Assembly: GCA_032358255.1 (NCBI GenBank) | Contig: JAULBX010030486.1 | Coordinates: 118,108 to 182,107 of the forward strand | Source of the DNA: Heterotrichella gracilis | Lineage: Eukaryota > Sar > Xanthophyceae > Tribonematales > Xanthonemataceae | Direction of reading: 5' to 3' | DNA: 64,000 bases | Part shown: piece by piece, positions 1-64,000 of the stretch | How positions within the stretch are numbered: position 1 is the first letter of the stretch | How the letters are laid out: each line of letters begins with the position of its first letter | Notes under the pieces: model-generated | Databases searched by the model: none | What the model was told of the DNA's origin: nothing | What the model saw: only the letters and a program-made list of their open reading frames with translations | Program-made: the position numbers and the translations under genes

Positions 1-309
1 GTGATTAGCCACATGCATATGAATACCAACATCCACACCAGTACTCGCATGGATATGAACAAGGACACTGCCAAAAACAGGCAATAAGTAAAAGCATATG
101 CACATGATCATGATCACCACCGCGACCACCCCCCTTCCTCCCCTCCTCCCACCAGCTTCCTGTGACATGAGTGCAACCTTAACTGGTACCTCCCCTGCAC
201 ATGAACTCCGCGCCCACCCCTGGCATCCCCCCCTGCACATGAGCCATGACCCCTGCACCCCCTCCCCTGCACATGACCCCTGGTACCCCCCCTGCACACC
301 CGCACGCAC

Positions 310-1804
310 TTTGCATCAGCTCTGGGCGAGGCCGGCCGCATGAAAGCAGGATGCACTCCGCAGTCCCGAGGGACACAAGGCGCAGCACCTCCTGTGCCCA
401 GTACTCCGGATTATCGCGCACCCCTTTCTTGTCTGGCGAAGCAATGCGAGTGAGCTCCTCGTCTGCCAGCGCATGCAGCTGCAGGAAACGGGGTGTGGGG
501 TTCAGGGTTTAGGGTTTAAGTTTTGGGGTCGTGCAGCTTGCAGGAAACGGTGTGCAGGGTGTAGGGTTTAGGTCGTGCAGCTGCAGGAAGTAGGGTGCAG
601 GGTGTAAGTATAGGGTCGTGCCGCTGGAGCTAATAAGCTTTTATGGTTGGTGAGTTCCTTCACCTGCTAGGAAGTTACACGCTGACATGAAAGAGTGTAG
701 GGTTTAGGGTTTGGGTCCAGGTACGGAGGCACATTAGGGACCCTCCTGGACACACTCCAGGGTGTGCACTTCATTGCGTGTGTGTCAGCCAAATTCTGGG
801 ATCACGAGAGGGCACATTCCAGGGGATGACAAGATGCCATGTCATCCTACACATAGCATACCCCTGCAACCAAAACCCTACCCCTGCACCCTATCCCCAA
901 AACCCTCCCCCCCCGCGCGCACCTTTCTGGCGACCTCAAAGTCGACCTTGGCGCCGTCCCAGCCATAATCCGCCTGCATGCTGCGCACCAACACATACAT
1001 ATTCAAGAATCATATTCAACAATCTCTATATGTTCTTATATAAATTTGCATATGATTTTACCGTAATTCCCGTGTTGGGTAAGGATAGGCACTAGCAGGA
1101 AAAGGTGCATGCATTGCCCTTCTCTGCCCCCATGCACTTCATCAAGCATTGGTGGTATTAGGCAAAAGAAAAAGTATATATTCATGAATAAATTCATGGA
1201 AAATGGGTATTCATAGTTACTCCTCTTACCTGCGCAGCAGCAAGGAATACACGTGCATGGAGTGTTCAACAGACGGCTCCTCGGGTAGCTCCTCCACTGC
1301 CTGTGACAGCTCCTGGCGCAGGCGCACGGCCTCCAGGCGGCCAGCGGTGCGCCCTGTGTGGCCCTCAGGAAGGGGCTGCATGGCAGGGGGAAGGGGGGAG
1401 GTGGAAACGGGGAGGAAGGCGAGGGAGGGGAGGTGGAAACCGGGGAGGGGGGAGGGGGAGGTGAGGGTGGGTAGCCAGTTGCCTGTCGTCCTTTTAACGG
1501 CGTTTGATTGTTTTCATTTCATGCTGGCTGTGCTAGAGGGCCTTCATGCGTGTGGTTTCACCTTATAGCTCCAGGTTGTCGCTGCTTATTAGGGTTCGAG
1601 GTTTACTTCCTAGGGTTTAGGATGTCGCACCTCCTTCCTCACTGGCGCCAAGCCCTCCTCCCCAGCAGGTGCATCCTTGCCAGGCACCACAAGCTTGAGA
1701 GTGGTTTCACTGTCGGTCCGCGAGTAGGTAAGGAACTTAAACTGCGAAGAGGACTTCATATTTTGTGTGGTCCCAGCGCCTCTCTCCCAGGGGTCGGTGC
1801 GGGG
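310..1804 (-). CDS. Partial gene of unknown identity (possible nucleoporin Nup85-like)
   Basis: Four minus-strand exons join in frame: 1804-1631 (acceptor cag at 1807-1805; an ATG lies inside at 1759), 1375-1230, 980-923 and 478-310. Each has an AG acceptor and a GT donor (GTGCGA, GTAAGA, GTGCGC, GTGCGT) and phases agree. The last exon reads on towards the left edge, so the 3' end is missing. The product is soluble and helical, with no signal peptide. The segment RDNPEYWAQEVLRLVSLG resembles the stretch around 'DDPxYW' in plant Nup85, but this is a weak, memory-based resemblance and the identity is unproven. Small copies of the acceptor region of the last exon recur upstream in its intron (about 525-600) among TTTAGGG-like heptamers. 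Further exons of the same gene may lie at 3519-3686. Confidence 0.4.
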
Positions 1805-2187
1805 CTGAGGGAGTCACCAAGAAGGGGGTGAGAGAGGTGATGGGCCTGCGGTGCGATGTCAAACTGTTTAGGGTTTAGGGTTTGACTTGGCCGCTTAGGG
1901 TTTGACTAGGGAGACAACAGGAGTGAAGGGGGAGGGGGGGGAGGGGAATTGAAGGCTGCTGTCAATTGGGGCGGAGGGAGTGGGCGCACGAGTTGGCGTG
2001 GTCATGTGTCTTGCTTGTGGAGGGGCTACACGGTTTAAACCAAATTCAAAATTGCACCAAGGTGACTTGTCGCACTCTGCCAGAATGTAGCCAGGTTCTT
2101 ACGAGGACCTTTACAGCTCGTGTCGTTCCTGGTATATCAAAGGTTGTGACCTCTACGTTTCAGTACATCAGTCGCCTTCAGCGCACT

Positions 2188-2278
2188 ATGTCTGCACCTG
2201 GCGTGCGTCGCCGGAAGAAAGCGGAATCGGCGCATGACGAAATCAAGTATGATATCCCAGAAAACGGGAAACGAACAG
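2188..2278 (+). CDS. Candidate first coding exon, unknown gene
   Basis: An ATG at 2188 opens a short basic reading frame beginning MSAPGVRRRKKAESAHDE and ending at a good donor, ACAG|GTAACA, after 30 codons plus one base. The reading frame is also open upstream, so the start is not certain. A plausible downstream plus-strand segment lies at about 2550-2622, reading PELLQAFPNSKNLRK before a GTAGGA donor. The minus strand of the same stretch is also open (2642-2431), so strand is undecided. Another short segment ends at a GTAAGT donor near 2878. I do not recognise the protein. Confidence 0.25.
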
Positions 2279-3518
2279 GTAACACGGTGGCAGATCCATC
2301 ACCATATACATATACGTTTGTGCAAGGGGAGGGGCCCATACACAAGATCTACCGGTACATCTGACAAGATAACCTCGCTTAGCAGGCGAACCGCGCCTAG
2401 CCTATATATATACGTACGTAGGCTGCCTACCGTGCAAAGACTCTCTGAAAGAAGGTCGACGCCTGCCGGGCCCCTGGTCTGGCACGCGCGTTCTTGGTGA
2501 GGTGAAAGACAGGCTGAACACGGTGCAATAGCTTTATAGTGGTGGTGTGCATCCAGTTCCTCCTGAGCTGCTGCAGGCCTTTCCAAACTCGAAGAACCTC
2601 CGGAAGCAGGGAAAACCCTTGGGTAGGATGTGGTTGGAGTTTCTGAAGCAAAAAATGGATCTAAATCTGTCTAAATGGCAAGTGGGTGCGATTTGCAAGC
2701 AAATAAGTTGTTCCTGTGCCCGTACACGCTACCCCCCCTTTGTGGCCATAGGGGTGGGTGGGATGTGCGCAGTGGGCGGGGGCAAGAGGAGCCTCAATGG
2801 TCATCTGCATTTATAGGGCCCACGGGTATGCGGTACTCACACGCTACCAGATCATTCTACTCCAGGCGGAACTGTTCGTAAGTGGGCCTGGCAAAGGTTG
2901 GGCCGGCTGATGCATGGCTAGGGTTTAGGGTCAAAGTTTAGGGTTTGCAGGCGCAGGGTTCAGGGTTTAGGGCAACAAGTACGAGGCAAGCAATTGTGAG
3001 AGGGGCACACCGGGGCATGCGGGCTGCGGATGTATGGGAGGAGGAATATGAACGGGGCCAAATGCGCATGAGGGCAGAACTCACATTGAGTGTTTGCATG
3101 TGTGGAAGGGTGCAGAAGGATATAGAGGATGTGGTCCGGGGCCATGTGGGATGGATGCATGGGGCATGAGCCATATTGGCGGGACGCCTGTAGGTGAGTC
3201 AGATATGCGCTTGTGGGTCAGATGTATGGGAGAGGGATGCAACTTGCCCACACACGTTTGGTTTTACACGCACTTCTCAGCACATGTGGGACAGTGTCTT
3301 TACAGGTGGAACAGTGTCTTTACTTTTCTATTGCGCTCTGGGAATGATGAAAGGTGGGGAGGGCCCCAAGTCCCGATGATGGGGCCTTGTGTGTGTTTGG
3401 GTTTGTTTATGGTTCCATACATGGGGGCAGTGCATACCCTAACAAAGGGTTTATAGGGTTTATGTCATTGGATGGTTCCAAGAGGGCGATTGGACCCCGT
3501 GACCACAAACGCACACAC

Positions 3519-3686
3519 CTTATCAGCGAAGTTTTCCACCCACTTGCCAAATACGAGTTCTTGGATCCCGAGTGCCCCTGCCTCCCTTATGAAAAGCCGT
3601 TGGCACCACTGTGCAACGCTGTATAGTCAGTATCTCTGGAGGCCCATCACCTTCCTCGTGGTGCCCTCTTCATAAACTAGTAGTGG
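3519..3686 (-). CDS. Two candidate internal exons, unknown gene
   Basis: Two short minus-strand exons with clean splice signals and matching phase: 3686-3651 (12 codons, acceptor cgcag, donor GTGATG) and 3608-3519 (30 codons, acceptor cacag, donor GTGTGT). The second reads WCQRLFIREAGALGIQ and continues to ENFADK. The intron between them is only 42 nt. They could be upstream exons of the gene at 310-1804, because all phases are zero, but no linking exon was identified between 1.8 and 3.5 kb. Confidence 0.35.
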
Positions 3687-4649
3687 CTGCGGGGATTATG
3701 TAGGCGTTACGTCCTGAAAACGGGTCTACCTTCGTCCGCCCCCTGTTTAAGCTGCATGTATCTGGACAGCTGACTGTTCTACCAGCGGTTCAGCTCAAGT
3801 TTTGGCTGACGCCCTGTGAGCATCTACCTGCGACTCGTGGTGTTTCAGGAGAGCAGCATATTGCATCTCGGGTGGCTTTGGTATATAATATCACGACCCA
3901 TCACCTTTTTCTGACATGTGACTATCTTGTGTGATATTACATCTACGAACCCACGACCCCAGCAGAAAGCTGCTTCAGCCCACCTCACCAACTCGGGTGC
4001 CTAACCGGTGAGTGCTGTCCTTGCCTTGCTGAAACAAGTACCCTTTAAACAGTTGTGTGTTGCAGCTGGATAAGAACCTCAACGCAACACAGTTTGCTGT
4101 GTATGGGGTTGGTAGGGTACCACACATGCATACATGTGACATGCACAGGGGCCAGGATCCTGGCAGCTTGCCACACACAAACCCCCTGGAACCCACACAG
4201 GATCCCTTGAAACTTTCCGCCTTTGCAAAAAGCTTGACACAGAGCTTGTGAACCTTGAACCTATATGCCACCCCCCAAACCCTTGACACCCCTAGGCCTG
4301 GTGCACATTTGCATCACCGGAACTGGAGCACATTGAAGCCCAGCAGACTTGGAAAAGTTGCCATAGAAACCCATTAAGCACAAGATATCACCATCATCAA
4401 TGGGCCAGTTCCAGTCTGCATGCGCTGGGTGGCGCCAAAACACGGTGGCAGCGATGCAATACCCTTGTAAGGGGTTCCCTGCTGGATGGTGTGCACCCTC
4501 CTTGTCAACAAAACCCCAATCCTGCTCACCACAAGGGGTTGCGCAGGTGCACCAGTGGGCACCGCGCGTTGTGTGCCACCCACCGAGTGCATGTCCCAGC
4601 CGCGTCCACAGCGCATGCCCAGGGCGGGGAAGCACGCGTCACATGCCAT

Positions 4650-7600
4650 GCCATGCCAGCCTAGGCCTCCTCAGGGGCTGTGCGCTGAGGCCACATCGTC
4701 TTCAGCCATCAAGGTGAGGTCAGGGCCGGAGATAAGTGATTAATGCTTTAAGTGAAGGAGAGGATGGCCATGGCGTGGTGTGCAACGTTGCCACGATTAG
4801 GGCCCTCCGATCGGGTTTACACTCTATCTATAAGGGCTTAACTTGAACAATCCTTCTTTAGGGTTTCCACATCAGCTCACCTCACCAGTGAATCTGGATG
4901 ATGTGCTGTATGCAGGTGGAGTGGAAGCCACGAGCCCACAGCAGTGGGGGCTCGACGAGGAGCTATGAGGTGGAGTATGCTATTGGCGGAACAAGGGGGA
5001 GGGAGCCACCCACAGGATGGAGCCAGGTGCACTCAGGGACCGAGCCACACTGCGTGGTAAGGGGGATACCCTTGAACAGGGTGTGGGTGTCACAGGGTGT
5101 GAGTGCCGCTGGCCCAGCACCCTTGCAGGTTGTTAAACGTTGGGGCGGAGTCTTGCTGGTGCATTGCAATCTCCCTCCCAGTTGCAAGTGGCATGCCATC
5201 AGCAACCTTTACGGTGAATATGGGAGTCAGAATCCAGTGAAGGTGGACCGACTGCACTATAAACACAACCATTGTGTATTTACAGTTAAATGGAAATACC
5301 ATAGACCTAAACCCTCAATTGCATTCAATTATGGCATAATTGAATGCAAGAGATGTGCTTTTAGCTGGAACCTATACCTAAGCGTACCAGCCACCAGAAC
5401 CTGGATCGGATTCTCATGGCAGTTACTACCGGCTTGCAGATGGATGGGCTGGCCCCAGGCAAGGAGTACAGCTTCCGGGTGCGCGCGATAAACCCTAAGG
5501 GGTACAGCGTGTGGTCTGAGGCAGTGAGCGCTCGCACCCTGGCCGCCCCGCCCCTGCCCCCTCCCCTCCCTCGTTCACCTCTCGCACCTCCAGCAGCGTG
5601 CGTGTCAAGTGGGAGGTGGGGCTGGAGGACAATGGCCAGCCAGTCACAGGCTACAGGTGAGGCCACGTTCCGATCGCTGACCAAATTGCTGATTATAAGT
5701 CTTAATAAGCAATTTGTTGAGCACTCATCAGGGATGTGTGCCATCCTGGTGGGGCTCGTGAGGGAAGGACCAGCTCTCTCACTCTGTCTCTTCCTACCAA
5801 CGCCCTCGTATATGCGATGAGGCAAAGAGAAATGTGACCAATTAATTTGTATATTGGTGTTCAGTTACTGTACCCATGGGGTGTGCCAAGCAGGCTGGAA
5901 ATGGCTGATGCGCAGCAAGGGGGGTACATCAAAGTGTACAGCGGGGATGCAACCAGCTACATGGCCAGTGGGTTGCAGCCAGGGGGACGCTACAAATTTA
6001 GAGCGGCGGCAGTGAGTTTGGTGGGCCAGGGGGAGTACAGCAATGCAGGGGAAGTCACCATGGCCAAGGCGCCCCCCCCACCCCCCACCGCAGTGCTGCT
6101 GGAGGCGCAGGGGCCGGATGCCATTGCAGTAACGTGGGTACCCTAATCAAAACCCTAAGCGCCGAGACCTATACCTTAGTATCATTTGCAGCCCCCGGTG
6201 TGTGTGGTTATCGCTTACTAAGGACCGCAAACCCTACCTCAGAACCCTCCCAACCCCTCCCATCACCCAGGCGGATGCCCCTTGGCACTACCCCTAATCA
6301 CGCTAATTGCACCCTACATCTTGATCCACCATTCCCCTTTTCATGCCAAGCCGCTTCTCATCTCTAGGTGCAGGCCACTCGGCACCATCCTACAACATGC
6401 TGACTGTACCGGCTTCAAACCCTCCCCCTCCAGCTCCCCCTCCCCCAGGTGGATCCCCCCTATTGCCAGCCCCGACCACTCTGAGTGCGCCTCCTGTGAG
6501 GTTGAGGCATGTGACGTGGCTGAGGGGGGCCAGGCAGTGAAGGTGTCGGTGGGAGCAAAGGCAGGCAGGGCAACCCTGGGCGATCTCAAACCTGAGGCAA
6601 CATACCAGGTAAGTTTTTTGGGTATCTGGGAGGTGGTCATGTGCTGATGCCTGGCTATGGTGGGGTGGTTGCATGGGCCATGTCGTGGGGAGCTGCATGA
6701 TTGGTTGCCCATTATCGTTATCATTATCATTTATCACCATCATTATCATTATCATGATCATTATCATGATCATGATCATGATCATTATCATTTATCATTT
6801 ATCATTTATCATTTATCATTTATCATTTATCATTTATCATTTATCATTTATCATTTATCATTTATCATNNNNNNNNNNNNNNNNNNNNNNNNNNNNNNNN
6901 NNNNNNNNNNNNNNNNNNNNNNNNNNNNNNNNNNNNNNNNNNNNNNNNNNNNNNNNNNNNNNNNNNNNTTACCACTTATCATTATCATTATCTGCCACCC
7001 ACACACCCAGACCTACGCCCACCCACACCCGCATGCGCCCACACGGGCACCGGCGCCCACACACCCCTGCCCCTGCCGGCTACCCTCCAAAATTCCAACT
7101 CCCCTATTGTGCCCCCCAGGTGCGGGTGCGCAGCGTGGGGGCCCAGGGCGCAGGCCATGGACCCTGGAGCGCACCTGCCACCCTCACACTGCCCAGGCGG
7201 GTGCAGCTCGAAACCCCACTCAGGGTCTGAGACAGGCAGCGGCAGCGAGGGGGGCGACACTGTGCATCAGTCAGAGCTGCGCAAGCGAAACCCTAGTGGG
7301 GTAAAGGTGCCCCCGGCGCCTCCAGGTGGGTTGGTACACATGCAGGTACACATGGCGGGATTGGTTGTGTTAGGATGCACATGCACAGCTTCCTGTGGTT
7401 GAGTGATGTAGTGGAGGATGGGTACCATGGTTGTGATGCCTGTTGAATTATAGCAATCAGCGCTTCAGTCCAATGCCAACCACCACCACCACTAAGACCA
7501 ATTCCGCCACCGCCACCGCATGCTTGGACCAGCTACCCATCCTACCCCTCCCTCCCCAAACTCTCATACCTAACCCATCCCCACACCTCCACAGGCCCCC

Positions 7601-9290
7601 CTCCCAAAGCCCTCAAAGCCCGCGTGCACCAGCCGCTAACCACAGCCTTGCTCAAGACCCTGAAGGGTATTCTCTCCTGGCTGCTGCCCATGGTGGCCAT
7701 CATCGTGGCTTCAACCCTCATCGCGCCGTGGTACACCCGACACAGCCAGCACCAGCCCCAAAGCCCTTTGGACCATTCCCACCTGCGTGCAATGGTTGCG
7801 CATCAGAGGCAACGGAAGTACGGGGTGCTGCCGTTGGGCCCAATGGCCCATGACAGCCGTTCGCGGCTCAAATATTTGCAGGTGGGGATCCCTGGGATTG
7901 TTGGGGCACCCTGCAGCAGATTTGTTTAATTTGAGGCGGGGCAGTTTTGAGAGGAGTCGTGGTGTGGTGGCATCTGGACCCTCAGGAGGGGTTTATGGGC
8001 CCGGATGTTTATGCGGCCTGTGCTGCTGTCTAGCACCTCGCCTATGCACATCACACCAATCCATCCTGGGCCCTTTCTGCTTACGCATTGTGTTACTGAG
8101 GCGATCACGCATGTTGTCCCCCCCATGAGTCGCCTCGCTCCCCCTCATACACCGCTGTCTTGACAGCCCCCCACCCTATCCCACACAAACCACACAAACC
8201 CCAAACCCTAAACCACCCTGCTCTCACCCGTCCCAGGAGTTGGACCACCAGGGGTATACAATCCTCATGTCGCCTTCCCACGGAGGCCGCCTGGGTGCAT
8301 GGCCAGCCTTTGAAGTCGACGATTCCCAGCTGGTCAGCACCCTTGATCCAGGACCCATCCGCACCCTCCGTTGCCCCAACACCAGTCTCGCGATTCTTGA
8401 GCTGGCCCACCTTGCTGCATCCCCAATCCCCGGGATGATGCTGGTCTACCACAAGCCTGTGCGGAGGGATTTCGAAGGCGACATCACCGGCGCGATGCAG
8501 CTGCAGCAAACGCTGGTGCTGGCGTGCGCCGAAGACAGGGGTGTCGCGGTACTGGCCGGCATTCGTCGCGCCGCCGCTCCCAACCCCGATCATGGCACAT
8601 TGGGTGCTGTATATGGAGGCTCTTGATGGGTGGGTTTTGGTGGTTCCCAGGGGTCAAATCCCGGGGGAAGCAACGCACACAATGATGGCGTCGTTCGATC
8701 GCTTGCCTGGGATCTCACGGTGGGTCATGAGCCATGCGCCGGGGGCGCCTGGCATGCTGGTGGTGGACCAAGACGCGATGCAGGCGGCGCTTGCACCGCC
8801 GCGCGCAGCCTGCACCGCAGTGGGCGGGGACCTGGCAAAGGTGGCCGCCATCCCGGCGCATTTTGTGGAGGCCCTGCCGGCGAACCCGCGCGCCGCCCCG
8901 ATCCCCGTGGCAGTGGAATCCCCGCAGGGCCGGACCGTGGTCCCCGCCATCCCCTTCCCTGGACATCTGCTGCCACCCAGTGGTCCAAACACAGCCTTCC
9001 TCGCCCACCTAAGCCAGGCGTCACCACGCAAACATGGGGCCCTATTCCAGCTAACGCTGCCAACCAGCAAGGTTTCCCTTGTAGTTGAGGGTGACGAGCA
9101 AGAAACCCCTCCTTTCAGCAGCAGTCTACAGCCCTGGCCTGTGTACCTGTTGATCGATGAGCGGCTCCCTCGAGGGGCTGTGATTGTGCAACTGAAGCTG
9201 CCAGCAAACAGTAATGGCGAATATCGATTGAGACCATTTTTCTTCTTCTGCGCAGTGATTTTCCCTAACAGTTATTTCTTTGTTTATTAA
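4650..9290 (+). pseudogene. FN3 multidomain protein, copy A (5'- and 3'-truncated, frameshifted)
   Basis: This is a plus-strand relative of exons 12-19 of the intact copy C. Matching exons: 12 (degraded, about 4650-4713), 13 (4916-5056), 14 (5440-5656), 15 (5894-6133), 16 (6449-6608), 17 (7120-7325), 18 (7595-7881) and 19 (8237-9290). Splice sites and most exon lengths equal those of C. Three lesions break the frame. Exon 14 is 217 nt instead of 218, with a one-base loss in the proline-coding stretch near 5555. Exon 17 has an extra base near 7211 that leads to TGA. Exon 19 has an extra base near 8549, after which YWPAF resumes in another frame. Homology stops near 9215, so about the last 100 residues are gone, and exons 1-11 have no counterpart. 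Exon 18 still encodes a membrane segment (LLPMVAIIVASTLIA). The conserved exon lengths suggest fairly recent decay. Sequencing error could explain one lesion but hardly all of them. Confidence 0.8.
6715..6990. repeat. ATTATC/ATTTATC microsatellite containing a 100-N gap
   Basis: An intron of copy A holds a run of six-base units (TTATCA) that becomes a heptamer array (TTTATCA) up to base 6868. It is interrupted by exactly 100 Ns (6869-6968) and ends with a few more units. The fixed gap size means the true array length is unknown. Long open frames across it are repeat artefacts. Confidence 0.95.
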
Positions 9291-9880
9291 TGTACTGGTG
9301 ACTCGCTCAGAGCTGTGGCCACGATCACTGGCATCTATCAGATCTGTAGGCAGATATCATGATTTGAACCATCGCCAGGCCCTGCCATTTTTCCTAGAAT
9401 TCTAGGAAATTCTAGGAAATCGGTTTGACATAATATACATCTATGTACTATAGTACATTGAAATGACCATGGATTGTTGTTAATTTGAAGTTAAACCATC
9501 TCAGATGGATCATCAACGTCAATTAAGGGCCAGTCAGACTCTGGCAAAAGGCCATCTCGCCAGAATCTGGGTCCCCCAGCACTCCTGGCACCGCATGGTC
9601 CTTTCCAACTACCTTCACGCTGCGATGCCGCAGGAGGTGACCAGTTGTGACCAGATGCCACAGCCACCCGCCATGCATTGCCACCCGCACATCATGCATT
9701 GCCACCCGCACATCATGCACACGCGGGAACCCCTCCCCTCAAATCACCCCAGGCCCGCCACTAATCTAGGATTGCAACTGCTGTTTTCTTGAATCACTCC
9801 AATATCTTGAACACGATGTTTAACTTGAACAACAACCAACAAACTAGCACATATTTCAGTCCGGCTGTTCATGTGTAACA
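9291..9880. other. Spacer between convergent pseudogenes A and B
   Basis: No gene is seen. The spacer holds a perfect 20-bp palindrome, TTTCCTAGAATTCTAGGAAA at 9390-9409, followed by a further copy of TCTAGGAAAT. It also holds a short tandem repeat with a unit of about 21 bp (CACCCGCACATCATGCATTGC) at about 9672-9720. Confidence 0.7.
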
Positions 9881-11226
9881 TTATGATGTCAACGGTCGCA
9901 GCCCTACAGGCATGTCACCAGGCAGCACCAAGAACCTCACAGGCTCCCCCACCCCCCTCACCTCCATATCCACAAACTTGGGCATGGGGCCGGCCTGCAG
10001 CATGTAGCCCGGCGGCTCCCCACCATACCCATCACCCGGGGCCGCTAGCTGTAGCAAAACGGGGGAGTCACCAACTTCCAGCTGGATCTTGCCCAGGGCA
10101 TCCCTGGCCATTTGGAGCACCCTGCGTGTGCCACTTGGCAGGGCGCCCTTCTTGACCAGCAGGATCATCACGGGGATTGGATTTGGGAGCTGAGTGTTCC
10201 CCACCACCGCCGTTCCCTCCATGGGCTCGCCAATAAATACGTACACAGGGCGGGGATCTGGGTTGTCCCCAGAGAACGGGGCCCCATCCCCGTCGTCCTC
10301 CAACAGAAGCATCTTGGTGGGTGGCGGCTGCGCGAGCTCAAACAGCGCGCCATCCTGGGCGGGTGTAACCAAGAGGGCCAGGAGGGCGGTGACTGGCCCC
10401 AAGGGTTGGATCAGGTCCCTTGTGAAGGGTATAGCGGGGACCACGGCCCGACCCCGGGAGAGGTCACCGCCACGGGGATTGGGGCGGCCAGCGAGCGCGC
10501 CGGCAGGGCCTCAACAAAGCGCGCCTGGAGGGAAGCCACCTGGGGATTTGACGCATCCCCTGCCGCGACCCGCGGCGGTGCCAGCGCGGCCTGTGCCGCG
10601 TCTTGGTTTACCACCAGCATGCCAGGCGCACCGGGCGGGCGGCTCAGGACCCATCGTGAGACCACAGGGGGGAGGTCAAAGGACGCCATCAACGCCTGCC
10701 CCGCCCCTGTCGGGATTTGATCTCTGGCAATTACCAGGATCCACCCGCTCAGCTCCCCCAGGGGTAGCACCTGGCGCGCCTCGATGGGGGTCGGGAGCGG
10801 CTGCACCACATGCGCCGGCCAGTATGTGTGCGCCCGGTCCTCCTCGCACGCCACCACCAGCGCCTGGTGCATCTGCGCCGTGGCGGTGATGTCCCCCTCG
10901 GGTGGTGCAGCCTGGTGGTAGACCAGCATGGCTCCGGGGGGAGCAGAGGTCGCAAGGTGGCTCAGCTCCAGAAACACAAGCTTCATGGGCTTGAGCATGG
11001 TGCGGATGGGGCCCGGATCGTAAATATTGCTCAGGTGGGAGTTGTTGACGTCAAACACAGGCCACGCGCCCAGGCGGCCGCCAGGGGGAGGCGACACCAG
11101 GATACCAAATCTCTGCTTGTTCACCAAGTCCTGGGGGCGGAGGGGAAGATGTAGTTTGGGGTTTGGCGCTGAGGTTTAGGTTGAGGGTCCATATGTGTGT
11201 GAGGGGGGGCAGGGGGCAATGGGCAA

Positions 11227-11262
11227 GTTAGGGTTTAGGGTTTATGGTTTAGGGTTTAGCGG
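11227..11262. repeat. Interstitial telomere-like TTTAGGG tract
   Basis: Imperfect plant-type telomere heptamers (TTAGGGTTTAGGGTTTA...) in intron 18 of copy B, just upstream of the exon 19 acceptor on the minus strand. It is one of many such interstitial tracts in the window and not a chromosome end, because unique sequence continues on both sides. Confidence 0.9.
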
Positions 11263-11902
11263 TTAGGGTCTGTGAGCTGATCAGACGGAGGGCGAAGGGG
11301 GCAATGCGTGGTGTGGAGAAGGGGTTGTTATTTATATAAGCATATATCAATCGATGAAGTACTTGTAATAAATATTCAATACACCCATGAGCACATCGAG
11401 CCTACAACCCTCCACAGCCCGGGAGCTACAACGCCACAGCGAACACTTCCAACTGTATGCATTCAAAACCCCACTAGCTTCCAACACCACAAACTCTGCT
11501 GCCCAGCTTTTCAATAATCCCACCTGCAACAGTGTGTGCCTCGATGTGATGAGATCTCGCGCTTGAGCGGCTGCCTTTGCCTCCGACATCTGCTTCACCT
11601 CTTTCATGTGCTGCATCTGAGCAACTGTTACACGGGGATCAGAATGGATCCCTGGGATGCTGGGGCCATCCCGGCTGCGTGGGCTGCTCCCTTTAGCAAC
11701 ATACATTAAGGCAACAGCAAGCCCCACCAGCAGGAGGAAGACAACAACCTCTGGGGTCTTGCGCCAGGAGGCTAGGGTTTGCGGCTGGTGGCTGCGGGGC
11801 CTGGGGGCTGTGGGGGCAGGGCCTGTGGAGGGGGGGGGGGAGATTAAGCATGTGGGGTTGGGCGCCCTGTGGGGGTAGCTGGTGCAGAGCAGGTGTTCCT
11901 AG

Positions 11903-12030
11903 CTTTGGTGGTGGCTGTGGTGGTGGGGGCGGCGGCTGTGGTGGCTGTGGTGGTTATAGTGCAGAGCAGGAGTTGCTGGCTTTAGTGGTGGTGGCGGTGG
12001 TGGTGGTGGTGGTGGTGGTGCAGAGCAGTG
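11903..12030. repeat. GGT-rich microsatellite
   Basis: A run of GGT/GGC triplets with two related GCAGAGCAG-containing copies, located in intron 17 of copy B. Low-complexity translations here are not genes. Confidence 0.85.
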
Positions 12031-12120
12031 GCTGTGTAGCCCTCGGCTGTGGTGCGTTTAACATCGTACCCTATGCGCTACTTGCCATTCCCACAAGGTA
12101 GCACAGCCAGCAGCTGTACA

Positions 12121-12330
12121 TTGGTTTAGGGTTTAGGGTTTAGCACAGCCAGAAGCTGTACATTGGCCCCCGAGGCGAGTCGCACGTTGGAAGACGTGGT
12201 TGCCCCCTCTATCGTCCAGCACGCTACCCACCCCGGGAGACATTGCCAGTGCTGGTGGCTGTGCTAGGTTGTGATGGCAAGGAAAGGTTGAATATGGTGC
12301 AACCTAAACCCTAAACCCTAAACCCTAAAC
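12121..12330. repeat. Telomere-like tracts in both orientations
   Basis: TTTAGGG-type units at about 12123-12144 and CCCTAAA-type units at 12303-12330 face each other within one intron of copy B. The stretch AGCACAGCCAGAAGCTGTAC next to the first tract is a duplicate of nearby sequence (about 12102 and 12143). Confidence 0.85.
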
Positions 12331-14839
12331 AGCAATGCTTGCCATTCCCAAAAGGCCTTGCAGTGATGTCCCATGTCTGCTCTGCAAATAGCCTCCACCC
12401 TACATGCCACACCGAAGCCTCCACCCTCGACGATACCTTAGGGACTTTGCCATTGGCCCTAGGCCAACCTACCACAGCCTCCACCCCACCCACCTGGCGG
12501 GGGCATCTTCACCATACTGGGGTCTTCACCCCCTCACTTTCACCCGACTGGGGTCTCCACCCCTCACCTGGCGAGAGCTTCACACCACTATAACTCCGCT
12601 TGCGCAGCTCTGACTGATGCACAGTTGACCCATCGCCGCCGCTGCCCCTCCCAAACCCCATTTGGGGTTTGAGCTGCACCCGCTTGGGCAGTATGATGGT
12701 GGCGGGTGCGCTCCATGGTCCATGACCTGCGCCCTGGGCCCCCATGCTGCAAACCCGCACCTGGAAGGGGGGGTTGGGGGGTTGTCAGTAGGAGGGGTTC
12801 AATTGCAAACGTTTTCTTAGGTACAGAAAAGGGGGTTGAGATGAGGCTTGCTGTGTGCATAGGGTGGGTTGGGAGTAGCACGTGGGTGTGGGTGGTATCA
12901 CGATGTGGAAGCAAATTGTATGGGTGAGGTTGCCATCGGTGTGTACATGAGGCAGCAACGCGGGAGTCAAAGTAAGCTGCCGGAACCCTGGCCAAGGGAT
13001 AACATACGCTAGGTCACCACATCACACCACACCATACCACTCCAGAGACCATCCACCCATCGCCAATGCACTGATAGCTCAACCCACAGAAAAGACATCA
13101 TACAATCAGACTCCTGAATTTAAAATCAATTTAGGAAACCCACTCCGCTGGGCCCAGGTACTAAAACAACCCCACCAAAACCCCAAAAAACTTACCTGGT
13201 ATGTTGCCCCGGGCTTGAGGCTGCTTATCAATGCCTTTCCTGCCTTTGCTCCAACCGACACCTTCACAGCCGCACCCCCCTCAGCCACGTCACATGCCTC
13301 AACCTCATGTGACGCGCACTCAGCATGGTCGGGATTGGCGCCAGGGGGGGCCCACCTGCGGGAGGGGAGGGTGAGAAAGTGGTGAGTAGGGTGGGAAGGT
13401 AGGAGAGCAGTCTGCGTGGTGTGGGAGTGGCGGGATTTTGTGGCAGGGCATGGTATTACCATTCTTGATAGAGTCTCGGGGAGGGTTTTGGGTTCATGCG
13501 CCACACATAGCGCTGTCCTCGCATGCATGGGCTGACCCACTGCAAGGAAGCTGACAGTGGTGCTTAGGGTTTTGAATATGTGCTTAGGGTCCCCACCTGA
13601 CTTCAATGGCGTCCTGCCCCTGCGCCACCAGTACCACTGCGGTTGGGGGTGGGGGTGGCGCCTTGGCCATTGTGACCTCCCCTGCATTGCTGTACTCCCC
13701 CTGGCCCACCAAACTCACTGCCGCCACCCTGAAATTGTAGCGCCCCCCTGGCTGCAGCCCGCTGGCTTTGTAGCTGGTTGCATCCCCGCTGTACACCTTG
13801 ACATATGCCCCTTACTGCGCATCACACATCTCCAGCCTGCATGGCACACATCCCAAATGAATGCTTACCAAATTGCTCGCAATTTAAGGCCCTTGATCAG
13901 CAATCGGAACGGGACCTCACCTGTAGCCTGTGACGGGCTGCCCGTTGTCGTCCAGCCCCACCTCCCACTTGATACGCACGCTGCTGGAGGTGCGAGAGGA
14001 GAATGAGGGCGGGGAGGGGGCAGGGGGAGGGGCCGCCAGGGTGCGCGCGCTCACTGCCCCGCACCACGCGCCCTGTCCCTTAGGGTTTATTACACGCACC
14101 CTGAATGAGTACTCCTTGCCTGGGGGCAGCCCATCCACCTGCAAGCCAAGGGCAGGATTCAAAAATTCCATTTCCCCCAGCGAGATTGCCGTTTCTGTCG
14201 GTGGCATGCCATTTGGAAATGGGAGGGAGATTGCAATGCCCCAGCAAGGCCGCACCCCGACACCAACGATCTGGAAGGGTACTGGGTCGAGGCACATTCA
14301 CCAGCAACCAAACCCTAGCATCAACCCCCAAACCCTGTCCAAGGGTTTCCCCCTTACCGTGCAGTGTGGGTCGGTCCCAGAGTGCACCTGGCTCCATCCT
14401 GTGGGTGGCTCCCTCCCCCTTGTGCCCCCAATAGCATACTCCACCTGGTAGCTCCTCACCGACGCGCCTCCATTGTGGGCTGCGGGATGCCACTCCACCT
14501 GCGCATGGCACATCCCCACACTCACATGATCTGCGGCTGGCACCAAAACCCTAACGCAGGGTGGAGTCCAAACTTCAAGCAGGAAGATTGGACCTTGTGG
14601 CCAATCAGAACCCCCCTTCACTATGTACGGCAATATTGCGTAATACCCATCTGTGGCCTCACCTTGATGGCTGACGGTGAGGTACCCTCGACGCTCACGC
14701 CAATAATACCCCCCCCCCCCAACATTTACTGCAATATTTATGAAATACCCATCTGTAGCCTCACCTTTATGGCTGACGATGAGGTGGCCTCAGCGCTCAG
14801 CCCTGTGCACGACATGGCCGGATGAGTGGCACACACTAC

Positions 14840-16699
14840 CTAGGCGGCTCGCCGGTGCCCTTGTGTAGGCCTGTAGCAGGAACCCCTCGGGCCACACCTG
14901 GGGTGAGAGTGGGGGTGAGAATTGTGGTTCCAGAAACAGGGTTTGGTGACGTTGAACGTGCACAGCGTCCACTGTGAACCCTCCACAAGGGTATTGCAGC
15001 GCTGCTGCTGCCCTGGGTGGTGCCCCAGGGGTATGCAGACTACAGTGTGTCAGTGGAGGGGTGGGGCAACCTCTGCCCCTGATGGGTGGTGGTGGCGTCC
15101 ACACTCCACCTCCTCCTACTAGCTACCTCCCAGAGGCACATACCACGCAACAGGGGTGAAGAGGGTGTAGGGTTTAGGAGGGTTTAAACCCCTTCGGCGC
15201 GCTACTAACCCCTAACCCCTTGAACCCCTAGGCACCCTCCTAAACCCTAGCTCAACACCCACACCAGACTGGTCCGGCTTGAGCATGGAAGCCACACGTA
15301 GTGTGCAACAACGAGGCAGGTAGCACAGATGAGGGAACTAGGCTGGAACTAGGCCACAACGATGCACGTTGGCACATCTTTGCGTTGTTGGCACAATTTT
15401 GGGCGCTGCATCCAGACCAACCCGGGATGTCAGGTCTCGAGCGTTAAGAGTGTGAAGGGTGGCTTTTATGCGTAGTTAACTTCTGTAAAACAAGCACCCG
15501 TACAGCACCACTCACCCGTTGTGCGGAACGCCAGGAATGGTTAGAATTGTTGGGGCCAGCTCAGCTGGCACGGCTTAAGGGATATTAGGCCGATATCCTG
15601 CCTATGAAGGTTGAAAGGTTAGGTCCTGGAGAAAGCACACTGCTCTAGAGATCTCCCAAGACAGTGCGAGTAGCAGGTGGGAATACACAAAAAGGATCCC
15701 GTGTGCACACTTGGGCTGGGCACACTGGTTGACACTATGGGCTGCCTTCCCTACACACAGGGTGCGGAGGTAGGACCGGATAAGGAGGGCATACGGTTGA
15801 CGCTTTTAGAACAAGGTCCCTTCAAGTCACATCACTCTGAAGATACCAACCCCTAGACTCGGACACAAGAGGTATCGACAGAGAGTGCAGCCAGATATAC
15901 ACAAACAAGGTTGTACAGGGTCAACGGCAATGCACAAGCACGCGTTGGTATTTGGGCCGTGGAGAAAACCACTTGCAACCGTCATGCACGCATGCAAGTG
16001 CACGCGTATATCATGCGGCATGGGCAAAAAACCCTTTGTTAGGGTAGTAAACACTATGCATTGCCCTCGCAACATCTCTTACACAAGGGACCTTTTCAGG
16101 TACGCTGTCCTCTGGTCTACAATGCACATTCCCGTTTTTCCTACCACATTCTGAAATAGTCCCCATGTTCCTCTGTACGTTCCCCCGGCGATGTGCCAAC
16201 GCATACCTGAATTTATGGTGGATCACCACCCACAACTGCTGAACACTTCTTCCTAATATGAATACTACAGGACATACTTAAGGACAAAAAGATATATATA
16301 AAACAAGACGCCCACTGCCTAGCTTTATTACTGCGCCCACGTGGCTTGTGCACAGGAAGTAAACAGTTGCAGATATTATCTGCACACTGAAAATCGTGAG
16401 TGCACCTCATCCTTGAATGTCCTTGCCAAGTGAGGCAACAAGTGCACCAATGGCAGCATAAGAAGGCAGCCAAAATTAATAACACACTGGCGGCAAGCCT
16501 GGCCCATCCCCGGGTATGTTATCAGGTGGCTGCCGATACCACCACCGTCAGCGACGTTGGCTGAAAACATACTATTTTCTACTGTACTCATGCTTGCAAC
16601 TATCCGTTGACTGTTACCTAACCCTACCCACCCACATGACATTGCACACGCCATCCATTCCACCTCCACACCATGCCTGCACTGGACCCCCTTCCGAGA
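14840..16699. other. Spacer between copies B and C
   Basis: No gene is supported. CCCTAA-like units occur at 15160-15250. The rest is unique sequence without splice-bounded open frames that I could connect. Minus-strand open frames near 14900-15100 are in the upstream flank of copy B and show no FN3 similarity that I can see. Confidence 0.5.
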
Positions 16700-19600
16700 T
16701 CACCCTTGGTGCGCCTCAGGCACCAACTGCTGCAACCCTGCAGGGACAGGCCCAGGGAGCAACGTGAAGACCACAGGCCCCTCCCCCCGCACCTCAATGT
16801 CCACAAACGGCGGCATGGAGCTACCGGGCATGAGGAAACCCCCGCCGGCCCTACCGCCGCCCACCGGCTTCAACACAACGGGGGCATCGCCAACCTCCAG
16901 GAGAAACCCCTCGACAATGCTGCGCATTTGGAGCGCCCTCCGCGCGCTGCTGGGGAGGGCACCACCCTTGACCAACAGGGTAGGCACCCTGTTTTTTGTA
17001 ACGACAGGCAGCTCCGCCACCACAACATCTGGGGGGAGGGTCTCGCCATCGTACACGTACACGGGGCGGGGCTCTGGGCTGGACCCAGAGAGATAGGGCC
17101 TCTGCCGGTCGTCCTCAACCAGCAGGAACTTGCTGTCTGGCGCCTGAACGAGCTTGAAGAGCGCCCCGCTCTCGGCTGGCGAGGGCAGGGGGACGAGGTA
17201 GGCCGTGGCTGGCCCCAAGGGCTGCAGGTAATGGTTGGGCACGGGGATGGCGGGGACCACCACCCGGCCCTCTGGGGATTCGATCCCCACGGGGAAGGGG
17301 GCGACGCTGGGACGCCCGAGCAGGTTGGGCGCAAAATACGCCTTGATGCGAATCTTCGACGGAATCCCTCCCGAGGGTTGCTGCTGCGACAGGGCAGCCT
17401 GCGCCGCGTCTTGGTCCACCACCAGCATGCCAGGCGCACCAGGCGCATGGCACATGATCCACCGGGAGACCACAGGCGGTGGATCGAAGGACGCCATTAG
17501 GGTTCGCTCCACCTCCCCTGGGATTTGGTCCCTGGCGACCACCATGACCCACCCCCACCCGCCCCCCACGGGCAGCACCCGGCGTGCCTCGAGGGGGGTC
17601 GGGAGCGGCGCCGCCAGGTACGCGGGCCAATACTGCCCCTGCTGCTCCTCCTCGCATGCCAGCACCAGCACCTGGTGCAGCTCCACCACGGCGGTGATAT
17701 CCCCCTCGGGTGGCGCGGCCTTGTGGTACACCAGCATCGCTCTGGGGGGCTCAGAGGCCGCGAGGTGCGTGAGCTCCAGAAACACCAGCCTTGCTTTGGG
17801 GGTGCGGATGATGCGCATGGGCCCCGGGTCCTTGATGTTGACCAGCTGGGACTCGTTGATGGCGAAGACTGGCCACGCACCCAGGCGACCGCCAGGGGGA
17901 GGCGACAACAGGAGTTGATACCCCTGCTTGGTGACCAAGTCCTGGGGGCGAGGGGACGAGGGCAGATTAGGGTGTAGGGGTTAGGGTGTGAGTGTTCGGG
18001 ACATGCGGCGACGGGGACAAGGGGGCAAGGGGGCATGAGGGTTGAGGGGGCGCGTGTGTGCGCGTGATGTCTGGGAGCGGGAGGAAGAGGGCATTGTAGG
18101 CATTGGGATTTGATGCGTGTGTGTGTGATGCGTGGGGAAGGGGGCGCAGTGAGTGATGGGCGAGGGGAGAGCGAGGAGCGTCGACACATGGGTGTGTGCC
18201 TCGATGGTGGTGGGCAACCAGCCGGTGTGGGTGCTTACAGGCAAAGCGCCTTCACTGTGACCATAAACGTTAAAACCCTAAACCCTTTAAAAAAACCCTT
18301 AAAACTGTGCAGGCAGCACCACAAGCTGTGCATCCACATGATACAAGCATGAGCACCCGCACGCACTCGCTCTTGTGCACCATAGGCATCACACTGGGAC
18401 AGGGGTAGGATCCCCGCGGAGCAATTGAAAAGCCTGGCCTGAAACCCTTTACACACCCTAGGAGCAACCACACCACACCACCATTCCAATGCAAATGGAT
18501 CTCGCTCCCCACGGCCACACCACCCCGCCACCGTCTCCACACTATACACTCTACCAACCCCAAAGCCTTTCATGCAACTCTGCTGATTCCAGATCGAAAC
18601 CCCTGCCCTCACGAGTCCCCGCACATCCCATCGGCCCCTACCTGCAACGTTTTCTGCCGCGCACCGACGCGGTTCTGTGCAATGGCCTGCATCTGCTTGT
18701 ACTGAGCCACCTTTGCAATCGCGGCGCGAGGGTCGGAGTCAGCGTCAATTGGGGAGGTTGGGGTGTTCCAGAACCACATGACCAGGCCGATGATGGCCAG
18801 CGCAGACAGCAGCCAGGCGGCCTTGCCCTTTAGGGTTTTGCCCAGGGATGCCGGGCTTTGCCTGTGGGGCTGCTGCAGCTTGCGCAGCTTAAGGGCTTTG
18901 GGAGCAGGACCTGTGGGGGCAGGGGGAGAGAAGAGGGTAAGCATGGGGGTTTAAGAGGGGGGTTATTGTAGGCAGCTAATGCGCAGGTCGTAGCTGTGCT
19001 GGTGGCGGTGCAGGGCAAGCGCTGCTGGTTGCAGTGGTCGGTACCGATGGTGACAAAACGAGCATGCTGCAGGCGAGCTCTGCTTGCCACCCCCTAGAGG
19101 TCTTGCAGCTCTGCCCAAGGTACGCTCGCCAGGTAGCTATGCCAAACCTGCGGCTCCACCACACTAAACCTCAGGAAACCTCGATGGCTTCTAACCGAGC
19201 CCTACACAAGGGTCACCAGCCACCCACCTGGCAACAGCGGCGGCACCTCCACCCTGCCAGGGTTCCGCTTGCGCAGGGCTGGGGCCTGCACCAAGGCCTC
19301 CCCCTCACCCCCGCTGCCATCCCCTGCAGCCAATAAGGCTCTGGGCTGCACCCGCTTGGGCAGTGTGAGGGTTGCGTGTGTGCTCCAGGGGCCATGGCCT
19401 GCGCCCTGGGCCCCCACGCTGCGTACCCGCACCTGGGGGGGGGAGAGGGGGGGGCTTTAACAGGTTAAAGGGAGGCACCAATGTGTGGTTGCAAGTGCAG
19501 GTGTATGGGGGGTGGGGGATGTGCTGAGGCAGGCATGGGAAGATGGGTGTGCGGCAGGTGAAAGCCAACCGACTGCTGACTGCAATATGACCCTTGCCAG

Positions 19601-22600
19601 CTCTGCACAACCCATGCCAAACCCTACACCCTAAAAAAACTCTAAATTGTTTCCCAGGCAACCACTCAACTTGGCCAGGCCACCCGAACAAACAAACACA
19701 ATTTCACCACCATTTCCAAAAGCACAAAAAGCAAACCCACCTGGTACGTGGCACCAGCTTTCAGCTCCCCCAGCACCGCCCTGCCTGCCTTTGCTCCCAC
19801 CGACACCTTTACCGGCTGCCCCCCTTCAGATGCATCACATGCCTCAACCTCATAGGAGGCGCACTCAGAGTGGTCGGGGCTGGCGCCGGGGGGGGTCCAC
19901 CTGGGGGAGGGGAGGGGAGGTTGGGAGGGTTGGTAGGAAGGAGGATGGGTTTAGCAGGGTTTGGGAGGTAAGGCTTGGTAGGGTTTTGCAGGTGACGTTA
20001 CGTGGGGTGGCGCCAGGTAGGGTTTACTTTGGGCTTGATAAGGTTTTGTATTGCGCACACAAAGCAATGACCACAAAAGCAGGGGCGGAGAAATGGTGCT
20101 TAGGGCTTTGGTCAGGGTACCCACCTGACTGCAATGGCGTCCTGCCCCTGCGCCTCCAGCACCACTGCGGTGGGGGGTGGGGGGGGCGCCTTGGCCATGG
20201 TCACCTCCCCTGCATCACTGTACTCCCCCTGGCCCACTGAGTTCACCGCCGCCACCCTGAATTTGTAGCGCCCCCCTGGCTGCAGCCCGCTGGCCTTGTA
20301 GCTGGTTGCATCCCCGCTGTACACTTTGATGTACCCCCCCTGCCGCATATCAGCCATTTCCAGCCTGCATGGCGCACCCCATATGATTGTATACATATAA
20401 CAACAACAATATGATAATAAAAAGAAAATAATCATATTTGTTTACATGTATGTCACGTACAGCATGTGCATTGTGCTGCTGGGATGCAAGGAGAAAAAGG
20501 AGGAGGTAATGGGCTGACCTGTGCCACCAGGACCTTAGATTGCTCGGGATCGCTTTTGTGTGTAGAATAAACAGTGCCAATATAAATTTGTTTGGCAACA
20601 CTTTGTGTAAAAAGGACTGCTGATATCATGGACAATAACCTGGAATCTGTTGCAGCAATCTGCAAACTTATACCCTGCAACCTATGATTTAGCAATTAGA
20701 AAGTGGCCCCACCTGTAGCTTGTGACTGGCTGCCCATTGTCCTCCAGCCCCACCTCCCACTTCACACGCACACTGCTGGAGGTGCGAGAGGAAAATGAGG
20801 GAGGGGAAGGGGCGGGGGGCGGGGCCGCCAGGGTGCGCGCGCTCACCACCCCACACCACGCGCCGTACCCCTTAGGGTTTATCGCGCGCACCCGGAAGCT
20901 GTACTCCTTGCCTGGGGCCAGACCATCCATCTGCACGCCAGGTGGCAGTGGTGAGGACTGGAGTGCAAACGTGCTTAGAGAAAACACTGGTCAATGGACA
21001 GGGCAAGCATAGTTGTTTAAGCAAAACAAGGGAGGGCGCATGGCCATGCGGAGAAAGCCTGAGTGGATTTAGTATTCACTTCCAGTGTTCCGCGGCACCC
21101 CCTCGACGAGGTTGACATCATGCTGTTCTCACAACTTCACTGGTATCAACAGCATCCATCCAACCCTGCATAGGGTTTCCCCTTACCGTGCAGTGTGGTT
21201 CGGTCCATGTGTATGCCTGGCTCCATCCTGTGGGTGGCCCCCTCCCCCGTGTGCCCCCTATGGCGTATTCCAAATGGTAGCTCTTGAGAGGGACACCTCC
21301 ATTGTGAGCTGGTGGCTGCCACTCCACCTGGGCATAGCAACCAGATGCTCCATGGTGAGATACCCATGGCTTGACATCGTTATCAAAGGGGTGCAGAGAT
21401 TTCCCATTAAAGGGTGCTAAAACTGGCTGTGCTTGACATTGTGCAAGTGCATTAATCCCTGAATGTAAATAAACATGGCTGCCCCATGCGTTGGCTGTTC
21501 GCTGGTAATCAACTACAAAGTCATGCTCCAAAGTTGAGTGCAAACAGATAGGCATTTGCCCAACTCGAGTGATGTGTCCCGTCCATCCAGTACACATGAT
21601 CCCTCCTTCTCTCCATCGCCCTACATGGCTGGCAATGAACTGTGTACTGCAATATTCGGCAATCCCCATCTGTGGTCGCACCTTGATGGCTGATGATGAG
21701 GTACCCTCAGCGCTCAGCCCTTGTGGGGGCTGTGGGGGACCAGCCGAGGTGCAACACACAACGGCCCGGCTGTGGGGGCTGGGGCCCGCACTGTTGGTTG
21801 CGCACACCCTGAAACCATAAAATAAGACGGATTTTGGTACAAAAGACATACAAAAATGCGCACTGGCAGCAGGGACATATGATGTCATAGACCACTCCAG
21901 GGGATGGGCGGTTTTCATGCCCACGGAATCAAATCAACTCCTGATGTCATTCAGAACATGATTGTGCTGTCAGCTTTTTGATGTGGGGTCATCCTGGGTC
22001 CCGGTGCCCGGATGATTTTTAATTGTGACAAGGGCATGAACACTGTCAACTTGTATGTGAGCTTTGAGCTATGGCTGTTTCACAAGGAAATTAAATGCAT
22101 TACTGTAGTCATCTCCAGTTGAGGATCGCACCTAAACGCATACTCCCGCCCTGGCGCCAAGCCCTTGACTTCAAACCGCAGCTTCCCCCCTTGGTACACA
22201 GCCGAAAACGTCCAGGGGCACGCATTCTCCTCGGCGCCGGATGTCCCGGGCTCGATCCCCCCCTGGTCATGTGGCTGCGCATGTGCCGCCAGGTCAGCCA
22301 TCTCCAGAGTGTAGGAGGTAATGGGTGCCCCCTGGTCGGCGGGTGGTGTCCAGCGCAGCTTGACGGAGGCGGGGGTGGGGGTGTCGTCCGGCTGCGGGGG
22401 GTCGGGGCGCAGGGGTGGCGCGGCAGTGGTGGACACGTTGTCTGCGCACACGCATTGGGAACACAGCATCAGAGCATGTGCGGTGTCAGAAGCAGTCCGC
22501 GAGTGCAGCGAACGCAGCTGCCACGTGCACTTGACTGGAGACATTGCTCATGCATGCTTCAGGCCCTGCATGCGCATCACCGCCATGGTGCACACAGGGT

Positions 22601-25600
22601 CTGGGAGACACTTCCCATGTATTATATTATTAAGCATTCCGGCAACTCACATGCACCTCTAGGATTTGAGGTTTTCAAGGACCCCTCAAAAGCACCTTGC
22701 TGGCGATGCACACCTGACCCACCCCCCGCACACACAGCGCACACGCGCACCTAGCACCGCCGCCTGCGACTCCCCCACGCCGTTCACCGCCACCACCCTG
22801 AATGAGTACCTGCCCCCCGGCACCAGGTTGCCCACCTCGGCCGCGGGGTGCGCACCGCTGTACACCTGCACAGGCTCATCGCCACCTGGCGAGCCGCCAG
22901 CAGGGCACATGGACAGCCTGCAGGAGAGCCATATTACAGGATTAAGAAACCATGCTATATGGCAATTACTAGGGGGACCAGAATTGGAGTTCCCCTACTT
23001 GGAGGACAGTCCCAGAAGCTGAGTGCTAGCAAACAATCGACACGTGAATACAGTTTATGTGTGTGCTGTGGTGTGTATGGGCTCGGGCAGTCTGATGTCG
23101 CGCATGCAGTGTGGGTATGCTCCTTTGGGATTTAGGTGGGGGTACGGCAAGGTAGCCAGTGGGTACATACCCTTGCCTGGCAGTCATGTCTATGCCAACC
23201 ACCCCCAGCAAGCACACGTAACAGCCATCTCCCACACCATCTGATAGAACCCTTGACCCCGCAGCCAGCTTGTTGGCCTCGCTGTTCCATGCATTGCTGA
23301 CATGTCCCCAAATAACCCCACCCCTCTACATTTCCTTCCCCACCTGTACTCCGTCACAGCGCTCCCCCCGTCAAACTCCGGCGCATGCCACGTCACCGCC
23401 ACCTGGCGCGCAGCCCTGGCAGCCACCGCCAGCCCATGTGGGGGGTCAGGGGCGCCCGGCAGGGTGCGCACAAGCACCGGTGGGGTGTAGGCGCTGGTGC
23501 CGCCGGCGTTGAAGGCGGCGGCTCGAACCAGGTACTCGCCCCCCGGACGCAGGCCAAAGACCTCGCAAGAGGATATGGGACCCTGCGGTAGGGTTTCGTG
23601 CACGTTCAGGTTGAGTGTGGTAACCGGACAGAATCAGGGTAAGTTGGCCTGTTGTGAGAGCATAAATATGCCACGTTAGACAAGTAAAAAAAAGCAGGAC
23701 ACTACGCCCTACAGTAGGGTTTTGGATACTTGTCTTTGAAAGGTTATTACCCCGTGCACCAAAACCCTTGCCTAGGGATTGCCGCCCGCAGCCACTTACC
23801 CTGTAGCAGCAAAGCCACTCCTTGTGCCCCCTTGGCCCCAGCGCGGCACGTGACTGTGGCTGGACCTCTGCCGCGTAACCCCCCACAGACAGGGGGTCGG
23901 GGTGCGTCCAGCTCAGCGACACCCCCTCCTCCTCCAACCGCAAGAGGGTGAGGCCAGTGGGGGTTTCAGGGGCGCGTGCGCACACAGCCGGCTCCTCCAG
24001 GGGGGTGGAGACTGACAGCACTGGGGAGGGCTCGCTGGTGCCCACCTGGGGCAGGGGGGATGAAGGTGAGCAAGGGTGGTCATAGTATAGGTAGTTACAT
24101 GCACGGTCGTCATAGTTTAGTGGTGAACCATTACAATCACAGTTACAAGGTATGACGACCAGGTAGATTGGCAAGATGCCTGAGGGCGCCGCAGCTTTGC
24201 TGGTGGCCATACACGTGGGCCCGTGCACCACATTGCTGGCGCATGGCGATGCACCTCCAGCATGTCAGCATGACCAGCAGATGCACCCAATGCCAAGATG
24301 TTGGCCGTACCGCGTTGACTGCGCTCACTCTGAAGCAGTACATAGTCCCAGCCTGCACCAGACAAAACACACACACAGGATCACAAGCTTGCACAGACGA
24401 TGATGGTAAATTGACCAGAAAAATCCCATGGGGTGAAATCGCGATCCAAGCCAGTGCCATTACAACACGGTGATATGCTGGAGACGAGCAATTTATAACC
24501 AAAATAAGACAAATTTTTGTTGTTGCTTTTGGTGGAACGCATGTAAAATTATAACATGCATAGTAAACAGGTGCCCATGGTGCAAATAACGCGATTATAG
24601 CAGTCATGCATAGAAACCATTTCTTATTTTTCATTCACACCAAAATGGAAAATTCCAGCCCTTCTCAAGGGACTGACGACGCCAAGCAGGGTGTTGGCTA
24701 GGGTTTCCCCACCCCACCTGCAGCTGCTGCGCCTTGAACTGCAGGTCAGGCCCCGAGTACAGCGCCTGGAACACCCCCGCCGCACCCCCATGCTGCACCT
24801 CCAGCGCATACCGCGTCACCCTAGACCCGTTGGCAGCGGGTGGGTGCCACTGCAGCTGCAGCCAGTGGGGGGCGCTGGCGGGGCAGGTGGGTGCGGCGGG
24901 CGGGTCGGGCGGCGCGTGCAGCGTGGGGTGCCAGGCTACGTCGCTCCAGGGCCCGTCCCCGCCAAACGTGAAGGCCTGCGAAGAGCGCCAGGTGGCAGCA
25001 TGTGAGCCATGGGAATGCAAGGTGGGTGATGACGAGGGCATGGGGATTGCATCAGGACGCCTGCCAAAGCATGCATGTTAAGTATAAGGCTGCACAACCA
25101 CGGGACTCGCAAGTAAACTGATGGCAGTATTGGATTTTGACCAAATGGGCCCCATGTGCGTAAAACAGTGCCACGAGCTGTGCCAGCGTACTACCCCCTT
25201 GCGCGATTTGTTCGTGATTTGTGCGATTCCCTCACCTTGAGCCTTGCTCCGTAGCTGACCCCCGGCTGCAGCCCCTCCACCTGGCACCCACAGTCAGCGC
25301 CCCGGTACAGCTCCACATAACCCTACGGAAGGGTTCAAGGGGTCCATTTGGAGCAGGGCCGATTGGATGCACATCGATGGGGCCGAATGGGCTCACCATG
25401 CAACCATCAAATGGGACAGCATGAGGTGGCACTGGGCATGGGGTGCGATGATGATGCAGAGCACGCCGCCACACGGGGTTGCAGCACTGCACAGATCATG
25501 CCTCGTCACCAAAAATGTCCTGCTGCTGGAGGGAAAACCGGCACACACCGCGCCAAGCACCAGCGCCATTTACGACTACCGCCACACCATACCATGCATG

Positions 25601-26975
25601 AGCATCAAAACCCCGTTGGATGACGCCCAGCCATGGTGTAATACCGCCAGGCCAAGCGATGTCACTCCTGCAATACCCTGCATCCCCATTTGGGACCACG
25701 CACATGCTGCAGGGCCTTCAGGTGCCCTCTATGCACCCGCTACTCACCTCTGGTGAAGGTGTCAGCTTGCAGCCCTGGGGCGGCGGGTAGACCTCCAGGC
25801 GGTACCCCAGTATCGGCACCCCGCCTGCCACCTCGGGAGGCGCCCAAGTGAGCTGCGGCAACACAGGGCACATCAATGTAAGCATACCCAGACAAGCCAC
25901 GTCTAGAACGTGCGCACGCAGCACAGGTGAGCAGTGCTTGAGCTGATCACTGTCGGCCAGTGGACCTTTGCTAGTGCTGAGCTGGTTGATGCACCAGGCA
26001 GACTACCCGTCCCCAAAATGTGCTGCATTACATTATGTTCTGTGACCCTCCAGCCCACCTCCCACTTCCACACCCACGTACCTTGAGGCTGCTCTTTGAC
26101 CTGGCAGCGAGGCTGACTGCCGCGGGCTTGCCAGGCACTTCTGCGGGCGTTGTGAAGGCCACTGCAGCGGACACTACCTCGGGGCAGGTGAAGAAGGTGG
26201 TGGTGCGCACGGCAGGCCAGCAAACTAGCCTGAAGGCGTAGGTCTTGCTGGGCGACAGGCCCCGCACCTGAGTACAGATGGGGCTGAGTTGGAGGCAGAA
26301 GTGGTGGGCTGCTGGTTACATACATGTGCATTGGTGGTGGTGTTCCCTGTAATGGCTGGCTTGTACAGCTGAATTGGTGGTAATGTACACTGAAGTGGTG
26401 CATCCCCAGTGTGGAGAGTGGCCTGTATGGTGGTGGACTTGCCTGTAGGCTGACGTCTGCGCCCTCGTAGATCTTCTTCCAGGCCTCCTCAGGCACATTG
26501 AGCGGTGCGACGTGCTCCCCTCCCTTCACCTTCATGTGAATACCAAGAGTAGCGTCAGGAAGGCCATGTGGCGTCCAGTGGAAGTGGGTTTGTCAAATGG
26601 GTTGGGGCGTACCTCGAGCAGGTCGATCTCGTAGTTGACGTACAGCTCGGCATCGCCCTCAATGTCGTCTGCCCAGGTGGGTTTCAACGCCTTGATCGCG
26701 TCCCACTTCAGGTGCAGCAAGGTGGGTTCTATAGACAGCAGTGTCGGTGGCTGCGGGACATGGAATTCTGGCAACACTGGCCCACCACTGCTGTGATCAG
26801 AAGAATACTCGCTGCTGGTTTCATTGGACTCCGACTCGGTTTCATTGCTATCAGTCTCCACTTCTGAACCCTCCTCTGAACTTTCCTCTGAGTCCTCCTC
26901 CACTTCGTTTTCCGTAGCAGAGGGACCTAGCTGGTCTGGTGCTGGTAACGCCTGTGGATCTTCCATGGCTTCCAT
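16700..26975 (-). CDS. FNDC3-like protein: nine FN3 domains, membrane segment, novel C-terminal domain (copy C, intact)
   Basis: Nineteen minus-strand exons join in frame to 1563 aa: 26975-26613, 26529-26443, 26267-26082, 25852-25748, 25322-25236, 24975-24718, 24352-24311, 24045-23800, 23582-23344, 22917-22751, 22441-22132, 21808-21682, 21327-21187, 20930-20713, 20364-20125, 19900-19741, 19432-19228, 18910-18642, 17941-16700. Residues 25-63 are Ser/Glu-rich. About nine FN3 domains follow (roughly 73-1015), recognisable by repeated motifs of the type 'L.PG..Y.FRV.A.N..G' and the paired Trp/Tyr cores. A single hydrophobic segment lies near 1092-1109 (AAWLLSALAIIGLVMWFW). The last 413 residues come from one exon and form a domain I do not recognise. 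Animal FNDC3A/B have the same order of nine FN3 domains followed by a C-terminal anchor in ER/Golgi membranes, so a membrane-anchored adhesion or scaffold role is inferred. Intron 2 uses a GC donor (CAG|GCAAGT). The start is the first in-frame ATG at 26975; an upstream exon cannot be excluded. Confidence 0.85.
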
Positions 26976-27408
26976 GGCTAGATCAGCTAGACGCACAATG
27001 CATGCATATGCCCCATGTGCATTGCCCCGTTAAACATACCGCAACTACCTCTAATATGCCCACCCGGTGTGCTCCATACCAGTGGGATAACCCTACAGTC
27101 GCTACGAGCTGAAGAATGGAAAGAAGGTGCAGGCGAGGTCGTAAAGATAAGACCTTTCCTCCATTTTTGGTTCCAGGGTGGATGCACGAAGATAATGCAA
27201 ATGAGGAGGTGGGGCAGGGCCAGCAGGGTTATACATACCGTAACCCTCAATGGCTTTGTAGACTGGTTTGTCGGGCGTTGCCGAACGCTGAAACAGGTAG
27301 CAGACTTCCAGACTTCGGCTGGCTATAAGTACTGGACAAGGAGCCCTTGTTTGGACAAACTCACTGTCGCCTGCACCTTTGTCTTTTGAGAGCACACTGT
27401 CAACGCAC
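26976..27408. promoter_or_regulatory. Divergent promoter between FN3 gene C and glutathione transferase
   Basis: Only 433 bp separate the start codons of the minus-strand FN3 gene and the plus-strand transferase, so the two probably share a bidirectional promoter. A TATAAG box at 27324-27329 lies about 80 bp before the transferase ATG and could set its start. No obvious TATA box faces the FN3 gene. Confidence 0.55.
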
Positions 27409-29180
27409 ATGCAGCTGTCTAGCAGGGTTCTTGCTCAGAGATCCTTCCTTTCGTTGAGCTTGAAGGCAAACCGTGCACCTCGCGCTTCCTTTGCAACGAT
27501 GGCTGCTGCAAAGCCCTACACCCTCTACTATGTGGGCACCCCCAATGGGAAGAAGGCGTCCATCACGTTGGAAGAACTTGGCTACGAATACGAGTGAGTG
27601 CGGCCTACGCGCAAGGCCCCTATTTCTGCCCTGATCCCACTGTCACAGTATCCCAACCCCTGCTTACATGCGTGGCGCACTTGCTCCAAGGCATCAGCTT
27701 GCCCTTGCTCCGAGGCATTGCGGTCGGCATCTTTGCGCTCGGCATCTGCCCCATGCTTGCATGCACACTGCCCATTGCATGCATCTTATCCCGTGCGTGC
27801 CTGCGAAATTAGGCAGCCACTTATCGCAGTGCATGATCTGAAGACCCCCTCTGCATATCCATCGCGTCGCTTGGTTCACATGGGTTTCTGAAGGTCATGT
27901 TGGATTTGTGACCTTGTTCCCTGTCCTCTCGCAAGGTTGCGCAAGATTGACTTCAGCAAGAAGGAGCAGAAAGAGGAGTGGTTCTTGAAGATCAACCCAA
28001 ATGGAAGGATTCCTGCGATAGGTAAGTGACTTGGGGTGTTGCATGGAAGGTTTGCCCACATCTAGCACGGTAATTGCCTAGTACGGTACTGCCTTGTTTG
28101 TGGCGCCTCTGCCCCTTGCCAGCCTAGTGCAGGGCTGCCTCGCTTACTGTTGGGGATACAAGTAAGGCTTCTGCGCCGAGAAGCTGGTATATACGGTGCC
28201 ATTGCGGTGGAATGAATCTGCATCAACTCTCGGTGACCGACTCGCTCCACTTTGTGTGCAGTGGACCACACAGAGGGAGACTTCCCAGTGTTTGAATCTG
28301 GGGCAATAATGTGGTACCTGGCTGAGAAGGACCCTGAGGCAAAGCTGCTGCCCAAGGTGAGTTGCACAGTGCCTTTGCGGTATCCACAGGGCTTTGGTGC
28401 TTCGGTGCTTTGTGTGCAGTGTGCTTACTCTGAACAGGCATGCACTGGTGTGGGATATGCAAAGGCGGTATTGTGTGTTCATGCCATGCAACCTCAATTG
28501 CAGTCTTTGAAACATGTTGTTGTGCAACTGAACACCTCGCCCTGTGCCTGGCAGGACTTCAAGAAGCGGTCTGAGGTGCTCCAGTGGCTGATGTTCCAGA
28601 TGGGCGGGCTGGGGCCCATGTTGGGTCAGGCCTACCACTTCAAGTCCCTCCCCGACAAGATCGAGTACGCCATCAACCGCTACGTGACTGAGACCGAGCG
28701 CCTGGTGGACGTGCTGGAATCCCGCCTGGCCAGTGGCCACGAGTACCTGGCTGCCGACCAGTTCTCGCTGGCAGACATCGCCCACTTCCCATGGGTGCTC
28801 ATGATGGAGAGCCTGACAGGTACGGGCAGCATGCTGTTCTCTTTGGTTTGTCTGAGCCGTGTGGGTACTCATGTCATTCTAGTTCTTGCATATTGTTGTT
28901 GACTAGCAGGCCAACCTATCAAGCCCACAGTGCGTTCAACGCCCATTTCTAATTGAAGTACTGGTTATATGGTGCCATAGGGTTGTACCTTGGTGTGCGC
29001 ATCCACTAAAATTCAATGATAACTGCCTGTTTCACCAGCATATTACATACATATAGAGAGCATGACAAAGGTGTGTTTCGCTGCGCAGGCAAGCCGCTTG
29101 TTGACACCTACCCCCATGTGAAGGCGTGGGTGGACCGCATCCAGGCTCGCCCGGCTGTGCAGAAGGCGCTCAGCCTGTAG
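27409..29180 (+). CDS. YfcG/Ure2p-like glutathione S-transferase
   Basis: Five exons (27409-27593, 27936-28021, 28262-28356, 28555-28819, 29089-29180) give 240 aa. The thioredoxin-like N-terminal domain has TPNGKK (residues 44-49), the cis-proline motif NGRIPAI (84-90) and the glutathione-binding FESG motif (101-104). The all-helical C-terminal domain has GGLGPMLGQ and [10 protein letters not shown], closely resembling E. coli YfcG and other Nu-class/Ure2p-like enzymes. In these the Thr/Asn near the N-terminus takes the place of the catalytic Tyr or Ser. The expected activity is glutathione-dependent disulfide reductase or peroxidase rather than classic conjugation. The first 30 residues ([13 protein letters not shown]..., rich in Ser, Arg and Ala, no acidic residues) look like an organelle transit peptide. 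Met-31 would give a cytosolic form. All introns are GT-AG and phases agree. Confidence 0.93.
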
Positions 29181-30484
29181 TGGGTATATTTGTTGGGCTC
29201 AGGGGCCGCACACCCGCTCCATGGTGTGCAATGGTGGTGTGGCTCTTGTGTAGTCGGCGCTGACGGATGCCATGCTTAACCACCTGCTTTTTCCTAGGCG
29301 CGGAAGACCTCAGCAGTGCTGTAGCGGGGTGTCAGACATCAAGTTGCCCTAGGGTGGTTACATTTGGCGTGTTATATTTTTCATATGATCGTTTATAAAC
29401 AGTCTACATGTTGCTGGTTGTTGCAAACGATAACTTCACTGTTGAATTTGTACTTGCATCTGGTAGACTAACGCTAATAGTTCCAAGTTCTGCGCGCACT
29501 TGCAAGGAAAGGACTTATGCGCTTGTTTTGGTCCTCAAATTGTTTGTCGCCGTGCAAATATGATGTGACATGAATTATGGGTTTTGAACGTCACTGAACA
29601 ATGGCTTTGGCCCTTGGGTACTTGAATGCTGATTGTTTTGCAATGGCCTGTGAGCAATCATTGTGCCTTTTTGTAATATTGGAAAATGACTATTACTACG
29701 TTTATACTGCACCCAGGCTCACTCATATTGGAAAACCCCAGTCTATTGAGCAGAGTCAGGCAGGCATGCCAGAGTTGTACTTCTTCTTCGAGGCCAAACG
29801 CCACCAGTGCCAGTTGGCCAAAATGAAAGAAGCAGGATAGAAGTGCCTACGACCCCCAGATTGATCCTTCAATGTCCAGGGGGTGAATATACTGTCGCGC
29901 TGAAATGGAAGCCCGTGGAACCATTATCACAGTGATATGTGCGGGCAATGGAAACATTTCACAGCCCTTCCGTGGCTAGTGCGGGCCCTGTAGCCACCAC
30001 GAAAGTGTACAACTGGCCTTGTCGCAGAAGACTGGGGTTTACAACTTTGCCACACGCCCATCAGCGAGCAGATATAAAGCTCGATCCCACTGTAAACCGA
30101 CAGCTAACAACTCTCAGCACGCACAAGCACGCACTCTTCGCTTGCTAGTACCCAAGGTGAGCTCACTACCCACTGCATTGCACTGCTGGCCTTTGGAGGC
30201 ATGTGTAGGCTATCTCACCCACCTCCTTTTCAAAACCCTTTGACACACGAACTGGCCTGCACGTCCGTACTGTGCATTTGTTGGCGGGTGAGCTTGTCGG
30301 CAACCTCCACCCACTACACGCCAGTGCATCACCCACTCCGCACCCACTCCGCACACACACAGTAATGTTCCCTTTTCTGAGGTCTGCTGCAAGAACGTGT
30401 TCATCCGCACGCTTGCACGCAAGGTCGAATCACCCACGTTCCCAACTTGCGTTGCAGTGCAGGGCGGAAGCATCAACCTCAAGC
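29181..30484 (+). promoter_or_regulatory. Intergenic region, promoter and 5' leader of the Cys-rich gene
   Basis: After the transferase stop, about 0.9 kb shows no gene. TATAAA at 30073-30078 is the probable core promoter of the next gene. The leader may contain an intron, 30157 (CCCAAG|GTGAGC) to 30457 (GTTGCAG), placing the ATG at 30485 in the second exon. If that intron is retained, an in-frame ATG at 30365 adds about 40 Arg/Ser/Ala-rich residues ahead of the signal peptide. Confidence 0.5.
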
Positions 30485-32643
30485 ATGGCCTCGTTCGGGC
30501 TTACGCTGCTTGTGGCAGCGGCGCTCGTGGCCCAGCCTGCAATGGCCTTCAAGATGGCAACCTTCCCTGTTGCCGAGGGGCCCGCCAAGGAACCTGTGGA
30601 GCCAACGAACCATTTGATCTACTACATGATGGTACGAAGGTGTAGCACGGCTGTCCATGCATGCAGTTTCAGCTGCCCACCATTTGCAAACCCACATGCC
30701 GTGAATATTTTCACGGTTGACCACACACTGTGTGGTTCCCTGTCGTGCTGTCAGTGACAGGCAGAACTGCCTCTACACACCTAGGGGGTGTGCACACCCC
30801 TTGCCTTTTGCCTCCACAAAGCCTTAAGCGCCCATTCCTGTGGCCTGAACAACCATGCTATCCCATAATCATCCCACTCCTCACGGGGGTTGACCTAGTG
30901 CCCTTTGTCACGCCCACCCCTTTTAACAGCTGCCTGCACACTGCTTGCAGGGTGGAGACCCAGGTGGCGACCCCCTGCCTGACCCTGCCACCACCACCAC
31001 CTGTGACTTGGTGCTGTGCGAGAAGGGCACCACCTGCATCCAGAGCACGGATGGGGCCAAGTGCATCACGGACGACGAAGTGGTGGTGCTGGGAGTACCT
31101 GACTATGGTAAGTAGCACGCTAGGGTCGCTTGCAAATCGCACAACTCACTGTCATTGCTATTGTCACTGCTGTTGCACCAGCCCCTCGCAAACACCTGAG
31201 TGTCGTCATTAACCTCTACACCTTGGTGGTATACCACATGTCCTGGCCACTGGCCACATCTGACAAACCTCCCTGGCCTCTACGCATGTTGACCAGCACT
31301 TGACCTTGTGTGTGTATTGCCCGCCAGGTGTCTGCGCTGCAGTGTCCTGCGCAGCAGGGTTCTGCTGTGTGCCTGATGCCGAGGGACAGGCAACCTGTGT
31401 GGACTGCGGCATCATCGAGGACACTGCCCCTGGTAAGCACAGTATATGGTGTAGTTATTGCAGACGTGCTGGAACCAACCCCTGTGCTCACAATGTATAC
31501 ACAATGGCTTGCTAGCGCCTGCCGCACGTGGATACGAGTCAAAATAGTATTGAATACCAGCCACAGCTCAGCAGAGTCTTGCCGCATGTGGGCATGCTGC
31601 CGGATCATTGGCACCACTTTGTCCTAACCTCTTGCGCTGCTGCCCGCAGATGTGTGCGCAACAGTCAAGTGCGGGGATGGCTTGTGCTGTGCTGTGGATG
31701 GCGACGGGGCAGCCACCTGCGTGAACTGCAACATCATGGAGAGTGTGACACCGGTGTACGCTACTGCGAACGATGGCAAGGGTACGTGTGATGCTGGGTT
31801 GCTGGCGTGCACAGCATGTGCAACGGTGGGACCTTGCTGGCTCACTGCGGATATTCTTTGCACAATAGACACTGCGCACGCTCTGTGCACACTAGACACT
31901 GGCTGGAGCATGGTTGTGTGTGCACTATAACGTTGTATTGATCATGCCCATGAACCACATTGCCCATTTGTGCCATCGCGCTGTTCATGCATTCTGTGCG
32001 GGAAAGCGCTGCCCCATGTGTGTGCGCTTCAATCCTACGCGGCAGCTGACTCAAGCCTTTGTTCCTTGCAGTGTACAAGGGCCTCAAGTGCACCCCTGCC
32101 TGCAAGAGCAGCAGCACCTGCAAGGTGGATGTCAAGGCCAAGAAGAACAAGTGCGTGGCCAACCCCCCCGCTGCACCCACCTGCAAGCCCGGGTGCAAGG
32201 CCGGCAGCACCTGCAAGCTGGATACCAAGTCCAAGAAGAACAAGTGCGTGGCCAACCCCCTCCCTGTCCCCGTCTGCAAGCCCGGGTGCAAGGGTGGCAG
32301 CACCTGCAAGCTGGACACTAAAACCAAAAAGAGCAAGTGCGTGGCGAAGGCGCCTACCGCACCCACCTGCAAGCCAGGCTGCAAGTCCGGCCACAAGTGC
32401 CAGCTGGATACCAAGTCCAAGAAGGCAAAGTGTGTGGCAGTCGCGCCTGTGTGCAACAAGAAGTGCAAGGTGAACGAGAGCTGCGTGTTTGACTCCAAGA
32501 AGGCGAGCGTGTGCAAGACCAAGCCCTGCACCCTCAAGTGCAAGGGCAAGGGCGAGAAGTGCAAGTACACCGTCAAGGGAGCCATGGTCTGCGCCAAGGG
32601 CGTCACCAAGCCCATCTCCAACAAGAGCATCAAGAAGCCTTGA
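30485..32643 (+). CDS. Secreted cysteine/lysine-rich repeat protein
   Basis: Five exons (30485-30631, 30951-31107, 31328-31432, 31650-31781, 32072-32643) encode 370 aa. A signal peptide (MASFGLTLLVAAALVAQPAMA, likely cleaved near residue 21) is followed by a short acidic/proline region. Exons 2-4 each encode a Cys module of the follistatin-N/EGF-like kind: C-x3-C-x4-(C)C-x6-10-C. The last exon carries at least four tandem units of about 32 residues with a core like CKPGCKAGSTCKLDTKSKK, then two more divergent Cys units and a Lys-rich tail ending KKP. No membrane segment or GPI signal is visible. The unit pattern suggests disulfide-linked repeats in a wall or extracellular matrix protein; that role is inference and I do not recognise a named family. 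Codon usage in the repeat exon is strongly GC-ending (AAG for Lys), suggesting high expression. Confidence 0.85.
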
Positions 32644-34253
32644 ACACCCTTTTTGAGCACCTTAGCTCCAAGGCCGTCACCCCTGTTGGAGCACCAGTAC
32701 TTGGCTAGCAAGTACCAGGGTTGGAAACCTGCTTAGTACAGACCGTGTGGTAGTTGTGCCACTGCTGAAGTGGTGGTCTGCCTAGTCCTGCGACTAACAG
32801 TGCCCTGCATATTTACTGTATCCTTTTTATGAATCTGAAATAGCTGAGCTGAACAGAATATGTTTTATATTTGAGCTCAATTGAAGGATTGCCAGTGTTG
32901 TCATAGCCACCGGGTGTTCTGCTGTATAAGGCAGCAGTGCAGAGTGGACTGTGGGACTGAAGTGACTAAACAGCCGCCTTGTGTGCTGGACTGTTGAGGG
33001 TCCTTGTTGCTGGAATGAGCAAGGTATTGAGTATTATTTTGGCAATGCCTTCTGATGCAACCATATTTAATATTACCTTGTGTAACACTTTGATACTATG
33101 TCAGCTGTCGCACTTTTTTTCAACTCGCTTTGCTTGCCCACATTGAGCAGCAAATGTTCAGCCACTTGCAGTAAGTTGGTTAGGAATTTTTTGGGTCCAC
33201 ACTGATATTTAGAAAATTTTGGAATCGCAGCAGAGTAACCTGCAACATTTCTCTGCCACTTCTTCAGAAACCTTTTGAGAGTAGACTAGGAGTAAGGTTA
33301 CTGTAATAGTGCATATTTATACTACAGTATACCCTGTAAGACTTATGACCATCAAGACGTTGCCATAAAACATGATCTGGCTCCTTACATGGCATGTTGA
33401 CGCAACCAATGGATTGCCAATAATATTGGCAATATATTGGCCCAATATATTGCGCAATCCCTTCAACCCGCTATGGTTGAACATTGCCATTCCCAATCAG
33501 TACCACCAGTTACTAGTGCGGCCCTCTCCACCAGACCAACAGATGGAGCTCACTGGGCTTGACAGGCTCTCATTATTGCCGTAAACTGTCGCCATGGGCC
33601 ATTATTGGCATGCAGTCAATACCTCGGGCTTCACGTGCACCCACGATAGCCTACATCAGTACACCTGCAGAATTGATAACAGCATGTACCACTGTGAATA
33701 TATCAATCACTGTCTCCAGTCCATTCCTGCTTGGCAACCAGAGATGGCCTTTCAGATAGGGTTACAGATGGTCCAAACAGTAGGCTTAGACATGCCTTGC
33801 TGCCGCTGGCAATGCTGGCACTAACACACTTGCAAGTTCAGAAAAGCGCGATATGCTGCTGTGAACTCGCTGAGGGTGACCATATACACTGCAGCAAACT
33901 CCACCTATGTAATGTGAGTGTGGGTGCCCACGCAGGAAAACACTGGTGCAGCGGCATGTCACAGATGCTCTGGCGTGGAGCACGGCCCAGAACAGATACG
34001 CCACGTAATCGAGGCCAGAAAAGATGAGATGGCACTGCCATATTGCAATTATGCTGTAAGAGTGTTAAATAGGGTTGGATGCTGGTCTCATAGAATCCAT
34101 TTGTCGATACAATACACGTACACCTACAAAGTTGCCCAGCCTGAGGCACATCCACTTGCATGCATATGAAAATTGCTACTGGTGCCTCATGCCAATCCTG
34201 CTTCAGCAACAAAATGGAAATAGAGAGCAAATCTCAGGTGGGTATTTGCTGCC
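32644..34253. other. Intergenic region between convergent genes
   Basis: The 3' flanks of the Cys-rich gene (plus) and RBX1 (minus) meet here. I see no gene. A TGTAA motif, the usual chlorophyte polyadenylation signal, occurs near 33079. A cluster of short palindromes lies at 33413-33481 and is described among the findings. Confidence 0.6.
33413..33481. repeat. Cluster of nested palindromes
   Basis: Three inverted repeats in 70 bp: ATTGCCAAT/ATTGGCAAT (33413-33421 and 33425-33433), CAATATATTGG/CCAATATATTG (33430-33440 and 33442-33452) and TTCAACC/GGTTGAA (about 33462-33481). The first two share bases and could form alternative cruciforms. This may be a degraded miniature transposable element. 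Confidence 0.7.
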
Positions 34254-34619
34254 CTACTCGGTAGATATGCCTCCCGGCAATATCTTCTCGATCTTGGCAA
34301 ACTCCCACTCCTTGTTGCACAGCGGGCACGCACTGCGGGTTTTTAGCCAGCGCTGGATGCAGTCCAGGTGGAACACGTGGCCGCAGCACCCCCACGCAAT
34401 GCTCAACCCGGGGTGGTCTGGGTCCCCTGTGGGGTTTGCCTGGTACTCAATGCTGGGCTCGTACAAGTTGTTTCTGCAGATGGCGCAGGTGTCTGTGCAG
34501 ATGGCCCACGACCACATGGCCACTGCGTTCCACTTCTTGATCTCAAAGCGCTTCCCGTTGGTCTTTTCCTTCTTCACCTCCACCTGCTCCTCCACCTCCA
34601 TGTCCTCTGTGTCTGCCAT
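34254..34619 (-). CDS. RBX1: RING-box protein 1 (cullin-RING ligase subunit), atypical zinc ligands
   Basis: One coding exon of 121 aa; an acceptor (ATTGCAG) just before the ATG indicates a spliced 5' leader. Residues 24-44 (RFEIKKWNAVAMWSWAI) form the cullin-binding strand and linker, and 45-106 the RING with CAICRN and WLKTRSACPLCNKEW. RBX1 recruits the E2 enzyme to SCF and other cullin-RING ubiquitin ligases. Compared with human RBX1, the two RING zinc sites are kept: C45, C48, C79, H81, H84, C87 and C98, with Asp-97 replaced by Cys-101. All four ligands of the extra third zinc site are changed: C53 to S56, C56 to Y59, C68 to L72 and H82 to D86. The C-terminus is extended by about ten residues (EKILPGGISTE). 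Nothing in the exon is broken, so it is a functional but diverged RBX1 or a lineage-specific form. Confidence 0.93.
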   Translation of the reverse strand: MADTEDMEVEEQVEVKKEKTNGKRFEIKKWNAVAMWSWAICTDTCAICRNNLYEPSIEYQANPTGDPDHPGLSIAWGCCGHVFHLDCIQRWLKTRSACPLCNKEWEFAKIEKILPGGISTE

Positions 34620-35636
34620 CCTTGCCTGCAATATTGTGGTGTGGGTTAAGCAGGCTGTGTGGGCGCAGATGGTGAGGATTGCACTGTGGGTGGGCAATGC
34701 GATCACACAGTCCAGAAGACGTGGGGATCGTCCATACCCATATGCATGCACACCGTTTAAAACCATAACCAAAGGAGGACCAACTTTCATTTCACAGGGT
34801 GACCAGATGGGCCACGCGTGGAGGGACAGGTTGGACAGCACCTCAAACCCAACAAACAAACGTTGCCCAAGTCAGCAATGAACCGAGTGAACCAATGGGT
34901 TGAACATTAAAAAAAGGGTTTGCACAGGAGGTGCAACGACAAAAGTTGTACCACTCACCCCCCGAGTGATGAGCAGCTGGCGTCAGTGCAGGGGCCACAA
35001 TCCTTGGCCACCCAACAGCTCCCTTGCAGTCGTTCGTACAGCACAATACGTGGTTTTGAGCTGGATCTGTAACCGAGTTTGGGAAGTGCACGTAGGAAGC
35101 TTGTTTCTTAAAAGTTTGGGCATCTATGCATGCATTGGAACTGCCAGTTTTCATATATTATGACTCACCCCCTTTGCCAGGTGGCAAAACCTGGTTGATT
35201 CTAGCCCGGTCTGACCAACAGACAAGCAAAACGGAGTTCAAAAGTAGTTTGCATCGCCACGAACAAACCCTACTGCTCTGCTGTATTTGTGCAGTGTTTT
35301 GTTGACCTACCGAGTCCGCCTGCCTTCACAGTCTTCCCACGAGACTGTGGGTGCCACTTCCAAGTACTAGGTTTTGACCTGAGAGCTCCCTTGACAACGC
35401 CATTCTAACTGCAGTTCTTTCCTGCGAGTTGTACGCTGCAGTAATCCAACTTCAACAGTGACATATCTTCCGCTGTGTTGTCAGAGAGTCTCTGATATAC
35501 GCTGCTGCTGCTGCTGTTGTCCTGGCGACCTAACTCGTCCCTAGACACACCCAGCACAGCAGGACTCAGCCCGTGATTGCCCCCTATGACTTCAAGCTAA
35601 CAGCCACTTTGTAACGGCTGTGCCACAGCTACAGCG
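34620..35636. other. Divergent intergenic region, RBX1 and kinase promoters
   Basis: RBX1 runs leftward and the kinase rightward from this 1-kb region, which must hold the RBX1 leader intron and both promoters. No coding exon is seen and no clear TATA box was found. A short CTG run lies at about 35502-35518. Confidence 0.5.
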
Positions 35637-38600
35637 ATGGCTTCGTTGAGCCTGGAAGGCAGCCTAGACCATGTGGTCCTCCAAGTGCAAGCGGGTGAGA
35701 AGGGCGGGAGCAAGCTGCGTGGGGGCAGCAAGGCCCAAAGGAACGCCCTCACCGAGCGTTACACCATCGGGGAGGAGCTTGGGAGGGGGGCCTATGGGCA
35801 GGTGTACAAGGGAACAGACGTCAAAACAGGGGAGGCTGTTGCAGTCAAGCAGATCTCCCTTGCGGGGATGTCCCAGGACAGCCTGCAGGGGATAATGCAG
35901 GAGATAGAGCTCCTCAAGAACCTCAACCACCGCAACATCGTGCAATACATCGGCTCCCTCAAGACCAAGACGCACCTGTACATAATCCTGGAGTTCATGG
36001 AGAAAGGGGCGCTGTCCACGCTGATCAAGCCCAGCAGCTATGGCCTGTTGCCAGAGTCACTGGCAGCGGTCTATGTGGCCCAAGTGCTGCAAGGCCTGGT
36101 GTACCTCCACGACCAGGGAGTGGTGCATCGGGACATCAAGGGCGCCAACATCCTCACCAACAACGAGGTACCCGCTCGGGAGAAGCCCCCATATGCATGC
36201 ATATGCACACACGACACCCACTCTCCACACCAACCTAGCTGCTTGCACCCACGCGGTTCCTTTCCACAGCAGCACCCCACCCCTGGCACTGGCAGTACCT
36301 TTGGGCGCGCCATTCTTGTGCGCACTGCGTGTTTGGCGCAGCACCCCCCTGCCAGGCCTACTGATCGTTGAGCGCGCCTGCCTGTTGCAGGGTGTGGTGA
36401 AGCTGGCTGACTTTGGCGTGGCCGCCAAGCTGGGCGAGCTGGAGCAGGACGCAAAGCTGCAGCAGCACGTGGTGGGGACACCATACTGGATGGCGCCAGA
36501 GGTATGGCGCAACGCCTGCACCGCTCCCAATATGCACATCCAGGCAACCACCCCTGGCTTGGTTTCAACATAGGATACCAAAGTCTACCCATGTAAGATG
36601 TTCCACTCTGGTTTGGCGCCATGTGCCGTGCTGCCACTTAGAATTTAGGGTTTTCAGGGTTCCACCCTCCTGGAACCTGCAACTTGCGCCCAACCAACCC
36701 CATTGCAAGCCACTAACCATTTAATAACCCGCAGGTAATTGAGATGACCAGCGTGACAGCCACGTCAGACATATGGAGCGTGGGGTGCCTCGCCATTGAG
36801 CTGCTGACGGGCGCCCCCCCGTACCATGACCTGCAGCCCATGTCTGCGCTGTACAACATAGTGCAGGACGACCACCCGCCGCTGCCGGATGACATCACGC
36901 CGGCATTTAGGGACTTCCTGCTGCAATGTTTCCAAAAGGTTCGTTGGGGGGTAAGGGTGGGTTTTGGGTTGCTGTATGGAAAATGGATGTTGTTGGGAAA
37001 TGTAAGATTGCTGGTCAACGAGTTTCATGGTTTATTTGCGCGCATGGGCTCATTTGCGGCAGATTCGTGCGCTGTGCTTTGAGTAAAGCAAATAATTGCT
37101 CATCCGCAGAGCCATACTGAGGATACATTGCGGCACTTCATGCATGGGTTGAATTGGAAAAGTGCCATCTTGGCGAAACAAATTCTGGCATAATATATAT
37201 AGCAGGCTGGTATGCAAAAGCGCCACACTACAACAAACTGGCATGCACCCACTCCATCACCTCATGACACGCCCGCCACCCACCGCTCCCCCACCACCCA
37301 CCACCCACCACCCACCACCCAGGACTTCATCCGGCGGCCCAGCGCCCGCGGCCTGCTGCGCCACCCCTGGGTGATCCACAACCGCAGCACGCTCAAGGCA
37401 TCATGGAGCAGGGCGGCGGGGCAGAAGGCAAGGGGCGTGCGCGGGGACGGGTATGCCACCGTCAGCAAGGTGGTGGAGCAGATCCTGGAGGTGCGTGGCA
37501 AACCCTGAAAAACCCTAGAAACCCTTGGCTAGGGTTGGAATGGGTGTATGGGAGGGGGTAGGGGGTAAAATGTTGTCAGCAAGGTGGTGGAGCAGATCCT
37601 GGAGGTGCGTGGCGAACCCCAGAAACCCTTGGCTATGGTTAGGATGGGTGTAAGTAAGGGGGTGGGGTATGCGGTTGTCACCAATGTGGTGGGGTAGACC
37701 TAGGGTGTGCATTGCCATTCTGGAAACCTTTGGCTGCAGGACTGAATGGCTGGAACTGTTGTTTGACAGGGGTTGGGGTTTGTTGTCCACCCACAGCCTG
37801 CATGTGGGCAATGCTGAGTATGCTGTACCAGGCTGTTGAAACTCTCCTAAATGAGCTTTTGGGATGTGGGTAGGACCACATGGGAACAATCACCATGTGC
37901 GTTGCGTATGGGTTCATTAAGCATCAGATTGGGCCCTACGCATCACACAGCAACTGAGCGTGTGTCCCTGTGCAGGTGGACAAGGGGCAAGGACCCGACC
38001 TTGCGGCTTCAACCAGCATGCCTCGGCCTCAGCAAGGGTATGTCCCCAGCCACACACATGTGATCCAATTTGTATCATTTTGCCGTGGCAGCAGTGGCAT
38101 CCATGACTGTGGGGAGCGCAGTATGGTGTGATTGGACGTGGCATGCTGTGTGTTAAGCCGTGTGTGGCAATCAAATGGTGCAAAGATCGTCACAAGCATC
38201 CATTGCTGCACAATTCGATGCGGTGGAACTCATTGAGTGGCGGGGAGCAAGCAACAATAAGGCGTCTACTGGATGGTTCTGGTGGGAAGGTTTTGATGAT
38301 GCCTGACCCTTCCTATTTATTCCACTTGCAGTATGCGCGCCAGTGCCGGTGAGGCCTCCCAAGGGGTGAAGACTGTTGAAACGGCCAGGTAAATGCAGCA
38401 TGTGCATGTACATGAAACACACTTGTTGGCGCCTTTCCCTGCACGTGCCAGCATAGTTTGCACGGTTGTTCTTCGCTTCCAGTGCCTAATATACACCCTT
38501 CGCCATGCAGTGTAATGGCAGCCGCAGCTGCAGTCACCAGCCCACTGGCCATGATGACCTCCCCTGCTACTGGTAGGTACAGCTGTACCCCCCTGAGGCA

Positions 38601-41600
38601 TGTGATTAATCTCTATTATTTGTGGGTGCAATTTATGGAAAATGGAAAGAATTAATTCTGTTGCTAAGCATGCTGAATCTGTCCTGTATCTCACACCACT
38701 GTCCTATAATCTCCCGTTTGAACATCCCAACCCATGCATTGCTAATGGGTGATGAGCTGCATGCAAGAATAACGATCCCCATTGGCCTTCCCACCACATG
38801 CCCCCCACCCACCCCACAGGCCAACCGCCGGCGCCCACCGCGCCCCCCACCACACCAGAGACCGATCCGCTCGCCACCTCACCCCAAACAGCCCAGCTCT
38901 TCCCTCAGGACCTGCTCAGCCTGGCTCTCTCCATGCAGAGCGAAGGGGCACAGCCAGGCACCGCGCCGCCCCTACCGCAAAACCTACCGCAAACCACAGT
39001 GGCTGCGCCTGCTGCTGCGTCGAGTGGGATTGGGGTGGGGGCTGTGGTGGGGGATGCTGTGGTGACGGGGGAGGAGGAGGGCCTGCAGCGGCGCAGGGCG
39101 GACAATGCAGAGGTATGCAGGGCGAGCTTTATTGTGCCGGACGACAATGCATTATACTTTTGGACTTTGTTCTCGTATCGAGGTGCCCGACAAAAGCAAG
39201 AAGGTCAAGTTGCTGAACTCATGCAACTTGGCTTCACTGGGGGTGTTGGGCCAGAGCATGAAAGGAAAGCAGTTGAATGCTCGCCATGTGTCAGGTTCTA
39301 AACAAACCGTGCATTGCGTGCTGCATGAGGTTGTGCCAGGACAAGATAGTAGTAGTAAGAAGAATGACGCCAAAGTTATATATATTTGCATGCAATTTCT
39401 TTAAAAAAAATTAGATGCCTTTTACATGCAATTTTCGAGCTGTACCCTTCCCATCCCAGGTGCGCAAGCTGGTTGCACTGCTCCGCTTGCCCGACAAGGA
39501 GCGGGTGGTGACACGGGAGGTTGCCGCGGGCGAGGCATGTGCGCAGCTGGCAGACAGCCTGCCCGGCCACCCTGAGCGCAAGGCTGTGTTTGTGGCTGAG
39601 GAGGGGCTGGTGGCAGTCATGGACCTCATTGACAGCATACAGCACAAGGTGGGGCGCACTGTGGGTGCTTTGAATTGATGGTGTTTTATGCGGGTTGTGA
39701 GTGGGCTTGCTCTTATTTTTCCTTGGCATTGTGATATTGCGCTTTCAAGGTTCACGTGTGTCGCTATGGTGGCGCCACATATAATTTTGCTGCTGTATTA
39801 CCTTTGATTTTAAATGTATGAGGAGGGGCTGATGGCGGTCATGGACCTCGTGGAAGCATACAGCACAAGTAGGGCGCACTGAGGCACGTTCTGGGTGTTT
39901 GGCGTAGTTACCCAGTTAGTAAAACACATTCCAGCAATACAGCCAGATTAGCAGCCAGTCTTGCACATGCGGCGCCACGCAGGGTGTTTGGCTTGATGAT
40001 GCTTAATGCTGCTTGTGAGTAGCGGGCACCACTTCGTTTACGTTGGTATCGCATTTGTATTCTCCATGTGTGTTACAATGGTGGCGTCACAGTTGGCCAC
40101 TGGCACAACCACGCCACACACTCCCACCCTGACCTTTCCTTGCTCATGCCTGCCCCGCACCTCCCCACCTCTCCACCCCTGTCCCAACCACTCATCCTGG
40201 CCCCACCCCAGGTGGTCCTTTCAGCCCTGGAGCTGGTCAACGCCCTAGTCAGGGACGACCTGCAAACCCTGGAATCCCTGGTGCTGCTGGGCGCAATCCC
40301 CGCGGTGGCCAAGTGCGGCCAGACCACGTGGCCGCGCAGCGTGCGGCTGCAGTGCGCTGCCTTCATGGCTCGGCTGTGCTCAGCGAGTGTGCACACGCTG
40401 CGCATGCTGGTGGCCTGCCAGGTGGGTGGTGGGTGGGTGGGTGGGTGGAAGGGGGATGGTGTGGTCACCGTATTGCTGGGGTGATGGGGTGGTGGTTGTA
40501 ACCCACCTGTGTTGGGCCATCGTCGGCACGCTAGTGGCTATGGTGGGTGGAAGGGGGGAGGACTGGGCCAGACATTAGCTGTTCTCTGCTAACATGTGCA
40601 TGCAGGTGGCTTGCAAGATGGGGGCCCATGGTGGCCGCAGTGGGGAGGCTTGCACACAGGCAATATATGTCAACAGTTTTTTGTTATTGAGAAGAAAGGG
40701 AAGCCAAAATGTGTGGGATTAACCAACGCGAAGGGGATTGTGGTTGTGAGGGATGAAAAGTGTGCTGGGGGGAAACAGCAGGTGCACGCGGGGGCCCAAA
40801 CCCTCCAAACCCTATCCCAAACCCTGCGCCAAAACCCTCCAAACCCTTTGCAGGGCCTCCCGGTGCTGGTGGGCTTCGTGGAGGACAACTACGAGGAGAA
40901 TGGGGAGCTGCTGGCCAGGGGCATCGACAGCATTTGGCTGGTGCTGCGCTGCCACGGGCTGATGACAGCAAACCAGATCTGCAGGCTGCTGGCGCATGCG
41001 GGGATGGTGCACCGGCTGGTGCGGGCCATGCAGGTGCGCGGCTGGTGGGAGGGAGTGATTGACTGTACTTGGCTAGCATGACGATGCAGCGTCCCTGTCC
41101 TCAAGTGGGCCTTCTTTTCGAAGCATTATATCGTTTTGCAGAGTTGTGTCAAATGCGGTGCATGCGACATGGAGCACCGGGTTGTGTAGGCCATTCAGGT
41201 GCAGGTTCAGTAACACCCAGCAAGTCCCCGTGCACACGCGCGTAAAGGGCATGGTTCACAGGTTGATCATGTTCGACAGGCCAATCATCCAGTGCCATCC
41301 TTGTGATGGTGTTGCCCCCCCCCCTGCCCGTCCCCACAGGTAGTGTTTGCAGAGTTCAGCGAGCTGCGCCAGAGCTACAGCCCGCCTGGGGCGCGTGACA
41401 CCGCCACAGGTACGAACCACATGCCATGGGCTGAGGGCGCATGTGATCTCGTCACATGGATTCACGTGGCGCCGCATGGGGCCACAGCGCTCACTGAATA
41501 TCATCTGTGGGTACCAACATGCAAACATGAGTACCGCCCCGTATTGAGTCGAAAGCCATCATTTACAGGAGTTTGCAAGCATACGTGTCCTCCAGCCATG

Positions 41601-44600
41601 AGCCCTAAACGATAAACCCTAGACTGCCATCCGCACAAACATCATTCCTGATTGGCCATGCACTCCCACCCCGCAGCGCTCCCTGCCGACGCACGCGCGG
41701 CCACCCACGCGTCCGCCTCCACCCGCGCCTTCTCATCAGACACCGCCAACAGCAACGGCAACCCCTACACCAGCCTGTCATGGGGGCACCGACCCGCATC
41801 CGCACCACCTGCACCCCCCACCACCTCCTCCTCCACCCGCCGGCCAGGCACAGCCCCCGGCACCCTCAAGGGTGGGGCCTCGGGAGGGCAAACCCTAAAG
41901 GGGGTTTCTTCATCGATGGGGGGAGGGATGTCGATGGGGGGCCGGCGCACGCGGTCTGTCAGCCCTGAGATGTACAAGGGGGTTGTGGATCTGCTGGAGA
42001 AGATGGGGAATCTATTGCTGCTCATGGCGCAGGTGGGTGGGGTGTACCCTAAACCCTGAACCCTTATCAGGGTCGATTCAGAGGGGCTGTAGGCACTGCA
42101 CGTTAGGAACCTTTTCTGCCCAGCAAGTGACATGAAGAGGCATTGTCATGCCACTGCCTTCCTTGTCCCTGCCCTCACTTGTAACTCACCAGCATGGGTC
42201 ATGTGCACTGTCTTGTGCCCATTGCGCATGGCTGCTGATCTGGCTGTACTGCCGGAATGTTGTGTAAATACTTACTGCCTGATTGTGGCTGGTTGCAGGG
42301 TGATGCTGCTGTGAAGGGGTGGATGTGCAGGCGGGAGACGCTGGTGGTGCTGTTCACCACAATGCAGGTATGGGCTGGGTAGTGGCGGCGGCGGTAGCGG
42401 CGGCGGCGGTGGTGGTGTTGGTGTGGTGTTGGTGGTGCTTGTTCGCCACCATGCTGGTGGGGTCGAGGGAGGGATGCAGTGATGATGGTGCCATGGTCAA
42501 GGGGATGGCATGCGCGATAAACATCCTGCCAGGTCAGTGTGACGCAAATGTGGCGGTGCCTCTGGGTATACCGTTGAACCATACAGACACTCATGTTCCC
42601 CCCTTGACCTTCGGCACTTATTTCACCCCCTGCAGGAGATGCAGCCTGGCGATGCCCTGCTGCTGACCTGCACCACCGCCCTGCGCCACCTCACCACAGA
42701 CCCAAGCACGCTGCAGGCGCTACAGGTGGGCGGCGGTGGCGGGTGGTGGCGGTGGGTTGGGGTAGTGGCGGTGGTGATGGTTAGGTGGCGGTGGGCAGAA
42801 ATACGTTGGCGCTTGATGTGGACCATGGGCCCCAGGATTTTTATCCATCAGGTTTTGGTCCCTGGGATGTGCAAGCAGCTACCATTGTGGGGTGAAGTAA
42901 GGCACTTGGGATGGGGGCGGGCCAGGCAATTTGCACCTGAATTGGTCTACTGTCCGCTGCTGACCCTTGATCCTGCCAGCTAATACCACCTCCACGTACC
43001 CCAACCCACACACGGTGCCCGCACCAACATCTTGACCCCTGCTACAGCCTGTTAACACCCACTCCACCCACAGGATGCCGGCACCATTCCCCAGCTGCTG
43101 CGGTTGTTCGATGAGCGGGCCGCATACCCACCGGCGGTGGTACACGAGGCGCTGCAGGTGGGGATTGAGGAGGACAGTGCTGGGGTGGGGATAACTGCTC
43201 TGGAGGCGGTGCATCTCATACCGCAGTGGGCAACGTGTGATTGTGGATGTGTACTGTGTTGCTGCCTCACAATATCCATCAATCCAATGCTGCAACCGCC
43301 TGCGGCAGCAATCACAACCATAAGGGTTAAGGGTACCAGTGCTGACTACTCGCGTGCCTGCAGGCAATGAGTAACCTGTGCCGCATCAGCCGGCCTCGGC
43401 AGGAAGCTGCAGCGCTTGCGGGCCTGGTGCCTGCACTGATTCGCATGGCGCGCCCCGCCACCAAGGACCAGGTGAGGAATCCAGTGGCATGTTTACCATG
43501 AGAAAGGGATACCAGGGATGGTTCATCTGGTGATGATGGTCATCGATGCCCTCTGGTGGCCATGGGGTTATGCATCATCTCCATACGCACAGCATCCCTG
43601 CTGGTCCCGCATGCCATCAACTCTATGATGGCCAGGGGAAGGGATACATAGGAACGTGGATTGGGGTTGGGATTTTGGGTGCTCTGATGGCTACTGAGTG
43701 ATGATGATGGTCGCGCGATGCCCCTGGTTTTGGGGTTCCAAGCCAGAGCAAGTGTGTCAGGGGGGTGGCGACACAAGCAAGCAGGCCCTGGTGGCTAAGA
43801 TTTAATAGCCCTGTCACAAAAATTCCCTTGCACAACACACATGCAAACCCCCCGCCTGTCCACCATGTCACACACACCCCGTTGGTCGCTGACCCCGCCA
43901 CCTCCTCTGCCCACCCTCCAGGCCCGAGACGGCCCCCCCCTGCCCTCCCCCGCCGCCTCCATCCGCGCCCTGGCGGTGTCATTGCTGTGCAGCTTGGCCC
44001 ACTCCACTGCCCGCACGCGCGCCGAGCTGTGGTCGACAGGGGCTGCAGACTCGCTGCTGGAGCTGATACGGGAGGAGGTGCGGGGTGTAGGGCTTGGGGT
44101 CTAGGGTTTAGGGTTGAGCTGTGGTCCACAGGGGCGGCAGGCTCGGTGCTGGAGGTGATACGGGGAGCATGTGCGGGGTTGACGATCGCTAGTGTCAACA
44201 TAGCTATTCAGGCGTCTGTGGCTGATTATGAGTACCGTACCCTCAAATTCGGTCACATGCCAACACAGCGCAACCACCATGGATCCACACCCACACACCC
44301 ACCCACACCCACATTCACTTCTTCTTGCGCAGGCGTGGCAGGTCCCTGCCTTTGACGCGCTGGCTGTCTGGTTCCACGAGGACACGCAGCGGGTGGAGCC
44401 AAAGCTTTGCTCACGAGACGCGGTGCAGCGCATGGTGGCCATGTTTGCAATGCACACGCCGCACGGTACGTGGGGGGGGGCTGCCCACTAGGGTCTGGCT
44501 AGGGTGTGGGCATGCAGGGTTGGCAATGCTAGGGTGGGCCCTAGCGTAGGGTGTGGGCTGCAGGATATTGTTTCAATATTACACGTGAGGGGCTGTTCTC

Positions 44601-45963
44601 TAGGGTCTGGCTAGGGTGTGGGCATGCAGTGGGGGCAGTGCACGCAGCATGCGAGGATGGGCCATTAGCAGGGGGTTGCGTTGGGGCCAAAGTGAGGAGG
44701 CATTGTCAGCGCGAAGCAGTCTGGAATGGGTGTGGACGCTTGGCAAGGGTGTTGATGCTGGCTAGGGTTTGTAGCCGCGCCTTGATCTAGGTGTGCTGCA
44801 ATGGACTTCAGGGTGGAGCCTGCCTGGAATGGGCTTGTGGCTTGCAGAATGTATGGAGTGCGTCGCACGGACACCCCAAGACCCTAAACCAGAACCTGAA
44901 GACCTGAAAGCCCCGAGTTTTCAACCCTAAAACCCTTCTCCTGCAGGTGACGCTGCCCTGCTGGCCCGGCTACTGGACTCGCTGCTGCGCATCGTGAAGA
45001 AATCACCCAAGGTGACCTGGGAACCCTACGATCACAAACCCTAAACCCTGACCACAGTGAACCTCTGGGGGGATTGTTCACTTCACGCTGAATACCCTAT
45101 CTGAACACCCTACCTGAAAACCTAACCAGGATCCGCGCTATGCAAGTGACCGTCGATCTGGGCAGATTTTGAAAGGTTCACCAGGACCCTGTGGCGATCC
45201 TAAAACCCTACTAGGATCCTCACGCCCTGCACCTGGCTGCACAGGTGACCGTCGAGCTGGGCGCGCATGGGCTGACCCCCTTCCAGGTGGAGCTTTTGAA
45301 GCAGGGCCATGCGCTACATGCTGAAAACCCTATCAAAACCCTGGTACCCTACCGGACAAAACTACCTATGGCGATCCTAATATCCTACCATGATTCTTAC
45401 ATGCTGCACCTCGCTGTGCAGGTGACCGTGGAGCTTGGCACGCATGGCCTGACCCCCCTCCTGGTTGAGCTCCTGAAGCAGGGCCATGCGCTGACCTGCA
45501 AGAGCACCCTGGAGGTGCTGCGCTACATCTACATGCAGCACCCGCGACCAAAGGTGGGTGTGCGGGCTGTGGGTAAAGTACTTGTGGAGGGGGTTTCTGT
45601 TCCTAGACGGGGGTGAAAAGGCATAGGTGGACAAAAGCTTTTGCACCGGCTCGCTGTCTCGATAGTTGATCGCCTCCTTAACGCCATGTACCTGGCTGAA
45701 TGTATGTTGTACAATTGCCACAAAAATTTGGAAAAAAAACCCCAGTTGTGTATCATCCTGAACGCCGTCAGGACTCTGCGGTGTGTTGGACCTCAAGGTT
45801 GAGCTGTCCTTGTTTCCCTGCGCAGGAGTTCATCATAAAGTACAACATCCAGGACCAGCTGCGCACGCTTGCGGGTGGCGGCGAGGGGGGCACCCACGGC
45901 GTGCTGGTGCAGAAGCTGGCGGCCACCCTGCTGGCTGCATTCCAGATCAATGTAGCAGTATGA
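35637..45963 (+). CDS. MAP3K-epsilon / Cdc7-like protein kinase with armadillo-type C-terminus
   Basis: Twenty-two exons: 35637-36167, 36391-36501, 36735-36938, 37323-37490, 37976-38037, 38332-38388, 38511-38572, 38820-39112, 39460-39648, 40212-40421, 40854-41033, 41340-41409, 41677-42032, 42299-42367, 42636-42725, 43074-43157, 43364-43471, 43922-44077, 44333-44465, 44947-45011, 45422-45553, 45826-45963. They total 3468 nt, 1155 aa. The kinase domain (about 42-300) has GRGAYGQV (49-56), the ATP-binding Lys-71, HRDIKGAN (164-171), DFG (184-186) and GTPYWMAPE (206-214). A Pro/Ser-rich linker follows. Helical repeats in the C-terminal half (KLVALLRLP..., [36 protein letters not shown]) match plant MAP3K-epsilon and yeast Cdc7/Sid1-type kinases, which act in cytokinesis and cell-plate or septum signalling. 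Arabidopsis relatives are slightly longer (about 1370 aa). Introns 4, 9 and 18 contain copies of the preceding exon's tail, and intron 20 contains copies of the start of exon 21. Confidence 0.92.
37574..37740 (+). repeat. Intronic copies of kinase exon 4 tail
   Basis: Directly after exon 4, intron 4 repeats the exon's last ~37 bases with the donor and following intron bases (GTCAGCAAGGTGGTGGAGCA at about 37574), nearly identical to 37460-37490. A third, more decayed copy starts near 37673 (GTTGTCACCAATGTGGTGGG). The unit is about 105 bp. Confidence 0.9.
39829..40085 (+). repeat. Intronic copies of kinase exon 9 tail and flank
   Basis: GAGGAGGGGCTGATGGCGGT at about 39830 repeats the end of exon 9 (from 39598), with its CAGCACAAG donor context decayed to CACAAGTAGG. 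A further copy of the intron part (GGGTGTTTGGCTTGATGATG, about 39980-40085) repeats the sequence after the first donor. None keeps a coding frame. Confidence 0.85.
44116..44176 (+). repeat. Intronic copy of kinase exon 18 tail
   Basis: GAGCTGTGGTCCACAGGGGC at 44116 repeats the last ~55 bases of exon 18 (44026-44077). Original and copy are separated by a short TTTAGGG-like run (44098-44114). Confidence 0.88.
44484..44640 (+). repeat. Intronic tandem repeat
   Basis: AGGGTCTGGCTAGGGTGTGG occurs at about 44490 and again at about 44602 in intron 19, separated by related sequence, showing local duplication without a coding component. Confidence 0.75.
45120..45345 (+). repeat. Upstream copies of kinase exon 21 with its acceptor
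   Basis: Two copies of the start of exon 21 precede the real exon at 45422. One, at 45245, is about 85 bp long and keeps a CACAG acceptor and open frame. A shorter one lies at about 45141. The intron sequence before each acceptor is also repeated (GGCGATCCTAA at about 45192 and 45370). The 45245 copy could be used as an alternative or cryptic exon but lacks an obvious donor in frame. Confidence 0.85.
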
Positions 45964-47524
45964 CCAGGGGGGGTGGGATGGGGAGGGGGGGGGGGGGTAG
46001 CGGGTGGAGCTGGGATGGGTTGGCTGGAGATTGGATGTACGAGGGATTTTCGGGGGCTTTTGAATCGATGGCACCCACAACCCACACCAACAACTCGTAA
46101 GGTGATAAAACTGATGCGCACGGGCTGGTGCCTCATGGGGCGCGTCGGCCGCATGATGAGGCATTGAGACTGCAAGTTTAGGCTTTAGGGTGGTAGGGTT
46201 TCATGGTAACCCACACGCCATACTTGGCGCAATGTGGACCCGGTGGAGTGTGTGGGGGAGGAACGTGACACTGATGAACAGCACTTTGACTTGGTGTGAC
46301 CTGTTTGATGTGGCAATGGGCCTGCACCATGCTTTTGTGACATGGGCCCTGGGGACGCATATGGGTTGCCTAGGCCCTGTGCAAATTTCGGATGGGTTGT
46401 TGACATTGGGTGGGGTGGGGTGGGGTGGGGAGAGCCCTGGATGCAGGGTGAATGAACCATAATTGCGTGAATTATTAGAGATGTTGCCATGTGATACTTG
46501 TTAACAGTGACGACTGCTGTTGTGCTCTACTAGTACACTACAGTACCCATGTCCAGCGCCACTTGTTTCACAAAATTTTTTTTCTATGTTATTTGCGCCT
46601 GAGACTGGTGTGGCCCATGGGAGTTGGGGTTTAGTGTCTTAATATTGGAGAAGCCCTGCCATCTTCAAATCTGGCTGACAGTTTGGACTTCAGTCCGACT
46701 TGTAGCAATGGTGTTGCTGGACCATGGCGAGGCTTTCCTAAGCCTTGGCATATGTAACGCTGCAAAATATATCTGTCCAGCAGTAACTGTGTCCAGAGCA
46801 GCAGTAACAGTGCAGCAATTGGTACAAAGTAAGTATATTTCAGCGCAACAGAGTCGAGAACGTTGAATAGGTGTGGAACTTGGGGATGACAGATAGTAGG
46901 TCCAACCCTTGGTGTGTGTAGGAAGAATGAAAGGGAACAAGCCAGGACCTAGTCTAGGCCCAAACTAGTCCTGTCCCCCACTGTCAATGGCAGGTGGCCA
47001 GGCCTAGTACACTGTTTGGCCTGGAGGTGTGACACCTAGTGACTAGGCGCGTACAAGTAGCTTCTGGTCTAGATAGGGGGTGGGTGGTGTTCATCATATG
47101 GAGCAAGGTGAACCGACAAGCCCTAGGCATCGCCCTGAATATGCACCGCAGCACTTGCCTCCGTTGTGTCTGGCCTCAGTACCCAGTACTGACCGAAAGA
47201 TATGTGGCGTCCCGTGCATGCATTTGGTACGTGCACAGGAAAATGTGACACTGTGCATTGAGTAGATACCATTGCCATGCATGCCTGATGAGCATCAGCG
47301 CTTCACCCAGGTAGCCCCTCACAGGGCAACAGGAGGCCGCCTCCTGGAGGCGGCGCCATATCACCTGGTTGGCGGCGGCAGCCACAGCCCAAGCCCAAGA
47401 CCTGGCGGCGACACCGACTCAGCTAACACCAGGATAGCTGGGCAGCGAATATTCCCTGCTTTCGCGCGTGTGTGCAGGCTTTATTCCCTCCAGCTCAGCA
47501 CACACTCTTGGCCGGCGCGGGGTT
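45964..47524. other. Intergenic region upstream of small secreted protein
   Basis: No gene is supported. It holds a G-rich run (GGGTGGGGTGGGGTGGGG, about 46408-46431) that could form a G-quadruplex. It also holds a near-perfect hairpin, GCCGCCTCC-T-GGAGGCGGC at 47336-47354, about 180 bp before the TATA box of the next gene. Confidence 0.6.
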
Positions 47525-47531
47525 TATATAA
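47525..47531 (+). promoter_or_regulatory. TATA box of small secreted protein
   Basis: TATATAA followed by GCCGGCGACGTCAGCG lies about 95 bp before the ATG at 47626, a usual distance given a short leader. The CGACGTCA downstream resembles a CRE/bZIP site. The strong core promoter fits a highly expressed product. Confidence 0.7.
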
Positions 47532-47625
47532 GCCGGCGACGTCAGCGTTTCGGGCACCCGCAACCAAAACCTTCGAGCTCATCCCTGTTCATCTAACGCA
47601 CCTACCCCCCCCCCCCGACCTCACG

Positions 47626-49136
47626 ATGGCTTCCTCCAAGAACCTGTCCCTGCTTTTCCTGGCACTGGTGTGCGTCGCCAGCTTCGCCGCCTTCGCTGAC
47701 GGTAAGCGCGTCACACTGACCATGGTGCATTTTGTGTGCCTTGATGATATCGTTGCCTATAAACACTGGCATTGTATTGGGATGGCGCCGCCTCACCTGT
47801 TTACGAGTGCTAGAGATAGCTGTGGGTGCACACTTGTAATTGACTTTTGATGGTACACACCCGGCATGCAAATGGCGCGCTTCCTTGCTGTGCATCAGCT
47901 AGTCTGCCAGAGAAGCATATGTGTACCGGCCGGCCACACCATATGGTAAAGAGTAGTGCTTTTAACTCTAGCAATAGATTGCAACCTAGTGTTGTGGGCA
48001 GGTAGGAAGGAGTAAGGTAGCCTCCGCTTGGTGTTCATTCCATGCTTGCGCATTCGACGCTTATAGATACATATCTTTCTCGCTCCTCACCCACTACAAC
48101 AGTTTCACGATGAAACGCACTCGTAGAGGTCGTGAAGAACTGCTCGTCGCGCTTCGACATATGTTGGCATCGTTTTGTCGCTGTTACGAATGCAGGCACA
48201 GAAAATGCACGAAAAATATGACGTGGTTTGTGCGCACAAGCTTATAAGTAATTACGCACATTGTAATACGCGAGCGGGCCGCGGCTTCACCAGTATCACG
48301 GGGTTAATTGGGCCTAGCTGGGCATTCTCTCAATCTGATGTCGTCATGCCTCCTTGCCCGCAGCCGCCGCCGCAAAGCCCAAGCATTTTTGCCACAAATC
48401 CGGCTATGGCGGCGTGACCTGCCCTATCGCCAAGGCTGCCAAGGAGGCGGTAAGTCACCCCGTCCTCTCAACCGCCTGTTTACCATGACATGCTGCCGGC
48501 GCCATTGCCACCAATGCTGCATCACCGTGACGTCATGTAGTACTCCGCATTACGGCCTATATACATCTCACGAACGTCCACTCATATATGTGTATCTAAC
48601 CCCCCGCAGGCCCGCATCACCTGCCTCAAGCAGCTGAAGATCTCTATGACCCTGTCCGGAGGCACCTGCAACCCCGGCAAGGGCTGCACCTACGGGCTCG
48701 TGCAGACCGTCAAGGACGAGGTAAGGACCAAACGCAACGGCCATGGCTGCCAAACCACGCAGACTATAGTATGAGTCCCTGACTTTGAGTCAGTGCATAC
48801 TGGCGCCCACCACTTTCATTCCTAGTTTCTCTTGTAACAGCTATTTTCTATCCAGTACTAATTACACTCACACTTTGATATACTCAACCGATGGTTGAAT
48901 TGGTTGGAAGGCACCAGACCCTCAAAGCTGTCCCAGTGGCCAAACCCTAGACGCTAACCCTAACCCAATCTACCTGCTGTTCGTGTGTGCCCCTACATGC
49001 CCCTGACCCACCCTCTCCCACCCCACTGCAGGCCACCTGGAAGCTGTTCTCTGCTTGCGAGAAGAAGCAGCCCTCCTACGCCAAGTCCCTCAAGGGCAAG
49101 GGCGTGGATGCCTGCAAGAAGGAGTACGCCTGCTAG
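47626..49136 (+). CDS. Small secreted eight-cysteine protein, unknown family
   Basis: Four exons (47626-47701, 48364-48449, 48610-48720, 49032-49136) give 125 aa. Residues 1-25 are a classic signal peptide (MASSKNLSLLFLALVCVASF then AAFAD). The mature part is basic, about 100 residues, with eight cysteines: two around HFCHKSG and VTCPI, three around ITCL, GTCNPGKGCTYG, then SACEKK, DACKK and a C-terminal YAC. No membrane segment is present. The even number of cysteines and small size suggest a disulfide-stabilised extracellular protein, but I do not recognise the family and assign no function. All introns are GT-AG with consistent phase; codon usage is GC-ending as in the other secreted gene at 30.5 kb. 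Confidence 0.85.
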
Positions 49137-50043
49137 GCAGCTATAACCCTGTGGCAACTGGCCTAGGCCCATAACAAATACCGTGACACTATGCAAGAAC
49201 CCTCGAGTGAGAATTTCAACTTAGTTCAAATAGGTCAGCAAACAAGCAATTTTGAGCTGTACCTACCGTAGGGCGTGTGCGTCGCAACCTATGGATTATT
49301 TTTGCAATCGGTTCAATCATCGTCCACATATCCTAATAGATTTTTTTGAATACTATTAGCCGATTATTGTAGACCATCACGAGTGATTTGGGCCTGTGTG
49401 CCAAGCAAAAAGGATTTTGAAAGAAAAAATATGGTTGGATACATACAAGGAGCGCCCGCCTGACACTGTCGGCACTGGTCTGTAAATATATTACATTGGG
49501 CATGTCCACACTGCCAAGCCATTGTGGGCTAGTTCAAAAATTAAACCACTGGCCAAGTGGTATAGTATATGTATTATAATTGCTTATCAGAAAATTGCAT
49601 TTGCCCCAATCAGATTGGCACTGTGCCTTACATACATACGCGTAACGCTGTGACAGTCACAATGATGACGCAAAATTTGCACAGCCTGGGGGGCTTGAAC
49701 AACTGGCATGCACTCAAGAGAACTTAGATACATCACATAAGTGATTTAATTCCTCCTAACGCACTGCAGCAGCTGCAGCCATCAGCGGTAACAACTCCAT
49801 GTGAAATGAACCCTCCATGCCCCATAGCATATGAGTCATATCCATGAGGAATGGGCTGCCTGTTATTCAGGCAGCGCTTACATGGTGCTAGCCTTCATCA
49901 GTAGAAGCCCTCACCAGAAATGGGGAAGCGACTTCACTTGCCAAGTTGGGTGAACTCAGCCCCTAGACGTGAGGGAAATGGCACCTGGCCTGAAGTGCCC
50001 GCACCCAATCCCTTGAGCACCCAATCTCAACTGACCGCCAACG
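49137..50043. other. Intergenic region between convergent genes
   Basis: This is the 3' flank of the small secreted gene and of the minus-strand MYND gene. I see no coding exon. TGTAAAT at about 49483 is a candidate polyadenylation signal for the upstream gene. Confidence 0.6.
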
Positions 50044-53000
50044 TCAGGGTGCCTGTTCAAACACAGTCAGCTCCCCCAGCTGACCAGCAAGCTGATCGTT
50101 GACAGTCCCAAGTGGTGCTGCCCCCTCCCCTCCAGGCCCAGCATGTGACCTTCCCCCGCGCTTGAAATCGCACTCCCGCCGGTGCACCGGCCAGTGCGCC
50201 AGCTGGCAGCGCTTCCCGCAGTAGCGCACACCCTGCTGGCACCTGCACTTGCGCAGAGACACGCCCGCCTCGGAAGGGTCGGCACATGGTGCACCCACCC
50301 CTCCTCTTGCCACGCCTGCCAGTAGAACCCGACGCAGGGTTTCCTAATCCCCAGCCATTCCCCCTCCCCCCCCCCCCTCCCCAGCCCCACCCACCGCCAT
50401 GCAGACATCCGGCGAGGGCGCACCAAGGGGGGCAACAAACGCGTGCACATGCACCCTCCCGCCTCTCACGGCATTCGGCGCGACGTACAGCAGCGCAACG
50501 TCCCCCCCGCCTAATTTTTCGGGCACCGGCATGCTGTCATCGAAATCATCCATTATGCGACCCAGAACCCCGTCGAAGGCACCATGCTCCAGGTCGGCAG
50601 CTTCGGATGGGTCAAACATGCTTTGCTCAAGCACGGGCTCGCCCAGGGCCTCGAGTAAGGTGACTGTCGCTATGATGCAGCGCTTGGGGAGGAGGCGCAG
50701 CAGATCTTGGATGACCTGCCAAATGAAATTCAAGCAAATTTTAGTGATATTAAATGGCGATTCAAACTGGTAAAAATATATATGTAAATCTTGAAAGATA
50801 ATATATACATAACTACTCTCCCAGCCTTGCACGTTTGGGGTGACAATGCAGAAGCCACTGGCCTGTGCAGCACATCCACTGTAACAGTTACAGCCAAATG
50901 TTTGCAAAATGTTTGTCTTTAGTGCATTACAACAAATGGCATGTGTTGTGCAAGCGGGCTTATTCAGACACGCGCAGTGTGGGCATAGAGGTGGTGGTCA
51001 CAAGGTCACCAATGCATAAACCCTAAACCCTACAGTGGTCACAAGGTCACCATGCATAAACATTAAACCCTACAGTGGTCAAAAGATCAACCCTCAAGTT
51101 CAGCGCCGATAACAACCCTGAAGTGGTCATGATTGTCACCACTGCCACCAGTGTATTGGGTGCAGAGCCGACCGCTAAACCCTAAACCCTAACACCCCCT
51201 GCCCCACCCACCTGCTCCACTGTCTCCCCCTTGGCCAATGCCTCCTCCAGCCTGGCAGCCACCAGCCCGTAGGGTATTGGGCGCAGATTCAAACCCTAAA
51301 CCCTAAACCCCACACCCCCTGCTCCACCCACCTGCTCCACTGTCTCCCCCTTGGCCAGCGCCTCCTCCAGCCTGGCAGCCACCAGCCGTAGGGTATTGGG
51401 CGCAGAGCCATACCCTTCCCAGTGCACCGCCGTCACCGACCCATCGGAATCCTTCAGGTTTTGGATAGACTTGCCGTGCTCATTGAAACCATCCACGGGC
51501 TGGTTGGCAAATTCTGCCAGCTGCTCATCTGTGGCGGGGACCAAGGCGCCAGTGGCTGCATCCCAAACCATTGTTCTGGGGTTGACGCCGACTGCATTAC
51601 ACACCAGGATGTCTGGGAAGACGCGGTGCACCAGGTGTGCCAGGGGAGTGCAAGGGGGAGGAGGGGGTCAGGAATGTTAGCCAAATTAAACAAACAATAT
51701 TTATCTATTATTGTTAACAAATGAAGGGCGTGGATGCAGCGGGGGCACTTTGCAAGAGAGCGATGAAAACTTAGCCCCAGACACTACATTATAAACCCTA
51801 ACCCCTATCTTCCATGCCAGCTCCTGCTACACCCTGTCATAGCCCGGGGTGCAATCAAACCTAAACCCTAAACCCCAAACCATATCTTCCATGCCAGCTC
51901 CTGCGACACCCTGCACGCCCCCAGGGAGCAATCAAACCCAAACCCTAAACCCTACCTTCCACGCCAGCTCCTGCGGCACCCTGCACTTGCCCAGGGAGCG
52001 ATCAAACTCGACCGTGTTTGTGGGGAGGCTGGGGTCGATGAGGGCGCACATTGGCCGTGCCTGCCCTGTGTTGGAAGAAACATGTCTAGGGTTTAGGGTG
52101 TCTGTGGGGGCACCCAGGCCGCATGGATTGTTGGTAAGGGTTTCACAGTTTGTTTAGAATTTGGGTTTATAGGTTGGGTACGTAGGGTCTTGAGACCTGT
52201 ATAGGGTTGCTGAGAACCTTGCAGCCCTATTCATTCAAGTATGGAAACGCGGCCCGTCAAAACAGATCTGGGTGGTGCAAGCCTGAGCAAGGGTAATAAG
52301 ATAACAATAGAACTATTATTGTCTTTTTACCCTTGGCTTGAGCTGTGCAAGGGCGATCGCTTCCTCTACTCTCTGGAACACAAGGGCAACATACACAGGC
52401 GGCCCGAATGTACGCATTCTAACCCTGCGCCGCACATACACCATTAGCTCCCTCCTTGGAATCCGCAGCTACCAGCCAACCCTAAACCCTAAGCCCCTAC
52501 CCTAAACCCTACCCACGTTTACTCCGTTGGCTCCCTCCTTGGAGACCGCCGCTACCGCCAACCCTAAACCCTACACCACACATAGCTCACCTTCAGGAAT
52601 GCCCAGCGCCCTGCAGCACAGTCGCGCCAGCTCTTTCCACAATGCTGCCAACCCAGCCCACAGCACTGGGGGGCTCTCCAACAGCCACCTGCAAAATGTG
52701 AACGAATAAGAGGGTATGGAACTGAGCCTGGTCAGCTAGAACTGGCTTCCAGTGGAAGGCTCCCAAGCCTAGTGCAGGCAAGTGCCATGGAGTGTACATA
52801 TGGGTTTGAGGTTTCTGCTGACGCAAGCAGGGTATTACATCGTGGCTTTTCAGCTTTGCCCAAGGACAATGTCAGGTCACTGCTTAGGGTTTAGGGTTTA
52901 GGGTGGGTGGGTACTCTTTTGAACCCTCAAGTTGCCACGGCCACAGGTCAGGTTTGCTGTGCATCAGTCTTCCAGCCACCCTCCCACTCTGCAAAAAGGC

Positions 53001-56000
53001 AAGAAGGGGATTGCGGCCACTAATAGAAGTCTGTCATAGTAAACTGATGGTTTTATAACATTGTACTGCCAAAGGGCACAGGGCCCACCTTTGAGCCAGT
53101 GAGTGCGGGTGCAAACCCTAGGGTTGGCACTCAGAAGCACTTGCACACCTGCTGCACCACCCGGAAACCTGCTGCACAACCCTTGGTAACCCTAGGGATC
53201 CCAACCATAAACGCAAACCCACCTGTACACCTGCGCCACCACGTCCGACCCGTGGTACATCCTGGCACACAGCGCGCCTGTCGGCACAGCACAGGAGCTG
53301 CTGTAGAAGCTGAACAGCGGGGTTTGCACTAGGGTTTCCACTAGGGTTTCACCCACCTGTACACCTGCGCCACCAGGTCTGACCCGTGGTACATCCTGGC
53401 ACACACTAGGGTTTATGATAGGGTTTTCCATGGTTTTCCACCAGGGATTCACCCACCTGTACACCTGCGCCACCACATCTGACTCATGGTACATCCTGGC
53501 ACACACTAGGGTTTATGGTAGGGTTTTCCACTAGGGTTTCACCCACCTGTACACCTGCGCCACCAGGTCTGACCCGTGGTACATCCTGGCACACACTAGG
53601 GNNNNNNNNNNNNNNNNNNNNNNNNNNNNNNNNNNNNNNNNNNNNNNNNNNNNNNNNNNNNNNNNNNNNNNNNNNNNNNNNNNNNNNNNNNNNNNNNNNN
53701 NTTTATGATAGGGTTTTCCATGGCTTTCCACTAGGGTTTCACCCACCTGTACACCTGCGCCACCACATCTGACCCGTGGTACATCCTTGCACACAGCGCG
53801 CTGTCGGCACAGCAGAGCAGCTGGTGCAGGAGCTGGACAGCAGGGTTGTAGAGCGACGGGATTGAAAGCAGGCCGATGAGGGCGCTCGGGTAGCCGCAGC
53901 GGTACAGCATGCGGGTGAAGGGGAGGTTGCGCACCTGCGTATCAGGGTTCAGGGTTTAGGGTTTAGGGTTCAGGGTATGCTCCTGGGCACCAGATTTAGG
54001 GTTTACGGTTGAGGGGAGGTTGTGCAATTGGGGACACCTTTTTCTGCATCGCTGGAATCAGCACATGGTGTTGTGCACCCTGTCGATTGCCCCTTTGGGA
54101 TGGTCAGGTACTTAACAAGAACTGGCTGCCGCCTGCAGCACGTACGGGACTACGGCGACCAGGCACCCCGTGCATTGCTTTGCCTTGGCTGGGGGCGTAA
54201 AGGCAAGGGGCATAAATAATAATAACTAAGGGTTGTTATTATTTATACCCCTTGGTGGAGGGTTCAATGCGGGTGCTGCATTGTACATGTCACCTACCCA
54301 GGCTTTTGAGCTACCATTTCATGCAGGTGGAGGGTCCCTACCAGCAGCAACAAATGGTTGTCAATACACTCCACAACTGCTTTGATTTGACTGTGCCATG
54401 GGGCCAGAGGTAGGCCGTAACTACCAAAAATGCACCGCCGGAAATGCACTCATGCAGCAGGGTAGGCTCCAGTTACTGGGGACATTACTATCTCATTACT
54501 ACAAAAGGTCCTATTATTTACTTATTTACCCTTCTAAGGAACCAAAAGAAAGGCAGTAGGGTCAAGGGATGGGGCAGTACCACGACAGTTGGGTGTGGCG
54601 CTTGCATGTAGTGGTGGGCTTTGCCAGTCACAAGCCCTTCTTGGAGGGTAGTCATCTGGTAGAATCGCAGCTCGTATCGCGCGGTGTTGCTTTCATCCAG
54701 GGGGAGGCCTTGTAGGTCGGTGCACAGGGGGAGGATGACCTGACTCTGCATCAACAAGGGGGAGATTATACATCCAAGGGGGTAACATTACATCATAGGG
54801 GAGGTTGTGTACCTTGGTGCACAAGGGGAGGAAACCGGCGTCAGAGACACTGCAGGCATGGCTTTTGTATTCTTCCACCATTTACATGGTCAGGTATCCT
54901 TGCATGCTAACCCTGCTGACACCACCAGCCCTGTGATGCCTTCTTTTTACCACACCCGTTCCCTCGGTGTGACCGTAAGGCCGCTCGGCGCCCCCTGACC
55001 TGGAGCAAGCTAACGTAGGGTTTAGGGATGTGGATCATACCCCAAAGGCTATTTGGATCAAGTCAGGGGGCACCTTGTTGACTCAACTCTTGATGCAGCA
55101 CCCACACCACAGCGGATGCCACCTCGCTGCCCGCCAAGGCCATTGCCTGGGTGGTATCCAGACGCTCAAGGATCATTGTCAGCTTGCAAATCCACGATGG
55201 AGGGGAGGCCACCACCTGGGCTGCAAACGCCTTGCGCAGCGCACAGCTGGCGGGGTCCTGGGGGCAAGGGGGAGCCAATCAATTTCAAGGGGTGGAACTA
55301 CAGATGCGGGGAGGTCGCTATCTGGGTTGCCACCGCCTTGTGCAGCTCACAGCTGGCGGGGCCAACATGTCACATGTGCGCCAGACCAGAATGCACAGCG
55401 TGTTTCGGGAACATATGGGGGGTAGCAATGCACTGGTGGCCCCATGTGAAAGTGCAGAGGCATGCAGTATGGTGGGAAGGGTGACATACACTGACAACAT
55501 GCAACACTAGAAGCTCAGTGGTGGCAAGACCCGTACCGTGCCCACCAGGTGTTTGGCCAAGTACTGGATGAGGCGATTGAGGGTGGTCTTGTCCTTCTGG
55601 CCGAACGCTGCTGCTGTTTGATTGACGATGGTCTGCACCCCTGGGAAGCGCTCGCTGGGGATGTGTGCCTGCGGGGTATGTTCATGATCATTTGGACACT
55701 TGTGGAGTCATTGTGATGCGCGTGCTTCCATGGAGCTTGAGAGACAGTCTCACCAGGAGTCCAAGCACAGGGTCAAGGGAGACACCGCTAGTCCTCTGAT
55801 TGAAACCCACGGCACGTGAGCCATGTGGGATGTAGGGTTTAGGGGTATGGACTGTACCCCTGGGAAGCGCTCGCTGGGGGTGTGCGCCTGCCCAGTACCA
55901 GCACAGTGTGAGCCACGCGGAGTTTAGGGTTTAGGGTTTACGGGCCACATGAGCCGTGTGAGCCATGGTAGATCCAGATGGTCCATAGGCCTACACCCAT

Positions 56001-59000
56001 AGGCCTATGCACTAAAACCATTAGTTGAAAACTCAAAACGACATTATTTGAGCACCGGCGAGTGTGCCGGAGCGCTACTGGGGAGAGGATGCGGACATAT
56101 AGGAACACCCTACAAGAACCTCCCTGCAAACCCTGGACAGGGTAGTGCAGGGCCCTCACCTCTGGCTCCACAGGCTGTGGCACCACACCAACTCTCAACC
56201 CCTACACCTGAAACCCTAAACAGGGGTCTCTCACCTCTAGCTCCGCAGGCTGTGGCGCCGCAACCACTCTCAACCCTACACCTGAACCCTAAACAGGGGT
56301 CTCTCACCTCTGGCTCCATAAGCTGTGGTGCTGCAACCAGTGCCTGGACAGCCCTCTGCTCCCCGGTGGCCTGTAAGTCAAGGGAGGGGAGAAATATGAG
56401 GGCACCTAGGCGTGGAAATGGCCAGCCAACCCGCCAAGCAAGTCAAAGTTCCATGCCCACCTAGGTACCTGATCTGATTGTTTGCCTTCTCCGTTCACTT
56501 GCTTTTGCATACCATGATCAGCGATTTCTTATATCCAGTGCACACGCCATACATGCTGCCTCTACAAGGTCCCAAGCAACAGGCATACCAGGGGTGTTAA
56601 TGTATATACCAGGAATCCTGGTTTATATATTAATACCCCTGGGCATACTGAGCAGCCGATACAGCTGCTGGCCCTGGTTGTCATTCCATTCACCCACCAC
56701 CCCCAATCAGATCCAGTCAACCCTGCAGTAAGGCTGCATGGCAAAAACCTACTCGTGCTGCAAAACCCTACCTGTCGTTTCAGTTTGTGCTCCGCTCTCC
56801 TGCCGGCGCCCTCCTGCTGCCTCCCCCATGGGCTGGCAGGGGAGGAGTAATACGACCGGAAGGCTATCAACCCCTGGCTCATACACCAAGTCCAGTCAGC
56901 GCCTGCCATTGGGTGGTATGGGTACTGGGGCGGCACTATTGGCTCATGCACCAGGATCCGTCAGCGCCTGCAATGGCGCTGCTCACCACTGCTTATGAAG
57001 GTGACACTGCCGCTGCCAATTTGGGTTTGCTTGCTCTTAGAGGGCACAGCAGATACCCAGGTGTTCTAGACGCAGGAGTTCATAAGGTATAATTGCCTGT
57101 CAGTGCAACTACAACGGGGCTCCTGGCCTGACTGGCATCCAGCCATGGGTGAAGAGTGACAGTACTGGTACTGTTACTATGCTGTGGTGCGGTTATAGTA
57201 CTAGCACTAGTGGTTCGTAATCTGAAGCAACGGCTAATGCACTGTACACTTTATAACATGGCGGAGTCAGGTGCACATGATCAACGTATTCAGCTTGGCA
57301 ATGAAGGGGAAGTCAGCAATAGGTTGCCAGTATGACAGCCTTACATACCCTTAAAGACTCACACGGAGTTGGGTACGAAGCCATGCACCAGGTGACATCA
57401 CCTGCATGCATAAAGCGTGTGCCATAAAAACGCTGCAACCAATACGACGGACTGGGCTACCGCCAAGCAAAGAGGTATGCACTTGGCGCTTGTTGAGTTG
57501 TTAAAGAAGGCCAAATAACTGTTGAAAGAAGAAACCTATTCGGAACTCAGCCACTAAGTGTACACTGCTTATAGTGCGCGCCCAGGGCTTTATGTCAATG
57601 GCAGTAGACAACTGCTGTTATGCCGTGCGGTGGTGAAAGCAGCTAACGGGAAGGGGGAAGCTGCAACAATTTGCCATTGTCACAGCCTTACACAGGAGTA
57701 GCCATGGCCATGGTGTGTCATTTGCATGCATGCATAAACTGTGAAAGGGAATCTACTAGATTTGATCTGATGTACTGCGAGTGACTCGGCATTAAATTTG
57801 AAACCGGGCTCGAATCACACTGTGTTCCTCGCCCAGCTCAAAGCTGCTGCTCCTCTGCTCCTCACTGGCTGAAGTTCATGCCAACACATGGCATGGGTGT
57901 CAAAGGGAATGGGCCGAGGTTGACCCACCACCCAATACTGGCGCACGAGCTCAGCCCTGCACAGCACACGAGGTACCTCAATGCTCAATGCGAAAGTTCA
58001 GGCTTAGGTTCATAGGTCACTATTACTCAACCACCACCATCAACGACTACCGTTGCCAAACCAAGCACGCCGTACCGCTGCTGGGCTGAAGGTGGGCGCA
58101 GCAGTGCATTACCGCCACTACAACCCCGCACGAGCTGACAACTCAACAGCTCATTCCCACCACACTGCCTCAGCTGCTGCCACCCTCAGCCCACCTCCTG
58201 CTCCCCCTCTGTTCCGAGCATTGCTTCACTGCCCCTCCCATTTCCATGAACCACCCTCACCCCTTATGGCATAAAGCACCCACACGCCGCAGTACCCGCA
58301 CCCTTGCTGTCCCAGCCCATCACACTCACTACCCCCTACCCCGCCCTTGCACACCCCTCCCCTCCTAGCACAGATCGCCCCACCTGCCGCCCCTGTGCCC
58401 CACCACTGCACTCAGCCCTCCAGGCATCCAGCAAGCACCCGCCCTCTGGCAACACTGCAGTGCAAAACGACAGCTCAGGCGCATTCACAGGCATCACAAC
58501 GATGCTGCAACCCTCATCCACATGTGCAGCTCAAGGGGTGACCCACTATGGCAATATGGGTATATATATGCAGCTACGGCTCACATGAGCACAATGCATT
58601 CAAGTTTGCATCCGCATTGCATGACACCAACGCATGATCTTGCCATTTTCACGCACAATCCGGCATACCCACATTGCCAATCTGGTACACATTCAGCACC
58701 GTGCATGCTCAGGTACTCACTTGCAGCGGCGCTCACAGGATGGCGCATGACAGCCTGGTCGGCACGGCCGCCCTGACCACGCTCCGCAGTGGCACCCTGC
58801 CCAGCTTCCAGCCAGGGCTGCACCTCGACAGGCAGCGTGCGCGCGACCCATGTGCCTGAGATCCATGTGAACCATGTGCCTCAAACCCCAGAGGGCTGGA
58901 GCTGCCGCGCCCGCACTGCATGGCCGCACAACTTACATGACTCTGCGCCAGGCACAAATCCATTAGTTTCGTCAGCACAGTCAACTCCCTCAGCAAATAT

Positions 59001-62000
59001 GAGCCTAGAAACAAGGCAAATATGAATGTCAATATGTCAGGCTATCATGCTGCAGAAACCCACCAGGTTTCAATTCCAAACCGCTTATGTCTCAGGTGAC
59101 ATGATATCAAATTGGATGAGTAAAGCAGGGGTAAAGGCAGGAGGACTTATATAGCACGATGACATGTTAAAGTTGTTGTATTTAAGTCCTCCTGGTAAAG
59201 GGAAGATGTGTTGTCCAACGAGTGACTTTGAGCTGACAGGGGTCCCTGTGAGTCTGCAATATATACTGGGCACCCGCCTGCTTCACGCTTACCGACATAT
59301 TGACAATCCCGCGCTCCTTGTCTATCCTGGCCACCTTCTCCACCTCGCCCATTTCCTTCTCTCCCCTTGAAACCACGTGCCTGTGTCTCCTGGGAACCTG
59401 CAAGGCCAGCATTAATAATCCCATCAGCAATATCACTCGCGCACCAAAGCTTTACACCTGCGCTTGCGGCCAACAGCGACAAAGGGTGCACCAAGCAGCA
59501 GGAAGGCAAGTGTTTTTTTAGGGTTTTAGGGCTTTAGGGTTTGTAGGGATTCAGCAGTCCACTTGCAAACCTAGCCCCCGACCATGCCGCAGGAATCGTT
59601 ATGACACAGGGATCGTTATGACACTGTGTGTGATATCAGCTGTGTCAGTGACACATCCAATTGACGTCAAATTACGAAGACACTGCTAAAGGACACGCTG
59701 CCCACCTTTGAGACGGTGAATGCGGGTGCAAACCCTAGGGTAGGTTTTGCACTCACCAGAGGTACCAGTAAGTGTGCATACGGCAGTATAAGACCTTGGC
59801 ATATGGGTCAAAACAAGAACAGGGTACTAGTTCTAGCCAATACCCTGGCATGAAGCGACATTGTTGGCCAGATGCTATCCCAATCCTTCGCGGAAGTTGG
59901 GGTCAATAAGCCAAGATTTGCAAAGAGCAGACTTGTGGGATCTAGTATCAACCTTAGTGAAGTCAAAGGGTATGTGAGCCAGTCACGAGGGTTCTGAGCT
60001 GCCAACTCTAGCGCCTCTGCTGCAACAAAGATCGTATGTGGAGATCCATCTTGCTGCACAAAGGCTGGCCTCACAGGAACTTTGCTAGGGTTCACCAAGG
60101 GTTCCCACCCACCTGTACACCTGCGCCACCACGTCTGATCCGTGGTACATCCTGGCACACTGCGCGCTGTCAGCACTGCAGAGGGGCTGGTGTAGAAGCT
60201 GGACAGCAGGGTTTGCGCTAGGGTTCACCAAAGGTTTCCACCCACCTGTACACCTGTGCCACCACGTCTGCCACGTGGTACATCCTGCACACAGCGCCCT
60301 GCCCATTAGCTGGTGAAGGAGCTGGGCAGCAAGGTCGTAGAGCAATGGGATCGGTGGCACCCGATATCCCTTATCTCCAGGGTGCAGTAAGCGAACCAGG
60401 TTTGAAACCCCAGATCTGACACTGCAAAACCACAGAAGTACAGAAAGTATGGTTTAGGGATTAGGGTTTAGGGTTCAGGGTTTAGAATCCGCAGCGGTAC
60501 AGCATGGGGGCAAAGGGGAGGCTGCACATCTGAGGACCAGAATTTAGGGTTTAGGGTATGCTCCTGGGCACCAGAGTGTAGGACGAAGGGTTAGGGGGAG
60601 GTTTTGCACGAACAAGCATGGTGGTATGCACCCCTTTCCTCTAAAGCCTAAACCTATCCCCTTTTCCCCGCGCGGTGCTTTGTGTTTTAGACTGTGGATT
60701 GTGCACTGTGTTGACAGCCCCCAACAGTGCACTCAGTTGCCCCATAAATGACAGGTATCCAAGTAACTGTCTGCCACCTGCAACAAGGATGGGCCATGGC
60801 GTGCACGGCACCCAGGCATCCCGTTGAGGGTGAAGAAAGTCAATTTTGAAGGTTGATTGCATTGCGTTGCTTGCCTTTGCAGGGGACCAGGGAGGCTTCA
60901 ATGTAGGGGTTGCATTGTACAATGGCACCTGCCCAGCATTTGGAGCCCACACTTCATGCAGGTGGAAGGTCTCTCACAGCAGCAACAACAAATTTCTGGG
61001 AAAAAATCACTATTGCTTTTGATCTGACGGCGCCATGGGGGCAGTGGTCGGTTGAGATCACCAAGAATGCACCACCAATAATGCATTTTCTGTGGTCTCA
61101 GCCCATGCAGCGGGCAGGATCTAAATAATAGGGATCAAGTGGAAGGCATAAGGGTCAAGGGAAGGCCGTTAGGGGTAAAGGGGGGGGACAGTACTGTGGC
61201 AGTTGGTAGAGGCGCTTGCAGGTGAAAGTGGGCTTTGCCAGTAACAAGCACTTCTTGGAGGGTACTCGCCTGATAGGATTGCATCTCGTGACGCGCGGTG
61301 CTGCTTTCAGCCGAGGGAGGCTTTGCAGCTCGGTGCACTGGGGGAGGATGACCTGGCGCGCGCTGTGTGAACAAGGGGATAATTCAGGTCAGATCGAAAG
61401 ACTGCAATGCAATGTAGGCTCCCAAATATAAGAAACAGATTCGCCTTTTGCATTAATCCCTCGATTAATGTAAACCCTTGGGTTATATGGACTGCCTGCA
61501 TGTTTTTTGTCATTGTCGGATCATTCTGATGGGCAGCAGTCCTTGCGTGCTATCTTTACTAACACTACCAGCCTCGCTGATAGCTTTTTGCCTGCTGCCT
61601 GTTCCCTGGGTGTGGTCCCTGGGTGTGGCGCCCCCTTACCTGGGTGTAATTTAGTGTTTAAGATTTAGGTTTAGGGTTTTTTGTTGTACCCCAAAGGCTA
61701 CTCATGTAGCTACAGCTGCTACTCATGTAGCTGCATGCTTTATGTCCACTGATCATCACACCTGCCATGAGTCCAGTCCTTCAGATGCCATCCCACAATC
61801 CTGTAGCTGCGTGTCCATGTCATTGAGTAGCCCATAGCTGAAGTCTGCCACCTGTACACGTGCGCCTTCGATTAGAGGTAGGCAGCATGAAAAGGACATC
61901 GTGTGTATTGGGTTTAGGTTCCAGGAATGAAGGGGAGCATGCCTCATCGGGCTCGTAGGTTTGGCACCCAGGGGAACCACGTGTTCTGTGTTTGGTCCCG

Positions 62001-62332
62001 CACCACCCGGACACCATAGCACCTCAGGGTTGGCACCAACTGCACACTAGCCCTAGGGTTTGCGCGCACCTCTAGCACATCCCCCTCTACCTGCATCGCC
62101 CCCATACATCTGCAGCAGGGTCGCCACTGCCAGCCGCCGTATCCATCCCTCCGTCTTGAACCCTTCCTGGGACACTGGCAAATCAGGTGTGGTAACCTCC
62201 GGGGACCAGCTGCGTCTGCTGGATGAGCCAATCGGTGACCTCACGCTGCGCCTTGTTGGCACACGCCACCAGCGGGTCCACCCTACACACATGGTGCTGC
62301 GCACAGCAGCGCTGGTGAGTGATGCGCCCAAC
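50044..62332 (-). CDS. Large MYND-finger protein (exon chain, some joins unresolved)
   Basis: Minus-strand exons with splice signals: 62332-62197, 62174-62091, 62039-61762, 59397-59293, 58988-58937, 58855-58721, 56370-56308, 55668-55537, 55257-55074, 54745-54581, 53934-53747, 52688-52591, 52065-51956, about 51646-51332, 50715-50391, 50315-50044; roughly 880 codons. Most consecutive phases agree (for example ...VYR|WLLESPPVLW, 53747 to 52688). The joins 58721-56370 and 55074-54745 do not, so exons may be missing or the chain may be two genes. The C-terminus has a MYND-type zinc finger, CRCQQGVRYCGKRCQ...H...C, whose first Cys pair is atypical. The rest is leucine-rich and helical, armadillo-like in feel (NPAVQLLHQLLCCADSALC), with no named domain recognised. 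MYND fingers bind proline-rich partners; no function is assigned. The 51.6-kb exon has no AG acceptor where the frame requires one. Confidence 0.6.
51118..51286 (-). repeat. Intronic copies of the exon ending at 51332
   Basis: CTGCTCCACTGTCTCCCCCT at about 51211 to 51286 repeats the exon's last ~75 bases with the donor (forward 51329-51405). A decayed copy lies near 51140-51176 (CACCAGTGTATTGGGTGCAG). Each copy is bordered by CCCTAAACCCTAA units. Confidence 0.88.
51816..51950 (-). repeat. Two intronic copies of the exon ending at 51956
   Basis: Forward sequence TTCCATGCCAGCTCCTGCGA (about 51888) and TTCCATGCCAGCTCCTGCTA (about 51810) repeat the exon tail at 51957 (TTCCACGCCAGCTCCTGCGG). Units are about 70-80 bp and are joined by AAACCCTAAACC. 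Confidence 0.92.
52455..52580. repeat. Two-copy 65-bp intronic repeat with CCCTAAA
   Basis: GGCTCCCTCCTTGGAGACCG (about 52529) and AGCTCCCTCCTTGGAATCCG (about 52447) head two units, each ending in CCAACCCTAAACCCTA. They do not match a recognised exon. Confidence 0.8.
52884..52904. repeat. Interstitial telomere-like tract
   Basis: Three consecutive TTTAGGG-type heptamers within an intron of the MYND gene. Similar short tracts lie at 53948-53968, 55924-55939 and 60458-60484. Confidence 0.85.
53222..53746 (-). repeat. At least four tandem copies of an exon tail, with a 100-N gap
   Basis: Downstream (minus sense) of exon 53934-53747, the segment encoding YHGSDVVAQVYR plus its GTGGGTG donor recurs at about 53540-53600, 53452-53507, 53350-53405 and 53222-53320. 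The last copy is longer and reaches further into the exon. Units are separated by AAACCCTA-rich linkers. The 100-N gap (53602-53701) lies inside the array, so the true copy number is unknown. Confidence 0.93.
55305..55362 (-). repeat. Partial upstream copy of exon 55257-55074
   Basis: The stretch matches the 5' ~55 bases of the exon beginning at 55257 (minus strand CCCGCCAGCTGTGAGCTGCA versus CCCGCCAGCTGTGCGCTGCG). It lies upstream of the exon. A similar upstream copy of the 55668 exon start lies at about 55835-55895. Confidence 0.8.
56158..56270 (-). repeat. Two intronic copies of the exon ending at 56308
   Basis: Forward CTCACCTCTAGCTCCGCAGG (56231) and CTCACCTCTGGCTCCACAGG (56155) repeat the tail and donor of exon 56370-56308 (CTCACCTCTGGCTCCATAAG at 56303). 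Units of about 75 bp are linked by TTTAGGG on the minus strand. Confidence 0.9.
56371..58720. other. Long intron or intergenic stretch within the MYND exon chain
   Basis: No exon was identified in 2.3 kb, although the phases of the flanking exons (58721 and 56370) require at least one more exon or a gene boundary here. Confidence 0.5.
59700..61730 (-). pseudogene. Decayed segmental duplicate of 53.1-55.1 kb
   Basis: About 2 kb resembles 53.1-55.1 kb in order and orientation. It contains a copy of the 54745-54581 exon at about 61360-61190 (QVILPQCTELQSLP, then a one-base deletion shifts the frame into ESSTARHEMQSYQ). It also has a fragment of the 53934 exon at about 60485-60525 and two copies of that exon's YHG...QVYR tail at 60105-60210 and 60238-60345. 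Intron sequence between them also matches (for example AATGCACCACCAATAATGCA at about 61065 versus AATGCACCGCCGGAAATGCA at about 54429). Frameshifts make it unlikely to be coding; it would sit inside an intron of the MYND gene. Confidence 0.8.
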
Positions 62333-63790
62333 CTGGAGGAAGGTGATGTGGCTGTTTTCAACATGGAAAGCTCTAAACGCCTAGATTATCCTTGGAAAAA
62401 TCATCGAGGTGTTTGCAAATCAGACAAAAATAGTTGTTATTTTGTGTTATTTTGTGGTTTGCAGTACAAATGCTTGCTCAGATCACAATCTGCTGTAAAG
62501 TCATGCATGTGTGATAGGATGCTGAAGGCCTCGTGACCATCCTCCTGTCTGTTATTGGCGGGAGGATGGTCACATGGGCAAAAGTTTCAGAGGATTCTCT
62601 TCTTGCAGCATTACTTATTTTTGAGGTAGCCACACACAGGTAGCAGCTAGTGCCCGTTGAGAGTTTAGACACTCGAGAGTGGTTCTGCCTCATAAACAGG
62701 GCAAACTTGTTTGGATGGGCTGTGATTGCAGACCTGACCTAGGAAACCTGAAGCTCAACAGCAGTGTGCTTCATACCTTGATTGCCACGTAAATTGCGAT
62801 GCAAGCGCAAAGCCAGTGAGACTGTTCATTTTGGGCTTGGAGGCGGAGCCGGTAAGATTCTGCACCAACAGCGGATGTGCATTCTGTGGTGGGTGCTGAC
62901 CGACACCAGAGCAGAACCCCGAGCAGCAAACAAACTGGTTCCCCGGCCACAGTGCAATAACCCTACATCCTTATAACCCTAATTCCGCTGCGCTGCATCA
63001 GATAAACACATATCCAGTCACCATGACGGTTGATCATATGAGTATACATCATCAGAATCACAGCTGTTCTACCATATTCCTATCCCCGCAACCCCACCGG
63101 ACCCACAACCTTACCGGGGCAGAGCTAAAACCAGGAAAAGAAACCAAAAACCGACTTTACAACTTTGCTCGAAACCCTATGCAGTAAAATACACTGAAAA
63201 CCTTGTTCATATATGCTGTCCTCTGCCCAAAGTAAAACGCCGTTGGCACAAGTTGACGCCTGTCATAAAAACCAAAACCCCTTCAGAAAACCCTAAGCGG
63301 TGCATGAACATGTGGGCAAGTTTTGAGCTTGGACACACCTAGGCAATGACTAAATGGCGTTTAGGTCGCTTCCACGACTCTTAATCTCTTAGAATAGAGT
63401 AGAGTCTCGTAGTCTCTTAGACACTAGTGGTATGTATGAGTGATAAAACTCTTCGCCATTCTGGTAGGGTAATAAGCGCACAGTGGCTGACCTCACAACT
63501 GGTGGCTAACCCTCCTTCAGCAATATGGATTTCAAACCTGTATACACTGGCTGGCGTTGTGTACACGCTCAAAGCACGTTTGGTCATACACAGTACGGTA
63601 ATGTCGGAATGCCACCTCGCACACGACACGAGCAACTTTGGGCAGCAGTTTGGCATGTGCATGCAACCCAACGCATGCATACGCGCCGTACCCACCGTAT
63701 GCTTGCATTCTCGAGTGGTCCTGTTTGCCAACAAAGGCCTATCCAAAGCTGTCGCAGGTGGTGAAAAGAAGTGGCTTATTTACAGGTGAG
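62333..63790. other. Right-hand region with little recognisable content
   Basis: Upstream of the first MYND exon found. A plus-strand open frame (ATG 63436) ends at a clean donor, TTTACAG|GTGAGT at 63785, and could be the first exon of a gene leaving the window. It has no recognisable similarity and no TATA box, so it is not called as a gene. The rest shows nothing I can support. Confidence 0.35.
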
Positions 63791-63792
63791 TT

Positions 63793-63870
63793 GCGGTGAG
63801 GTGAGGTTTCACCTCACCGCACCGTGATTTTACCAGTGGCTGCCATGTAGCAGCCATGGTGAAACCTCAC
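63793..63870. repeat. Hairpin element with 13-bp terminal inverted repeats
   Basis: GTGAGGTTTCACC (63801-63813) is the exact reverse complement of GGTGAAACCTCAC (63858-63870). Inside is TGGCTGC/GCAGCCA (63837-63843 and 63850-63856). A third stem, GCGGTGAGGT/ACCTCACCGC (63793-63802 and 63811-63820), competes with the outer one. The size and nested symmetry fit a miniature inverted-repeat element or a regulatory hairpin. No clear target-site duplication is seen. Confidence 0.75.
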
Positions 63871-64000
63871 GAAACTTCCCCGCACAAGGGTGAAGTGTTG
63901 CGGAGACAGCGACAACAGCTGCCTAAGCGCAAGTCTCTCGTCTTAAGTACTGCACGCAACCAACAACGTTCGTGCACAGCCCTGTTTGCGGCGCCCGAGC

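Follow-up and report, generated by a model that had tools for sequence, protein, structure and literature searches.

How introns lengthen is little understood. Among the systems closest to the one described here are small tandem duplications that form where breaks carry 3' tails, through CST-Pol alpha fill-in and Ku joining; they depend on CST, a telomere complex, and on Ku80, and in the available excerpts of that study (PMC8355091) they were nickase-induced in mouse and human cells, from tails of down to 43 bases. Telomeric repeats are also known to enter at breaks, sometimes with target-site duplication, in a study that considers telomerase action at internal breaks probably rare (PMC2246262, excerpts). 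In humans, 31% of interstitial telomeric sequences are intronic, a share compatible with random insertion (PMC7215372, excerpts). Finally, introners spread one element over many genes and are known from green algae too (PMC9860276, excerpts), and in a potato RdRp gene a duplicated segment was found to span an exon-intron boundary (PMC4974935, excerpts).

In the window, by which we mean the whole 64,000-nucleotide stretch analysed, an earlier note had listed nine exons of three genes with edge sequence recurring in the adjacent intron. All nine are present (kinase exons 4, 9, 18 and 21; four MYND donors; FN3 copy B), and we add three more edges, the kinase donor at 41033 and two MYND acceptors, 55257 and 55668. 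MYND and FN3 are gene labels taken from that note, the kinase domain being the one label that was checked. The loci are as follows:

14611..14799, minus strand: FN3 copy B, duplicated exon edge (14611-14697 and 14712-14799, 81% identity)
37461..37735, plus strand: kinase exon 4, donor edge 37490; the final 30 bases of the exon and the intron start recur downstream, in register (linker 37491-37574, 24% telomere-like)
39597..39884, plus strand: kinase exon 9, donor edge 39648; unit 39597-39664, copy 39819-39884, 88% (no telomere motif in the linker)
40991..41202, plus strand: kinase exon 11, donor edge 41033; unit 40991-41037, copy 41157-41202, 79%
44024..44179, plus strand: kinase exon 18, donor edge 44077; unit 44024-44086, copy 44116-44179, 88% (linker 44087-44115, 86% telomere-like)
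45188..45492, plus strand: kinase exon 21, acceptor edge 45421; unit 45365-45492, upstream copy 45188-45315, 83%
51150..51416, minus strand: MYND gene, donor edge 51331; a ~120-bp unit present twice in tandem, 89%, with heptamers where the copies meet
51792..52007, minus strand: MYND gene, donor edge 51955; roughly three copies in tandem, 82%, with heptamers where they meet
53217..53847, minus strand: MYND gene, donor edge 53746; array of exon end, 5' splice site and CCCTA-type linker
55202..55361, minus strand: MYND gene, acceptor edge 55257; copy 55308-55361, 83%, unit 2 bp short of the splice site
55628..55891, minus strand: MYND gene, acceptor edge 55668; copy 55847-55891, 91%, CCCTAAACCCTA in the linker
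56155..56339, minus strand: MYND gene, donor edge 56307; unit of 73-75 bp, about 2.5 copies in tandem, 88%, with heptamers where they meet
60084..60351, minus strand: MYND paralogous fragment; two copies of the exon edge, where the gene at 53.2-53.85 kb has five

The array at MYND donor 53746 holds four further intron copies besides a 100-N gap (53602-53701), which makes its copy number uncertain. The FN3 copy B edge falls outside the interval 35637..62332 covered by the earlier note.

These loci resemble the small tandem duplications of PMC8355091 in being short and in direct orientation, with an exon part near the length of the smallest tails induced there; unlike those duplications, for which the available excerpts describe neither exon-edge bias nor telomeric filler, they are biased to exon edges and in part carry telomere-like filler. 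With interstitial telomeric sequences (PMC2246262, PMC7215372) they share short telomere-type arrays at internal joints and, in some of the cases excerpted there, flank duplication, but here the arrays are intron-enriched and joined to exon-edge copies, and the inverted duplications reported in those excerpts have no counterpart at the edges. As with introners, intron change is recurrent, whereas each copy here derives from its own exon and not from one element in many genes (PMC9860276, excerpts). When the 54 copied units described below were compared with the 264 kb searched, three distant matches alone were found, two in the MYND paralogous fragment and a third, 28 bases long, at window 490-517, and an introner origin was rejected.

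The edge analysis spanned 264 kb, comprising the window and an independent 200-kb stretch (C2:1-200000) that contains no N. Direct pairs were retained from self-alignments if at least 25 bp long, with E ≤ 1e-4 and no more than 2 kb apart, and repeats shorter than 25 bp, of low complexity, more than half telomeric or shifted by less than 20 bp were removed. This left 31 local direct pairs in the window and 72 in C2 (identical run), against none in one dinucleotide shuffle of the window and none in one shuffle of C2; 64 of the 103 pair rows were assigned to an exon edge and 39 were unassigned. Inverted pairs numbered 12 in the window and 19 in C2, with placement sorted for edge windows only. Exon models came from an ab initio gene finder (minimum intron 55 bp), and Pfam domains matched four of the five predicted stretches given to the search. 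Called exons below 60 bp were counted as intron, and two (window 53223 and 60113) were excluded by hand as copies.

Exon-edge copies are not confined to the window. Exon sequence is copied into the adjoining intron at 54 of 632 edges (33 donors and 21 acceptors; 11/164 in the window and 43/468 in C2), and 48 of the 316 introns between confident exons, about one in seven, bear such a scar. The copied unit extends to the splice site at 48 of these edges and ends 2-32 bp before it at five; at the last, C2 29053, the match lies mid-exon, and this case ought to be left out of the edge count. Divergence between copy and original ranges from 4 to 30%. The bias toward edges, claimed in the earlier note, is evident as a strong excess in an equal-geometry test on non-overlapping windows, in which a copy was found for 36/594 edge windows (window 6/164, C2 30/430; 28/594 when restricted to exon bases), compared to 5/872 intron-interior windows (two sets, 436 forward and 436 backward, that mutually overlap), 0/424 intergenic, 1/363 mid-exon and 0/409 edge-versus-other-intron windows. 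Inverted copies occurred in 0/594 edge windows. The copies are therefore direct and also adjacent, 49 of 54 lying closer to the edge they derive from than to the splice site at the other end of the intron, as in small tandem duplications.

A filter of selection acting on evenly distributed duplications, with exonic events purged and edge copies visible for longer because one copy is constrained, would account for the scarcity of mid-exon copies and for the presence of copies at donor and acceptor edges alike. It is harder to reconcile with the 54 edge clusters found against 14 other non-coding clusters, given that random placement predicts shares of 0.20 for edges, 0.39 for introns and 0.20 for intergenic DNA: P is 1e-20 without any detection advantage for edges, 5e-11 with a two-fold, 7e-7 with a three-fold and 0.002 with a five-fold advantage. 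For pairs of at least 88% identity, in which decay matters less, the counts are 13 and 3 (P 4e-6, rising to 0.001 if edges are granted a two-fold detection advantage), and repeating the edge-versus-other test without the doubtful C2 29053 changed little. The 14 other clusters, counted by hand, comprise 10 intron-only, one intergenic and three at start or stop codons, one of the intron-only clusters (window 14611) being really the FN3 copy B edge; neither side counts exon-exon clusters, pairs internal to edge arrays, the MYND paralogous fragment, C2 28975-29349 or C2 135568 (a terminal-exon edge, 94%). Furthermore, high-identity homology ends just beyond the splice site, not evenly: units of at least 85% identity have medians of 45 bp on the exon side and 10 bp beyond the splice site, and the exon part is longer than the intron part in 13/13 pairs of at least 88% identity (medians 49 and 8 bp) and in 41/54 pairs overall (medians 49 and 14.5 bp). 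We regard selection as the sole cause as rather unlikely.

The earlier note had connected the copies to AGGT-type intron creation, which corresponds to the Rogers model, in which duplicated AGGT-containing exon segments come to bound a new intron. Tandem exon copies do exist here, and the potato duplication likewise spans an intron-exon boundary (PMC4974935, excerpts). That connection did not survive the comparison, since the position of 49/54 copies near their own edge is not AGGT geometry and since the FN3 intron is older than its copy: the identical intron is present in three paralogs and the edge copy in just one, the homologous places in copies A (4675-4719) and C (21639-21721) being single where copy B is double. 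FN3 is the one paralog set open to such a check, and what it shows is intron growth rather than AGGT-type birth; unlike the potato case, then, an existing intron lengthens here and no new intron is shown. Intron birth is accordingly a highly improbable origin. Judged against the unduplicated sites of its paralogs alone, the FN3 duplication is a derived change. The MYND paralogs also differ, with five copies of the exon edge in the gene and two in the fragment. The decay of copies with distance asserted earlier is weak, the exon identities in the MYND array at 53.2-53.8 kb being 95, 94, 95 and 90%, nearest copy first.

Telomere-like sequence makes up 9.5% of linker length, compared to 3.2% of position-matched introns and 0.3% of intergenic DNA, an enrichment at the joints, as the earlier note had proposed, that was matched by 0/2000 position-matched resamplings. 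That note's statement that heptamers often accompany the copies holds for 20/51 linkers, which have a telomere-like match (position-matched mean 7.8/51); 31/51 have none. In introns, telomere-like sequence is about ten-fold denser than in intergenic DNA and the heptamers rank first among 7-mer rotation classes in both orientations; in exons and intergenic DNA they are at the level of the reversed-motif control. The telomere-like linkers are internal arrays of the species' own telomere unit: (TTTAGGG)8 occurs on 11 contigs, no more than 200 bases from an end in all 10 whose position was examined (C872 being the eleventh), and (TTTAGGG)3 occurs at 834 places genome-wide, overlaps included, against none for controls. 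Filler in young pairs is already irregular, lacking clean TTTAGGG, and the inner ends of real telomeres are irregular as well.

Genome-wide, a donor is followed within 30 bp by TTTAGGG in 1305 cases (control 23) and by CCCTAAA in 902 (control 17), counts in which a donor may recur; heptamers preceding donors also exceed controls (311 and 22, 326 and 14). Among the first 100 listed places of each pattern, 18/92 distinct TTTAGGG donors and 10/87 distinct CCCTAAA donors lie in same-strand clusters within 250 bp, with 0.4 and 0.3 expected. The genome-wide check proposed earlier is covered in part, by pattern counts, which agree with the local result, and by donor clusters among these places, the edge test itself spanning 264 kb.

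Introns without detected copies are also rich in G-runs at their ends, with GGG coverage of 0.119 in the first 20 bases (0.047 mid-intron) and CCC coverage of 0.187 in the last 20 (0.046 mid-intron). G4 motifs reach 0.33-0.52 per kb in exons and introns, compared to 0.02-0.05 in intergenic DNA, the latter values reflecting a handful of motifs. Over the first 20 intron bases GGG is more abundant at copy-bearing donors than at others (2.03 and 1.03, p 0.014), an excess that may be effect rather than cause because these bases can include linker; at acceptors the corresponding G-run values are 2.10 and 1.64 (p 0.2).

Such runs would favor replication slippage, in which forks stall at intron-end G-runs or G-quadruplexes and the nascent strand realigns backwards, duplicating the edge, with heptamers as a G-rich co-product; the absence of inverted edge copies (0/594) agrees with it. 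Simple slippage adds no filler, however, so that young joints with filler absent from both copies (e.g. C2 181242-181277 and 189656-189688) count against it, as do the occurrence of heptamers near donors in both orientations and copy-bearing donors without G-runs, such as C2 4808. Slippage is a close rival to repair, though in itself unlikely.

Copies might instead be retained for function, if duplicated splice sites or telomere-like motifs help or regulate splicing. Splice dinucleotides are intact in 40/46 copies that reach them, somewhat above the expectation from an exon-part identity of 0.83-0.86 per base, and the heptamers are intron-specific; on the other hand, alignment ends favor intact sites, either heptamer orientation is common near donors, and the exon-proximal sites are those used in the one protein checked. 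We consider this explanation improbable.

Templated insertion through polymerase theta-type end joining is expected to yield inverted copies as well. Local filler copies would suit it, and family-A polymerase matches, not resolved to theta, occur in three multi-exon loci, but with inversion in none of the 594 edge windows this route is very improbable. An assembly artefact or a mobile element is scarcely credible: one array does contain a 100-N gap, yet copies are 4-30% divergent, C2 is free of N, the units are locus-specific, and the 23 matches among the 51 linkers share only telomere-like or simple G/C-rich motifs. A spliced-mRNA template was likewise rejected, as none of the rows readable by eye shows the sequence running on past the copied exon end into the exon that follows (at acceptors, the exon before); 20/44 rows were trivial window self-overlaps and were ignored.

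Taken together, these data point to recurrent DNA mending or copying at exon edges that enlarges introns in this alga-like genome. The reading we favor, with a probability of about 0.5, is that repair or replication of DNA at exon edges flanked by G-runs produces small direct (tandem-type) duplications, many of them with telomere-type filler at the joint, and that selection then filters them. It is consistent with the lack of inverted edge copies, the edge excess, the splice-site asymmetry of high-identity pairs, the telomere-like enrichment at joints, the G-runs at intron ends, the FN3 growth and the MYND copy-number difference.

A lesion or stalled end would first occur in exonic DNA or in an intron-end G-run (the first ~20 intron bases on the sense strand or the last ~20 on the antisense strand). 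Complementary single-stranded tails of ~30-100 bases would then be left at both ends, and fill-in and joining would duplicate the tails directly; in many cases telomeric DNA would be added or captured before joining. From the structure of the copies and their edge bias, both directly observed, we infer the chemistry and enzymology of these three steps, for which CST/Pol alpha-like fill-in, telomerase or telomere capture, and Ku-type joining are candidates. Selection would then purge exon-internal events and retain those leaving one copy and the splice site in place, the surplus copy falling inside the intron, and copies could later multiply by unequal exchange or slippage. Putative break repair with telomeric fill-in, as suggested in the earlier note, fits the direct orientation, the telomere-like filler and the TERT-type and Ku domains encoded in the genome (Ku at two loci). 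A search for an STN1 domain gave no match, and its control search likewise matched nowhere, so that the negative carries no weight.

Random breaks do not predict the scarcity of intron-only and intergenic events, so a repair model must add a preference for exon edges or G-runs, of which the G-run data give a weak indication. Also counting against the favored reading are the 31/51 linkers that lack a telomere-like match, the heptamer excess before donors, the inverted pairs present elsewhere in the sequence and the irregular filler of young pairs, although real telomeres are irregular at their inner ends too. More tentatively, and with real doubt, a process tied to G-runs flanking splice sites, or to exon-specific chromatin or RNA-DNA hybrids, may repeatedly break DNA within ~10 bases of the splice site, making the edges themselves lesion sites in this lineage, and recruit telomere machinery (telomerase, CST-type fill-in), writing telomeric DNA and exon-edge copies into introns genome-wide. 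This would constitute a splice-edge-directed mutational engine for intron growth.

In the literature searched, from which subscription papers mostly fell outside coverage, we found no prior description of exon-edge targeting or of edge copies with telomeric linkers. These intron scars have readable direction, length and filler, which makes a splice-edge mutational bias measurable from sequence.

The ab initio gene finder called several intronic copies as false exons, a warning for gene annotation wherever such edge copies occur.

In the window and in an independent 200-kb stretch of another contig that served as its replicate (C2:1-200000), exon sequence recurs in the adjoining intron at 54 of 632 edges (donor or acceptor ends) of confident exons, 33 of them donors and 21 acceptors. 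The exons to which the earlier note had ascribed such copies were all confirmed and the window gained three further edges (11 of 164), and the observation extends firmly beyond it (43 of 468 edges in C2). Local direct repeats numbered 31 in the window and 72 in C2, and a single shuffle of either sequence gave none. At 48 of the 54 edges the copied unit extends as far as the splice site; at 5 it falls 2-32 bp short, and the call at C2 29053 is a mid-exon match. Introns with a copy (48 of 316) have a median length of 399 bp, compared to 284.5 bp for the remaining introns, and six hold copies of both of their own exon edges (C2 20264-20580, 58926-59324, 60992-61643, 142461-142876 and 181241-181609; window 55668-56307). 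Comparable local duplications span start or stop codons (C2 118926-119201, C2 90993-91131 and window 56875-56974), suggesting that the phenomenon may be a property of coding edges generally, and not of splice sites alone.

The genome comprises 68.5 Mb in 903 contigs, and the window lies at C794:118108-182107. Gene models were obtained with an ab initio gene finder trained on both stretches, using no annotation, which yielded 52 genes, 418 introns and a splice consensus of CAG|GTRNG for donors and YGCAG|G for acceptors. Pfam domain matches were found in four of five predicted stretches. Furthermore, a predicted diaminopimelate decarboxylase aligns to a chloroplastic enzyme (PDB 6n2a) without gaps across both copy-bearing edges (C2 189654 and 191168), indicating that the exon-proximal splice sites are used there and that the copies are intronic. 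Two very strong family-A DNA polymerase matches (G000:C442:116638-117765 and C111:216815-217945) lie in intronless reading frames (943 and 948 aa) of bacterial appearance, raising the possibility that some contigs of the assembly are bacterial.

We then compared edges with other positions using 90-base windows against at most 250 bases of neighbouring sequence, with telomere units and simple repeats masked and a score of at least 40. Positives were found at 22 of 295 donor and 14 of 299 acceptor edges (window, 5/82 and 1/82; C2, 17/213 and 13/217), and at 15 donor and 13 acceptor edges when the 60 exon bases were used alone. The corresponding values were 3/436 and 2/436 in intron interiors, 0/424 in intergenic DNA, 1/179 and 0/184 for mid-exon windows against the adjoining intron, 0/206 and 0/203 for edges against the other intron, and 2/3256 with swapped targets. 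Few mid-exon positives are to be expected, since a duplication next to its source can lie half in the intron only if it touches the edge. For introns and intergenic DNA, the low values are unexpected. Were the edge copies merely what selection leaves of randomly placed duplications, units of the observed lengths would put 25% of non-coding survivors at edges, or 40% if edge copies stayed detectable twice as long. Edges in fact account for 54 of the 68 (P = 1e-20 and 5e-11, respectively), with little change when C2 29053 is omitted, and among pairs of at least 88% identity the split is 13 edge versus 3 other (P = 4e-6, or 0.001 with two-fold detectability).

No inverted copies were found in 594 edge windows; inverted repeat pairs elsewhere, unsorted by place, numbered 12 in the window and 19 in C2. 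The exon part of the copied unit exceeds the intron part in 41 of the 54 pairs (medians 49 and 14.5 bp), in 19 of 20 pairs of at least 85% identity (45 and 10 bp) and in all 13 of at least 88% (49 and 8 bp). In two young examples with telomere-like linkers between edge and copy, the acceptor at C2 181241 (96% identity) and the donor at C2 189654 (92%), homology stops at the splice site, with intron parts of 0 and 1. Other cases are plain tandem arrays, such as three repeats of a 53-bp unit at C2 4678-4836. Of the 46 copies that reach the splice site, 40 have an intact splice dinucleotide.

The telomere unit of this genome is TTTAGGG, with eight-unit arrays on 11 contigs, at most 200 bases from the contig end in all 10 checked. 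Exact heptamers (TTTAGGG/CCCTAAA) are the top 7-mer rotation class of introns in both orientations and sit mostly near exon edges. The exception is the last 30 intron bases, where the TTTAGGG orientation is rare, presumably because it would introduce an upstream AG in competition with the genuine one. With one mismatch per ten bases allowed, telomere-like sequence covers 2.9% of introns, 0.36% of exons and 0.30% of intergenic DNA, compared to 0.73%, 0.39% and 0.30% for the reversed motif. Linkers are 9.5% telomere-like, with a match in 20 of 51; position-matched stretches at copy-free edges average 3.2% and 7.8 of 51, and the flanks on the far side of the copy give 3.4% and 10 of 51. In both stretches, the heptamers show their specificity for introns and bias towards edges even where an intron has no detectable copy, and intergenic DNA stays at the reversed-control level. 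The inner ends of true telomeres (L035 and L049) include variants, for example TTCAGGG, TTTTAGGG and TCTAGGG, that resemble those in intron linkers.

Genome-wide figures are pattern counts that include overlapping matches, not exon-edge alignments. In the 30 bases behind a donor, TTTAGGG occurs 1305 times (control 23) and CCCTAAA 902 times (control 17), and a heptamer lies ahead of a donor 311 (control 22) and 326 (control 14) times. CCCTAAA occurs 5-30 bases ahead of TGTGCAGG 291 times (control 0) and behind it 119 times (control 5). Among the first 100 matches listed for each search, 18 of 92 distinct donors (TTTAGGG; expected 0.4) and 10 of 87 (CCCTAAA; expected 0.3) belong to clusters of donors on the same strand, within 250 bp; the clusters among the matches listed are spread over eight contigs and are repeated donor sites backed by telomeric units.

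Paralogs in the window bear on the history of the copies:
4486-9258, FN3-labelled paralog
9523-14897, FN3-labelled paralog
16793-about 22000, FN3-labelled paralog (one of the three is inverted relative to the other two)
59682-61355, partial MYND paralog, about 6.6 kb to the right of its source (upstream with respect to the gene's orientation)

The earlier note had tied the copies to intron creation by tandem duplication of exonic AGGT segments. This reading is not supported, since one intron is common to FN3 copies A, B and C and the duplicated edge is present in B only. One edge has five copies in the MYND gene versus two in the paralogous fragment at 60.1 kb, and a first, longer duplication with a CCCTA-type linker is common to both. 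These patterns indicate that, in the checkable cases, copies originate and increase in number within introns that were already present. The gene finder does not call the exon at the duplicated edge of FN3 copy B, which may thus be decaying. At a GGGTACC variant, B's intronic copy matches copy C rather than B's own exon, hinting at exchange between paralogs.

Taken together, these data call for a process that combines short direct duplications, telomere-like filler and action at exon edges. The account we favour most is repair or replication with telomeric filler, to which, in this form, we give about even odds. The short direct duplications would arise if 3' tails were filled in from both sides and then end-joined. 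According to PMC8355091, duplication by such a route depends on CST and Ku80, and PMC2246262 and PMC7215372 describe telomeric repeats entering at breaks. CST is the complex that carries out fill-in at telomeres. TERT-type and Ku domains are encoded in the genome.

For the edge preference, we propose, weakly and post hoc, that G-runs could be the source. Relative to mid-intron, introns with no detected copies show 2.5-fold GGG coverage over their first 20 bases and four-fold CCC coverage over their last 20, coinciding with the place where the copied part tends to stop. GGG is higher at donor edges with copies than at those without (p = 0.014), to which the linker itself may contribute; at acceptor edges the corresponding difference is a trend only (p = 0.2). 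GC content is slightly higher at exon edges with copies (0.642 versus 0.623; p = 0.02), and intergenic DNA has roughly ten-fold fewer G4 motifs, a figure based on a handful of motifs.
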